Source: Owenia fusiformis
Taxonomy: Eukaryota; Annelida; Polychaeta; Sabellida; Oweniidae
Reading direction: 5' to 3'
Length of the DNA: 64,000 nucleotides
NCBI GenBank assembly: GCA_903813345.2
Contig: CAIIXF020000009.1
Location: 27,006,740 to 27,070,739, forward strand
In this document: positions 1 through 64,000 of the stretch, one piece after another
Position numbering within the stretch: the first letter of the stretch is position 1
Layout of the letters: every line of letters starts with the position of its first letter
Translations under genes and position numbers: made by a program
Notes under the pieces: model-generated
Seen by the model: only the letters and a program-made list of their open reading frames with translations
Database searches by the model: none
What the model was told of the DNA's origin: nothing

Positions 1-546
1 CATAATAATGGCCAGTTCTAAAATCCCCCTAGTAGCGACATAATTTTGAAAGGGAAGACCTCCCCTGGAGCCAAATCATCCCATAACATAATAATCATGT
101 GTGTTTTAATGTTACGCATGTACGTGTCCCTATACGTAGTTTATTATTGCTCTCACAGAGGAGGTAATCTGGCAGAGGTCCGTGCATTTCTGTTAACGTT
201 TAGTGAGGCATTTGGCTCGCCTGCCTCATGTCTGGCGACGCCATCTTTATGGTAAATAGAAATCCAATTCATGAAATAATGAGATGTGTAGTAGTTCCTG
301 TTTGATTTTGCCGTTTCTACATGAACAAGGATGTTGTTCTGACACCAATGTAACGGCTTATGGGCACTCACACTATGCACTATGTTGCATTTTCTTCACT
401 TCGTATTCGTGCTTTTGATAGGCTGATCCTAACCCAAAATGAACGTAAGTCAGACTAAAATGACATTTCCATACATGCGATTTGACTCACTATCCATGTT
501 TTAACCCAAAGGATACTGTACTAAACTTCAACTCGAATGACCTTTA
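1..546. other. Intergenic DNA, no gene seen
   Basis: This lies downstream of the minus-strand TRP gene. Short open frames on both strands show no family resemblance. A TTTATT at about 140-145 reads AATAAA on the minus strand and could be a polyadenylation signal, but it is far from the stop codon and is only a guess. Confidence 0.4.
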
Positions 547-868
547 TGTACAGCACATGATCCTATGCGTACATAACGTTATCCTTTATGGCCATAACTT
601 CATCCCAGATGTACATAACTTGATCATTATGTACACATCGTGATCCCATATGTAGATAAATGGATCACGTCTGTATAGTAAAAAACTTGATACTGTGTAC
701 ACATGCATACCTTCCTTGATCCTTTCTGTACAAAGCATAAATTGATCCTATATGTACATAACTTGATCCTATATGTACATAATATGATCCTATATTTACA
801 AAGCATAAATGTACATAACGTGATCCTTTATGCACATAGTATAATCTTATATGTACATAACTTGATCA
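547..868. repeat. Degenerate ~21-bp minisatellite running into the TRP stop codon
   Basis: Imperfect copies of a unit like TGATCCTATATGTACATAAC are repeated about 14 times, with divergent and deleted copies. The right-most copy covers 847-867. On the minus strand it supplies the last codons of the TRP channel (DQVMYI and the stop), so most of the array would be 3' untranslated sequence. Confidence 0.8.
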
Positions 869-2774
869 GCAGAGCCCCCCGAGCTAGATTTCGCTTGGTC
901 CGTGACAGTCTGTCTATTTGGGTTAAAATGAACCTTTGGTTTCTTTGCAGCTGGAGCACTGGAACTTCGTGCTACTTTATTGTATCTTCTAGTTACTTCT
1001 CCAACCTCGTCAGGAGGATCAGCAACACGATTTTCATCAAGGGATTCGCCTGAACATTCAGCAAAACCATAAGATGGTTTACTATTATGAAAGACATCAT
1101 CGTGTTGGGTGTTAACATTCTTCTTCTTGTTTGTCTCTGGTGAGTCATGTTTCTCATAATTACCATCTGTTACCTCATTTTGGTTTGGATGGTCATCGTT
1201 CACATTGCTGCGATCATTTGCATCTTTGTGATCATCATCTTTATTATTGTGATTCCCTGAGCTGACAGATACAAGGATGGATGCCTGGGTTGCCTGGAGT
1301 TGAAGGATCTTCTCAAGCTGGTCTTGAATATTTGACAACACCTCCTCATGACGCTCCATTCTAGCATTAAGACCCCTGATGCTGAAATCCTGAATATCAT
1401 TCACTCTATCTCTAACCTCAGTCACTAAGCGGTTGGTTGTGTGAATCGGAGGATTTTCCCACTTTAGTAGTTTGTCCTTGTAGTTTTCCACCACTTTGAC
1501 TTCCCTGTAGTACTTTGTTCTGTAATTGAAGTTGAGGAAGATGCTGTTGCGCTCGACCCTGGTTATGATCCATGCCCGATTGATTTCCAAGCCACGCTGA
1601 CAGTCCTGCTGTATATGTTGGTAAGTGTCTGTGAGACGTGCAATGAGGAGATTCAGCAGTATGATTATGCAGACAGTGAGGTATATAACCATTAATGCAA
1701 TAGAGAACCATTTATACTCAATATCTGTGTATTCGGTAACTGGTTGTTGTTCAACGAGTGTCCGTAGCCCCATAAACATGGTACCTAATATTGATATTGT
1801 GTTATTTAGCTGAGTCATGTTGCCTTCACCACGCAGACCCAATTGGAAGCTACCACTGAATGCCAACAGGATGATACCAAAAAGGATCATGAATTGAACA
1901 ATGTCTTGAGTGATTATGACCCAAAGAATTTGGGCGAAAGCACCAGATTGCCTGAACACAGCCGCATATTTGAAGATCCTCACTGTCCAGATGACATATC
2001 CAAGAGAATAAATGTACCACTGTTCGTTGACATCTAAAATCCTCAGGGGAATCACTGTAAGCAAAAGTGATATGCTCAACAAATCAAAATAATTGAACAT
2101 GTCCTTCCAATAGTCTCGTCTCATTTTCACGAGCTGTCGGATTTCCAGAAAGAGATGAAAGAGGACAAAAACTACACTCCAGACTTCGCAAACAGCTCTG
2201 GCAATCTGTAATGGTGTGTCATAAACCATTGGGTCAGGGGCCTGACATGCTACTGCAACAGCAAATGTCAGAATGAAGAGTGACACAAGGAACATGATGG
2301 CGCTACAAGTGAACCTGAACTTTGCAAAATGTTTCCATTTACGTCGTATCAACAACCTGACTGCATCATGGTATATATAGTCCTTATCTCCAACATACGC
2401 TAGCTTATGAAGTCCAGATTTCCCCCTTGTATTGAACTTTGAGTGATTTGGAGGAAAGCCTTGAGAATCGGCATCCAGCATTTTAAAATAGATCTTATGT
2501 CTGTCCACTGGGCCAAAACGGTCAATGAGACAGTTCAGTAGTGCCTGAACAGTCGCTTTCATTCCAAGGTCAACTAAATTCGCAAGGACAAACTCTGCAG
2601 GTGTATTCCCCTGTGCAGTATGTAAGTCTCTAGCAATGTTGTTTGGCATATAGGCCAGCATAAGGGCACCTATCTCATCATATTTATTCTCTATTGCAAT
2701 ATGATATGGTGTCTTGCCTTCGTTGTCTCTCATGTGAGGAAGAGCATTCCTGTCCAACAGCTTTTGACACACAC
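847..2774 (-). CDS. TRP channel terminal exon: ankyrin end, six TM segments, tail
   Basis: The exon starts after acceptor CTGCAG with two bases completing a glycine codon. Counting from VCQKLL as residue 1, S1 is about 149-176, S2 191-212, S3 227-246, S4 252-273 and S5 289-310. The pore helix is about 320-340 and S6 353-385. A charged, heptad-like stretch runs about 445-500. The last 140 residues are hydrophilic (Asn, Asp, Lys, Ser rich). The whole channel core sits in one intronless exon, which is long for this gene. The stop is at 847-849. Confidence 0.93.
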
Positions 2775-5700
2775 CTGCAGATACAGAACATTGTCAGTGA
2801 AAATATCTAAAGTAAAATTGGGATCACCTCATTATACCGACGCGTATTTTACCGAAACCCATTATACCGACGCGCATTATACCGAAACCCATTATACCGA
2901 CGCGCATTGTGCCGAAAAGGCCTACCGATGCGCGTTGTACCGAAATCCGTGCCAGTGGGACGGCACATTGCCTTAACCTTTCAGTTTTATGACGTGCACT
3001 TCCGCGTGGGACTATATCTTTACAGCGGGAATTTCAAGTTTTTGTCAGTGTAGACATAAAAAGTTGCAGTCCTCAATACATGCATTTTCAATATTTTCAT
3101 TTGAAACTCGCAAGAACGGTGCTTTGAATCTAGCTCTAAATTCTTTCAAAACATCATGTAGACACATGATCATGTACATGTATGACAGTGCACAGTAACA
3201 TTATATAGGCATAGAATAATAAAAATGGAGCCTGAAAAGTCAAATATGATGCTATGTTGAAAAGCCAAGAGAAATTCTACTGTACCAGCATATAAAATAG
3301 ATAGTTTATATATTACTATCATACACCTTGGTATGTATTTTTCATTGAACAGACAAGTCTTGAAAATTAAAAAATTCATTTTTATTTACTTCCACAATAT
3401 TTTGACTTTAAACTTTTTAATATGAGACTGGACGTCAATCGGTTGTTTATATATTCATATTCAATTAAAAGCAAAAACATATTTTCAGATAAAGCTTAAT
3501 TTAAAATCTTTGAACATCTTTACATCTCAGTTTCGGCCAGAATTTTTTTAACTGATGCTAGGCGTTTCGGATTGAGGGGTCGTCTCAACAAACTGAATTC
3601 CAGTTAACCATCAATTTCTGTATTTCATAGAGGATAAAGTTATAATTCTGTTATTTATGTTTGATTATGGTAAACCCTGTACTTCATAAAATATATTTAC
3701 AGTGGGGAACATAAAGAATTACAAAAGCTATGAAAATTACATGCTGTCGCACATGTAATAAATTCTTACCTTAGTGTATTCAGTGCTCTATTTTCTCCGT
3801 CCTAGTAAGTCCAGATATAGTGGAATTTGTGTCCATAATGACAAATAAGAACTTTAAAATTTTAAGTGGATATTCACATGTTAATGCCGACTCTTCAAAT
3901 GTCGAGGTGATTTTAGAGCCCGATTGCGCCGCAATGTGGATTGACTCCCAGATTGCAACATGACACGTGCCAGCTTTCAAAATGCCGATCCGCCATTTTG
4001 AAATCTGTCACGAGTAAATAAGGTTAACTGATGTTGCATTCTGGGAGTCAATCCTCTTTGGATCACAAACATGGCGATCCATGAAAACATTCGTTCGATT
4101 TGGTAGGGATTTATCCATCATTTGCATGTATGAAGCTTTGGATTCATTTATTGTGCTACTTAAAGTGAACGGGAATTATTTTTCTACCGCTTGGGAGAGT
4201 TTAAGACGCGAAACTTAGAATTTAGCTCATTGTGACAACTTTTGATGGTTGAGGTTTATTTTTGGTCCACACTTTAAACGTGGTAAATTCTGTATTCAAT
4301 GAATTAAACATTTATTTATACTGTATTGTTTCATTGGTAGAAATAAACAATTGTGCCATTAAATATAAAGTTTCACATTTCTTATTGAACTTGATATTTT
4401 CGATCTTGTGCTGATGGGGCCAAAAATTGTTGTCATGAAGAGAGAGCAAGATATGTTGTCATGGAGATAGTAAGAAACGCATTCATTTGTTTTACTTTAA
4501 ATCTTTCCAAATCCAAGTGTGATTTTTATCAATGTGTGCCTCAATGATACCATTAATTCTGAAGTTATTTCATTTTCTAACCATTTCACAAACATTTCTT
4601 TTCATATAATACTTCTAAATTGGCATCATTTCCATGTTTAAATTGCTTATATAGTTTTGGCTACTGATATTATCTCTATCATCAGTTTTCATTCCACAAA
4701 CGAAATATCAATTATTTTGCCCAATATTTCAGTTTCATTATTTTGAAACATTGAATACATGTTTTAATTGGCAGTTTAAAATGGCGCTCATTAACTAAGT
4801 CCAATATTTAGCGCCCCTTTAATATCTATTTAGGGGCAAATCAATACTAGACTAAGCAGGTCATCTGATTCTCAATTTGATTTTGATTTGAATTGATTCT
4901 CAATTGGACCCATAGTGACTTTGCTCCACCGTTCTTGGTTCTTGGCTCTAATTGGTACAAAAATTAAGCTACCCACGAATGCTGTTTTTCCTCCGGGGCC
5001 TTGCCCTAACTAACGAAAACAATGGTGTGGACATTTCTGGATTATTTCCGGTGTTTTCTTTTGTTGCTACCTCATTTCTCAAAGTATCCATGCCAATTTC
5101 TTGACTCTGTTGAAAGCCCATGGTCCAATCAACCGTACCACCTTATCTTATGATGACCACACAAAATGATAGAGCGTGGGAACCGACTGTGCCAAATGTT
5201 ACGGATATTGCAGCTATGTGTGTTGTGTTTTCAAGTGTTATTCTATATATGTCCAACAAATCGAATTATGGTTTTGATACTATCTAGTATAGTATCTATA
5301 TGTCTCGTTCATTCATTTGACCAATAAAAATCATAACTGCCAGGAAAGTAATATGAATAAAGTAAATAAATGAATTAAAACGTCAAATTAAGAAGCAAAA
5401 GTCTTTTCTGGGTCACTGCGAATGGCATGATTTCCTCGAGTCTCTTCAGTTGCAAGGCAACCATACTGGGACCGATTCGCGTCGTTCCACTACTGCCCTT
5501 GGTGGGGGCCCGCTACCATACTATATGACTCCCGGAGTTTACTAAAGCACGTTAGTGGAGGAACCAACCACAGTCTCACAATCTGTCTCCGGCAAGAGCG
5601 GCCAGAGAACCAACCCATGCCAAGGGCCGGTAAACGGTTGGACCTTCGGACCGGGTGTCCGTAGTGACAATGATCAACAACTCCGTACCTGGGGCTCGAA

Positions 5701-8700
5701 CGCGGGACCTCCGTATCCCACGACGTTCAACCGCAAAGTAGCCTCAGTCTACGCCACTAGGCTGCCCTGCTTAGGTGTCAAAACTGCTAAAAAATAATGT
5801 AGTTGTTACAATTATTTGCTTGGATAAACATGATATTACATTTCTTAATTGATTAATCTGATTTAGTTGGAATCGAAGTTCGACCAACGATCAAGGCAAT
5901 GCAATCAACAACTCTTGCAAATGTGAACGGGAGTCGTAAAGACAGAAAGTACAAGAATCGTGATCAATGTAATAGAGTATAATATTTAAGACAGATCTTT
6001 GAATATTGGGTAGGAAAAACATTCCAAAATGAAGAAGAATCATTTAGAACATTTGATTTGTTGCCAATATATCAATTGCGTCTCAAATGACTGAAATAAA
6101 AGGTATAGCGGGACACTAAAGACTATGAGTGAAAACAATTATAATTGACGCATCCAGATCGCTCACTATAACGGTAAGTGAATAGGTTTGTGTAGATACG
6201 TCGAGGAAAATAAGCTATTTCGACGCTTGAAATAATCTGATTACGCTTTAATTACGCGTGGCTATAAACACAAGTGTTGTGTAGAACAAAAACAAGAAAA
6301 CTGAACGACTTATTAAGGAACTGTACTTCAGTTTCAAAGTGTTCAAGATATTTCCGCATGTTCAAAAACACAAAATTTATATTTTAGGCTATCCATATTT
6401 TGAAATCTCGTTAAGGCGACGCTATATTAAATAAAAAGTACAAAAAATGACTGCCATATTTTTTTGATAAAGACACATGTTTTTAAAATCTGTTTACCTT
6501 GTATATGAATTGTGTATCTTGACTAATGAAACATGTCAAAGTTAACATCACACATAAACGCATTTTTCCAAACTATGAATTGGAGGTGCATGGATCCCCA
6601 AAGCTAGCATGAAGAGTGCGAAGTGAGGCTAATTTTGAAAGTTTCAAGGAGTAGCCTTGCAACAGTCACACATTTGCAAGAGTCTAAAATTTCCACAAAT
6701 CATCTTACCTTTCCCAGGAACAACGAAGGAGCATGAAAATGTGCACTTCTTGCATTGTTAGAGTATAATAAAGCTCAAACCATTGTAAATTCTAAATATT
6801 TCATGTCCACATTTTTTGCCGGAACTACTTCTAGACTTCCTGATTAATCCTCATGCAAGTTTTGTGACTACACCAAGTGGCATGGATTATCACTTGTATG
6901 TTTTATCTATTACAGTGTAATTATCATGATAGATACATGATAGAGGCTTTATGAATGATAAACAATGGAAACATGAATGAAGATAACTCTGGACTAAAAA
7001 ATAGTTCCAGGAAACAAAATGGTGGACATGAAATATTTAGAATTCACAATGGTTTGAGCTTTATTATACTCTAACAATGCAAGAAGTACACATTTTCGTG
7101 CTCCTTCGTTGTTCCTTGGTAAGATAAGACTATATCTAGAAATTTTGAATTCTTGCAAATGTGTGTCTGTTGCAAGGCTACTCCTTGAAACTTTCAGAAA
7201 ATAGCCTCACTTCGCACTCTTCATGCTAGCTTTTTGGAGCCATACACCTCCAATTCATAGTTATGAAAAATGCGTTTAAATGTGAGGTTTTCTTTTATGT
7301 GTCTCTTTAGTCAGGAAATGCATTCACATACAAGGAAAACAGTATACAAAATCTTCTGACTTTATCAAAAAAATATGGCTCCCATGTTTTTGTACTTTTG
7401 ATTAACTTAAATGTCACCTTAAGGTCTCGTTTTAATGAGATTTTAGGAGATCTGCATTTTTAATCACTAAAGACTAACATTTTCTTCTATTTGAATTATG
7501 CGTGTGATTTTCTATCAAAACAACTTAATTTTTGCACTGTTAATTACCTTTATTCAAATTCTAGAGATTTTCAAGTTTTCTAAAAATGGTCGGGCTAAAT
7601 CCCCCTTGACAAAGTAACATACATTGGTAATATAACAGCAGGCTTTCGTCAATGTAACAAAAGCGAGGGGCTTAGTATATGAATTACACCTTCATTTACA
7701 AAACAAATTCCAAATCGAAGAAACTTATTAAAACTAGGCTATATTTTCTAGCTTTGGGCCAAATTATAATATGTAACTTGACTTATCAGTAGGTTTAAAT
7801 CGAGAAAGCAAAAAATTCGTAACCAGGAAGTTCATCCATTTTTTTACATTGACGTTCCGTCAAAGTAACTAGTTGTGGAACAGTAACTGGCATTCGGTAT
7901 AACGCCTTTCTGTACAATGCGCGTCGGTATAATGGGTTTCGGTATAATGCGCGTCGGTATAATGGGTTTCGGTATAATGCGCGGACCCCGTAAAATTCAC
8001 ATAAGTACATGTACAAGTTTGGCCATTATTTCCCAAAATGTGATTGTGTTGAGACACTATTTACAGTAAATCCCACTCGCACCATCTTTAAAATAAAATT
8101 TTTGTAAATTCAGAATTGCCATGTCGTCGATTGAAAATTATTGGATACACGCCTGACCATCGACAAGGTACAGTCACGTGACAGTGATAAAATATACCGT
8201 AGTACACTTTTGATGTACTATGTCATTTCCGCCATTTTAGATCGCCATTTTCTAGAATGAGGAAGCGAGGAAAGAACCAGCATTGATTTGATCAATATTG
8301 TGTCAGTTCATCATCGGGTAGTTGTTGCATTCGATTTGTAATTAAGTTGCAAATATGCATATCTACCTCAAATGATCCTCAGCAACTTCAATATCTTGTT
8401 ATAGATCTACCCAGTACGTCAGGGATCTCTAAATCTTGACTGAATTTCGCAAAATTCTCTCTAATTTTTGTTTTGCTATGCAAATAACAGCCAAACTACG
8501 ACTAACACAACTTAAGATAAGTATACAAATATACATCCAGAGTTAATGCAAAACCGCTTTTTACTTTGGATGCTACTACGAAAAATAGATAATGTATGTT
8601 GTCAACTCGAATGTATGTTGTCAAATTGGCCTTACAGATCTCAATTCACAATATAATAGGCATATCAGATATATTTACTCTTATATTTTGTCCGTTAATC

Positions 8701-11700
8701 CATAAAATTGTCATTGATATGATTACATTTCAATGTTACTATTTCTTTTTTTGTGTTCCATAACCTGGCTTTTGAACTTCTGCACTTTCCAGATATATAG
8801 AGTGTCCCAAAGCATCCCCCCAGGCAGACATATACCAATTTCTCTATAGTATGTGTCATACACACCGACTATTGTTTTGGTGTAAAACTGACTTTAATTT
8901 TGGCCAAACACTAACTTTTGAAATTCCTGTAACTTTTTTCCATTTGTGAGTTGAACCATGATACTCGGCAAATTAATGTAACTTTGGATGAGCTTTAAAA
9001 TGATTATGACACATACATAAACTATGGAGACATTTGTATATGTCTGCCTAGGGGGCCCATACTTTTGGGACACCCTATAGCATAAATTTTGAAAGTCATC
9101 TTGGATTAGCTAGTATATCGCCATGAACTCCTTAAGATTATTAAAATTCATAAAAGTGCAACTAAACATAACGTAACGTACCGACGCCGAGTGGTCAAAG
9201 AGGTCGGAAGATAACACGCCATGGTCACATATTAATCACCATATTAACACTTTCGTAAAATAAAATAGCATTCAACGAAAAAATCACGTTTACCTGTTTA
9301 TCTGTACTAGGGATACAGGAGCATGTTCGTTGAACATCATGTGTTACGCATAAAAACCTTAATGTATTTTGAAATTGAATCATTGCAATGTTTAATATTA
9401 TAACTCATGAATTTCAATTACAGGGACAACATACACTGTGAGTTGACAACGTACATTTCTGATTTTTTAAATTATACCAAATGCATGAATATTTATTAAA
9501 TCTTCACCCGTCTTAAACTGTGTAGTTTAGAGAAACACATTCTCATAAGAATATTCGACACTCTGAGACGTCAGGGGAGAAAATTATCAAAGGAAATGTG
9601 TAAAAAACAACATTTTTCCAACCGAACAATTGTATGGGTAGACTTACAACGAAAAAAATCGAGCACTGCTCGAAGATCTTTTAAGGTAATTAGAAAAATA
9701 AATGTCTTTGAAATCGAATACACGCGAAATCAAACATGAAATCCTTTATGTATTCCTCTAATTTATTTTTGAAAACCTGCATCAAACCTACATCATGAAA
9801 ATCAGTTAATAGTGACATAGTACATCAAAAGTGTACTACGGCATATTTTGTCACTGTCACGTGACTGTACCTTGTCGATGGTTAGGCGTGGGATATAAGT
9901 GTAACATCTATTTATCTTGATCGTGTTAAAAATATAGCAAACATGATCACGTTTACATAATTTGTATACATGTATCTCCTTTATATAAAGGGCAATAAAT
10001 ATATACAGTGCGTATCAAAAAAACGCAACAGATTTTTATCTCGAAAATGCACAAAACCATTGATAACAGCATTGATTTCATTCAATGCACCATAAAGCCA
10101 TGTGTCTCCTCTTTACAATGATATATCATTCATGGATATTTGGTCATGGTTGGGCGAATAATCATTCCATTTGCCAAGTCGGCCAAAATTAGCTTTTGAC
10201 CAAGTTATAAACATCGCAAAACTCAGTGTACGGAGCCCGATGCAAAATTGGAACAAAACATAAAACCAATGCTGACTGCATCCCTTTCATTCAATGTACC
10301 AAAAAGCCAAATTACTCCTCTTTGCAATTAGAATATCATTCATTCACAGAGAGTCAAGGCTGGCCGAATAATCATTAATTTTGCAAAGTGGGGCAAAATT
10401 CAGCTCGGACCCAAGTTTTAAACATTGCGAAAGTCAGTACAAAGGGCATAGGGGTATTGGAAGAAGCTGTGATAGGTGTGGCATAGACAGTAAAGTATTC
10501 ATACTCATACTCTTGCAAGAATACATCCTATACCCCTCCAAATTGCCACCACTTCCTTGCATATAAAGATGCGCTCATCTGTCCACGTCATGCATGGTTC
10601 AGCCCTGAGTCATCTGTGGGTTAAAGCAGAGAAAAGCAGCCCATGGGCAATTCTTTCTCGAGGTTTTGCAATGTCTGGTGGAGGAATTGTGAGCACAGAT
10701 GCTCCTGAGATAGCTCCAAAAGAAAAAGTCACAACAATTCAAGTCAGGAGAACTTCCATTGGCACTTAGCCCTTGCACTGATTTTTGCAATATCTAAAAC
10801 TTGGCCCAGAGTTGATTTTGATCCACTGTGCAAATGGAAGGATTTCTCACCCAACCATTACCACATGTGAATGAATGACATATCATTGCAAAGAGGAGAG
10901 GCGTGGCTTTATGGTACATCAAATGAAATTCATGTAGTCATCACTAGTTTTGGAATTTTACGAGATAACTACTTGTTGCGTTTTTTTGATACGCCCTGTA
11001 CATACATACATACATCACACCTGTGAAAGTTATTCATTGCGAATGGTTATAAAACTGTGACAAATTGTTACAGAGTCACTGAATACCGATCCTGACAACT
11101 GAGGCCAGCTGCAATCCGCAAGACATTGGTCACAAATAAAGTGATAGCTTTTACATTATAAACAAGGCATTAACATGACAAAATGTCACCACATTGTAAG
11201 TAATTGGAAATTATTACGCCGAACGCCGACATCAGAACACCGAACACATCCACAAAAAAAGTTGGAGATTATAACAATATGTCACTACTTCTGGTGGTGA
11301 TATAATAAATGGAATACTCCTAACCATTGGGAGCCACCTTGTAGTAAAGGCATTAATTATTTCATATAACTTGGTTCGGAGATTTATATTACATATCATT
11401 ACCTGTGGGATTACACACAATGAGTTACCAAGAGATGTTATTGAAAACGTAGTCACATCTAGACAATAGTACAACCGATGTAATACATAACAGAAACGTT
11501 TCTGATCAGGTGTGATATTTACTTTGGTTTTGCATATTACATGTATGTCACCACCAGAAGTGATGACATTGTTATCATCTCCAACTTTTTTTGTGGACAG
11601 TGTTCGGCGGTTGGTATTCAGCGTTTGGTGGTTGGTGTTCGCTGATCGGTGTTTGGCATTCGGTGTCTGTAACAAATGGCAGGTGGTAACATTTTGCATG

Positions 11701-13781
11701 TTAAGTTCTAAGCTTATTATTGCATACCTGTTTTAAGTATTGATCAATGATCAATGTAATAATAGCTCAATAGAAAGTAAATCATCTAAAATGTACAATA
11801 CCGGAGGGCTATGTACTGGAAGGTTAAAGATACAAGGTTTATCCCAATGGAAATATGTGTATTTCCCGAGGGACCACTTATGCAATACCTACCCTCAAAT
11901 TTCTTCTGGGCAGCATAGTGGAGCACTGTCTTTCCATTCCTATCAGTGGCTGATGTGTTTGCGTTCCTATGTAGCAGCACATTTACGAAGGCCTCTACCT
12001 GCATAAATATACATAAGTAAGTACAGCAAAACATGTAAAGTGGAGCACCTGTGTAAGTGGAACACCTGTGCAAGTGGACCATTTCAGTAAGTAGAATACC
12101 TCCTTGTGGGATCCTTGAAGCAAGTATCATCCTTTGGAATAACTCACCAAAGCGTTTGATAAAGTGAGACTCTGATAAATCAAAATGGAATACTTAAGTA
12201 ACTGGACCACTTTCAGGTCTTATGACTTAATGTTAGATAAACCTATTTACGTGAAAAACCTCTCAAGTGAAACATTTTTAAAGTTAACAAAGTTGTTCCA
12301 CTTATACAGGTTCAACTGTATTCTCACATAGCTAGGCATGATATGTCACACTCCAGGCAATATATGGATAATTTAAGCACATGACTCAATGCATTGTGGA
12401 TGATTTAATGCACTGATGTTTTGTACAGTATCCTTTGAACTTGGACTACCACCCTTATTCAAAGTCTGATAAAACATTCATGCTTGAAATCGTGAGTCCT
12501 AAACTGTAATCATGTATCACGTTCAAGTTGTCATATATCATACCTTAAGTGTATCATATGCATGTCGTTATTGCAGGCAGGAATATTAATATTCTAAGAA
12601 TGTTTTCTGTCCATTAGTGATTACTAAACAGCAACAATCCACAAAAATATATAAGCATCATACGAACCACTACATGGACATGTTAATATTCATCCCCATT
12701 CCCCCTTTTCAATTTGATCGAAATGCATTAGTTTAGATGATCGTCCATTAGATCTCAGGTGTGTATCTAGTTGTTTGACTTAAAGGTGCTTTATAGGATT
12801 GATTCAATATCAAATGGTGGACAGTAGAAAAACCCGAATGGGTCAGGCTCGTAGCCAGAGGGGGAGCTGGGGGAGCGGAAGCTCCCCCCCCCCTGGCCAG
12901 AAATTCTTTCAAAATCATGCAGTTTTTCACCATTCTGAGAATTTTTCGCATGATTTTTAGCCAAAATTGTGAAAAAGCTCCCCCCCCTGGAAAAAAGCTC
13001 CCCCCCCTGGTAAAAGCTGGCTACGGGCAAGTGGGTAATTACCATCCTTGGTCCAAGGGTATTTCACTTCTTTTCATTGAATTTAGTAATAAAGGAGGTC
13101 CTTTGAATTACACAATGATTTGTACTTCAAATCTAATTCTCTTTATATATACGAGTATATATCGGGTGTTCAGAAACACTTGGCTATTTTATGGAAAATA
13201 TTCAATTAATTTGAGTCATGAATTGCTGAGAAAATACTAAGTGTGACGTTTTTTGGGAGACCCGATATATTGGAATAAAAAAATATTTATACTTCATTTA
13301 CTTTAATTATCCAACATAAATAAAAATTATTATGTACGAATTATTTTTTAAATAGAGTATAGTTTACCTTTGGTTGTACAATCATCTCAGATACGACATA
13401 CAGCAGAGCCTCATCCAGTCCTCCTCTTTTAGCAACAATCATATCAATCACAACCTCAATCTCAGCCTCTTGTTTACCAATGAAATGCTTCTGTGTCTTT
13501 GCTGCAATTGCATGGAGGGTTGAATCCTTCTTCAAATCCTGGAGTATGTCATTTGCCAGAGTTCCAAAATCATTAGCAACCAAATTAACTGGTATATCAT
13601 GTACGTCGGTGATAGTAGCTGCATTTAGCGCATAGAACTGATTCGGGTACATTTCATGAAGATCGGAATCTGTACGTCTGCGGAAATCACCACGCGATCG
13701 ACGTTTCTCTGTCGTCTCATTGCCATTGTTTCTGAAAGCACACACAGACATACCGTACTGCGTTTGAAGTCTAACTTCCAT
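847..13781 (-). CDS. Ankyrin-repeat TRP-type cation channel (three exons)
   Basis: Six-transmembrane cation channel of the TRP superfamily, expected in the plasma or an internal membrane and permeable to cations such as calcium. The joined exons 13781-13368, 11998-11893 and 2774-847 give 815 codons plus stop with matching phases (0 and 1). The N-terminal part has ankyrin-type repeats, including DRNGKTVLHYAA and DNEGKTPYHIAI. Then come S1 to S4, a pore region with the helix ILGTMFMGL, and S6 ending NLLIARLTDTYQ. After these come a charged coiled-coil-like stretch and a hydrophilic tail. The mixture resembles TRPV and TRPA families, and I cannot assign the subfamily. Ankyrin repeats are few, so further 5' exons may exist upstream of 13781. 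The 9.1-kb intron 2 is filled with transposons. Confidence 0.85.
2831..2945. repeat. Tandem ~24-30-bp repeat (left, forward copy)
   Basis: Alternating CATTATACCGACGCG and CATTATACCGAAACC units. The same array occurs in inverted orientation at 7885-7985, with similarity over roughly 100 bp. It begins 57 bp upstream of the last TRP exon, inside the intron. The repeats create short open frames rich in HYTDAHYTET that are not genes. Confidence 0.85.
2946..5520. other. Intron 2 of the TRP gene, mostly unique AT-rich DNA
   Basis: No coding exon is visible. It contains a short inverted repeat at about 3931-4062, where GGATTGACTCCCAG is matched by CTGGGAGTCAATCC. A related sequence recurs near 58125-58155. 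Otherwise I see nothing that I can name. Confidence 0.5.
5525..5790 (-). repeat. tRNA-derived SINE-like element
   Basis: A GC-rich island in AT-rich DNA. On the minus strand, GCGTTCGAGCC (about 5692-5702) is one mismatch from the Pol III B-box consensus GGTTCGANNCC. TAGTGGCGTAGACTGAGG (about 5742-5759) lies in the place of an A box. The spacing fits a tRNA head followed by an unrelated body. A true tRNA gene is unlikely because the acceptor stem does not pair cleanly. An 80-codon plus-strand frame here is a by-product. Confidence 0.65.
6410..7435. mobile_element. Long fold-back element (inverted arms of ~430 bp)
   Basis: The sequence from about 6410 to 6850 is repeated in reverse complement at about 7015-7435, with a spacer near 165 bp. 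Landmarks are GAATTGGAGGTGCATGG against CACCTCCAATTC, and GAACAACGAAGGAGC against GCTCCTTCGTTGTTCC. The arms have diverged noticeably. No transposase frame is visible. Transcribed as part of the TRP intron, it could form a long imperfect hairpin. Confidence 0.8.
7885..7985. repeat. Tandem ~24-30-bp repeat (right, inverted copy)
   Basis: GCGCGTCGGTATAATGGG and TTCGGTATAATG units, the reverse complement of the array at 2831-2945, including the variant end ATTGTACAGAAAGGC. The two arrays could be terminal repeats of one 5.1-kb element or two separate copies. I saw no convincing flanking duplication. Confidence 0.8.
8148..9890. mobile_element. Non-autonomous DNA transposon, ~80-bp TIRs, 5-bp TSD GGATA
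   Basis: The left end starts CACGCCTGACCATCGAC. The right end is its inverted copy, CACGCCTAACCATCGAC on the other strand. Similarity runs about 80 bp and includes GTACAGTCACGTGACAGTGA. GGATA at 8143-8147 is repeated at 9891-9895 directly outside the termini. No transposase is visible inside. A 5-bp target duplication and a CAC terminus are properties of Transib-type elements. However, the rest of the terminus does not match the Transib heptamer, so the superfamily is open. Confidence 0.85.
8800..9075. mobile_element. Nested mariner-type MITE with TA target
   Basis: Termini GAGTGTCCCAAAGCA and (inverted) GGGTGTCCCAAAAGTA are flanked by TA on both sides. Subterminal CAGGCAGACATATAC and GTATATGTCTGCCTAG pair. 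It lies inside the 8148-9890 element, so it inserted later. Confidence 0.8.
10006..10998. mobile_element. Tc1/mariner-type element with TA target and transposase relic
   Basis: Termini CAGTGCGTATCAAAAAAAC and (inverted) CAGGGCGTATCAAAAAAACG are flanked by TA at 10004-10005 and 10999-11000. Long subterminal arms pair: TGCACCATAAAGCCATG near the left end and GGCTTTATGGTACATC near the right. A minus-strand relic of transposase is described separately. Confidence 0.85.
10605..10790 (-). pseudogene. Decayed Tc1/mariner transposase fragment
   Basis: The minus-strand frame contains SSPDLNCCDFFFWSYLRS. This resembles the conserved mariner/Tc1 block around the last catalytic acidic residue, where a proline-aspartate step is followed by an aromatic run and a tryptophan. 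No continuation to a full transposase is seen in the same frame. Confidence 0.6.
11163..11304 (+). mobile_element. 13-copy short element family, copy 1
   Basis: Starts CAAGGCATTAACATGACAAA, continues with a variable CCGAACxCC stretch, then GTTGGAGATTATAACAATATG. It ends in the hairpin GTCACTACTTCTGGTGGTGA. It is close to copy 2 at 11545-11703 in opposite orientation, so the two could pair in RNA. Confidence 0.85.
11545..11703 (-). mobile_element. 13-copy short element family, copy 2 (only inverted member)
   Basis: Reads TATGTCACCACCAGAAGTGA, then a TTCGGCGGTTGGTATTCAG-type variable core, and ends CAAATGGCAGGTGGTAAC plus TTTTGCATGTTAA. It is the only copy in the same orientation as the minus-strand genes. 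Confidence 0.85.
11893..11998 (-). CDS. TRP channel internal exon, ankyrin repeat
   Basis: Bounded by acceptor ATTTATGCAG and donor GTAGGT: 35 codons plus one base. It reads VEAFVNVLLHRNANTSATDR, then NGKTVLHYAAQKKFEG, the helix-turn pattern of an ankyrin repeat. Phase 0 at the start and one trailing base match the neighbouring exons exactly. Confidence 0.92.
12030..12320. repeat. Tigger/pogo-like fragment
   Basis: Contains GTGGAGCACCTGTG, AAGTGGAACACCTG, ACTTAATGTTAGATAAACC and TTCCACTTATACAGGTTCAA. The same pattern recurs near 17770, 23890, 29385 and 62670. The style (CAGT plus AAACCTG, GGAACACCT) is that of non-autonomous pogo/Tigger elements. No transposase is present. Confidence 0.5.
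12846..13028. mobile_element. MITE with GTAGCCAG / CTGGCTAC termini
   Basis: GCTCGTAGCCAG at the left is matched by CTGGCTACGGGC at the right, with runs of C and G just inside. Part of its interior (CACCATTCTGAG) recurs at about 26930-27026, and a longer relative occupies 33911-34131. Confidence 0.65.
13163..13264. mobile_element. Short mariner-like MITE (possible)
   Basis: CGGGTGTTCAGAAACAC at the left and GTTTTTTGGGAGACCCG at the right are roughly inverted and bordered by TA-rich sequence. The pairing is imperfect. Confidence 0.4.
13368..13781 (-). CDS. TRP channel first recognised exon
   Basis: Donor AAG/GTAAAC follows MIVQPK in phase 0. The reading frame opens at ATG 13781-13779, in good context (A at -3, G at +4) with an in-frame TGA two codons upstream. 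That would give a start MEVRLQTQYGMSV. A strong acceptor, TGTGTGTGCTTTCAG, sits just inside at 13732. The exon may therefore instead begin at 13731 and be preceded by an unseen exon. The residues read an Arg-rich stretch, then an ankyrin-like STLHAIAA. Confidence 0.7.
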
Positions 13782-13799
13782 TATTCATTAAGTGAATAT

Positions 13800-14285
13800 A
13801 ATCCTTGCACTTTTTTACAATAATCGTGTTATATATTACTAAATACAAATACACAATTAATGCACTGAGATGTCTTTGGAATGAAATCTCCAGCCACTTT
13901 TAGGATCTGACGAAATGTTAATATTGTTCCTTCCATAACGAGAACAATTCACTGAATTTATTATTTTTCATATAATAATGAAAACTGATGATTATTACTC
14001 GATGCCACAACATCTTTGACTACTGTAATAACACAGAATTCCAATCTTGGCTTGACAGTATCTCATAAATTAGCCAACAGAGGCTCAATATGAATGCAGA
14101 TTCCCAGAATACACGATTACACGTGACAACACCTTAAGGTGATCAACTTCAAGGAATTGATTTTTTGTGATCTTGTTTTAACATGCAGATGTCTGATTCT
14201 GTTGCAATTATCTACATAGAGCATCTACAGTTTGCTCCAGGGATAATCACATTAATGTTTCCTTTTATCAAATGTAACTATATGC
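13800..14285. other. Upstream of TRP exon, no feature recognised
   Basis: AT-rich sequence without a recognisable exon, repeat or promoter motif. It would hold the promoter if 13781 is the true start. Confidence 0.3.
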
Positions 14286-14288
14286 ACT

Positions 14289-14515
14289 GGCGGATCCAGA
14301 AGCTAACAGGGGGGGGGGCACATTTCAAGTCAGGAAAAAATGTTGAGTCCCCTTAAAACCAAAATTCAGGCCCAAATTTTGAAAACTTTAGGCAAATTTT
14401 TGATGATGAGATAAGTTTGATAGTTATGCCTACAATCACCCATTTTTGAGACCCGACAAAATTTCTAGGCCCATCCTACTGGTCGGGCTCCATGCCCCCC
14501 CCTGGATCCGCAAGT
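14289..14515. mobile_element. MITE with GGCGGATCCAG termini
   Basis: CACTGGCGGATCCAGAAGC at the left and (inverted) CACTTGCGGATCCAGG at the right, with poly-G and poly-C runs just inside each end. About 225 bp long and non-coding. Confidence 0.7.
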
Positions 14516-14867
14516 GCCATGGGTTCTATGAAAGTCAAGGATGTAACCATGAAAGCATTGATCTTTATATGATTCTTGATGCTTTACATCCCTAAGTGCA
14601 TACACGACAAAATAAGCAAATTAAAAAACCTTGGAATTGATAGATATGGGGTGCTGTCTGCAATAATATTTGTCTGCTTTCTATTTAAATGAATGGAATG
14701 AAAATGCATTTGAGATTGTTAAGATGCCATGAACATCAAAACTGTAATATTATGGTGGTATTTTCTAACCAATAGGGTTAAGCACAGTGTTAAGGGGTGT
14801 CTATATTATGACATACATAATAAATCATTAGGTCCATGCAGAATTCATGAAATTGTGTTTTGGTTAA

Positions 14868-14945
14868 ACTATGAGTACTGGTCCTTAGGATAAATGATGG
14901 CCGAGCTCCCTGGCCCGAGATTATTCTCCTAAGAACCAGTACGAA
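14868..14945. repeat. Inverted repeat hairpin
   Basis: AGTACTGGTCCTTAGGA is matched by TCCTAAGAACCAGTAC, with GATGGCCGAGCTCCCTGG between. It may be the core of a small fold-back element. Confidence 0.6.
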
Positions 14946-15241
14946 TGGTTTATTTAGCTTAAACTCCTCACTGACTCTTATGAAGGGTAAATGGTCCATG
15001 ATCCAATTATAGAAACTTGATTTAGTGAAAAGGGGGTAATTAGTTCAGATATAGTGTACTGCATGTGACAGTCCATTGTCCTTTGTGGCACACTGGTTTT
15101 TGATAGCTTGCAAGTCAATTCCTTGTTCCATCGAAAGAGAATGCACTCTTCTTTGTTATCACTGTCCATTCTTTAAAATGGTCTACAGTTCATTCTGTTG
15201 GTTGCACCGTTGTACGGCATTTAGAGATTCAGACAATAATA

Positions 15242-15827
15242 CAGGGTGGTCAAAAAAAATGGAAACCCTGTCACCATTTTCCTCACATCTTTGTCATTTT
15301 AGGAAATTACTCCCTGATATTTAGCACATTCGTACATCATTCAATTTTCTACCAACCTACCATATTTCATGACTATCAAATTGATAGTCACAATGTTACA
15401 GCACTTTAAACAACATGCTCCAGTGGCCAATATTGCACTTTCGGCAAACCTGCACCTATCATCCAAAATGTCCCTACCTAACTTCAACCTGTGGCGATAC
15501 ACCAAAAAAGAGTGTACGAGAATAACCCCAGGACAACTGCAGACCTCATAAAGCAGATCATCCATGTTATTCAGGCCATACCTGCTGAAAAATGTAGTCA
15601 GATCATTGACAACCTGTTCAGATTTGCCAATAGCGCGATGGTGGCCACACTGAGGCATCTTGTTCAAAGTGCTGTACCATTGTGACTATCAATCTGATGG
15701 TCATGAAATATGGTTAGCTGGTAGGAAATTGAATGTTGTACATATGTGTTAAATTTCAGGAAATAATTACCCAAAATGACAAAGATATGAGAAAAATGCA
15801 GGGTTTCCATTTTTTTTGACCACCCTG
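15242..15827. mobile_element. Mariner-type element with TA target
   Basis: Termini CAGGGTGGTCAAAAAAAATG (both ends, inverted) are flanked by TA at 15240-15241 and 15828-15829. Arms pair over more than 100 bp, including ATTTCATGACTATCAA-type sequence. The centre is a transposase relic, annotated separately. Confidence 0.9.
15460..15685 (+). pseudogene. Mariner transposase C-terminal relic
   Basis: One frame reads SLPNFNLWRYTKKE. After a frameshift the next continues KRVYENNPRTTADLIKQII and later IPAEKCSQIIDNLFRFANS. This order (proline-rich step, aromatic block, VYxNNPRT, then a C-terminal helical motif) is typical of mariner/Tc1 transposase C-termini. The frameshift and missing N-terminal two-thirds make it non-functional. 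Confidence 0.85.
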
Positions 15828-16344
15828 TATGAGTGCCAATAAAATATCTAGAAATGCAACGGGACAAGTGTTCACATTTTGTGTTCTATTCAGATACATT
15901 ATCGGTGTCCACTTACTCTTATTTTACTGTAAATTGTAAAACATGGGTGTATAATTCACAATTTCCTTTTAATGTCATCATTTATAGTGGAGAATACACA
16001 TTATATTCTCAATTTTCATTTTCTATATCCTGGATAAGTTTCCCATAAAGCAGTTAATGTTACATTATTCTGTCTCTAACAAAGTAAAATCATACATTGG
16101 AGATAATTCATGGAACTAATATTGTGTTTGTTTACTTAATTATACTTATCCAAACACAAGTGCAAGCCATGAATCTCTTGTCTTCAATTCAAATGGAATT
16201 TGAGTATCAGATTTATAATTAGTTAAACCAGTCATTCGGTGCCAATAAAAATGACAGTCCAGTAGGGATATGAGATATTAAATATGAACTCCAAATACAA
16301 AATTGCAAATTAATTTGCCAATAAGCACTACTGTAAGTGACATG

Positions 16345-16670
16345 TACAGGGTGGGCCAATGAAAATGGCCCGTTTCAGTAATTATTACATGTACATGTAT
16401 ATATAATGTACATATGAGGGGTGATTATAAATTTCTCATGATTTTTTTTACATTTTTTGGCAAAGAATGTGCAATTATGTCAGAGGACTATTTCATCTAA
16501 GAAAAATAAAAGACATTTACTTTCAGGGAAATATTTGATTAGAAATGGTTGTCATGGTAACCACAACGCTGTGGACCTAGGGCATGTTTAAATACATGAT
16601 AAGCTATCAAATAAGCTATCAAGCACAATTAGACTTTATGATCATTCCTCATTACATTATAATTACATGT
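16345..16670. repeat. Relative of the 19138-20097 mariner element (one arm)
   Basis: Contains GAGGGGTGATTATAAATTTC, AGAATGTGCA and AGAAATGGTTGTCATGGTAA. These correspond to the left arm of the element at 19138. An adjacent ACAGGGTGGGCCAATG at 16347 looks like another mariner-type end. It is degraded. Confidence 0.55.
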
Positions 16671-16679
16671 AATAGCTTT

Positions 16680-17765
16680 TTAGTATCTGTGCAATCACTC
16701 TTATATTTTTCAATATCTCACGAGAAAACCACCTGTTAGGCACAGAAAGGTCATCTTGAACTCTTCAAAAATGAAAAATTCTCGGGTTTCTAACATATTT
16801 TAGAGCACGGAATTCAAGAGTTTAATTGTGATAGAAAACAAATTTTGGATCAAGCCTCTGGATTGTCCCATCTTCTTGTACTTCTTTCATAGCCGTCCTT
16901 TCACAAACCAAACTTCTAAACTGTTGTACTTACTGTTCGTCCAATGTTTCACTGCTATTTGGTCCATTTTCCACATATTTGGATCTGGTAATTATATTCT
17001 GTAGTTTCTTATCCATAATGTCAACAGAAACAGATCTGTCTTGTCAATGAGCCTTAAACTTCATGATTTGCATTTTATGTACAGAGATTCTTCATTCTGT
17101 AAAAAAATTAAAATTAAAGTTTAGCAAAGTCTACTTTTTTATAAATAACAATATAAAAATAGTAGTGTCACTAAATTTTCTTTAAATACCTCAACATTTT
17201 TTTCATTCAATGAAAAACAGAAACACAATTGAAACCTCCTTTAGTTTTGTTGTTTTGCAAGCTCATGTGGTTAACAAGCTTTCCAATTTCCACTCATTTT
17301 TTATCTTTCAAAACTTCACAACTATGAGTTCTTAGTTCAATCTCATGCAGGCCTCATCTCAATTTTATTTATAACTGAATTCTGAGAACAATTTCCATTT
17401 TTCCTTTTATTTGAGATGTTTTAATTTTAAGTACTTCTTTCAGGAACCTTTATGTATCTTGTTCATTTGATAAATTAAAACAATTTGGTAATTCTATTAA
17501 GCCTTGTAGTTATAACTTGCTTTATACTATAATTCTATCCGTTATGTTGTTTTGGAAACAAGGATCTATAGTGTTACTATATATTATGATTGTAAGTTTA
17601 AACTTTGATGAAATTACAGGATCTCAATGTTAATAAGTGACTCGATCAGAGTGCCCCAAGAGACAGTGATTGCCATCAGCGAGAGTTGTAACAAGGCCTA
17701 TCTAATTTGTAATAATAATCAGAAATATCATATGAAAATATAATCTCATTATCATTGTTAATAAC
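16680..17765. other. Intergenic DNA, no gene recognised
   Basis: AT-rich sequence between the TRP and TMC genes. I see no exon with sound splice sites and no repeat that I can name. Confidence 0.35.
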
Positions 17766-17769
17766 TACA

Positions 17770-17935
17770 ATGAAACCTGTAGAACACCGCTATAAGTTGA
17801 ACACCTCCATTCGTGGAACACTTCAAAGTCCCAAGATCAACTGACTTAACGTTAAATGGAACACCTCCCCAGAGGAACATATTTTAGAGGTACAAAAGGT
17901 TTTCTACTTAGACAGGTTTTACTGTTCTCTTTATT
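17770..17935. repeat. Tigger/pogo-like fragment
   Basis: TGAAACCTGTAGAACACC, GTTGAACACCTCC, CTTAACGTTAAATGGAACAC and a closing GACAGGTTTTACTGT, whose inverse resembles the start. Confidence 0.55.
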
Positions 17936-18144
17936 GTTTATTATTAGACATTCACCTCCTCCCTGGGGACTTCTTTCAGTATTATTACTTTATTAGTATG
18001 GCATGTGATGAACTCTTTGTAATAAGTGAGAAAATAAACGTTTCGTTATTGCATGTTTTTTAACATCAATAACCTTTTTCAACTCATATATTTTACAGTA
18101 TTTTGTATTTTGTTTATCACAATATTTTTAATCACTGACCTGAA

Positions 18145-18355
18145 ATCAGTTGTATTGTATTGTATTGTATTGTAATGTAATGAAATGTATTGTGTTAAAT
18201 CATATTGTACAACATTGTATTGTAATGTATTGAATTGTATTGTATTGAATTTTTTGTATTGTATTGTAATGAGTTATATTGGATTAATTGTTTTGTATTA
18301 CATTCTATTGAATTGTAATGAATTATATTGTACTGTATTACATTGTATCCTTTAT
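18145..18355. repeat. Pentanucleotide microsatellite (TTGTA)n, degenerate
   Basis: TTGTATTGTATTGTATTGTA-type sequence interrupted by ATG, AAT and GAA variants. It produces a low-complexity open frame rich in Tyr, Cys and Leu that is not a gene. Confidence 0.85.
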
Positions 18356-18359
18356 AACC

Positions 18360-19135
18360 ATCATTAAACCCCTTCTCATTTTTTCCTCAAATGCCCTCAA
18401 CTTGTAGATGATAGAATCCAACTGCTTATAGATCTCCATATAACTGGTTGTTTAGAAAGATTCTTGTATGCTAACTCTGTTAGCAAAGTAAATATGCTTT
18501 TACATGGTAACACTGAACTAAGTAATGAAGATAATATAAAGCATATAATATGAAAGCAACTTTGAAATTCTTAAAAAGCAACCAAGATTGACTAACATGT
18601 GTATTACACCACACCGGAATTTACCCCTCTGCACACTGTTTTTGTGAAGCATTCTAATATCAGCCTTGATTGTGTTTTCCTTTTATTTACATATGAACAG
18701 TTATGAATAATTGTAACATATTTGTATTTGTTTTGCATACTAGTACTAGTATATGGTATAATTACTTTGAAGTTCAACAGAAATGTTAAATTGATTACTT
18801 TGTTGAACTTCCATTGTATGATATTAAATGTTATAATATATGACCTTGAAATAAAAATGATTTATAAAAAAAACAAAAAACATCATTGGTGTTTTTATAA
18901 TGTTACCACAAATAATAAAGTGAGTGAATGAGTAAATTAATACTCTGAGTATATGGTGAATAATTGCTTCTTTTGCTTCTAAATTATTGCTTCATATTCA
19001 TCATTTTTAAGTTTGAAACATAGGCTTAATATCATTTCCACCCATTCCAATCAGATTCCAAATGGTCTCTCTCATTTCATCATCTATGGAATTGCAGAAG
19101 AGAAGATTTCACAATAATATGAAGTATAATATATA
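18360..19135. other. Intergenic DNA, no gene recognised
   Basis: AT-rich. Short frames are not supported by splice sites, composition or family resemblance. Confidence 0.35.
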
Positions 19136-19137
19136 TA

Positions 19138-20097
19138 CGAGGGTTGATCATAAAGTTCTCATAATATCTTTCTAATTTCTTTATTTTTAAATATATTCTA
19201 ATGAAATTTTGACAGAATGTGCAGCATAGAATGTCTTATTAATTCAGCAAAAAATATTTAGTTTAACAGAAATATTAAATAAGAAATGGTTGCCATAGTA
19301 ACCGGAAATCAAGGTACCCGGGGCAAACATGTTAAAATGTTCACTTGAATATGTTGTTAAGTGCTTTAACAATTAAATAAAATGATCATGTAAATTGTGT
19401 GATGTCATAGGGGATGCTTTCATGCTTCATTAGATGTGATACCAGAGTCTGAGACTCAAAGCTAATGATCAGAAATGACTGAGTAAGAGAATGCAATAGA
19501 TACAGAGATCTTCAGAAAAATAAAATTCATACTGATAAAATGTAATGTTAAGTTTGTAAGATCCTTTGGTCAGACTAAACATGATCTAAAACAAATATAT
19601 TGCTCAGATATCAGCAAAATTACACCCTGTGTGTGGTCTATACATGTTAAAAATTATCTAAAGGGGCAAAATCAATTTTCCTCAGGATATTTGACAAAAC
19701 AGTCATGGGGCCTAGCAGTCACTTCTAATGAAGCATAACAATCATCCATTATGAGATCACACAATTCACATGACCATTATAATAGTTCACAACAGTCAGG
19801 AGCACATATTATTTGACAATTTAATGTGTTTGATAGCTTATTTGACAACGTATTATGTATTTAAACATGATTAAAGGGGGCTATTCTAGCTAGCCTAGTT
19901 TTTTTTATTTGCCCCGGATGCCTTGATTTCAAGTTACTATGGCAACCATATCTTATTTATTGTTTCCTTTATTTTAAATATTTTTGGCTGGATTAATAAA
20001 ACATTCTATGCTGCACATTCTGTGAAAATTTCATAGGGAAATATTGAAAAATAAAAAAGATAAAGAGATATTATGAGAACTTTATGATCAACCCTCG
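19138..20097. mobile_element. Mariner-type element with long TIRs and TA target
   Basis: Termini CGAGGGTTGATCATAAAG and (inverted) the same sequence are flanked by TA on each side. Arms of roughly 330 bp pair, including GAATGTGCAGCATAGAATGT against ACATTCTATGCTGCACATTC. No transposase remains. Confidence 0.9.
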
Positions 20098-20739
20098 TAT
20101 ATATTCTCCATTTGACCATTCTAATGAATTATAATAATTTCAAAAGTTGTCACAAAACTATTTGCATTAACTTATGGGCATTATTAACTTATGGGCATTA
20201 TGTATACCATATGTATATATTGACATGTTTTTTTTAATTTCAATTGATTGTTTAAAACATAATTTTTGAACAAAAGTTCAGGAAATGAAACTAAATATTG
20301 TAAAATAACAATGCAATCTAAATCAAAAAGTTCAAAGAGAGTACATACCTCACTATATAGGGTAGAAAAATCACCTTCTGCATGTATTGAAAATCACATC
20401 TATCTTTAACTACATGTACATGTAAATATAACATTGTCACTTGTCACGGTCTAGCTGTCAACTCCAGCCAAATAGCATGCACTGTCAGCAAGTACAATAT
20501 AACAGCATGACAAAATTAATATTATTATCCTCTTACTGATAAATGACTACAATAACATAAATAAGTGAAATACTGTACTGCAAAGTATAATATAAGGATC
20601 TATCATTTGCTCTTGAGGGCCTGTCCTTCTCAGAATAGAATACTGGTAAAGGAATATGTATCTCTTGGACTTGTAAAAGTTATACTTCTGATTTTTATAA
20701 AATTATTTAAATTATTTATTCAAAATCAAATCATTACAA
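20098..20739. other. Intergenic DNA with a 2-copy short duplication
   Basis: The only structure is a direct duplication of CTTATGGGCATTATTAA-type sequence near 20165-20205. No exon or element recognised. Confidence 0.35.
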
Positions 20740-20740
20740 G

Positions 20741-20868
20741 TCATTAACGTGCAAAATTTCACGACCTGCCATTTGTAGCAGACACCGACTACTGAATGCC
20801 AACCGCCATACACCACCCACAAAAAGTTTGAGACAATAACAATATGTCAACACATGTGTTGGTGACAT
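20741..20868 (+). mobile_element. 13-copy short element family, copy 3
   Basis: Reads CATTAACGTGCAAAATTTCA, GACCTGCCATTTGTAGCAGA, a variable core, then CAATATGTCAACACATG and GTTGGTGACAT. The terminal hairpin has mutated loop sequence. Confidence 0.8.
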
Positions 20869-20869
20869 G

Positions 20870-22320
20870 AAAAAGATAGGTTTGAAAAAAGTTTGCCTAT
20901 TATTGCTCACTCAATGGTCTGCCCCTATCCATTAAAGCTAAATAGAACAACATGCAATGGAAGCAATCTGCTACATAAACAGTTCTCTGCACACTGGAAA
21001 AATATTTTCAGTTCCTACTGGTTAAAGCCAAAGAGTAAATATTACAAAACAGCTGGACAAAGTCGATATGTTTTATAAGTTATAATTATCTGTCAGCTAT
21101 ACCTCTATTTAATCAAATACATCCACGTGTACTATTGCGATGTTATTGCACATTTTCACTCTGTAATTGATTGAACACAGATCTCATGACATAAAACCCG
21201 GTGATTTCGCTCATGATGTTCACTGCTGATTTGCAGAAATCTGAGCCTTAAATTTGTTTTAAAAAACTCTCAGGGATGTGGCACTCTCGGTGTAGATATT
21301 TCAGCCTTGTTTTAAAAAGTTGATATTTTCAACACTTTATTTTGAATATTTTTCATTCTATCCTATGAATTACATATGTCACTTACATAAGTACTAAAAA
21401 AGGTTCAAAAGCATTACCTGAAGATGAAATAAGGTAAGTCTTATGAATATTAGTGTGTCCTTCCAATATTCAACAAAAATGTGCAACATGATATAGTCAT
21501 TTTTGTCTAGACAATTGTGGAATGTGGAATGAAGTAACAGGGAAGTAAAATTGTGTAATCTGAGAAATAGTGGATTGAAAGCAAATACAGTAACAAAAAA
21601 AACATTTTTAGGTTCAGATAATTTGGATTTTTTCAAATATGTAAAAGAAATATAAAAAGAGAACATTTTAGTAAATACTTCTTATCTTTCAAATGAGTAA
21701 AGGAGTGGTATCGATATGGTGAACTTTTCGAACACGCGTCTCTCTTAAACTAGTCATCAAAACATTCTGAAAATTTTACACATTGTCAATTTAATTTAAG
21801 AGAAAAACATTGTTGAATTCAGTTCACCATATCCATACCTATCCTTTCTGGGAGTCACAACTATAACATGCTATATTGTGTGTTACAATAATGCAATTTC
21901 TTTATTACATTATAAATACAATAAAATATGATCTCTGTATATAAACTGTACAAGAATACAATAACTAATGTTACAAAGGTTATGAAAGACACTGTGGAAA
22001 AACTGCGATCCAGTTCAGAAACAGTATTGTAAAATTACACAAAATTTTGCGGCAGTTTGATTAGATTTATTTACTATACAATATTGCTTACTTCTGTATA
22101 TTACAACTGTCTTGTGAAAACAATAATACAACAATCGTTAAATTTTGCAAGTTCAAAGTAGAAATAACAAAACTCTCTCTTGATAAAATAAATCATTCAG
22201 ATTTGTTGATTTTCTTGCACCACGCAACAAATGATCCCCTTCCATGCATTTTATCCTTTTTACAGGCGTAAAAATGGCTCGAGACAAAGTATAATTAATC
22301 CAATACAAAACAAAGAATTA
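20870..22320. other. Intergenic DNA, no gene recognised
   Basis: AT-rich. Frames at 21394-21666 (minus) and elsewhere are low-complexity and lack family features. Confidence 0.35.
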
Positions 22321-22423
22321 CAGGCACAATGTCACCACCTGTCATTTGTTACAAACATCGACCACCGAACACCAACCACAAAAATAGGTGGAGACTATAA
22401 CAATATGCCACTGGTGGTGGCAT
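22321..22423 (+). mobile_element. 13-copy short element family, copy 4
   Basis: CAATGTCACCACCTGTCATT, TTACAAACATCGACCACCG, then GGTGGAGACTATAACAATAT and the terminal ACTGGTGGTGGCAT. It has a short variable core compared with other members. Confidence 0.8.
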
Positions 22424-22522
22424 GATGAAAGACTTAAAAGATGTACATGTGTATAAAATCAAATATTGCATTCTATCAAATATCAGTGAATACACATGTT
22501 AATTTGGACGTTGTGTACTTAA

Positions 22523-23124
22523 AGGAATATTCCTTGCCAGACCCTTTCTCTCTTGATATGGTAGCTATAATCATATATATAGTTTCCATATTTAGCAAAA
22601 CATGGGAAAATGTTTTAATATGGTCAATATTGATCATTTAAAAATCTAGTGCTTATTTCCAGTGAGCTGCCATCTTTTAAGATTTCTTGCAGGAAGTGAT
22701 GTCATCAACTCTCAACTTCTATAACCTTGCCCATAACAGTATAGGAAAGTAGCACAAAATCACTTCTAGACAAGTGATAATTACTTTCTGTGCAAAAATA
22801 TTTTCAGGGCCTGTCAACTTAGAATAAAAGAAGAGATTTTCAGAAGGATTAAATAAGATACAAAGTTGAAAAAGAATATTTAGCTGGTTTTGTAATTCTT
22901 AATAGCTCCTCACCTAATGCTATATGCAAAGTTGAGAGTCGATGACATCACTTCCTGTGGGAAATTTTAAAAGATGGCAGCTTACTGGAATTGAGCATCA
23001 CATTTCTAAGTGATTAAATTTGACCAAATCAAACAATTTTTGCGTGTTTTGATAAACATGGCAAGCATATATATGGTTATAGCTACCATATGAGGAGAGA
23101 GATGGTTTGGCAAAGAATATTCCT
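22523..23124. mobile_element. TTAA-target inverted-repeat element
   Basis: AGGAATATTCCTTGCCAGAC at the left and (inverted) AGGAATATTCTTTGCCAAAC at the right, each preceded by TTAA (22519-22522 and 23125-23128). Arms of about 230 bp pair, including GGAAGTGATGTCATC against GATGACATCACTTCC. TTAA targets are used by piggyBac and Kolobok superfamilies; no transposase is present. Confidence 0.85.
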
Positions 23125-23743
23125 TTAAGCTTAATTTGTTATTCACTGGTATGTTTCTCAACTATGCAATGACCTTTGAATATTGATAACAAAAAATGGA
23201 TAAAAATTCCCTAGTATTAGTCTGAATATGAGGCTACTTGAAAATAAACATTCCATACACTCACTTTTAATAATGAGTTCTAGGCAACAAAATAATGGGA
23301 AACATTTCAATTCTATTATCAAATACAAATAATCCAAGCAATCAAACGAAACTCTGATTTGCTCCAAATAAGCAACTGAACTAGCTTTGAAAAAACTCAA
23401 TGTTTTGGTTAATCTTATCAGTGACTAAATAGATTACATATGTCCTTTATTCATATCATAAATCATATAATAACTGAATAATACTGAGCCTGCTTCTTGA
23501 GACAGTAATGGAGTTTAAACTTAACAATTAACAAATGCTGAATCAAGATTGATCCTTGTACATGTATGTATATGGATATATTATCAATTAATATATTACA
23601 TATATATTGATAGATATCAATAATAAAAAGAACAACATGTTACATAACTAGTAAAACTGCACCTTTGTACTTTTAACATTGCAGGCATGGCAGACTGAGA
23701 ATTGAGCCAAGGATTTCATACACAGCACTACACAAATATAATG

Positions 23744-23870
23744 CAAGGCATTAACATGCAAAATAACACCACCTGCCATTTGTTACATATGCTGACTACT
23801 GAATGCACATCGCCAATCACCATCCACAAAAAAGTCGAACTACAACATGTCACCACTACTGGTGATGACG
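23744..23870 (+). mobile_element. 13-copy short element family, copy 5
   Basis: CAAGGCATTAACATGCAAAA, ACACCACCTGCCATTTGTTA, a diverged core, GTCGAACTACAACATG and the terminal hairpin GTCACCACTACTGGTGATGAC-like sequence, one base of the stem changed. Confidence 0.8.
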
Positions 23871-23889
23871 TTAAAATAGTTATAACTAA

Positions 23890-24050
23890 TAACTACAGTA
23901 GAACCTGTCCAATAGAAAACCTCTGAGTCTCTATGGAACATTAACTCACTAACTTACGCATAATGTACTCTATGTAGAGGACACCATTATAAGAAACAGT
24001 ACAGGGAGTGTTCTCTAAACAGCTAAAACAGGTTTTACTGTACAACACTC
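23890..24050. repeat. Tigger/pogo-like fragment
   Basis: ACAGTAGAACCTGTCC at the left and (inverted) ACAGTAAAACCTGTTTTAGC at the right, with GTAGAGGACACCATTATAAG inside. It looks like a short non-autonomous element. Confidence 0.65.
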
Positions 24051-24373
24051 TTGTTACTTTAACGCTCTGCTACATTACAACATTGTTGTTATTGCAACCA
24101 AAACTGAACTAGAATTTCTGTTTCAAATATTAGTCTATATTATTCGGGGGCTTGTCGCATTTTAAACTGCAATTGTAAATACATTTATAAAAACACTAGT
24201 CTTAGAAAAGTAATGTAAAATATCAGCTGTAAAAATTTTAAATTACAAAGTTCTCCGTATATACAACAGTACAATGTTATATCATAAAGGGTGGACATCA
24301 TATTTTCTTATCAGCCCATAGTACAGGATTTCATTTTCTGTGCTTTTATTAACTTTAATATATTACTGATATA

Positions 24374-25256
24374 CAGGGTGATATAAAAATGGATCTATTT
24401 TTTGAATAATGGAATATTTGTAAAATTTTGTTGAATATATGAAACAGTGAATACAATGATTGCATCGACAGTTTCACAATTTAAAGAATGTTCCATTCAT
24501 GTAATCACTCAAAAATACTTGCATAGAAATCTTATAAGCAAGTCATTTCATCAATTCATGCTTATTCCATAAAAATGGGCAAGTAAGATACCTTTTAATG
24601 AGCCAAAAATGACTCCAGAAATCCAAAATTCAGAAAATTGCATTCCTTTAACATTTTTGGATGAATTAACATCTAGAAAATGTTATATTTCTAAATCCCA
24701 TTGAAGTTTTGTACCGATATGTATATCGATGTTTACACATTGAACACTTTATCAACACAAGAAAGTTAACAATTTTTGTTCATAAATTAGAGTCATCCCC
24801 AAAAGGCGAGGGTCAAGCTGTTCTTGTATTTACAACTTTCTCCAGAATGCCACAAATGCATCCTTCAACTAACCTGACCTTTATTTGCATTAGTCCCTGC
24901 AGTGTATACACTGTTTTACGACATATTTTGCAGATAGGTTGCCAACCCTCAAATATGGTTGTTGAGCCACAAAACACAACTGATACATGTAAACATTTTA
25001 TCATGGCTCTCAAGTGCTTTATAATTGGTCTGATGCAAACTGATCAGTTAAAGATAGATGGCAGTGTGTTCACTTATGAAGTCAATGTATTATTTAACAG
25101 AACTGCACATTCCCTCTATTAACAACCAACAACATGACATATAAAATAGAAACAGAATTGCATCAACTGTCTGATCTGATGTTAGTTTCATTCATTCAGA
25201 ACAACAATGTTCCAATTTTCCACCAAGATGCTGGGATAGAATATTGGAATCGATCC
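24374..25256. other. Intergenic DNA with possible degraded mariner-type element
   Basis: TACAGGGTGATATAAAAATG at 24375 looks like a mariner-type end. AAAATGGATCKATT recurs inverted near 25255, a weak pairing. A 137-codon plus-strand frame at 24709-25122 (starting MYRYVYRCL) and a minus-strand frame overlapping it match nothing that I recognise. It lies just downstream of the TMC stop and may include TMC 3' untranslated sequence. Confidence 0.35.
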
Positions 25257-25316
25257 ATTTTCGACCAATGATCACTTGATATGTTGGAAACAGCGAAACT
25301 GACTTGATGTCAGTGC

Positions 25317-25485
25317 TCAGCTCCTAACCATACTATTGCTGGTGATCTCCCCTCTGAGTAAAGCTTCCTGTACCCTTGACAAGAGGAATTGTTTATCACG
25401 TCCCTCTAGGGCTAACTGTTCACTCAATAACTGTACGTAATGTTTGTGGCCTACAGACACAGCATAGTAGTAGTACAGGAGCAGC
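25317..25485 (-). CDS. TMC: TMC exon 17 (last)
   Basis: Acceptor TTCTTTAG; one base completes a glycine codon. It encodes the end of the last membrane segment (LLLYYYYAVS) and the conserved cytosolic tail with SEQLALEGRDKQFLL, ending SNSMVRS and stop. Confidence 0.93.
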
Positions 25486-28400
25486 CTAAAGAAAAAGGTT
25501 ATAATCATTTTATTAAATTCCATTATCAATAATTTGAATGTAATGTCAGGGTGCTCAACAGGCTTTTTACAGACAAAGGCCAATTTCAAAAATTTCCATC
25601 AAAGTCACATAAAATTCTGCATTCAAACTCAAAATGCTTATATTTATGTGTATATTGTGCAAAAAATTGTGAAATCAACTGAATCGAAAAAAATTGAGGA
25701 TTTGAACCTACAATTTTAAACTTACCCAAGTACAATTACGAAGGGGATATAGAATCCAGGTGAACCAAGGAATGTAAATATTTGTTGTGGCAAACCAGGC
25801 CAGGAGTTGACGAGGTCACCTATTGTAGACCACATCGTATAGCTTTCTGAGCTATGGATCCTAAAGGGGCTGCAGCCTTTAGAAGGCTTAATGCTGAAAA
25901 TGCAATCATTGTGTGTGACTGATAATCGCAGAGTCATTAGATTTTAAAGCTATCAAATGTTTAATGATTTTGGTTTCATTTTGGTTGTTTTTTGTTTTTA
26001 TTAAAATATTTGTAGTTTCTCTTATGATTAATTTGCTTGTTTCTTTTTTTACATGCATATTTTTTAGCATATGATTTTTGTTGAGTTATTACATTCTTAT
26101 AAAGCAAGGTGTTTAGTATGTGTTGAAACCCACATAGCTGTAGCACAACTTAGTCAGAGTAAGGTATACTTACATAGCTATAACGTAACCTATGGGTACA
26201 CAGCAGAGGGCAAATGACACCAACAAGATCACCATGAAGAAGAAATTAGCTTTAGAAGCCCTATAGGGTCGTTGGGAGGGCACACAGCTCTTCAATAGTG
26301 TGAACTAAAATGTATAAAATTTCATAAAATATTTGCTAAACAAGACCAATGTCCAACTTAAGGGATAATAGCAATCTTAAGGAAAACTCTAGATATCATA
26401 GATGTTCAGAAAATAATATATGTTGGAAAATTAGCATATTTTGGCACCAGGTTTTGGAGTTGTTAGTCAAAATAGACAAATTTTATCATTTTCATTGTGA
26501 ATATTGTTATACCTTTTTCATGAAGCAAAATGTTATACCTTTTTCATGCTGTAAAATGTTATACCATTTTCATATTGCAAAATGTTATACCCTTTTCATG
26601 TTGCAAAATGTTATACCTTTTTATGTAGCATATTGTTATACCTTTTTCATGCAGCAAAATGTTATACCATTTTCATTTAGCAAAATGTTATACCTTTTTC
26701 ACGGAGCAAAATGTTATACCTTTTTCATGTAGAATAGCAGGAAGAACTTAACAAATGTCATTGCCGGGATGAAAGGACTGAAGAATGCACCTAGCCTACA
26801 AACATATAACATTCAGTTTGCACAACAAATACTGGACTAAAGCCATGCTAAAATCTATAATAAAAATGGCACCATCTGGCGCCAGTGGGCTCACATGGTG
26901 AAAAAGCTGATTTGTCAGAAATAACGCTAAGTCACCATTCTGAGCACTTTTTAAGTGATTTTGGCCATTTTTGGACCAAAATTGTCACAAAGTGAACCCC
27001 CCTTGGCAAATCCTGGCTACGGGCCTGATGGATGAATGGATGGATAGGGGGTGAGAGAGATGGATGAATGGATGGATGGGGAGAGAGGGATCGAGAGAGG
27101 GATGGACAGAGAGACGGTTGGGTGGTTGGATTTTGGATGGATGGGCAGACTGACAGAAGGACGGGCAAGTGGGTGGTAACACAGGTTCACCATGTGAACC
27201 AGCAAACAATAGTTAATAGCCTAAATGGGATGTAAAAATCTTGACAACATCGAGAGATTTCAATACACAGTAGTACTTATTAAGCATTAACATTTCTATT
27301 TACTTTAACACAGGGTGTTCCAAAAGTAACAGGACTGGTGCTGGCATTTTGTTAATTTTGCATTGAGTATCTTCAAATTTGCACAAATTGTACTTTGAAA
27401 TATTGCAACTTAAATTATTAAGTTTTAGAAAAAATGATGAAATGCGGTTAGAGCTATGGTTACTATAGTAACATGACATTCCAATACCCGGGGCAACTTT
27501 TTTTCCTGAAAATGTGATTAATGACTGAAGAAAGTATCTAATTCACCTATTATAATACAACACTTCTTATTTATTTTATTAGTTCCTTTGTTGTAAAGGT
27601 GTTGCTATACAACTCAGATTCAGGTATAATTTCATAATGATAATACTATTTATTCAATTTCCTGGAATATCACTATGTATAACAGTCTGAACAATTCACA
27701 GTTGAGTTTTTGAAAAGACCCTATTTCAAGCCAGTCATCTACCTTGATAGCGTGCCTGCCCGCAGGTCACCATTAAAGACCATGTAGCTATAGAGGAGCT
27801 AGGTCTTGAGGTCTAAAACCATGCACCATACTCTGATCATGCAATATCTAAATTTTACTAATATTGAGAACAGAATGCTAATCAGTGCTGTAAGACCTTT
27901 AAAGATGAGAATGACCTTCTCCAAATTGTCCAATCGACCCTGCGTGACATGTCCTCAAATGGCTTCACTCATGTGTTTGGGTCATGGATACAGAGTACTA
28001 CTCCTGTACTGACCAAAGAGGAGCCTATTTTTCAAAGTAGAGGATACATAGGAATATCAAAAGATGTAAAACAAATGTAATTCCCACCAGTTGTTGCATT
28101 TCAACTTTGATATGGCATGTACAAAATGATATGGCATGTACAAAATGCTTAATGTCTCTGTAACCTTTTGCGTGGAATTTTCCCCCGGGTATTGTGATGT
28201 CATGTTAATATGGCAACCATAACTTTTCCCGAGTTTCATATATTTTGTCGAAACTTTGCAGTCTTGGTAACAATACGTAAAAGTACATTATGTAAAATTT
28301 TGAAGACGATTGGTGCATATTTGACAAAATGCCAGCACCAGTCCTGTTACTTTTGGAACACCCTGTACACCTATTCTAGTCGCATTTATTGCGCATATAG

Positions 28401-31400
28401 TGATGAGTAATTCATGCTAAATACGCTGAATTAATATTTGTAAATACAGTAGGATATAAATAAGCTCTGCAAAAAGTCTAATCGTATAAAATAATAAAAA
28501 ATAACATATACAATACTGCTACACACAATCTAAGCTTACCCCTCTATAATAATCAAGTCATACAATATGAACTAGTAAATAGGAACCATGGAAAAAGGGG
28601 TGTCAACTTACCAGCATAATACTTGGGAATAGACTACATCTAAAACACATTTGGAAATCTGAAACTCTGGTGGGCCTACCCATTGAACTAGTTTCACATT
28701 GACAAAGTACTTCACTAAAAGCCTGGAAACAGAAGAATGATATCTCTATAAAAATGTGTAAATGTTTATTGTTTAATCTTTCTTTATACTTTTCATGTAG
28801 CAATTGAGCAGCCAATATTCTTGGTAAATAAATAATAACTTGAGGCATTAACATGCAAAACGTCACCACCTACCATTTGTTACAAACACTGACTGCTGAA
28901 CACCAAACACCAACCACAATCTGCCGAACACTGTCCACAAAAAATTTTTGAGACTTATAACAATTTGTCACCACTTCACTTGTAGAGGTGACATAAAAAT
29001 GGTTAGCATTTCCTGCTAAGCTGTTTCAAAGGTCCACTTGGTATTAACCATTTATTTTTCACAGCTGTAAAAATGAACCTATAAAATATTATATATGTGA
29101 CAGGGGCTACTATGACTTACTTTCTTGGAAGTTCGTAGAGGAATGTTGAAGCAAAGTTGACTAAGAAATCCAGCAACGCTAACTTATACAGCTGCTGTCC
29201 TACATATGTCTCCCAACACTGAAATTAGATGAATGACATGAATGAAAATAACATTGGGGCAGTGGTAGAATTCAAACTGACGTCAATGTACATATTTCAC
29301 ATCAAGGGAACCATTTCAATTAAGGGAACAATGAATACTCGACATTCAATCAGGTGTACAGTGGTACTTCTACAAATTCATTTACAATAAAACCTAAATA
29401 TCCAAAGACCTCTCTAATCTGAATAATATCAATATGAACACGTTTTGGTCCCATTTTTTAATCTGCCATAGACTTACAGGTTAAAAGAACTCAAAATGAG
29501 AACCCCTTCTATTCTGAATACTTGTGGCTTGTCCCAGTGCCAATTGGATTAGACAAGATTTACTATATTTAAAATCAGTCATTATGTTATTTACAATATC
29601 ATGATAATCAGTACTCAATAGTCTGACCAACCAAATGGCTTAGATATGTGCAGAATTAAGAGTGCCGAACTCAGTAAATGATTATTATATGTGCTGTATG
29701 TACGACCTTCGTGGAATCTGGTGAATAATACCAGAAGAGTACATAAACCTAAGAATCTTTGTTCTACATTTTTGTTCACCAAATATTTCTATGGTTGCGA
29801 CTTAAAACGTTTTTGTAGCTAAGAATGTTCTGATAATGTATCAAAGCCACTACTAACCTGTGTCTTTCTATCACAATATGTACAGGGGGCATTGTCTTCT
29901 GCTGTGCTGTTACACAAGATCTGATTGGCTATAACTACAATGAGGACAGCCAATGAAGACAGCCGAAGAAAAACAGTTCTGAAATTTAATATATAAATTA
30001 GTAACCCTCATAACCCAATCCTCCTAGAGAACGTCACATACTGAACAATATATAGATTTTAATAACACTTGCTAGAAGAGTTATGCTATGGACTTCTTAA
30101 ACTCATCATAAAAAATTGTTTGATGGTATAAAATATTATTCATAACTTTTACTCTCATATCAGCCAAAATGCACATAAGGGTGATAATCAGCTCACATGC
30201 CTTATAAGGGTGACATAAGCTCAGATACCTCATAAGGGTGATACTTACCTTAAAAGGATATTCAGCTCACATCCCTTATAAGGGTAATATGTAACTCACA
30301 TACCTTATAAGGCTGAAAAATTAGTTAACATACCTTATAAGGGTTATATTTAGCTCCACAGCTGGTGCATACTCTTCCCAAGTGACAACCTTTAGGAAGA
30401 CGATGGGGATGATAACATTGAGCAATGTGATGGTCAAAGCTGGGAGATACTGAATGAGTAGCACAAGAAATGCATTTGTAACTGTTGATGCCAGCTGAAA
30501 GAGAGATATAAAAGGTTGTTCAAAGGTATTGCATGATAATTATCTCTGAATAATTCTGAAACATCAAATATTGTCATTATTAATTTGATAATCAATGGTG
30601 TCTCTCATTTGAATGGTTCGGAGAAATAGTCAGTATAGCCAATCATTTTTTGGTAGGGTTCAGTTGAAATTTGTGTATCATCACTTAAAACAGATTTTTG
30701 GAAAAATCACTCTTCTAATAATATCAAATATCACTCTCATTAACTCCAATGAAGGTCTTTGTAAATTGATATGAATCATATATATCATTGATATAACCTC
30801 CACATCCTAAAAAACCAACAACACATTATCATTTTTACCTTATATGTCTCTTCTTGGACTTTAAATATACAAAAGAAAGCTCCACCCAATATCGCCAATA
30901 CACCGATATTCACGATGATCCTGATGAAATAAAGACGACATTTCTGTCCCCTGTTCAAGTTTTTTTGTTTCACCTGTCTTCTCTGCTCAATGAGGTCTTG
31001 CTGAAATATAATAAGTGATGTTTGTAGAATTTACTTATTTCTTTAATTTAGATCTCTATGTCTGTTATTTTAAGAATCCTATTCAGGTGTCATAAATCTT
31101 GTAATTTCGTAGTATAAACATAGTACATGCCGATGTGTCAAGAACCTAAGCTACAAGTCTAAGAATAAAAATTATATTTATACAAAAACAACAAGACATT
31201 AACATGCAAAATGACACTACCTGCCATTTGTTACAAACACCAACCACCAAATACCAACTGCCGAATGTCAAACACTATCCACAAAAAAGTTGGAGACTAA
31301 AACAATATATCATCACTTCTAGTGGTGACATAACAAAATAATTCCAGATCTCCTACCTCCAAATCAAAACTTATGTTTTTCATTTTGAGTGCTGCAGGTT

Positions 31401-34400
31401 TCTCCCTTGTAATACCATACTCCCAGCCACAGAAGATCTTGTTGCAGTACTGGTAGAATCTTTCCTCTCTGTTTACCAGGCTGGCCTTGATCCCTGAGGC
31501 AGTGCTGGAATACAAAGTATTAAACATGAACTGAAAGTCTAAAACAACCTAAAAGTAAATGATAGAGTAATTCCTAGTATAGGGACATATGATCAAAAAT
31601 TTATAATTAAAAAATACAAAACAAGCTTTTAATACACCACTTCTGAACAATGTTGAAAATGCAATCATTTAAATTGAATAGAAAGATTGAAGGAAAGCTG
31701 ACCTATCTAAACTAAAATGATGCCTTTTTAAAAAATACAAAACAAGCTTTTAATACACAACTTCAGTGATAAATAGCACTTTGGAGAGCAAATGGCCACT
31801 GTGTAATCTACCCAGCATTCCCAAAACCTTATCAGATATTGGCTACAAGTCTGCTCATACATCCGTAAGTAAAATGGATAACCAGTTTTGATGACAGGAT
31901 TTACGTGGCGCCTGCATGGACCCAGGCAGGCCCACAAGCACAAGATGATGACAATATAACAGTTTCTAAGTGCGATATGGCACCTACCTTTGCACCATTA
32001 GAAGAAGACTGATTGTAAAGTATGCCCCAACAGAACACAGGTAAGCAAGGGGCATATTGTATTTCTCCTCCATCTCTGATAACACACTTGTGTAAGTCTT
32101 ATTGAAATAGTATCCAATGAACATTTCCGTACGTTCCATCCAGCCCTGAAAAGGATGACAGAGTAAAGACAAGGCATTAACATGCAAAATGTCACCACCT
32201 GCCATTTGTAACAGACACCAACCACTGAATGCCGATTGCAAAACACCAAGTGGCAAACACCATCCACAAAAAAGTTTGAGACAATAAGAATATGTCACCA
32301 CCATAAGTGTCAACAATAAGATGGAAACTATAACAATATGTGATATGTAAACACCAAACAAGATCATCATCAGTATATTAGTATCATAAGATTCTGTGAG
32401 ATCAGCCCTATAGAATTATCTTTAGCATAATATTACTTACAACTAAGAGGAACTCTAAGTATATACATAAGACATTTAATCAACATCATTGTTCTCCACA
32501 GAATTTTTTCTCAAGTTGGTGCAAAATTCTCATTTTCACAATTCAGACCAAAACCGGTCAAAATATGCAAATTTTACATGATTTTTCATACTTTCAAGTG
32601 GGTGTAAATGTATTTTCTTGTGGGTGCAAGCCTGTTTTCAAAAACACAGGTGGGTACTGCCCCCACTTGCTTTAATGCTGGGAGATCACTGGACGTGCTA
32701 GTTTTTCTTGAGACAGCCTCATTATCAAATCTTGAAAATCACCATTTTGTAAAAATGAATTGAATTTTTCACTACAAATTACAAGCTTCAAATTTGAAAC
32801 AAACATTAGGAGAAGAAAGTGGAAAAACATACCGTTCCCTGAAGAAAGTCTAACACTTGCTGAATGGCAGGCACAACTTGAGCAGCATTCTGAGTGGCAG
32901 TAAAATTCTCCACATATTCTTTGTATCTAATACTGCAAGTTAAAGACTGACACCCATAGCTTGCGTTGCTTGACCTACTTTGGCCTGAAGGTGTCACAAT
33001 AGGCGATGATGTCACATTAGGTGATAATGTCACATTAGATGATGATGTCACATTAGTCACTGACTGAGCTGCGGCTACCACAGGTTGAAGTACCATAGTG
33101 TCATTTGTACATGTTTGAATTTCAAATGTTTCTGGCTTTAAGACTTTTTGTGGTACCAGGATGACGCCAATCATGATTATTGCGATGAGAAAATTCAGGA
33201 ACATTAATGTCTTGACGAACCTGAAGTACGATAGTACCCCTGTGCCATAATAGCCTGAAAAAAACATACATCTTCTTTTAAACTTTTGTGATTGTTCATT
33301 ACACGTCTTTAATGCTAGCTATTGGTTATCATTGAGTTCAACTTTCAAGCCGAAAACAGGTTATAATCGCAAGTTTATTTTGAATCCAGCTAAAATCATT
33401 TTATTACATGGCCAGATTGCTAAATCTAAATCTTTTTGAACCCATAGCGTGCTCTCGTAAGTAGAATTTTGAAGAGAAGGACCTTTTCTTTATTCTTCCC
33501 AGTTTGGCATATTCATTGTAATAAGGCTTTCTAGATAGGCACTAACTAGAAATTCTTTAATCAGGAATATTGGAGAATTTAAAAATAAATTGAAGCCCAT
33601 TATCTTAAAAGACATGTATCCGGAGAATTTTCTTTATGTTTATAAACTCATAAAGGTAGTAATGGGTCATTCTGTAGTTATGGGTCATTCTGTTGTAATG
33701 GGTTATTCTTTAGTTATGGGACTTTCTGTAGTAATGTCATTCTGTTACATACCTTCTATGGTTTTCAAGGATCCTTTCCATACTTCAACTTGGGAGAAAA
33801 GGTCACTAGCTCGAGTTTTAAACTTTGCCCATCTCTGAAAAACAACATTGATTATGAATTGGGCATAAGAATATTAAGAATACAGGTGGACACAATTGAC
33901 ATATGTCACAGGGGTGTAGCCAGCAAAGGGGGGGGGTTGCAATTTTGGGCTTGTTTCAGTGCCAGCGAAGCAAGACCCAGTAGGTTCAACCCCCCAAATC
34001 TATAAAAATTTACATTGTATATGGTGCATTCTATGCATTTCAAATGAAATTTGAAATTGTTTTACAAAATTGCTTTTTTCATTTTTGTGGGGGTGGGGGG
34101 CACCCATCAGTCCCTGGCTACTTCTACGCCCATGTATCAATTGTCAATTGCTAAAAGGAGGTTAAGTATCCAACCTATTATTCTTAGATTATCAAAATAG
34201 GGGCTTGTCTTGTATCAAATCTGTGACTGCCCTGTACCCTTGTCTCAGAGAAAGAATGGGAGGAGGGGGTATTGGGGCTTCATGTGAGCCTAAATGTTCA
34301 TATAATTAACAAATCCCAAACTAAACATTTCATATGGTTTATATTCTATGTCAGAAGAATATAATCATACTAAGGGTGTTCAATGCAAGAGAGAAATATG

Positions 34401-37400
34401 AGTGCTATATATTGAAATTGCAAGTATCATTACTTTAAAACTGACTAAATTGACAAATTACAAATAAATATTGTTTCTTACCACTGATTGGTCATGTTTC
34501 CATTTCTGTACTCCAGTTAGACTCTGGGTGGGTGTGGACATCAACTGTCGCCTGAAAGCACACACATAGTATTGCATGAATAGACATTGAGGGTAAAGGT
34601 CCACGTGCAGTATGGCAAGTGATTTTAGACGGTCATATCTTTCACCATGAGTACTTTCTGGGCATAAATACAGTGGTTTTCATTAAACAATATGTTTTCT
34701 TTCAAGTGAAGTCCCCATGATGATAAAAATATCAATCGAACAATTTGAAATATTATAAATAGGGACCCCACATCAACAATCTTTTCAAAACTTATTTGCT
34801 CAAAAGAGGATCTTCTTTTTCTGATTTTTATTGCATGAAAAGATTATTCAACAAGGGGTCTAAAACATCTTCAAAAGTAGAATGGTATTGAAAGTCTAGT
34901 TTTGAAGATATCAATTTTCGATGACCAAAAGCATGCTGAAAACAATGGATAGCATGAGTTTTCCCTATGGGAAAATAACATGGGAAATGTGGTTTTTAAC
35001 TTTATCGCATTTCAATACCCATTCCCTTTTCAGAAGTTATTAATATAGTGTAGAAGAAACTTTTGATATATGTATTTAAATTGAGAAGAAATACACTGAT
35101 AAAACATGTTCGTGTTTTACAACTTAATTTTCTATCTTGAAACTTCTATACATTTCTGGATGATTTTGCAAACATAAATATCTTTTTCAACATGTTCACT
35201 TCTCAGATTTCTTGTGTTACAAATGATTTCTTAGAATCAAGGTCTGCTATGATATGGAAGGTCGACATATATTATCTTGATAAGTAAGTTTATTATTTAC
35301 TATTATGATTGAATTAATGGGCTAAGGCACACAAATATTACCGAATGTCATGATAACTGTAGAATCCCTTGCATGGAATTATACAAACTATTCACAATCT
35401 GTTCACAAATACAATTACAGTTAAATGATGTTTTTCTATTTGTGAGAAGTAGGGCTAGCACAGAATGGAATCGGAGCAGAACAGAGTAGATTTTGGAACT
35501 TGCCTTCGAAATTCAGAACTGAGCAAGTGAACTCCGCAATGCTTATAAAAATATGTGTATATCTCATTTATTCCAGTGCCTTATCATGAATACAATTGGC
35601 AAGTAAAACTAAACTGAAATGATAATTCTGAAAAATTTGAATATGAAGAGGCAATTTTCAAAGTCTGTAGGTAAAATTGAAAGGGATAGACAGGACCATT
35701 CAGTGCCAGCCCAATCTATAATGAACATATTCCAAACTAAAATTGAAAAATGACTAATTTTCTGATGGTTGTGAACAATACATAAAGTATGTATGGATTC
35801 CAATCCCTTAAACTTCAATAGACATAAAACTTAACCTGTGACATATTTTGTAAAGACCTCCTGATATAAAGTCAGACTTATATTATAATTAATGTTGCAA
35901 GCACTTGAGCTTTGATTGAGATAAGAGTCTCAATAACAGATTATCAGATGCCAGACATGTTACAACAAACTTAACAACAAAGTTAAATAAATAAGTGTGA
36001 CGAAAAGCCAGAATCGTGCTTTTTCTCTAAATAATGCATGTTATAAAAAGGTAGTGACAAATAATATAAAGATTTGGAGCTGATACCCTTAATACTCAAA
36101 ACCAACATTATCAAGTTAAATATCCTGCATAATGTACTTTGCAAATTCATGGCTTTCACTCAGTTGCAGCAGACTCCTCTCATATTTTTGTGCTTGTTGC
36201 CTATTTTGGGCAATATATAAATCGAGTCTAACAAACAATGCCTTATGCAAAGATATCATCATTTTTTACAATCAAACGACAAATCGGTACATTCACTTCA
36301 ATGTTTTGCAATGTGAACTTTTTTTCTGAAAAAACTGAATAATAATCATGTATGTATTATCTGTATTATCCAAGTTAAGTTTAAATTATGTCTAGTGATT
36401 TTTAATCAATCAGTAATAAATAACTTTGGGGATTTTTAACCCTGAAATTGAACCCTAAATTAGATTTCTATTTTCTTTCTTATATGAGCTGTCCAATAAA
36501 CTCAAAATCATTCATCACCCTTAAATTCACAATTAAGAATTGAAATCAAAGAGTTGGTATAATAGATAAGAAATCATGAATCAGATCTCCAAAATTGTAA
36601 GAATATCAGCGGCTTTAAAAATATCCCGCAAACTGACAGAGCCTCTTAAGAACACTCAAAATTAAGATATTCAAATTCAAAATAATTAGCCTGTAATTGT
36701 AAAACAACATTGTGTCGATATGCACAAAAATAAAAAAAAAACATGCACAAACTTTTAAAACGAAAGAAATTCTTAGAAATAGCATGTTCGAGGTTATAAA
36801 GGCCTACAATATGAATCAATGCATCAATATAGATGCAAATAAATACTACACATTATTAGCCTAGTCATGGCCTAAACTTATAAGAATAGGCTTGAAATAG
36901 AAATCACGATTGGACTTAAGTATTTTGTGCACGAATTCATGATTCAATACATAATGAATCAATATTTCATTATTCAAATGTAAACATATTTTCAGGTTTG
37001 TGCCAGGTAAAAACAACAAAATAAATATTGTAAATACTTTTCTAAATAGATTATGTTTGCAATATGGAATTGACTTACTTCCTGCGAAAGCTATTTGGAT
37101 TTTGATATAATAGCTTTCCCACGGAGCATTTGGACAGCTCAGTGATCGTGACCTTTGAAATCGAATTAAGTAGATCCGCGGCTTACTTTTGGTCTCTAAC
37201 TGTGTCTTACATCAGTATCATCAATCCGTTTAAGTATTGGAGCGCTGGAGTACTTCTTTTTCGATCAAGACTTGTAATTGTTAGGTCGAGTGAATCGTTT
37301 TACTGCCAAATTCCAATATGGCGGTTTCTGCTCGGACATTTTCGTAAATCTCCGGAGGTTGTCCGAACCTAACTAATTCTCAAAATTCATTTCGTTCGTT

Positions 37401-40400
37401 GCGTATCTCGCACCTAGCAAACCGCCATATTGGAAATAGGTCTGTAAAACTTTAACTCGATGAACAATTTACAAGTCTTGATCGAAAAAGAAGTACTCCA
37501 GCGCTCCAATACTTACACGGATTGATGATACTGATGTAAGACACAGTTAGAGACCAAAAGTAAGCCGCGGATCGACTTAATTCAGTTTCAAAGGTCACTA
37601 TTGATCAGCTGTTCACTTCTCTGTTTGAGAGCCATAAGTTTCAAAATCTAACATGGCTCTCGAAGTGAGTAAGAATTGACCAGATCAGAATATTAAGTGG
37701 GTCTATTGAAATATATAATGCCCTTCAAAATGAAACGTACCAGTTCTCTAAAAATAAGCTATAAGAAACTTTGTGACCTCTGAATTACCTCATTAAAATG
37801 CTCAATCACACAAAACATAAAAAAACTGTTTACTCATTAAATTACATGTACAGGTGTATACTGTATGTAAAAATCAATTAATTTTTGTTCCGAATTTATA
37901 GTTATTTCATTTATGGTTTTTCAATCTCTTATATGCTTTTATAATCCGACATACATGAATTGATGAATATGAATCTGTATATGAACTTTTGTGTGTTGTT
38001 CAACCTCATAATTTTTATATATTTACATTAAGTTATTGTATTCAACACATGTACTTGATAAATGTTCAAGATGTTTTCCCAATTGTTACAAATGCTATGA
38101 ACGTAGATGATCAAAGTTTGATTTAAAAAAATCTAGTGGTCAAAGTCATTTAATATAATCATTGATATGGTAATCATGATTTCCTAATAAGAAAAAATTG
38201 GAATTCCTAAGGCTACATCTTTCTCATTAGCTAATAATAAAAATACAGCAAGAGTTATGATGGTTAAAACAAACTGAATGCAGTGCCTAAAATATTTGCT
38301 AACATACAAGATGTGAAAACCCTATTCGAGAACCTACTTACAGATAAAAATGAAGTTCACATTTCAAATATTAAAAATACCCAAATCCTAATGAACCATG
38401 TGTTGAAATGTTTCTACTGACCTTGTCTGGTCGGCTAGAGCATGTACACCTTTAGCAGTTGCAGCACTAACTGCAGCATTAGTGCTACGTCTATCTCTAC
38501 TAGGTAGTTCTATCTCTGGCCCTTTAGAGGTCATAACCTCTATCGGAGCATGCATGTGGGTCTTACGTCGTCTAAGGGTCCCCCCACTCCTCTCGTGATG
38601 ACTGGGCAGGTGGCTTAGTAGCATTTTGTCTTTCGTCATCTCCTGGTTAGCATTGTTATTCATTTCTTGGCTACGAACTCTTGATTTGCTTTTACCCTTA
38701 TGTTTAGAGTAATGCTGAGTGTGCTCTCTAGGAGGGCTCTCATCCACTCCTCCAAGGACTGCTGCACCACCACCAATGGCTCGAGCAGTAGGGGATCTTG
38801 GATCATCATGCTCATATCCACGATTGGTTTCCCCATAGTCTGGTTCCAGTTCATCCGGTCTTACATCACTCAGTTCAATAGGTTTACCAGGATGATTCCC
38901 AGGACTTGGTGGTCCCTGCACCATGGGAGCTGGTGGTCCATGATAACTAGATTGCTTTACCCTTGGGCTTGATGGTCCCTGATGCACGGGATGTTGTTGT
39001 CCCATGGGAGCTGGTGGTCCTTCTTGATAACTACGACGCTTTCCTCTTGGACTTGGAGGTCCCTGTTGGTATTGATGTGGTCCTCTATCTTGAGAATGCC
39101 TTCCTCGCTCTCTATCATGAGGATCTCTTCCTGGCGGATATTGTCCTCTCTCATCTGGGTATCCTCTTGGATCATCTCTATATCCTCTCTCATCTGGAAG
39201 TCTATGAATCCCAGGGGGAAGCTGCATAGGGGGACCTCTATTGTAATGAGAATCACTGCCATATTGGGGTCCTTGTCCATAGCGAGGATCTGGCCCATAG
39301 TTGGGGTCTCTCCCCTGATCTGGTGGGTAATTAGGGTGTCCTCTATACTGTGGCCCTCCTGGTGGAAATCCATAAGGATTAGGTCTCCCACCATATCTTG
39401 GATCCATGTTCCTTGTTGAATTATTTCTATATGCACTAAAAGCTATCCTAGTATTTTATGTTTCATTTATATGTTTCTTTCAGCGTGTCAATATACCATC
39501 GATGAGTATTAAACTTTATTTACATGTTTCAGAAATGTGTAAATCACATCTATTGAAAAGCATAGAATGATCTTTATAGTTAATTCAACAGAATTTGAAT
39601 CCAATAAAGAGAGTCTGGAAGCTAAAGGTGATCATGTCAGCTTTGTATTATCCTACAATACTTCAATATTCCTATGAGTATAATCTAAATTCTTGATAAT
39701 CCACTAAAATTTCAAAACTTTTAATGTCCTCCATTCAAGGTATCTTCATTCTGGTTCCTTTATCTTAACTGATGTCTTTGTGTCGTGAGATAGGCCCGTA
39801 CATTAGATTTTGCCCTCGGCTTAACACCAGATTTTAACCTGCGATTTCTAAGAATCCACTCCTAGACTAACGTTCAAGTTCTAGTTTTATTGTCACAATC
39901 TACACTACAAATTATTACCTTTTAGCTTAACATGCACTATTCTGTTTACTTTACAGCCAAAGTAAATCATCTTTAGGTATTGGCACAGGAATTTAGCAGT
40001 ATTTTCTTACAGTCCCGGTCAAGAAATGATTGAACAGTCTTGAGACAAAATCAAATTTGGCGGCGAGTTAAAGATAAAAATGCAGCATAAAAATCTCCAA
40101 ATAGTTTCATATATTCCTTCAATAAGGATTTACATTCCAGTCCTAAAATATGTAATTTAAGCACTTTATGTGATTTGATGCTTATTGTATTAAGTTGCAT
40201 GCATTGTATATTTATTGTATTTAGTTGCATGCATTGTATATTGAGTAGTTCCTATTATAGTGTTTCTACAGTGTTAACATGCACATTTCAATATTTGCCT
40301 CACTTAAAATCAATTACTTTAAACATAAGCACAATATTTAAAAAATGATCGATAACAACCCTAAGGGACCATGTCAAGTATTCAGCACTTGCAAAAAGAC

Positions 40401-43400
40401 AAAAATGATGAATCATGACATACTATAAATATATTATAGTATACTATAAGTTTACTGTAGTACTATGAACAATAAATATTAGTTTTTAGTTTTGACCAAA
40501 GCCCTTCTAAGGGGGTGTTCTCAGAAAAAACATCTCCCAACTATCATACACCCTAACTTATGGTAGGAACATGGATTGTGGGGGGGGGGCAGAAATTAGA
40601 AATTTGTATATGGCATACATGTTTTTTCACATTCTACAGAGTGTACCTATTGACTAGTGTATGTATTTATAGCTTATTCAAAAAAGTAATTTGACTCTAT
40701 TTCTCATTTCTGTTTTTAATTGAATTTTTCCTTTAATTAACTCAATGTACTGTTTGCTACTTTTCAATGAATTCATACCATACAAAAGCAAATTATGGAG
40801 TTGACTAGTTGATCTAACGGTCAGTGGAAACCCTGCATTTCACTGTACTGTACAAACATATACAAGTACTGTACAGTGTACACACCTTACAAGGTAAATA
40901 AAATACAGGATTGTTCAAAGTGCTTTGATTGCAGTCATCCTTTTCTTAAAAATGATTGTGAAAGATGTGATGAAACAGTTTCTATTGAAAGACCTTAACT
41001 GCAGCCCATTGAAATACTGATCAACACTTATCAAAATGTCCTCATGCCTGTATCAATGACGTCAAATGGAGAGAATGACATGTGTGAATAATAATAAGCA
41101 ATGCAGGTTTGACATTATTCTACCTAATGATTTTTTATGATAGAGCGGCTTAAAATTTTCACATTCATGTTTTTTGGTCTCTGTATACTAAAAATGCTTT
41201 CAAAATTAAGTTCTGTATTTTCATGTAGGCTAAATATTTATAATCTGTCATAGCGAATTAGTCTTTCCCTGATGTGAAGGTTGTGCTATATATAGTAATT
41301 ATAAAGGCAGTTAGACGGATCTGGCGGACTAAAGCTGAAATTTCAGTGATCGAAAACCTATTTTTTACAGTACATTTCTTTTCTACGATACAATGTATAT
41401 CAATACTTTTTTTAAAACTATTCTACTTTGGACTTGTTTTTCAAATTACATATCAAAAGGTTATCATTAAAAGAATGATATATCTGAACAAAAGAAATAT
41501 ATCTTAAGATTGTATAATATAATTTCGATCAGCAACTGTTAAAAATATGGTGATAAATTGCTTTTTTATCTCAGAACATTCTACAGGTAAAGTTAAGAGT
41601 AACGGTGTCAATGTCACCTCGATCTTGATTTATCAAAATTTTCTGTAATGAATGGGATATATTGAAAAACTTATTGGCACATAAAAGAACATAAGTAAAT
41701 CAAAAATGACAGCATAACCTCCAAATTACTCCTTAAAAAATTTAATGTGACTCCTTAAAACTTCATGTGACCATTAGAAGCAACTTGGTGCCAATTGTAC
41801 TATTAAACTCTGTTATTTTCACTCCAGGAAATTGTACCCAATAAACAAATGCATAACAGCTTATCCTCATTCAAGTTTAAAAAGTACCGAGAAGATGTAT
41901 GAATCCCAGAAGAGATCGTTAATAGGACATTAAATCAGAGATGCATAAGTACAGTTTGGTGATCATATCATATTCAGAATAGAAGTAGAATTTCAAACGA
42001 GATATGCTATTTTCTAAACTAGCGCCATCTTTCAATAAAAGAATACTCAAAATATACAACTGTCAAACAACGTACATGATATTGAACAAATACAGAGTTG
42101 CCATAAAGTCACTTTACACTTTACATAGACATTATTTTGGAATAGTCAAGAGACTTTATGGACATCCTTTACTTCGAAGAATCTTAACCTTAAAGTAATC
42201 AAAAGGTGCATGGTTGAGATATATACTTGTATATGTGTAAATAGTCAAAACTAGCAATTATCTCTGTTGATCTACAATAAACCTTAACAGGTAATTTATA
42301 TTTATGCTCTAAAGTGTTAATGATAAGATAAGGAAATAAAACAAATAACAATACATGTATATCATGGATTTAAAGTAATGAAGTCTGTAAGTATATGACA
42401 GCGTAACAACATGTAGTACATATAGTTAAACATGCACGAGTATTTCAGAAGAAAAGGAACTTTTTATCATATATTACTCACACAATTAACTGAATACTAC
42501 ACAAACTTTTTGTATTTATATAAACACTAAAGAGAAAAAAATAATTCACACAAAAACGACATTAGCAGTTAGAGATCATTAATAGGGCTTGCAAACTTTT
42601 CACCAAGGTATTTTTAAATTACTTTTAAATTAATAGATGGCATAAAGGTGATGTAGATAAAAAATTAATGAAAACCCTGTTATGAATGTATCTACCACCC
42701 GGTATGCTGATTTGACTAGATCATGATTATTTCTATATATGTGTGAAGTTTGGGTGAAATTCATACTAAACATCGATGCCTATAAGCGCCCCCCGTTTTT
42801 GTCAAAATCGGGGGGCGCTTAACCGCTTTCTAAATCATGTCAGTAAGATCTTAGACTTGGTATGTGCTTAGCATGAATGTTGATCTAGTCAAATCGAGCG
42901 ATTTCATGAAAAATAAATCAATAAAGCACGAAATATAGAAGATAATCTCTCAAAATCAAACATCTATAGCAGTGTGGCCTAATTGTGACGTCACTACAAG
43001 ATAGAATCCATTCGGTGATCGCAAATCATCAATTGTTCTCTAACTATGACATCATTATATCCATGGTAACAATTGATTTAGGATTTCTTAACCTTGTAAA
43101 AATTTTAATCGTCCCCTGACTATTGCTAAAGACTAGTGATCAATAGTTTATATATCATACCATATATATACGGGATGTACCCAAGAGGTATTGCTCACCT
43201 TCCTTGGTGGTAAACAAGTTACATTAAAATTTTACATACCTGAGAACACGCTTTTTATCTAAAGATGCCGTCACATTTCGTAATGTTTGTTGTCTCTCCC
43301 AGTTCTCATGCTCTGTTGTTAAATTTGGTTCAATAGTCAGATCTACTTCATCAGCTCCATTCTGTACCCTAGTTGACCTGCGGCGTCGTAATGTGCTCCG

Positions 43401-46400
43401 TCGCCGATCCCGTTCTAAGCTAAAAGTCTTAGAATGTGGATCGTCTAAGTCTATTTGTTTGCTAGGTAATTGAGCAAGGAGTTCGTTGTGCTGAATACTG
43501 GATTGTCGTTTGAGGTGGTTATCTCTTCCGTGATTGTCATTCTGTACATCATTATGCAGATTCTCTGAAAAATCAGTTAAAATCCATGGATGAGATTTAG
43601 CCCTTCTTGTTTGCATTGCAACCCAATTATGTTCCTGTGATGGTGATTTATTGAATGGTTCAACTTTTGTCATCTTCTTAACGATAACATGTAGCGCAGC
43701 CCAATCCAGCTTCACCTTGTTTATCTCTGATAAATCTAATTTCTCGGATTACACAGGCACTAATCAGAATCAATTAAACGTCATTATATCTTATCCAAAT
43801 ATGGGATGAATCATTAATAGATATTCCAGGAACACTTTGATAAACAAGGAAATAAATATTCCGGTTCCAGCATACAGTGTTTGGTAACATCATACTTTAT
43901 AACATCCTATTACTGATTTTGATCCTTCAAAAAATCTTGATTTTCATCTTGATAACGATCCCAAAACAATCCAAACAAAGATATCAACTGATTTTTATTT
44001 GTCATTTCTAAGACTTCTATATAGACCTCCACTCAGTCCTTACTATAAAATGGTCGCTCAAAAGTCTAAATCCACAGAATAGAATACAGTTAATATATTA
44101 CGACTATAGTGGTATAGTGGCTGGTTCTGTTCTAGGCAATTGTAATACATGTAATGATAACTACTGATAAGGGCACTCAAGGCTACTTGGATTTTATCAC
44201 AGAGATGGCAATCAAGTTCATATTTTGTCTACACAATTGGTAGGGATAACAAAACAAATAACATTTTCTTGTTATTTAGAAACATAAAAGATAAGACAAT
44301 GTCAAGATGCTTTTAAAATATAGTATTCTCTCTAATAAATGCACAATGCTGCTCAAATTTTCCTGTATGAGGTGTCTTAAATTACAAAATCTCTGGGGAT
44401 TTTAAAAAAGGTTAATACTGTATATTGGTGATAGAAAGTATAGGCACTTTTTTTGATATTTTGATATTTAATATGTGTTTTCATTCAAGGGAAAGATATT
44501 CAAAGATATGCTTGTTAATAATAAGATACAAATAAAAATATAATAGTTGATTATCTTATCTATTATAAGACTGCAAAGATGTAAGCTATTTAAGGTTAAG
44601 TCTACATGATAAGTATTTTTTGGCAATATCCATTTTTATATTAACCAATAATTAACAAAATGGCTTAATGTTTTTCACATTTTGATATTTACCCATTATG
44701 GTTTCCTCAGTTCAAAATCAAAATATTTAAATTAAATGTTATAATGGCATTTCCCTAATTTTAGTTTAGAACTTTTTTTAGAAAGTGCAGAACTACCTTA
44801 ATATAAATAAATGGATGTACCTTAAAAATATCATTACAATCTCATGATAAAACAAGTATCTGCTCATATAAATCTGAAATATAGATTTGGTAAAACAACA
44901 CAATGAGGTAAACATTTCAGAGGGTGTTATTGTTCATTGATGTCGTACTATATTTTGAGGACAAATTGTAGCTCTTAAGCAGTCACAGTTGAGTTAATGC
45001 TTGATTCAACTCAATGCATTTCTAGTAAGCAGTAATCACACTGACAGTGATCTCCAGTAGTGTGTTCATAAATACACAAATTTATTTGGTAGATTCATAA
45101 GAAATTTCAGAGTTAACGCAACAGGAGTAATTATCCAATATCTATAACATTTTGGCCGTAGCTGATTTCTCTGTATCTAAATGCCATGATGATGATGTAG
45201 ACATTTAACAAAAGCAGTTATACTAACTAAATCTCTTTTGATCCTTATTCACAATGACTTCAAATAATGTTATAAAAATTGATTTTCTATAAAAATATAG
45301 AATATCTGCATCTTTTTCATCCAGTATATATAAGACTTAAAAAAGTAAGGAAATATGTTAAGCAAACAAACTCATAGACACCTTAAAAGGCATACAAGGC
45401 ATTAACATGCAAAATGTCACTACCTGCCATTTGTTACAGACACCATGTGTTATAGATGCCGACTGTCAAATGCCAAACACCAACCATCTGTCCACAAAAA
45501 AGTTGGGAGACTATAACAATATGTCACTACTTGGTGGTGACATAATAAACCAACATAATAAATTCATATTGACTAAAATTCAGAAAATCAGATCTACCTG
45601 TGTGCCTTGCCCCTGCCTTCCTCATGTTGCATTAAGATGAGCCTCTCTTTTAAGGGAAAAAAATCAAGCTACTGAACTGGAGTAAGAACCCAACCAAACA
45701 CTTGACACTTTTACAAAGTTTTTATCAGATGACATGAGTCTATTCAACAAAAGTAAACATTCAGAAGTTACCAACAGTAACAGTAAGTGAAATCACACCA
45801 CGTCATGTTTTTAGATGTAAAATACTGTGAAAGGAGAGAAATTAGCATGGAATTAACTTAACAGGGATGTAGTCGACACTATAAATTGTAAAGAAATACG
45901 AGAAATTATCTTACTTTGTTCATATTATAGAGAAAAGGAGGGGAATGGCCATGACTTATGTTTGTGTTAAGGACATTTCAAGTGGTACTTGGAGTTAAAG
46001 TAAATCTTCATCTCTGATTCGTGAGATGTTAAAAAGTAGAACTGGTTGTTTTTTTTGCGTTGGTAATGAATCAAACGCAATGTATTACTGATTTGAGCGT
46101 AATTCAACAGGTTAAAACAAGGTTGATGAAATCATTATTACAGCTCATGATTCAGACGCAATTTTCTACATTCATGATTATCTTATCCTCAATTAACTCA
46201 AACTTTTATTTTTATAATAACCTTAATAATCTTAATCTTTTAATAACTTAATATGAGTTTTATGGTAACACACATTAGATATAATACCCTTTGCATGCAT
46301 TTAACTTTGCATCTTTAAAAGATAAATTCTTCCACACTGTAAAAATTTAAGAAAAACCTCTGAACTTGTAAAGCCAACCATAGTATAGCATGTCATTGCC

Positions 46401-48717
46401 AAAGGGAGGATTTTCTATATAAGGCTATTCTTCTGACATCATAGTTAATCCAATATTGACCATCATTTAAACATTATTGAAAGGTATTTCTTTCTGCTTG
46501 CTGATTGGTTGAGAAAATGTCAACTGCGATAGATTTGAATTAATTATGTGCTGAGATATGATGGCCACAAGCAGTAAGGTCTGGGCTGCTAAACGATAAA
46601 ATTGTCTAATCTAATCAGAGTCTCAAGTTTCAAACTAAACTTAGTCTAGCTACAAACTCTTGTGAGTCCGCCCCCCCCCCCCCCCCTTAGATAGGGGGGT
46701 CCACAGTCTTCAAGCAAGACTTAACTAAATTATGTGCACTTAGTGAATAGAGAACATTAGAAAACCATTTAAAAGCACTATTGAAAAGGGACGAGAGTAC
46801 CCAACAGATATTTTAATCCTAGATGTTGTATACTCCCTAGCCTATTGTTAGTAACTTAATCTTCATAGCCTATACAAAATATATAAAATTATTTTTCCAA
46901 AAGCAATAAGAAAGGATAAAGGGGGCAAACAGTTTGGATTTTGATTGGAAAAATAAACAAAAATAAATAAGGAGGAAGACATAAAGAAATAAGTAATAAA
47001 TTCAAATTAAATCATTATAAGATAAATAGATATACATGTAATCCAGTCTATTGCAAGGGAAGTTTTACTACAATAAGTTCAGGCCAAGACAAATATCATA
47101 TGAATACATTGTATAATACTAATTTAATAGTCAAAAAGGGTAGCAATTTTTGGACTGCAACCAAAGATGTTGTTCCTAACCTAACCCTAAGGCCTCAGTT
47201 ACATTTGATCCACAGAGGGCATACAGCGGCCGTAGCTTAACAAAATCAATATGCTGCATAATTCTCACGATTTTGAGCATTTTGGGAATCTACGGCCACC
47301 ATATGGTTGCCATAGATCAAATATCAGAGTTTAAGTTTGATTATTTCATCACTCAAATCAATATTCAGCCATCTCCAAAACATAACCTTTATTACCTCCA
47401 ATTTGAAGATCTTTGACATTACTCACCCCCTGAAAATAAGTAAGTTGCAGTTGCATACCCTTCTAATTGAAAGCACCCATGTGATATAAACATTGAATAG
47501 GTTGAATAGGCCTAACTAAGATTATCATATCACTGTCATATTCCTCACTCTCTGATTTATTTATGGTCTAAACATGACTAAAAAATAAGGAACTTTGTCC
47601 AGTATGATCCCAATTCTCTATATCCCCGGGAGTACATTATTATTATTAATTAGACATCAATATTTTGTTATTCCATTATGTGAGTGAGGAATATAACAGG
47701 GAATAATGAAACAAATATTCAATTCTATTTTTGGTGAATACCTGTGACACTTTCACAAGTTGATATTCCATCAGCCCTTCAGGCTTCGTGGAATATCACT
47801 TGTGAAAGATGCACAAGTATTCCCAGGGGGTTCACTGTTACAAATTTTGACATCAATGCCATATCAAATGCCCAAAGTAGAAAAAAGCTAATATTCAAAC
47901 TGAAGAAGGCCCTGTACTGAGAAAAAAGGCAGATCTATATGGAAAATGATCCAAAACAGCCTCAAATTAAGGATATATGTAACTACTGTACTAGACGAAT
48001 ACCATACTGCAATATTTTCAACAACCATTCTTATTCAAGTGGAAAAATCTGACCCAATTTGTATAATATCCATACCCCATGTTGAGGGAATACATGTATA
48101 ATGAATGAAAACTGGGCTATAATATTTGCTACATGGAACATTGTAGATCTCTTCTCATCAGAAAGGTGATATAACATTAGGAGATAGGGGCATTCTCGGC
48201 CACGGGCATTTCAATCAAAATTCCCGAACAAACCGTTGGTAGCTTGTGAAAATTCGGGGCATTGTTCGACTTTTTATAGAAGTCAACATCTATAATATGA
48301 TGTGTATCATATGAAGTTTCAATAACGAAACCATTAATCATATAAAATAAAGAATTATTGAAGATCATCCGACAATGCCCCGTGTCCGAGATTACCCCTA
48401 TCTCCTCTATGGGGGTAGAGCGAGGCGAGCAGAGAGTTACATTGAAGAACCCTGATTCAAATATTAAATCCTTTCTTTGTATTCAAATTTTCATATAATT
48501 CCTTTATATAATTTATATATTTGTTCGTGACATGATTTCATATGAATCAACCCGTGAATCAATTTAATTTCAATCAAAATCTTTCTTTTCTTAAAAAAAA
48601 TTTAATTCCAATTTCAGTCAACATTTTTAGCGTCTAATCAACTTAAAAGTTAGACATACCTATATCATCGGGAACCGGTAGAGTATTAGGGTCATAACTG
48701 ACCCTTTTATTCGACAT
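25317..48717 (-). CDS. TMC: Transmembrane channel-like (TMC) protein, complete, 17 exons
   Basis: TMC proteins are multi-pass membrane proteins of the TMEM16-like fold; vertebrate TMC1/2 are pore components of the hair-cell mechanotransduction channel. The 17 exons sum to 3612 bases (1203 residues), every junction in phase and every intron GT-AG. Residues 1-511 are hydrophilic, including a 330-residue Pro/Gly/Tyr-rich segment. The core begins with IEGYYGTGVLSYFRF. TM1 is about 571-596, then a glycosylated loop to about 703. TM2 is 734-755, TM3 828-851, TM4 866-895, TM5 914-934, the signature CWETYVGQQLYKL from 954, TM6 966-983, TM7 1018-1045, TM8 1068-1090 and a last segment about 1135-1155. 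The short tail reads LALEGRDKQFLL. Subfamily unresolved; the long N-terminus recalls TMC5. Exon 1 is attached by phase only. Confidence 0.93.
25726..25893 (-). CDS. TMC: TMC exon 16
   Basis: Acceptor TTGCATTTTCAG, donor GTAAGT. It encodes the extracellular stretch with KGCSPFRIHSSESYTMW, matching the Cys-x-Pro-Phe box of TMC proteins, and the start of the final membrane helix (GFYIPFVIVL). Confidence 0.93.
26174..26304 (-). CDS. TMC: TMC exon 15
   Basis: Acceptor CATTTTAG, donor GTAAGT. It reads FTLLKSCVPSQRPYRASKAN, then the membrane segment FFFMVILLVSFALCCVPIGY. Confidence 0.92.
26503..26736. repeat. 26-bp minisatellite, nine copies, containing a TMC splice donor
   Basis: Units of the form ATGTTATACCTTTTTCATG plus a GCAAAA linker, about 26 bp each, nine in a row. 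The copy at 26711-26736 includes the last codons of TMC exon 14 (YMKK) and its donor GTATAAC. The others are downstream in the intron, and several keep an identical AAAAAG/GTATAA. Using a downstream donor would read an immediate in-frame TAA. Confidence 0.92.
26720..26795 (-). CDS. TMC: TMC exon 14
   Basis: Acceptor ATATGTTTGTAG, donor GTATAA (not a strong consensus). It encodes LGAFFSPFIPAMTFVKFF and LLFYMKK, completing TM7. The exon end lies within the minisatellite just described. Confidence 0.93.
26926..27026. repeat. Fragment of the CTGGCTACGGGC MITE family
   Basis: CACCATTCTGAGCACTTTTT, ACCAAAATTGTCACAAAG, a C-run, and the terminus CCTGGCTACGGGC. The left end is missing or diverged relative to 12846-13028. 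Confidence 0.6.
27028..27170. repeat. (TGGA)n-type simple repeat
   Basis: GATGGATGAATGGATGGAT, interrupted by GAGAGAGGGAT and GGTTGGGTGGTTGGAT variants. It gives spurious Pro/Ser/His-rich minus-strand frames. Confidence 0.9.
27311..28365. mobile_element. Mariner-type element with ~200-bp TIRs and transposase relic
   Basis: CAGGGTGTTCCAAAAGTAAC at both ends, inverted. Subterminal AGGACTGGTGCTGGCATTTT pairs with AAAATGCCAGCACCAGTCCT. The right flank is TA (28366-28367); the left flank is CA, probably a mutated TA. It lies in TMC intron 13. Confidence 0.88.
27895..28060 (+). pseudogene. Mariner transposase C-terminal relic
   Basis: One plus frame reads DLLQIVQSTLRDMSSNGFTH, then VFGSWIQ, and later PIFQSRGYI. 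This follows the usual mariner C-terminus: a helix, a glycine-phenylalanine step, a tryptophan, and an aromatic end near GxY. The upstream frame is broken, so it is not functional. Confidence 0.6.
28612..28722 (-). CDS. TMC: TMC exon 13
   Basis: Acceptor TTCTGTTTCCAG, donor GTAAGT. It reads LLVKYFVNVKLVQWVGPPEF, then QISKCVLDVVYSQVLC, with the W of TM7 split over the intron. GxPEFxIxxxVLDxxYxQxLxW is a conserved TMC block. Confidence 0.94.
28841..28993 (+). mobile_element. 13-copy short element family, copy 6
   Basis: GAGGCATTAACATGCAAAAC, TCACCACCTACCATTTGTT, a core with CCAAACACCAACC units, ATAACAATTTGTCACCAC and the terminal AGAGGTGACAT. It is in TMC intron 12, antisense to the gene. Confidence 0.85.
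29121..29218 (-). CDS. TMC: TMC exon 12 with the family signature
   Basis: Acceptor ATCTAATTTCAG, donor GTAAGT. It begins CWETYVGQQLYKLALLDFLV, the defining TMC motif, and continues NFASTFLYELPR. This is the strongest single piece of evidence for the gene's identity. Confidence 0.97.
29385..29575. repeat. Tigger/pogo-like fragment (possible)
   Basis: AATAAAACCTAAATATCC at the left and a roughly inverted GACAAGATTTACTATATTT at the right, with GACCTCTCTAATCTGAAT inside. Degraded and uncertain. Confidence 0.4.
29858..29978 (-). CDS. TMC: TMC exon 11
   Basis: Acceptor TTAAATTTCAG, donor GTTAGT. It encodes TM5, LRLSSLAVLIVVIANQIL, then a Cys-containing loop CNSTAEDNAPCTYCDRKTQ with one N-glycosylation sequon (NST). 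Confidence 0.93.
30165..30345. repeat. ~30-bp minisatellite containing the donor of TMC exon 10
   Basis: Copies of CTTATAAGGTATGT and variants are spaced about 30 bp apart. On the minus strand the first (about 30345-30327) is the real exon 10 end and donor. The next gives an identical AAG/GTATGT after 30304. Later copies carry GGGATGT, GGTAAGT, GGTATCT and GGCATGT. Extending the exon to the second donor adds 30 bases and hits an in-frame TAA. Confidence 0.88.
30334..30494 (-). CDS. TMC: TMC exon 10
   Basis: Acceptor TCTCTCTTTCAG, donor GTATGT. It encodes TM4 with the conserved IQYLPALTITLLNVIIP, then FLKVVTWEEYAPAVELNITL, the link to TM5. Confidence 0.94.
30839..31000 (-). CDS. TMC: TMC exon 9
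   Basis: Acceptor TATATTTCAG, donor GTAAAA. It reads QDLIEQRRQVKQKNLNRGQK (basic cytosolic linker), then TM3 CRLYFIRIIVNIGVLAILGG. Exactly 54 codons, phase 0 at both ends. Confidence 0.94.
31191..31331 (+). mobile_element. 13-copy short element family, copy 7
   Basis: AAGACATTAACATGCAAAAT, GACACTACCTGCCATTTGTT, a core with CCAACCACCAAATACCAAC, GTTGGAGACTAAAACAATAT and the terminal CTTCTAGTGGTGACAT. Its 3' hairpin lies about 26 bp inside the intron from the TMC exon 8 donor. Confidence 0.85.
31357..31504 (-). CDS. TMC: TMC exon 8
   Basis: Acceptor TTTGTATTCCAG, donor GTAGGA. It encodes the cytosolic stretch ending YQYCNKIFCGWEYGITREK, then PAALKMKNISFDLE, a conserved TMC segment between TM2 and TM3. 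Confidence 0.95.
31612..31760. repeat. Two-copy dispersed duplication in a TMC intron
   Basis: AAAATACAAAACAAGCTTTT followed by AATACACCACTTC occurs at about 31612 and again near 31733 with small changes. Confidence 0.75.
31988..32145 (-). CDS. TMC: TMC exon 7
   Basis: Acceptor CATCCTTTTCAG, donor GTAGGT. It reads GWMERTEMFIGYYFNKTYTS, then the helix NMPLAYLCSVGAYFTISLLL (TM2). ERTxxFxGYY matches the TMC block before TM2. Confidence 0.95.
32170..32315 (+). mobile_element. 13-copy short element family, copy 8
   Basis: CAAGGCATTAACATGCAAAA, TGTCACCACCTGCCATTTG, a core with CCGATTGCAAAACACC, GTTTGAGACAATAAGAATAT and an altered 3' hairpin. Its edge lies 24 bp upstream of the TMC exon 7 acceptor, antisense to the gene. 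Confidence 0.88.
32480..32700. other. TMC intron 6, unclassified moderately G-rich stretch
   Basis: Contains GGTGCAAAATTCTCATTTTC, AGTGGGTGTAAATG, GTGGGTGCAAGC and GGTGGGTACTGCCCCCACTT. It has the texture of a repeat element, but I cannot define its ends. Confidence 0.3.
32833..33254 (-). CDS. TMC: TMC exon 6: TM1 and glycosylated loop
   Basis: Acceptor GTTTTTTTCAG, donor GTATGT. It starts GYYGTGVLSYFRFVKTLMFL, then TM1 NFLIAIIMIGVILV. The following extracellular loop contains several Asn-x-Ser/Thr sequons, four of them NVT in a short coding repeat, and Cys pairs (CTND, YGCQSLTCS). It ends QQVLDFLQGT, the conserved lead into exon 7. Confidence 0.95.
32990..33058. repeat. In-frame coding repeat (GATGTCACATTAG-type, ~18 bp)
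   Basis: Successive GATGATGTCACATTAG, GATAATGTCACATTAG and GATGATGTCACATTAG units. On the minus strand they encode NVT plus a spacer, placing N-glycosylation sequons at regular six- to seven-residue intervals in the TMC loop. Confidence 0.85.
33655..33747. repeat. ~19-bp minisatellite beside the TMC exon 5 donor
   Basis: Five units of the type GTAATGGGTCATTCTGTAGTT. On the minus strand the array begins about six bases into intron 5, just after GTATGT. The donor itself is not duplicated. Confidence 0.85.
33753..33834 (-). CDS. TMC: TMC exon 5
   Basis: Acceptor TTGTTTTTCAG, donor GTATGT. It reads RWAKFKTRASDLFSQVEVWK, then GSLKTIE. WxxSLKxIEGxxGTG is the conserved entry to the TMC core. Confidence 0.95.
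33911..34131. mobile_element. MITE related to the GTAGCCAG family
   Basis: GGGGTGTAGCCAG at the left and (inverted) GGGCGTAGAAGTAGCCAGGG at the right, with G-runs inside both ends. It lies in TMC intron 4. Confidence 0.65.
34482..34551 (-). CDS. TMC: TMC exon 4
   Basis: Acceptor GTGTGCTTTCAG, donor GTAAGA. 70 bases: RRQLMSTPTQSLTGVQKWKH, then DQSV. It links the disordered N-terminus to the core. Phases match exons 3 and 5. Confidence 0.88.
34560..37126. other. TMC intron 3, no further feature
   Basis: AT-rich and mostly unique in this window. No exon with correct phase is seen. A 69-codon minus-strand frame near 35609-35818 has no family features. Confidence 0.4.
37127..37617. mobile_element. 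Fold-back element with ~200-bp nearly identical arms
   Basis: GTGACCTTTGAAATCGAATT at the left is matched by its inverse near 37590. Further pairs include GGAGCGCTGGAGTACTTC with GAAGTACTCCAGCGCTCC, and CCAATATGGCGGTTT with AAACCGCCATATTGG. The spacer is about 80 bp. High arm identity suggests recent origin or gene conversion. It lies in TMC intron 3, so the transcript could form a long double strand. Confidence 0.92.
37620..38421. other. TMC intron 3, remainder
   Basis: AT-rich sequence immediately downstream of the exon 3 donor in gene direction. Nothing recognised. Confidence 0.4.
38422..39411 (-). CDS. TMC: TMC exon 3: long Pro/Gly/Tyr-rich N-terminal segment
   Basis: A 990-base exon with donor GTCAGT and a weak acceptor (TTCAACAAG). 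The phase fits exons 2 and 4. It encodes about 330 residues. First come DPRYGG, PNPYGFPPGG and DPNYGPDPRYGQGPQYG units, then Arg/Asp-rich DERGYRDDPRGYPDERG. Next is a near-repeat of QGPPSPRG and GPPAPMG modules, then a basic region with LRRRKTH. Low complexity and charge imply an intrinsically disordered cytosolic tail. Plus-strand frames here are shadows. Confidence 0.85.
39412..42706. other. TMC intron 2, no exon recognised
   Basis: AT-rich. Small structures only: a duplicated AGTTGCATGCATTGTATA near 40190-40245, a poly-G tract near 40579, and a possible small inverted pair GCCATAAAGTC / GACTTTATGGAC at 42098-42165. Confidence 0.4.
42707..42902. mobile_element. Small fold-back element with a GC-rich core hairpin
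   Basis: GCTGATTTGACTAGATCA at the left is matched by TGATCTAGTCAAATCGAGC at the right. In the centre AAGCGCCCCCCG pairs with CGGGGGGCGCTT around a short loop. The nested inverted structure suggests a MITE or structured RNA element in TMC intron 2. Confidence 0.75.
43240..43726 (-). CDS. TMC: TMC exon 2
   Basis: Acceptor GATTTATCAG, donor GTATGT. Two leading bases complete a Glu codon with exon 1, and two trailing bases complete an Arg with exon 3. It encodes INKVKLDWAALHVIVKKM, then a hydrophilic stretch with the basic cluster RDRRRSTLRRRRSTR. If exon 1 were not joined, an internal ATG at 43671-43673 with a favourable A at -3 could start translation. Confidence 0.85.
43730..45394. other. 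TMC intron 1, left part, no feature
   Basis: AT-rich; no exon or element recognised. Confidence 0.4.
45395..45545 (+). mobile_element. 13-copy short element family, copy 9
   Basis: CAAGGCATTAACATGCAAAA, TGTCACTACCTGCCATTTG, a variable core, GTTGGGAGACTATAACAATA, and the terminal CTACTTGGTGGTGACAT. Antisense in TMC intron 1. Confidence 0.85.
45550..47200. other. TMC intron 1, middle part
   Basis: No exon seen. A poly-C run (46671-46687) followed by GATAGGGGGGTCC is the main landmark. Confidence 0.4.
47202..47332. mobile_element. Short MITE with ATTTGATC termini
   Basis: CATTTGATCCACAGAGG with inner GCGGCCGTAG at the left. At the right is CTACGGCC, with terminal GATCAAAT inverted. About 130 bp. 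Confidence 0.65.
47735..47830. repeat. Inverted-repeat hairpin
   Basis: CTTTCACAAGTTGATATTCC pairs with GGAATATCACTTGTGAAAG around a GCCCTTCAGGC core, with GAATACCTGTG and CACAAGTATTCC outside. It looks like the centre of a fold-back MITE. A looser pair flanks it at 47537-47695. Confidence 0.65.
48181..48405. mobile_element. MITE with GAGATAGGGG termini
   Basis: GGAGATAGGGGCATTCTCGG and inner CACGGGCAT at the left match ATGCCCCGTGTCCGAG and TACCCCTATCTCC at the right, inverted. About 225 bp; non-coding. Confidence 0.8.
48406..48659. other. TMC intron 1, right end
   Basis: AT-rich sequence directly downstream of the exon 1 donor in gene direction. Confidence 0.4.
48660..48717 (-). CDS. TMC: TMC exon 1 (predicted start)
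   Basis: ATG at 48717-48715 opens MSNKRVSYDPNTLPVPDDI and runs to a good donor, ATAG/GTATGT. One trailing base fits the two leading bases of the next exon 5 kb away. No downstream in-phase alternative is closer. The context is ACAGAAATGTCG. The assignment rests on phase, strand and position, not on homology. Confidence 0.68.
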
Positions 48718-48759
48718 TTCTGTCTCTAGGTTGAGCAAATTATCAGATATTGGAGAGTA

Positions 48760-48850
48760 TTTTGTTTTCTTCATTCAGTTTCTTTGAGGTAAATATGGCG
48801 GTCGTGACCTTCGACCTGACCCGGAAGTACACATAGTGTTGATATAAAAG
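48760..48850 (-). promoter_or_regulatory. Candidate TMC promoter / 5' UTR with ETS and YY1-like sites
   Basis: About 60-120 bp upstream of the ATG, the minus strand has GTACTTCCGG (ETS core, CCGGAAGT on the plus strand). It also has GACCGCCATATTTACC, close to the YY1 motif GCCGCCATNTT. Both are common in TATA-less animal promoters. No TATA box is evident. Confidence 0.4.
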
Positions 48851-48859
48851 ATCATTTCG

Positions 48860-50084
48860 TAGTGTGCTATCGAATCCTTAATTCCCGGGAATTCCTCAAG
48901 GGGTTTAATTTTCAACCAGGAATTTACATTGAAAACGTCCACTGCATCATGTGTAATTCCAGAAAGTACTCTTGCACGTGACACATTACATTTACAATAT
49001 TGACTATATGATAAATGTAATATAGCATGTTTTGAAATTCTATTTTAAAGATTTCTATAGATCTATCATTGTACAAAAATATCGACTTGAAATAAATATT
49101 GATATGATGAATATTTCACATCCTAACACTGGTTTGAGCCTGTGTTTGACTATACACTCCATTAATTGTGACCAAATTAGCTTATAGCAGAACTCCCCAC
49201 TATCCGCGATTGTGACCTATTGTATTACATTAGATACAATGTCACTGTCATACACATGTTTTTCTCTTCTGCCTTAGGCCCTTACTGCAGAATATGATGC
49301 GACTGTCCAAAATATCACTCGATTCAGGGCATCATCCATATTTACTCCTCACCTCATATATAGACCTTGTCTCATATCCTTGGAATCAGTTTTCAATTAA
49401 CCCGTTAACAATAAGGCCATCCTAAGTTAATCATGGGATGCCCTGGTCTAAGAGGAGGATGGGGGGGGGGGGGCAAAAAACAAACAGAAAACAAAACTTA
49501 TATTTATTGTTTTATATTATTCAATAGCAAAAACTATAAAACATACAAACATCTCAATCTGAGAACCCCTTTCAACAATATAATGTGATCCTCGATTACA
49601 ATTACCTCACCTACCTTTGGTCCTTGACTCCTTATATATTTGTACACTCCATGGTAAAATTTAACTTCAGGTGGTATATTGACTTTTATAATTGCCATTG
49701 AATGGCCCTCAAGTTTCAGCTAAAGAAAATCTGAAATTCTGGTTGTTACCCAAAAGACAAATAGTCGTTTAGGCTAGGCGATTGGGGCCATAACCATGAG
49801 GTTGCGAGTTCAAGACGCGTGTGCTCCTTGTGTTTATTCATTTGTGACCTGAAGTGAAATATTATAAATATTTAGGCCTATGACTTGATTGGATATTTTA
49901 CATCTGTCTTGAATAAGCAGTTAATCTTAAAAGCATACAGTTTTGTGATAGTATTTTAAATATTTAAGCACTTTTCACATCAATATTGTCGATTAGACAA
50001 TAAACAGATGGACGGTAGGATGCCTACCCCCCGGGCCTACCCCCTGGGCCTACCCAATCCAATGCATGTAAGTTGTAAAGCTCA
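48860..50084. other. Intergenic DNA between TMC and DAGL
   Basis: No gene recognised. Contains a poly-G run at 49459-49473 and a possible small inverted pair CAGGGCATC / GATGCCCTG (49325-49453). Confidence 0.35.
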
Positions 50085-50168
50085 CAAGGCATTAACATGC
50101 AAAAAGTCACCACCTGTCTGCCATTTATAACAGATGCCAACTGCTGGCACAAAACTGCCGGTGACATA
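50085..50168 (+). mobile_element. 13-copy short element family, copy 10 (short)
   Basis: CAAGGCATTAACATGCAAAA, GTCACCACCTGTCTGCCAT, then a deleted core directly to CTGCCGGTGACAT. The internal ATAACAATATG part is missing. Confidence 0.75.
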
Positions 50169-50169
50169 A

Positions 50170-50870
50170 ATATGTGTGAAATTGTAGGAAATACAAAATT
50201 CACTCTATTCAAAAATAAAGTAAATAAGTTATACAAAGTATGTATCATTTTAGAAATTTCTTTAAATATTCACAAATCAATGTGAATAGCTGACACTGGG
50301 TATATTCTGTAAATGCATTGTTAATTGCTTTCTACACTACTTGGCACTTTATACAGAGTATACTTTTGTGAATCACAAATCACTATAATACATCTTTAAC
50401 AGTATTTTACATTTTTACGAATTAAGTTTTTTATGCCATGCTATTAATCTGTCCATTCCTCTTTGGTTTTCCTCAAATCATACATAATTTTCACATGGTT
50501 TAACATGGCACCTTTTGATAGATACAATGGTGGAAGACATTATAATAATGCCATTTCTCAGATGGACAACTTCCATTCAGAATCAATAACAACTGCAATG
50601 AATAGTACTCTGTATTTAATATGGTTACTATACTCAATTATCACAAGAATAACTTTTTTGTCATTTGAATATAACGTGTACTCTATTTGACTATTCATTT
50701 CACCACTAATAATACTAGTTAGAGCTCTCTATGTAAAATTTCATGTATGTACATATTAGTCTATATTCTATATGAATTTCATGAAGGAAGACAATAATAA
50801 TGTGGTATCCTGCAATTTCTCATGTTAACAGCTTCAATTCAGACTAACATATTTAACTATTAATTTAAAA
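50170..50870. other. Intergenic DNA, no gene recognised
   Basis: AT-rich without identifiable features. It may include the distal 3' untranslated region of DAGL. Confidence 0.3.
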
Positions 50871-51212
50871 TGAAAGAGCTCTCTGTGTAAACAAGAGCTC
50901 TCTATGAAAGAGTTCTTTATGTAAACAAGAGCTCTCTATGAAAGAGCTCTTTATGTAAACAAGAGATCTCTATGAAAGAGCTCTTTATGTAAACAAGAGC
51001 TCTCTTTGAAAGAGCTCTCTGTGTAAACAAGAGCTCTCTATGAAAGAGCTTTCTATGTGAACAAGAGCTTTCTATGAAAGAGCTCTTTATGTAAACAAGA
51101 GATCTCTATGAAAGAGCTCTTTATGTAAACAAGAGCTCTCTATGAGAGAGCTTTCTGTGTAAACAAGAGCTCTCTATGGAAGAGCTTTCTATGTAAACAA
51201 GAGCTCTCTATG
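50871..51212. repeat. 34-bp minisatellite, ten copies, palindromic GAGCTC cores
   Basis: Ten consecutive units of GAAAGAGCTCTTTATGTAAAC plus AAGAGCTCTCTAT, split here as two halves, with scattered substitutions. Each unit contains two AGAGCTC-type palindromes about 20 bp apart, so the array can form small hairpins on either strand. Confidence 0.93.
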
Positions 51213-51287
51213 TATGCACATATTCTACATAAACCTCATGAATACATCAGCATTAGTACAAGCCATACCTTATCATACAATGAATAT

Positions 51288-51503
51288 TTTAGGATCCACA
51301 TTCAACTGACCCTACTACCAAGTTCCCTGTACATATACTCCATTACATTATCTATGATACTTCCAAGCAACTTACAGTATGACGAGGTATCTGTGAAATA
51401 CATTCAACTTATCCTACTACCAAGTTCCCTGTACATATAGTCCATTACATTATCTATGAGACTTCCAAGCAACTTACAGTATGACGAGATATCTGTGAAA
51501 TAC
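51288..51503. repeat. ~102-bp tandem duplication (two copies)
   Basis: Two adjacent copies starting ATTCAACTGACCCTACTACC and ATTCAACTTATCCTACTACC, each ending TATCTGTGAAATAC, with few differences. Confidence 0.9.
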
Positions 51504-51928
51504 CCATGAACAGGCATAATAACATTTAATACACAAAATATGATTGTGTATCTAATACACATATAAATTAACATAACTGATAATAAGCATTTATAAAGAG
51601 TATTATATCACAGATATTCTGTTATTGACTAACCACAACAGATACAACACATGTCACAATGAGGCACCATTGGCTCAGCTTATCATAATTCAAATTAGTA
51701 AAAAATTACTGAAGATTTAAGGAAGTTTTAATTCCTTTTAGACTTGTTTTGATTTGATGATGTTTTTAACCTACATGTCACTATGTCTAACTTGTGTATC
51801 ACTGTTTATGACTGCACAATAAAAATAAATAAAAAATATTTTGCAAGAGCTTATTTTTTACTCCTTATTGACTTCAATTCTTTGATCTCAATTAGCAAAC
51901 TTTGATTAGATTATGAAGATTCAACACT

Positions 51929-53132
51929 GGTGCCACTGCATAGCCAAGGCATTTGGTTTTTTCGTGGTTTTAGAAACATCACATTAACATGTCACATCAC
52001 CATCAGAACTATTAGGTTGTGTTCTTACGACACTAGTGCCACTGCATATTGAAGGCATTTGGTTTCTTTCATGGTTTTAGAATCACATTAATATGTCGCA
52101 TCACCATCAGAACTATTAGGTTGTGTTCTTATGACACTAGTGCCACTACATACTGAAGGCGTTTGGTTTCTTTCATGGTTTTAGAATCACAACATTAATA
52201 TGTCGCATCACCATCAGAACTATTAGGTTGTGTTCTTACAACACTGGTGCCACTGCATATTGAAGGCATTTGGTTTCTTTCATGGTTTTAGAATCACAAC
52301 ATTAATATGTCGCATCACCATCAGAACTATTAGGTTGTGTTCTTACAACACTAGTGCCACTGCATACTGAAGGCATTTTGGTTTCTTTCGTGGTTTTGGA
52401 AACATCACATTAACATGTCGCATCACCATCAGAACTATTAGGTTGTGTTCTTACAACACTAGTGCCACTGCATATTGAAGGCATTTGGTTTCTTTCATGG
52501 TTTTAGAATCACAACATTAATATGTCGCATCACCATCAGAACTATTAGGTTGTGTTCTTACGACACTGGTGCCACTGCATATTGAAGGCATTTGGTTTCT
52601 TTCATGGTTTTAGAATCACAACATTAATATGTCGCATCACCATCAGAACTATTGGGTTGTGTTCTTACAACACTGGTGCCACTGCATATTGAAGGCATTT
52701 GGTTTCTTTCATGGTTTTAGAATCACATTAATATGTTGCATCACCATCAGAACTATTAGGTTGTGTTCTTACAACACTGGTGCCACTGCATTCTGAAGGC
52801 ATTTGGTTTTTTCTTGGTTATGGAAAAATCACATTAACATGTCGCATCACCATCAGAACTATTAGGTTGTGTTCTTACGACACTAGTGCCACTGCATATT
52901 GAAGGCATTTGGTTTTTTTCATGGTTTTAGAATCACAACATTAATATGTTGCATCACCATCAGAACTATTAGGTTGTGTTCTTACAACACTGGTGCCACT
53001 GCATTCTGAAGGCATTTGGTTTTTTCTTGGTTATGGAAAAATCACATTAACATGTCGCATCACCATCAGAACTATTGGGTTGTGTTCTTACGACACTGGT
53101 GCCGCTGCATATTGAAGGCATTTGGTTTCTTT
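51929..53132. repeat. ~107-bp minisatellite, about 11 copies, built from the DAGL 3' end
   Basis: Units run GCATCACCATCAGAACTATT, AGGTTGTGTTCTTACAACAC, TGGTGCCACTGCATATTGAA, GGCATTTGGTTTCTTTCATG, then a TTTTAGAATCACA spacer. On the minus strand each unit encodes [25 protein letters not shown] and a stop. That is the C-terminus of the DAGL gene, which uses the right-most copy (53047-53132). About ten copies follow in the presumptive 3' untranslated region, plus a partial left copy. Confidence 0.95.
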
Positions 53133-53266
53133 CAGCCAAAATGTCTAGGGCTTTAGATACAGCATCTGGCATGTGGTCCATGATCATACTGGGACTAACT
53201 ATGATGTCACTAAAGTCCTCCATCTCTGCCCAATGTGGCAGGTAGCTAGGTGTCCCGCACCATGAA
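53047..53266 (-). CDS. DAGLB: DAGL last exon
   Basis: Acceptor TGTATTTTCAG with one base completing Ser. It reads [20 protein letters not shown], then [20 protein letters not shown] with the putative catalytic His. The final NQMPSICSG...DGDATC part is encoded within the ~107-bp minisatellite, so the C-terminus could vary between alleles. Confidence 0.95.
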
Positions 53267-56200
53267 CTGAAAATACACAAACATTATCGGACATTAACAT
53301 ATATAAAATAATTTTGGCTTATGAGACATTAAAACTGAATATCATTTACACTTCAACAAATTTGTTCGTGAATTTTTTTTCTCAATTCCAACGAATTTGG
53401 ACATTTCAGCATCTTAAATCTTCAGTATTTTCATAAGTTATAGGCCTATTTGATCGGCTATCTCTATTTTCAGAAAATAAAATGTTATATGACAAACAGG
53501 AGTGATATGGGCAACCAGAAGTTTTACATACCTGCTTTTATCAGCCTCTTCTATGTAAAAGATTTTTCCAGGGGGCCAGAGACGTTGGTTTGTGACTCTG
53601 GACTGACCACTGTTCACTATGGCTGACTGCAGAGATTCCTGAATTAAAACGGAAGAACTTATCTGACTTTATGGGTGATGACGAAACACATTTCCTCTGT
53701 TGACCTCCATTGGGCATCAATTGGAAAAACAATTTACAAATATTTCAAATGAATGTTTTTAGTGTAAATTAAATATATAGTTTATCATCATGAGTATATC
53801 TCACTCGACACTCCTTTAATTGCATGTAAAAAGAGTGCCACTGTTATAAGTGTAACTCAAAATGAATAAATAAATATTTCATTCTAATCTCATTGGGCCT
53901 CACTGCCCCAAATATGTTTATTTCAACTTTTGATTCATCATTTAATTCCTTGCACATGTAGGTAAGAATAGACGAACATCACTGCATAGTTTACCTGGAA
54001 GTGTGTTACTATGGAGTCATAACGAGGTGAGTCCCTGCTACTACTGCTCAGTAGAGAAGTTGTGCTACCATCGTCACTGTTGTCTCTTGTAACAGCACAT
54101 ATCACATTGGTACAAGCCCCTGTCATTATTTTATGCTGGAAAAGATAACATCATATTGCTACAAGCCCCTGTCATGCTTTTATGCTGGAAAAGATAACAT
54201 CATATTGATATAAGCCCCTGTCATTATTTTATGCTGGAAAAGATAACATCATATTGCTACAAGCCCCTGTCATGCTTTTATGCTGGAAAAGATAACATCA
54301 AATTGATACAAGCCCCTGTCATGCTTTTATGCTGGAAAAGATAACATCACATTGTAATAAGATTTATTGCATTCTAAAAGAGCAACCCCCCCCCCAAAAG
54401 GAACATATGCAACTTTTATGACAAATACTGTCTCAGCAAAATTGAAAAATTGAAAATTGAGTAACTAGCAGACACGATTTACTGAAATTCATACACATGT
54501 AAGTGCCATAAAGTTAATAAGTCTAAATCTACATATGACTGTAAATTGATACCTGCATAGAAGTACACACCTTAGGTTTGTTACAGTCCTTTATAATCTT
54601 GAGCACTTTTACTTTGAGTTTCTCCATGGTAACAATCCCTAGTCTAGGCACAATATCTTCATTTAATACGACAGAACATACAAAATCTTCGGTAAACTTT
54701 GCAGTGGACTGGCTGCAAGAAAAACAAGGCATTAACATGACAAAATGTCACCACCTAAAACAATTTGGTCAATTTAAGGCAAGTTGGAAAATACCTTTTG
54801 ACCTTAAGAAGGTTTGATTTGAACTTCTTAGAACATGTAGATGATTTTGAAAAAAAAATTCGTCAATTTGAAGCAAGTTGAAAAAATACCTCTTTGACTT
54901 TTTTTGGCATTGAGAAGGTCATTGAAGGTCAAATGTCAAATGTAAAGTCAGATTTGAACTTCTGAGAACATGTAGATGAATTTGAAAAAAAAATTAAGTA
55001 AATTTGAAGCAAGTTGAAAAAAGACCTTTTTGACCTTGAAAAGGTCATTGAAGGTCAAATGTAAAGACCTTTTTGACCTTGAGAAGGTCATTGAAGGTCA
55101 AAGGTCAAATCTAAAGTCATATTTGAACTTCTGAGAACTTGTAAAAGTCAAATTTGAACTTCTGAAAAGATGTAGATGATTTTGAAAAAAAAATTTGGTC
55201 AATTTGAAGCAAGTTGAAAACAGACCTTTTTCTGAGAAGCAAGATGAAAAAAGACCTTTTTGACCTTTTTTGACCTTGAGAAGGTCATTGAAGGTCAAAT
55301 GTCAAATCTAAAGTCAAATCTAAAGTCATATTTGAATTTCTGAGAACATGTAGATGATTTTGAAAAGAAAATTTAGTCAATTTGAAGCAAGATGAAAAAA
55401 GACCTTTTTTGACATTGAGAAGGTCATTGAAGGTCAAATGTCAAATCTAAAGTCAGATTTGAATTTCTGAGAACATGTAGATGATTTTGAAAAAAAAATT
55501 TAGTCAATTTGAAGCAAGTTGAAAAAATACCTTTTTGACCTTTTTTGACTTTGAGAAGGTCATTGAAGGTCAAATGTCAAATCTTAAGTCAAATCTAAAG
55601 TCAGATTTGAATTTCTGAGAACACGTAGATGATTTTTAAAAAAAAAATTAGTCAATTTGAAGCAAGTTGAAAAAAGACCTTTTTTGACCTTGAGAAGGTC
55701 ATTGAAGGTCAAATGTCAAATCTAAAGTCAGATTTGAATTTCTGAGAACATGTAGGTGATTTTTAAAAAAAAAATTAGTCAATTTGAAGCAAGTTGAAAA
55801 AAGACCTTTTTTGACCTTGAGAAGGTCATTGAAGGTCAAATGTCAAATCTAAAGTCAAATCTAAAGTCATATTTGAATTTCTGAGAACATGTAGATGATT
55901 TTTTTAGTCAATTTGAAGCAAGTTGAAAACAGACCTTTTTGACCTTTTTGACCTTCAGAAGGTCATTGAAGGTCAAATGTCAAATCTAAAGTCAGATTTG
56001 AATTTATGAGAACATGTAGATGATTTTTAAAAAAAAAATTAGTCAATTTGAAGCAAGTTGAAAAAAGACCTTTTTTGACCTTGAGAAGGTCATTGAAGGT
56101 CAAATGTCAAATCTAAAGTCAAATCTAAAGTCATATTTGAATTTCTGAGAACATGTAGAAGATTTTGAAAAAAAAATTTAGTCAATTTGAAGCAAGATGA

Positions 56201-59200
56201 AAAAAGACCTTTTTTGACATTGAGAAGGTCATTGAAGGTCAAATGTCAAATCTAAGTCAGATTTGAATTTCTGAGAACATGTAGATGATTTTGAAAAGAA
56301 AATTTAGTCAATTTGAAGCAAGTTGAAAACAGACCTTTTTGACCTTTTTTGACCTTGAGAAGGTCATTGAAGGTCAAATGTCAAATCTAAAGTGAGATTT
56401 GAAGGTCAAATGTCAAATCTAAAGTCAGATTTGAATTTCTGAGAACATGTAGATGATTTTGAAAAAAAATTTAGTCAATGTGAAGCAAGTTGAAAAAAGA
56501 CCTTTTTGACCTTGAGAAGGTCATTGAAGGTCAAATGTCAAATCTAAAGTCAGATTTGAACTTCTGAGAACATGTGGATGATTTAGAAAAAAATTGAAGT
56601 CAGTCTAAACAGTATTTGTTAAGTTATAGGAAGTTGTAAGAAATTGTTAGACGCCGGACGCCAACCTCCAACCGCCGGACGCCAACCTCCAACCGCCGTC
56701 GCAAAAAAACGGAGACCATAACAATATGTCACCACTTTTGGTGGTGACATAAAAGATATGGCATTTACAATGTAGAGCTGAGTAGAAATTGTAGCCACTG
56801 ACTTGAATTGCCTTATGGCATTAAAGCTGAATTTTGATTTTGAAAAAAGTACATTATGATGATTCTTCAATGTAATATCTCTATATGAGGTGCAATTAAC
56901 TATATATAGCTTTTTACATGTATAGAATTAGAATTCTGAGTCAATAAACTAAACACAACACACAAAATGAAAAATAAATTCAATAAATCCTCTTGATCTA
57001 TGTTTGCATTTTTCAGATTTTGCCCCTGTGACTTCAGATCACATACATTTCATATTAACACTAAAAACGTTACTGAATTCGAACACAAAAATCCTATTTA
57101 CCAAAGGAGACCCCCAGGGGGTGAGTAAGCATAACACATGAGATCTGGGTATTGGGGTTTCAGCAGAATAGACAGGATAGCTGCAGCACCAGCCCCTAAA
57201 CTGTGTCCTGTGATCACTAGCTTATAACCCTATAAGTAAATATATAAGTGTTATGTCATATACATGTAAATGTACTAACCAAGACTCCATTTTGAGGAAA
57301 TGACGGTAGTTGATTAGTCTGATCCCAAAATGCAAAATTACATTTTTAAATTTAACCCTATAAGTAAATGTATAAGTGTTATGTCTTATATACAATACCA
57401 TACCTGCTAACCTCTCAAGGAAAAAAAACAGGAGTTTTTTTTAAAAAAAACAGGAGAATCCAGGAGATATTTTGCAAAAAACAGGAGAAAAACAGGAGAC
57501 TTTTACTGAAAAAAAAACAGGAGAAAACAGGAGACTTCTTTTAAAAAACAGGAGAAAACAGGAGGTTTCTTTTAGAAAACAAGTTACCATCTAAAAAACA
57601 GGAGAAAACAAGAGACTTTCAGTCTAAACAGGAGATTTTCTTTAAAAAACAGGAGAAAACAGGAGACTTCTTTTAAAAAACGGGAGAAAACAGGAGGTTT
57701 CTTTTAGAAAACAAGTTACCATCTAAAAAACAGGAGAAAACGAGAGACTTTCAGTCTAAACAGGAGATATTCTTTAAAAACAGGAGAAAACAATTTATTT
57801 TAAAAGCATGAGAAAACAGATTATCTTTAAAAACAGGGTATTTTCTTTTAAAACAGGAGAAAACAGGATATTTTCTTTAAAAATAGGAGAAAACAGGAGA
57901 CTTCTTTATAAAACAGGAAGTTTCTCTTGGTAAAGATACCAAGTAAAAAACAGGAGATCTTCTGTCAAAACAGGAGATGATTGATGTCATGATTGCAAAA
58001 TTCGAATTCAAACAGCCGCTATTTTATTCACTTCAACATTTGTATCGTTAATTTTGGTCTTATTTTCAAACGAAAATGCAGTTTGAATTTTTTGTAGTCA
58101 CGACATAAGGAGTATCGGTATCGATGTTGCATCCTGGGAGCCAATCCTCCTTGGTCCAAAGAGCTTACCGTAAATGTGACTGATAAATCTCAATGGTAAA
58201 ATCATTCAAACTTATTTAACATGATTTCTCTTAATGTATATACATGCTTAATCTTGGTAGGCTTACGCAATCGTGCATAAATAGACAAAATTATTCTTAG
58301 TCGTTTCACGGACATACTTGCGCAGATTCTTATCACCTCCACTCAGGAGATTATCTACGTAATAAGCATGCGCTAGGATCTAAATAAAGGATGGATTTGC
58401 TCTTACTGATTAAAATTGTTGCGCGTGCGCTAATTTCCTTGTTGTTGATTGGACATTTATACTAAATTAACTTTGTTTTTCATGATTAGATGTCGCTGGA
58501 GTTAATTGACTTATATGTAAGATACTGCAGACGATAAATGAGTACTCGGATTCAAGTTAAAAATCGGGAGGTAGGAGGAAAAAACGGGAGGACACAGACA
58601 AAATCGGGGGATTTTTACCTAAAACATGCGAAGTTTTTTGAAGAAATCGGGGGAAATCGGGAGAAAAAATCGGGAGATGATGAAAAATTACAAAATTAGA
58701 AAATCGGGAGATGGCAAAATTGCGCAGGAGATGGGTTAAAAAAACAGGAATCTCCCGATTTAAATCGGGAGTTGGCAACTGTGCAATACTAAGCAAGACT
58801 CCGTTTGAGGAAATGACAGTAGTTGATTAGTCTGATCCCAAAATGCAAAATGACATTTTTAGAATTTTTTGTCTCACTTGCTTTATCTTACATGATACTC
58901 AATTACATTAATTTCATATTTTCTTCAAAAATATCAACCAACTTGTTGGAGTAAATTCATTTGTACTTATATTCATAAGAGGGGATCACTCACTTGTCCT
59001 CTATGGAAAGCAATGTCAAGGATTCTGTCACGTTCCAGTTTTCGCTTGACGTAACAAGCTGCCTGTATCATGCCCTTGTGTCCAAGAGCACCACTAACTC
59101 CATCTATCTCTATAGTGTCACATTCTGCTGTCAAATCTGTCATGACATCCTGGATAAAGAAATTCATCAATAATCACAGATATATAGAGGTTATTTACTG

Positions 59201-62200
59201 AGATGGATTTAATATGAGTTTTATTCTGAGGGGCAATATGATATTTCCCAAGGGCCTGAATTTTCATGAGACGGAAACAATTTTTATTCAACATCAAAAA
59301 CATTCCCTGGTATTATTCAGCAGGAAGTAGTAGTATCATGGGATAAAATTATATGTTGTATCATAGCTTGTATCTTCATCCGCTATATCTAGTTCTTGTA
59401 TCAACAAATTAAAGTACTGTTTGTTTAACATGTATGGATTGGGGGTACTCTTTATTACATTAGTGAATGATTTAATGATGGGTTTGTATGCTATAACAGA
59501 ATGATTTACCAAAGGCAAAGCTATACATAGGGCAGTATATATTGGGAATAAGGGTTATAACATGCTGAAAGATTAAGACTTACCCGTAGAGACAATGTCC
59601 CACGTATCGCAACAACAACACTTTGTCCCTTATGGTCAAGTGCCACAAAGAATGGAATTTCATAAATCTGAAAACCAAAAGTGATCACTAAACAAGGGAT
59701 TAATCAAAATGTAACAACCTGCCATTTGTTACAGACACCAACCTCCAAACGTGAAATGCTGACCACCAAACACCAACTGGTGAACACCATTCACATAAAG
59801 ACTATAGCAATATGTCCCCACTTCTGGTGGTGACATGATATACCACTCAAAATAAGAACTGAAGCTTTCGTGAAGTGTCTTAATAATAAATCAGAAATTG
59901 AGGACATGAAGGGGGTTGATTGCTTGAAAGAGAATCCAACAACTTTATTCATAGATGGTGGTAAGAGCAATTAGTCAATTACCCAGTATTTACAAGGTGA
60001 GATTAGTAATCCCTCATGGGGAAAGGTCTCATGAGTATTGTCTCACTAGAGGCCAAATGAGTGGATAAGGTTCATAGATTTTTCTAGGTGGACAATAAGA
60101 ATTAATGGTATGGATCAATTGTAGATGTTATGTGATGGATGGTGTCAAATTATAAACAGTTTTGAAAAAAATAAGTTAGTTTCGTTAGGGGGAAATTTTT
60201 TCACGAATAGAGTTCAATTTTTAATACTCGTAGTCTAGTGAAAGTCAAACATTTGAAAATTTTGTTAGATGAGGGCAGGGGGTCAAACCATCAACCAGGA
60301 AATCAACTTCGTTTTTCCATGAATGGTAATAATTAGACACCATCCCTGATTCCCTAAATACCTTATTATGCAAACTGATGAACACTATATCCTCATAGTC
60401 AACCTGGCTTGTTTTCAAGATGGCTGCTGTGTGGCAGGCGCAAAAGTTGTCATTGCGAATGTGTTCAGGAGGACTAGGACATGTACAACACCTGGAATAC
60501 AAAAACAGCAATTGTAAATAACAGAGAAATACTCTCTTGGAATCTTCACAATGAACATGAGACAATTAATAAAAGTGCCACTTTCAAATTCAAAAATGAC
60601 AAGGCATTAACATGGAAAATGCTACCACCACCTACCATTTGTTACAGATGCCGATCGTCGAATGCCACATGCCAAACACCGTCCAAAAAAGTTGGAGACT
60701 GTGGTAGTGACATATTAGAAGCTGTGAATATTTATACAAGTATACAGAATATAAAATCAAAAGTGAAGGATTCATAATTTAACAACTTTCACATTCAAAG
60801 GCTTTCTGGTCCACTAACAAGACAACATAGGCATAGTTGTACAGGTTCACTTATTTGAACTTAGTTCCTTAAATGAAATTCTCTACTTCAATGTTGCTCT
60901 GGATGCCTTTTACACATGACCTTAGGGAGGGGTGCTTATATAGTGGATACCATGCATATACATGTTTGACACCCCTTTGTACCATTGGCAACATCACATT
61001 GAAATGTGCTTTAAAATATAGAAATTATGCTGCGACGATTGCCACTTTACTTTCCAACCTAAATTTTTTAGAATTCTTTGCCATAGGCTGGTTTGGGAAG
61101 TTCTATTAATTACAGAACAGGACAATACAACAACAATCAACATGAATGATGGCTTTAATTTAATAATTAAGGGTGATTTGGGTCATTTTGTGACACTACT
61201 GGGTGTTTTTACTTCAACATTTGAGGTTTTACTATAAAGAGGGGTTAGGGTGGCTAATCTACAATAAATTTAAGGATATCATTCAATGGGTGATATATAA
61301 ACTCTGACACTACATAGTCTACTGAAAAATATATAGGGTGTCAACATGACCTAAGAAGAAAATATGCTTCTACAGTAGACACCCTGTAAATACATTACTG
61401 ATAAGGTAAAGAATGAGAGTAGTGATACAGTAGGTGAAGAATTAGAAACAATCAAATAGCACACTTCATTATATATTGCTATAGAGAGTGCAGGACTGAG
61501 AGGAGATTCAAAAACACACTGTGCATGTCTATATAGCTCCCAACACCCACAGATTTTGAAAAACCTACAATATAATCCAATTCTTACACACTGTTACAAA
61601 AAAGTGTTAAACATCTAAGACTACCATTTTCAAAAAAGAAATAAAAATTGGATTAATAAAGGCAGTGAAAGCTTCACGACATACTGATTCAGAAAGCAAA
61701 CCTTTCGTTAGGATTTTGAGCAAAGAATGCGTCAACATTCTCTTTCCATCTTTCCCACCTAACATGAATTGGTTCTCTTACTCTCAGGTATTTATCACTA
61801 TATCTACAAATATCACATTTCAAAAATTTCATCAAGTTAGTGAAAAGAATTCCATCAACAAATAAGCAACAATATGTTCTGTTAGGTTTGCTTGTCATTC
61901 AAGGCTACCAATTTAAAGTAATAAATGTCTTCAGGATGTCTGTGGCGCGGCGAGCTATTTGAGTGAACAGAGTCCAAAAAATGTGAACACATTCCAAAAT
62001 TTTAGCTGATATTTTAAACATCATTAATTCTAAAACAAAAAATATAATTATTTATAATGTCCCAACTATTACTATTGCAACCAGTAAAGCAAAACATTTG
62101 GGGGCAAGAATTACACTAGCACTGACTTGTTATAACAACACACAGAATTACAATTAAAGTTTGCTTTCTGAAACACTCTCTGAAATGCAGATTTTGGACG

Positions 62201-63903
62201 CACAAGAATGAAACACAGTAGCAAACAAATCATTGGGACAATCATTTAATAATAAGTAATAAGTGAATGATGTCTAAAACTTGTACAGGTATATACATGT
62301 ATAGGTTTTACTGAACATGAGTAAAAAACACTAACCTGCACTCTTTATATAACCTGCATGGACCAGTCACTAGATGCCCAAACATAAACAATGGCCAGCC
62401 GTATGCAGCTTGGGCAAATTTCATATAGTGCGCTAAAGCTTGTATATTCATCCAAGGCTTTATGCCATTATTTTCTAACCTCTGGGAAGTGGCCCCACCC
62501 TCTGGGACTTGAGGAGGAATTGAAGTAGACGTAGATGTAGGCTGACTTCTCTGAGCTATAGATCTGAGTGTCTTTGGTCGGCTGTCTTGTTCCTCTTTAA
62601 GAAGTATAAATCCAGCTGCAATATCAGTTGGTGTCAAATCAACCTCCTGTAAAAGATGTTGAGAATGTATATACAGTAAAACATGTAATATGGAACACAT
62701 CAGTAAGTGGAACACATACATAAGTGAAACACTTTTCAGAGTCCCATTACAATTGACTTAATGTTAAATGGTAGAGGTGTAACTCCCGAGTCAGTAACTC
62801 GAGTACAGCTCGTCAGAGCTGCCTATGCATTGGCTCGAGTTGTCCTCTAGAAACTCGCAATCTATTTCAACTCGCGAGCTAGCTATAACTCGAGTCAACT
62901 CGCGAGTTTCGCCTATCTTGCAAGCATGTAAAATGAATTCGGGTCCCAGAGATCGTGCAAAATTACTTCATTAGTGGAATAAATATACCAATGATCGCCA
63001 TATTTAGCGCCCGTCACCTAAAAAACACTCTCAAAGCTTCACAAAGTTCAACAAATATCGTGGAATGACGAGTTACACCAAAAATATCAGAAAAAGATCG
63101 ACTATCGAAGGAACTCAACGGGCGATAATAGAGTAGTCATTAAAATTGAATTGAAAAATGGTCCCCTTATTCTCACGTCGTTTACACGACTTTTACATAA
63201 AAAGATGATCTATCATTAAATTAAGATCATAAGTCTTAACTTGAGATCGATAACCAGCAGTCTTTTGTATAAATAATGAAGATAATCCGGGAAAACCATT
63301 CATTAATTTGAGGGGCCCTTCTGGGTTTTCTAAAATATTGTTTGGTTAGATTCTAGCGATCTCTCGTCCTTACCGTATGCGGCGACGTCTATACCAGATC
63401 GTTTTTGATTGAAATATGAGATAACTGCAATGAATACCACACTTTCTTATGGCCCCACGTGTTAAATACCTTTTAGATGTGATTAAACCAGAGAAACTTG
63501 CCGCTTGAAGTTACAGTAATTTTGTCTAGCCGGGTTTACAATATGTACTGGACGAAATGAATGAACTCGAGTTTTACTCGAGTTTTGGAAATATTTGGCA
63601 AGTTGAACTCGAGTTGGATTTTTCTGGCGAGTTACACCTCTATTAAATGGACCTCTGCACGTGGAGCACCTTCCTAGTCAATTTAAGGATATGTCATACT
63701 CAAAGGGTACTGTACATAGTTGCCCTGATATTGATTATTGTTTTATATTTTGTAATACTCAAATAGCTACATGATTCAGGATTGAACTTTGGAAGTGACC
63801 CCTTACCTCACTAAAGAATTCTGCAAATAACTGTCCTACATCACTGAATGCATTCTGACTATGCTCATCACATCCCACACAACAGCAGCACAGGTATTTG
63901 CAC
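53047..63903 (-). CDS. DAGLB: Diacylglycerol lipase, beta-like (3' part, ten exons)
   Basis: An sn-1-specific serine hydrolase that converts diacylglycerol to 2-arachidonoylglycerol, on the inner face of membranes. The ten visible exons give 504 residues plus stop, all phases consistent. The order is a Cys cluster ([14 protein letters not shown]), [14 protein letters not shown], a conserved YGWPLFMF block, [20 protein letters not shown], the nucleophile elbow [12 protein letters not shown] with Ser near residue 270, [22 protein letters not shown] (catalytic Asp region), and [12 protein letters not shown] (catalytic His). The protein ends about 30 residues after the His block, as in DAGL-beta, without the long alpha-type tail. 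The N-terminal four membrane helices must lie beyond 64000. Confidence 0.94.
53532..53638 (-). CDS. DAGLB: DAGL exon
   Basis: Acceptor CCGTTTTAATTCAG, donor GTATGT. It reads [20 protein letters not shown], then [15 protein letters not shown]. The PPGKI (PPGRI) step is characteristic of the DAGL region preceding the catalytic His. Confidence 0.93.
53995..54135 (-). CDS. DAGLB: DAGL exon with Ser-rich linker
   Basis: Acceptor TTATCTTTTCCAG, donor GTAAAC, exactly 47 codons. It reads [20 protein letters not shown], then [19 protein letters not shown], a flexible Ser-rich linker between the catalytic Asp and His, where DAGL enzymes have a variable insert. The exon's 5' edge belongs to a 49-bp minisatellite. 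Confidence 0.92.
54119..54351. repeat. 49-bp minisatellite, five copies, containing a DAGL acceptor
   Basis: Units of TGTCATTATTTTATGCTGG, AAAAGATAACATC, ATATTGCTACAAGCCCC. On the minus strand each carries TTATCTTTTCCAG followed by CATAAAA, so the acceptor used at 54135 has four look-alikes at about 54184, 54233, 54282 and 54331. The real exon is the left-most unit (last in transcript order). Confidence 0.93.
54571..54712 (-). CDS. DAGLB: DAGL exon with catalytic Asp region
   Basis: Acceptor TTTTTCTTGCAG, donor GTGTGT. It reads [40 protein letters not shown] and KDCNKPK. SVVLxxDxVPRLG is the conserved block with the putative catalytic Asp. Confidence 0.95.
54724..56750 (+). mobile_element. 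13-copy short element family, copy 11, split by a satellite
   Basis: The 5' part at 54724-54757 reads CAAGGCATTAACATGACAAA, ATGTCACCACCT. The 3' part at 56641-56750 continues AAATTGTTAGACGCCGGACG, ACCATAACAATATGTCACCA and the terminal TTGGTGGTGACAT. Between them lies a 1.9-kb satellite. Its outer edge is about 10 bp upstream of a DAGL acceptor. Confidence 0.82.
54758..56640. repeat. Satellite of ~125-150-bp units with DR4 nuclear-receptor-like sites
   Basis: About 13 units, each with GACCTTGAGAAGGTCATTG, AAGGTCAAATGTCAAATC, a TAAAGTCAGATTTGAATTTC stretch, TGAGAACATGTAGATGATTT, a poly-A run, and TCAATTTGAAGCAAGTTGAA. AGGTCATTGAAGGTCA (AGGTCA, four bases, AGGTCA) appears 13 times. Higher-order variation shows in units carrying an extra AAATCTAAAGTC. 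Confidence 0.95.
56755..57101. other. DAGL intron, unique
   Basis: AT-rich intron between the satellite and the GHSLG exon. Nothing recognised. Confidence 0.4.
57102..57229 (-). CDS. DAGLB: DAGL exon with nucleophile elbow GHSLG
   Basis: Acceptor ATTTACTTATAG, donor GTAAAT. It reads [40 protein letters not shown] and LL. GHSLG is the lipase GxSxG motif with the catalytic Ser, and [16 protein letters not shown] is diagnostic for DAGL. Confidence 0.97.
57227..58870. repeat. ~125-bp tandem duplication starting at a splice acceptor, interrupted by an element
   Basis: TAACCCTATAAGTAAAT, TATAAGTGTTATGTC, CAAGACTCC, GAGGAAATGACGGTAG and GATTAGTCTGATCCCAAAAT occur at 57225-57350. They occur again in two pieces at 57354-57398 and 58790-58860. 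The second copy was split by insertion of the element at 57399-58783. Confidence 0.85.
57399..58783. mobile_element. Insertion with internal CAGGAGAAAA repeats, 6-bp TSD CAATAC
   Basis: CATACCTGCTAACCTCTC at the left and (inverted) CACAGTTGCCAACTCCCG at the right, flanked by CAATAC at 57393-57398 and 58784-58789. The left third is a degenerate array of AACAGGAGAAAACAGGAG and TTCTTTTAAAA. The right end has a related AAATCGGGAG array. No transposase seen. Confidence 0.82.
58994..59149 (-). CDS. DAGLB: DAGL exon
   Basis: Acceptor TTTCTTTATCCAG, donor GTGAGT, 52 codons in phase 0. It reads [40 protein letters not shown] and [12 protein letters not shown]. HKGMxxAAxYV matches the DAGL catalytic-domain helix before the nucleophile. 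Confidence 0.96.
59584..59667 (-). CDS. DAGLB: DAGL exon
   Basis: Acceptor TTTTGGTTTTCAG, donor GTAAGT, 28 codons. It reads [28 protein letters not shown], the highly conserved first beta-strands of the alpha/beta hydrolase domain, with RGTLS as the oxyanion-region motif. Confidence 0.97.
59692..59837 (+). mobile_element. 13-copy short element family, copy 12
   Basis: ACAAGGGATTAATCAAAATG, TAACAACCTGCCATTTGTT, a core with CCAACCTCCAAACG and CCACCAAACACC, ACTATAGCAATATGTCCCC and the terminal TTCTGGTGGTGACAT. It is 25 bp upstream of a DAGL acceptor, antisense. Confidence 0.85.
60362..60491 (-). CDS. DAGLB: DAGL exon
   Basis: Acceptor TTTTGTATTCCAG, donor GTATTT. It reads [40 protein letters not shown] and HNK. 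It joins the Cys-rich segment to the DAGL pattern leading into [14 protein letters not shown]. One leading and no trailing base fit neighbouring exons. Confidence 0.94.
60600..60714 (+). mobile_element. 13-copy short element family, copy 13
   Basis: CAAGGCATTAACATGGAAAA, TGCTACCACCACCTACCAT, a core with GCCGATCGTCGAATGCC, GTTGGAGACTGTGGTAGTGA. The internal ATAACAATATG-hairpin part is deleted. Confidence 0.78.
60716..62335. other. DAGL intron, no confirmed exon
   Basis: Contains a small inverted pair AGGGTGTCAACATG / TACAGTAGACACCCT at 61333-61388, a mariner-type mini element. A minus-strand open frame near 61689-61811 reads [20 protein letters not shown] after an AG, but splice phase already joins the flanking DAGL exons directly. 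I therefore do not call it an exon. Confidence 0.4.
62336..62646 (-). CDS. DAGLB: DAGL exon
   Basis: Acceptor ACATCTTTTACAG, donor GTTAGT. It reads [20 protein letters not shown], then a Ser/Pro/Thr-rich linker ([17 protein letters not shown]), and [20 protein letters not shown]. DLxPxDIAAGxxLL and YAxxxYGWPLxM are strong DAGL markers. Confidence 0.97.
62660..63720. repeat. Tigger/pogo-like fragment interrupted by a hAT-type element
   Basis: CAGTAAAACATGTAATATGG, AGTGGAACACATAC and ACTTAATGTTAAATGG at the left continue past the inserted element as ACCTCTGCACGTGGAGCACC. This is the same family as at 17770-17935. Confidence 0.6.
62772..63642. mobile_element. Non-autonomous hAT-type element, 8-bp TSD TTAAATGG
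   Basis: TAGAGGTGTAACTCCCGAG at the left and (inverted) TAGAGGTGTAACTCGCCAG at the right, flanked by TTAAATGG at 62764-62771 and 63643-63650. Eight-base target duplications and TAGxG termini are the hallmark of hAT elements. The ends are full of CTCGAGT/ACTCGAG motifs. No transposase frame is visible. It lies in a DAGL intron. Confidence 0.93.
63807..63903 (-). CDS. DAGLB: DAGL exon, first in the window
   Basis: Acceptor TATTCAATTTAG, donor GTAAGG. It reads [32 protein letters not shown]. The Cys cluster follows the last membrane helix in DAGL proteins and may be palmitoylated (inference). One leading base needs an upstream exon beyond 64000. Confidence 0.94.
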
Positions 63904-64000
63904 CTAAATTGAATACAATGTGCATTATAAAACTTCACATTGCAGGCACTTGCCTCAAACAATGTCCACCATCCAACAACATGCTACAAACCTCTCATTT

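Follow-up and report, generated by a model that had tools for sequence, protein, structure and literature searches.

Within the window analyzed here, i.e., a stretch of 64,000 nucleotides from Owenia fusiformis, an exon end lies inside a tandem array at five arrays (TRF and gene models), involving two stop codons, two splice donors and one splice acceptor. The genes bearing these arrays (TRPV-like, TMC-like and class-3/DAGL-like lipase) are three neighbors, all on the minus strand. In each of the five arrays the functional site is the copy at the array edge, with the other copies on the non-coding side, so that both the count and the layout proposed in the earlier note were borne out by the models built here. 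We consider it likely that the arrays are ordinary minisatellites, each founded by a tandem duplication that spanned an exon edge by chance, with the extra splice and stop signals representing by-products for which no function is needed. The gene models are predicted, with consistent phases, open frames, and Pfam and PDB support. The features are as follows:

541-867, minus strand: array of ~21-bp units over the TRPV-like stop codon (last base 847); TRF 736-867, remainder by self-BLAST
847-2774, minus strand: last exon of the TRPV-like gene (ankyrin end, ion channel, tail; Ion_trans E 2.4e-16)
11998-11893 and 13781-13368, minus strand: earlier TRPV-like exons, splice sites and phases read from the sequence
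25317-33834, minus strand: TMC-like gene, 13 exons in one open frame of 668 aa, upstream exons incomplete
33834-33753, 33254-32833, 32145-31988, 31504-31357, 31000-30839, 30494-30334, 29978-29858, minus strand: TMC-like exons 1-7 of the 13 listed
29218-29121, 28722-28612, 26795-26720, 26304-26174, 25893-25726, 25485-25317, minus strand: TMC-like exons 8-13
26489-26736, minus strand: 26-bp array (TRF) over TMC donor 26720 (FYMKK/gtataac)
30174-30356, minus strand: 28-30-bp array (28-29 bp in TRF, two rows merged by hand) over TMC donor 30334 (ELNITLIR/gtatgt)
33656-33745, minus strand: 18-bp array (TRF), beginning 8 bp after TMC donor 33753
51922-53134, minus strand: 104-108-bp array (TRF, 107 bp), 11.4 copies, over the lipase stop codon (last base 53047)
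53047-62646, minus strand: class-3 (DAGL-like) lipase gene, 9 exons in one open frame of 472 aa
62646-62336, 60491-60362, 59667-59584, 59149-58994, 57229-57102, 54712-54571, 54135-53995, 53638-53532, 53266-53047, minus strand: lipase exons
54101-54354, minus strand: 49-bp array (TRF) over lipase acceptor 54135
57229-57392, minus strand: extra edge duplication before lipase acceptor 57229 (junction score 18; absent from the TRF output)

The three TRPV-like exons join into a single open frame of 815 aa, and Inactive was the best PDB match to the last exon (E 3.3e-15). Pfam analysis of read-through frames (2.7-22.5 kb) for more exons of this gene gave one weak Ank_2 match (E 0.1), which falls inside exon 11998-11893. 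The 21-bp array, which extends to ~541 and thus near the start of 547 given in the earlier note, has its coding copy at 867-847 and its remaining, diverged copies on the 3' side.

The TMC-like product matched Pfam TMC (E 6.6e-40) and PDB TMC-1 (7usw; E 7e-48). Its 26-bp array contains nine intronic units, each starting with GTATAAC, the first of which is the functional donor; the exonic copy is on average 55% identical to the others, while the intronic units show 74-84% identity. The unit of the 28-30-bp array, in which donor 30334 sits in TRF row 30258-30356 (the other merged row being 30174-30243), consists of ~23 bp of exon end and ~7 bp of donor, and GT has been lost in two copies (GGATGT, GCATGT). 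The TMC-1 alignment is gapless, at low identity, over both array-bearing junctions (...elnitlir/tvflrl and ...fymkk/ftllks), which leads us to infer an old exon side from which the array copies were derived.

For the lipase, of which an additional upstream exon ends at 63807, the product matched Lipase_3 (E 3.2e-16) and the PDB diacylglycerol lipase 5xk2 (E 1.1e-11). The 49-bp array presents cttttccag/CATAAA in five copies, has CAATGTGAT at both of its outer ends, and includes an edge copy (identity 0.923) that is level with one internal copy. In the 107-bp array, copy 1 corresponds to the last 26 lipase codons plus the stop codon and is closest to copy 3 (97% identical, with a common 3' variant); copies 2 and 4 are 96% identical and have common private variants, with copy 2 equally close to copy 9. 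Judged from these variants, a dimer including the coding copy was probably duplicated. A further junction copy was found at acceptor 57229, where ~35 bp ending in cttatag/GGTTA have a second copy 128 bp upstream, separated by an 82-bp dispersed element that also occurs at 58787-58867 (93%).

The match among copies reported by TRF ranged from 70% for the 21-bp array, through 78% and 73% in the 28-30-bp array (one value per row), 85% for the 26-bp array and 90% for the 107-bp array, to 92% for the 49-bp array; these differences suggest separate origin events. A sixth array had also been proposed next to an exon edge. The 18-bp array does begin 8 bp past TMC donor 33753, but no junction copy was found there; as the similarity of this junction to its surroundings (score 10) is at background level, the array was excluded from the junction-copying set. 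Array 2830-2917, considered as the ~30-bp edge array, was rejected since it is located ~55 bp before acceptor 2774, and 30174-30356 is the edge array whose unit measures ~30 bp. Array 2830-2917 is an inverted twin of 7894-7983.

Founding events of the kind we favor would have duplicated ~13 to 32 exon bases (~80 coding bases in the case of the lipase stop) together with the adjoining intron or UTR, probably where short direct repeats, such as CAATGTGAT at the 49-bp array, allowed slippage or unequal exchange. Further copying would then have added units on the side of the intron or UTR, while growth on the coding side would have been filtered out by selection; the functional copy would thus stay at the exon-side edge because units with an in-frame stop or a length not divisible by three would be removed. 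As the frames are unbroken across the splice arrays, these arrays are most simply read as exon-edge duplicates extended into the intron, and this exon-seeded origin is supported by the unbroken, phase-consistent frames, by the gapless TMC-1 alignment and by the unit of exon end plus donor in the 28-30-bp array.

Purifying selection, one of the two causes suggested in the earlier note for the one-sided layout, is well supported by two observations. For the three splice arrays, use of any of the 18 extra splice sites tested leads to an in-frame stop in the predicted models (18/18), and among the five TRF rows (score ≥ 30) located wholly within coding models, four have a unit length divisible by three. 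The exception (29938-29964; 13 bp, 2.1 copies, score 47) argues against the coding-side filter. As using the tested extra copies would truncate the protein, the arrays look like a harmless by-product. The duplicated signals had also been described as a reservoir of cryptic sites; splice and stop signals are literally present in the copies, but the sequence data give no sign of their use.

We also considered whether the extra splice sites may have been kept by selection, i.e., as decoys or tuning elements that would adjust the transcript level, either by binding splicing factors or by way of nonsense-mediated decay. Some copies do keep the signal well, which counts against the by-product view. 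When scored with a rough, hand-typed consensus matrix, all four extra acceptors of the 49-bp array equaled the real acceptor, five of the eight extra donors of the 26-bp array equaled the real donor, and one GT in the 28-30-bp array outscored the real donor (8.6 versus 5.9). Moreover, GTATAACA is invariant in the 26-bp array throughout its nine intronic units (P = 0.015, column shuffle). On the other hand, this P value rises to 0.20 if any 8-bp block counts, one of the nine units is the functional donor itself, and two copies of the 28-30-bp array lack GT. When tested as evidence of function, signal conservation proved weak, and we regard selection for the extra sites as very unlikely.

Chance placement of the founding duplications was compared with a process that favors exon edges as duplication starts, e.g., through nearby recurring splice-signal homology or transcription-linked breakage; a process favoring exon-intron junctions had been the other cause put forward in the earlier note. 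A set of 30 arrays was obtained by hand merging of 51 TRF rows scoring ≥ 50 (overlapping rows and periods were joined, as were 30174-30243 and 30258-30356; for 55236-56593, the unit length was rounded to 135 bp). The 52 boundaries comprised 25 donors, 24 acceptors and 3 stops (47 were used in a first run); this set is without start codons, UTR ends, the unplaced TMC exons between 38422 and 33834, and the acceptors belonging to three exons whose ends lie at 63807, 43240 and 38422, the latter two exons being known from open frames and donors only. When boundaries were shifted circularly within the 64-kb window, no excess over randomly shifted boundaries was observed: five arrays were hit as compared to 3.06 expected (20% of shifts reach 5) and five boundaries as compared to 4.68 expected (44% of shifts reach the observed value). 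Limiting this array-density null to 25-64 kb, in the first run, yielded 44% and 64% of shifts, respectively.

Conversely, when the founding unit was required to span the edge, five arrays were observed versus 0.87 expected (P about 0.001), or three versus 0.79 for splice sites only (P = 0.04). The expected number was 1.79 if whole arrays were limited to 90 coding bases (P = 0.03) and, in the first run, 1.91 for a founding dimer (P = 0.045). For a wider set with TRF scores ≥ 30 (134 rows in 90 clusters, the unit being taken from the best-scoring row of each cluster), the founder-unit null yielded 1.67 expected versus five observed (P = 0.02), and 1.61 versus three for splice sites only (P = 0.22); this control weakened the case for an edge-favoring process. 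Whether there is an excess of arrays at exon edges hence depends on the null chosen, with none under array density and some under founder units. The latter result (five edge-spanning arrays versus 0.87 to 1.91 expected) speaks against chance placement and is unexplained unless it represents post hoc luck; the question of edge preference was posed on the same window that suggested it.

The second junction copy at acceptor 57229 and the similar splice-site arrays described for several amphioxus genes (see below) also favor a process acting at edges. It is opposed by the junction self-similarity scores, which were ≥ 16 for 6 of the 52 boundaries and for 10.9% of 4000 random noncoding positions, i.e., at equal levels, and by the two of the five arrays that cover stop codons and misfit a process acting on splice junctions. 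Overall, we consider an edge-favoring process unlikely. It seems similarly doubtful, if not slightly more so, that exon edges, splice sites and stops alike, are preferred minisatellite starts in this animal, which would make boundary-duplicating arrays common genome-wide and a constant supply of novel splice sites and C-termini, possibly beyond cephalochordates.

For the two stop arrays, the order of events may have been reversed, with the coding frame running into a pre-existing minisatellite and thereby gaining a stop codon and tail. A repeat copy (DQVMYI-stop) forms the end of the TRPV-like tail, and none of the PDB matches shown extends past residue 443 of the last exon, which is 648 aa long. 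As no homology match reaches the tails at either stop array, the coding tail could derive from the array. The 97% identity of the lipase coding copy to copy 3 is also compatible with an array-first origin and indicates that coding and array copies have probably exchanged. However, the stop arrays share layout and polarity with the splice arrays, in which the exon side looks ancestral, and we thus regard an array-first origin of the stop arrays as possible but the less probable order.

The arrays at splice sites have close counterparts in the amphioxus "mirages", described in the portions of the reports available to us as minisatellite-like tandem duplications across intron/exon boundaries, at donors and acceptors, in Adh3, the globins BflGb6 and BflGb9, TnC and PGBD5 (PMC3087553, PMC3902484). 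Many mirage units carry AG/GT signals, the authentic site lies beside the duplicates, and unit lengths range from 10-72 bp (Adh3) to 150-160 bp (BflGb6) (PMC3087553, PMC3902484). The three splice-site arrays (donors 26720 and 30334, acceptor 54135) match this pattern, which is thus not new for splice sites, in that both 5' and 3' boundaries are affected and the units carry AG/GT signals, save for the two GT-less copies of the 28-30-bp array. Mirages show germline and somatic copy-number instability with undisturbed regular splicing; the arrays here are known from one sequence of the locus. The edge copy of mirages is left out of homogenization; for the edge copies here, identity to other copies varies from array to array (55% on average for the 26-bp array, 0.923 for the 49-bp array, 97% to copy 3 for the 107-bp array). 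The two stop-codon arrays span no exon-intron boundary and hence are not mirages, stops being unmentioned for mirages in those portions; they extend the mirage-like pattern, and a partial literature search recognized no earlier report of stop-codon-spanning arrays.

Internal tandem repeats of minisatellite length at exon-intron boundaries also appear, in the part of the report seen, in human segmental-duplication genes, where they vary between recent paralogues and may give novel introns or stay exonic (PMC2812944). New introns were proposed to arise by way of mirages (PMC3087553); that paper and the potato RdRp paper (PMC4974935), as far as these sources were consulted, deal with the tandem duplication of segments bearing AG/GT as a mechanism of intron gain. 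A segment bearing splice signals has likewise been copied in tandem here, but the duplicates are confined to existing introns or to sequence downstream of a stop; no sign of a new intron was observed at these arrays, as each frame continues from the edge copy into the neighboring exon in the predicted models.

With five arrays at exon edges distributed over three genes, and with stops covered by two of these arrays, the window offers loci for testing the use of duplicated splice and stop signals, whether duplications start at edges versus elsewhere, and whether the mirage kind occurs beyond lancelets. If neutral placement and selection account for all of them, they would provide a clear example of constraint alone making repeats look directed. 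The GC content of the window ranges from 0.30 to 0.39 per 4 kb, as compared to a value near 0.41 for amphioxus. No match was obtained when the window was scanned for Rfam families and tRNAs.

When tandem arrays called by TRF were set against the gene models of the window, five arrays, (a) to (e), were confirmed to overlap exon ends (two stop codons, two splice donors and one acceptor), as the earlier note had proposed. The sixth array described there does begin 8 bp beyond a donor of the TMC-like gene (33753), but a comparison of junction self-similarity detected no copy of this junction within it.

13781-13368, 11998-11893 and 2774-847, minus strand: exons of the TRPV-like channel gene, splice sites read off the sequence; one open frame, 815 aa
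33834 to 25317, minus strand: TMC-like gene, 13 exons; one open frame, 668 aa
62646 to 53047, minus strand: class-3 lipase gene, nine exons; one open frame, 472 aa
736-867 by TRF (to about 541 by self-BLAST): array (a), 21 bp unit, over the TRPV-like stop
26489-26736: array (b), 26 bp unit, over TMC donor 26720 (...CTACATGAAAAAG, then GTATAAC)
30174-30356: array (c), 28-30 bp unit, over TMC donor 30334 (GAGCTAAATATAACCCTTATAAG, then GTATGT)
54101-54354: array (d), 49 bp unit, over the lipase acceptor at 54135 (GATGTTATCTTTTCCAG, then CATAAAA..., in five copies)
51922-53134: array (e), 104-108 bp unit, over the lipase stop
33656-33745: sixth array, beside TMC donor 33753

The TRPV-like model matched Ion_trans (Pfam, E 2.4e-16), with Inactive as top PDB match (E 3.3e-15); the TMC-like model matched Pfam TMC (E 6.6e-40) and TMC-1 (7usw, E 7e-48), and the lipase model matched Lipase_3 (E 3.2e-16) and diacylglycerol lipase 5xk2 (E 1.1e-11). 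We take the lipase to be an animal DAGL on the basis of its motifs, not of a match to animal DAGL. Two putative exons (43748-43240 and 39408-38422), partly alike by eye (LL..LPS ... TLRRR) and both ending in phase 2, may serve the TMC-like gene as alternative first coding exons or belong to a second gene.

The pattern is best explained by minisatellites that would be founded by chance at exon edges, with purifying selection then leaving the functional copy at the edge. Selection as the source of the outward layout, one of two readings in the earlier note, was supported when each extra splice site in arrays (b), (c) and (d) (donors with a rough consensus score > -2, acceptors > 0) was assumed to be used and the frame was read onward; an in-frame stop followed for 8/8, 6/6 and 4/4 sites, respectively. 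Among the five TRF rows with a score of at least 30 inside coding models, the unit was a multiple of three in four (9, 12, 18 and 21 bp; one of these rows lies in the N-terminal exon 39408-38422, an exon without homology support), the exception being 29938-29964 (13 bp unit, 2.1 copies, score 47). Together, these data argue that the outward polarity comes from coding constraint. The polarity is also in part true by definition, because, if an inner copy were used, every copy on its exon side would become coding sequence.

The other reading, a process favouring exon-intron junctions, fared differently depending on how chance was modelled. The predicted excess over randomly shifted boundaries was not observed within the window: 5/52 boundaries fell in arrays as compared to 4.68 expected (44% of circular shifts reached 5), and 5/30 arrays held a boundary as compared to 3.06 expected (20% of shifts). 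For 25-64 kb alone, there were 4 arrays versus 3.24 expected (44%) and 4 boundaries versus 5.80 (64%). By self-similarity, edges look like noncoding DNA and not like exon interior, as a score of at least 16 was found for 6/52 boundaries, compared with 10.9% of 4000 randomly chosen noncoding positions and 3.5% of 600 positions in exons. On the other hand, if an array is unable to grow over an exon, the first duplicated unit must itself span the edge; under this founder-unit null, 0.87 arrays were expected (P(5 or more) ~0.001), and for splice sites alone 3 were seen versus 0.79 expected (P 0.04). Limiting whole arrays to 90 coding bases gave 1.79 expected (P 0.03), and a founding-dimer null gave 1.91 (P 0.045). 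With all 90 clusters (TRF score of at least 30), the founder null gave 1.67 (P 0.02), but splice sites alone gave 1.61 (P 0.22).

We hold the founder-unit view to be the nearest to biology of these three views; its outcome depends on which arrays are included, and the same window that shows the pattern also supplied the hypothesis, the boundaries and the merging of arrays. A true preference of arrays for exon edges, with P ~0.001 to 0.045 for all edges under the founder-unit nulls in this one window, is a lead and not proof.

For the TMC arrays (b) and (c), we infer an old exon sequence from which the array copies derive, because the worm TMC-1 alignment, of low identity, crosses the junction ungapped on the exon side of both. 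GTATAAC opens each of nine intronic units in (b), the first being the functional donor, and the unit of (c) corresponds approximately to the final 23 exon bases and initial 7 intron bases. At lipase acceptor 54135, the reading frame passes through the edge copy of (d), where the protein presumably resembles vertebrate DAGL (KPKW.I..GA); CAATGTGAT is present at both outer ends of this array, which fits duplication via this short direct repeat. Within array (e), copy 1 shows 97% identity to copy 3 and shares a 3' variant with it; private variants link copies 2 and 4 (96%), copy 2 being equally close to copy 9. This probably reflects duplication of a dimer with the coding copy in it, or exchange between that copy and the array. 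For the stop-codon arrays (a) and (e), it is possible that the array came first and the coding tail later, because none of the homology matches shown extends to either tail.

The claim that the arrays form a reservoir of cryptic sites stands in a literal sense only, since extra sites score like functional ones. By rough consensus, this was found for the extra acceptors of (d) and for 5/8 extra donors of (b), and one GT in (c) outscores the functional donor (8.6 versus 5.9). Support for selection maintaining these signals was weak: GTATAACA is invariant across the nine units of (b), the functional donor included (P 0.015 when only that block is considered, 0.20 when any block counts), and GT was lost in two copies of (c).

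The splice-site arrays (b), (c) and (d) are further examples of a kind already known. For lancelet PGBD5, repeats of 60 and 108 bp located at splice sites have been reported, with troponin C also mentioned (PMC3902484), and internal tandem repeats at exon-intron boundaries have been treated for human segmental-duplication genes (PMC2812944). Neither a genome-wide test of edges against arrays nor a stop-codon case was recognised among the matches listed by searches of a partial literature collection; the stop-codon arrays (a) and (e) broaden the known splice-site kind.

Other repeats were also observed. The junction at lipase acceptor 57229, absent from the earlier note, recurs 128 bp upstream as a copy of about 35 bp; between the two copies of the region before this acceptor sits a dispersed 82-bp element (57273-57353; again at 58787-58867, 93% identical). 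Lipase introns hold long arrays, one at 55236-56593 (unit of approximately 135 bp carrying GTCAAATCTAAA and GACCTTTTT motifs) and one at 57425-57989 (AAAACAGGAG runs). Self-BLAST revealed many inverted-repeat or fold-back elements (6411-7422, a palindrome of about 1 kb; 27310-28366, a terminal-inverted-repeat element; 37074-37673, 10000-11004, 22518-23129, 19131-20104 and 15239-15830), as well as 30-bp minisatellites at 2830-2917 and 7894-7983 that are mutually inverted copies (95% identity over 77 bp), suggesting mobile-element ends or an inversion. It also revealed a dispersed repeat with about a dozen copies (11249, 11544, 20713, 22303, 23729, 28843, 31180, 32169, 45394, 50084, 56681, 59691 and 60588). 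This repeat may lend acceptor sequence, because one copy (32169-32301) stops some 23 bp short of TMC acceptor 32145 and similar sequence, judged by eye, seems to precede lipase acceptor 54712.
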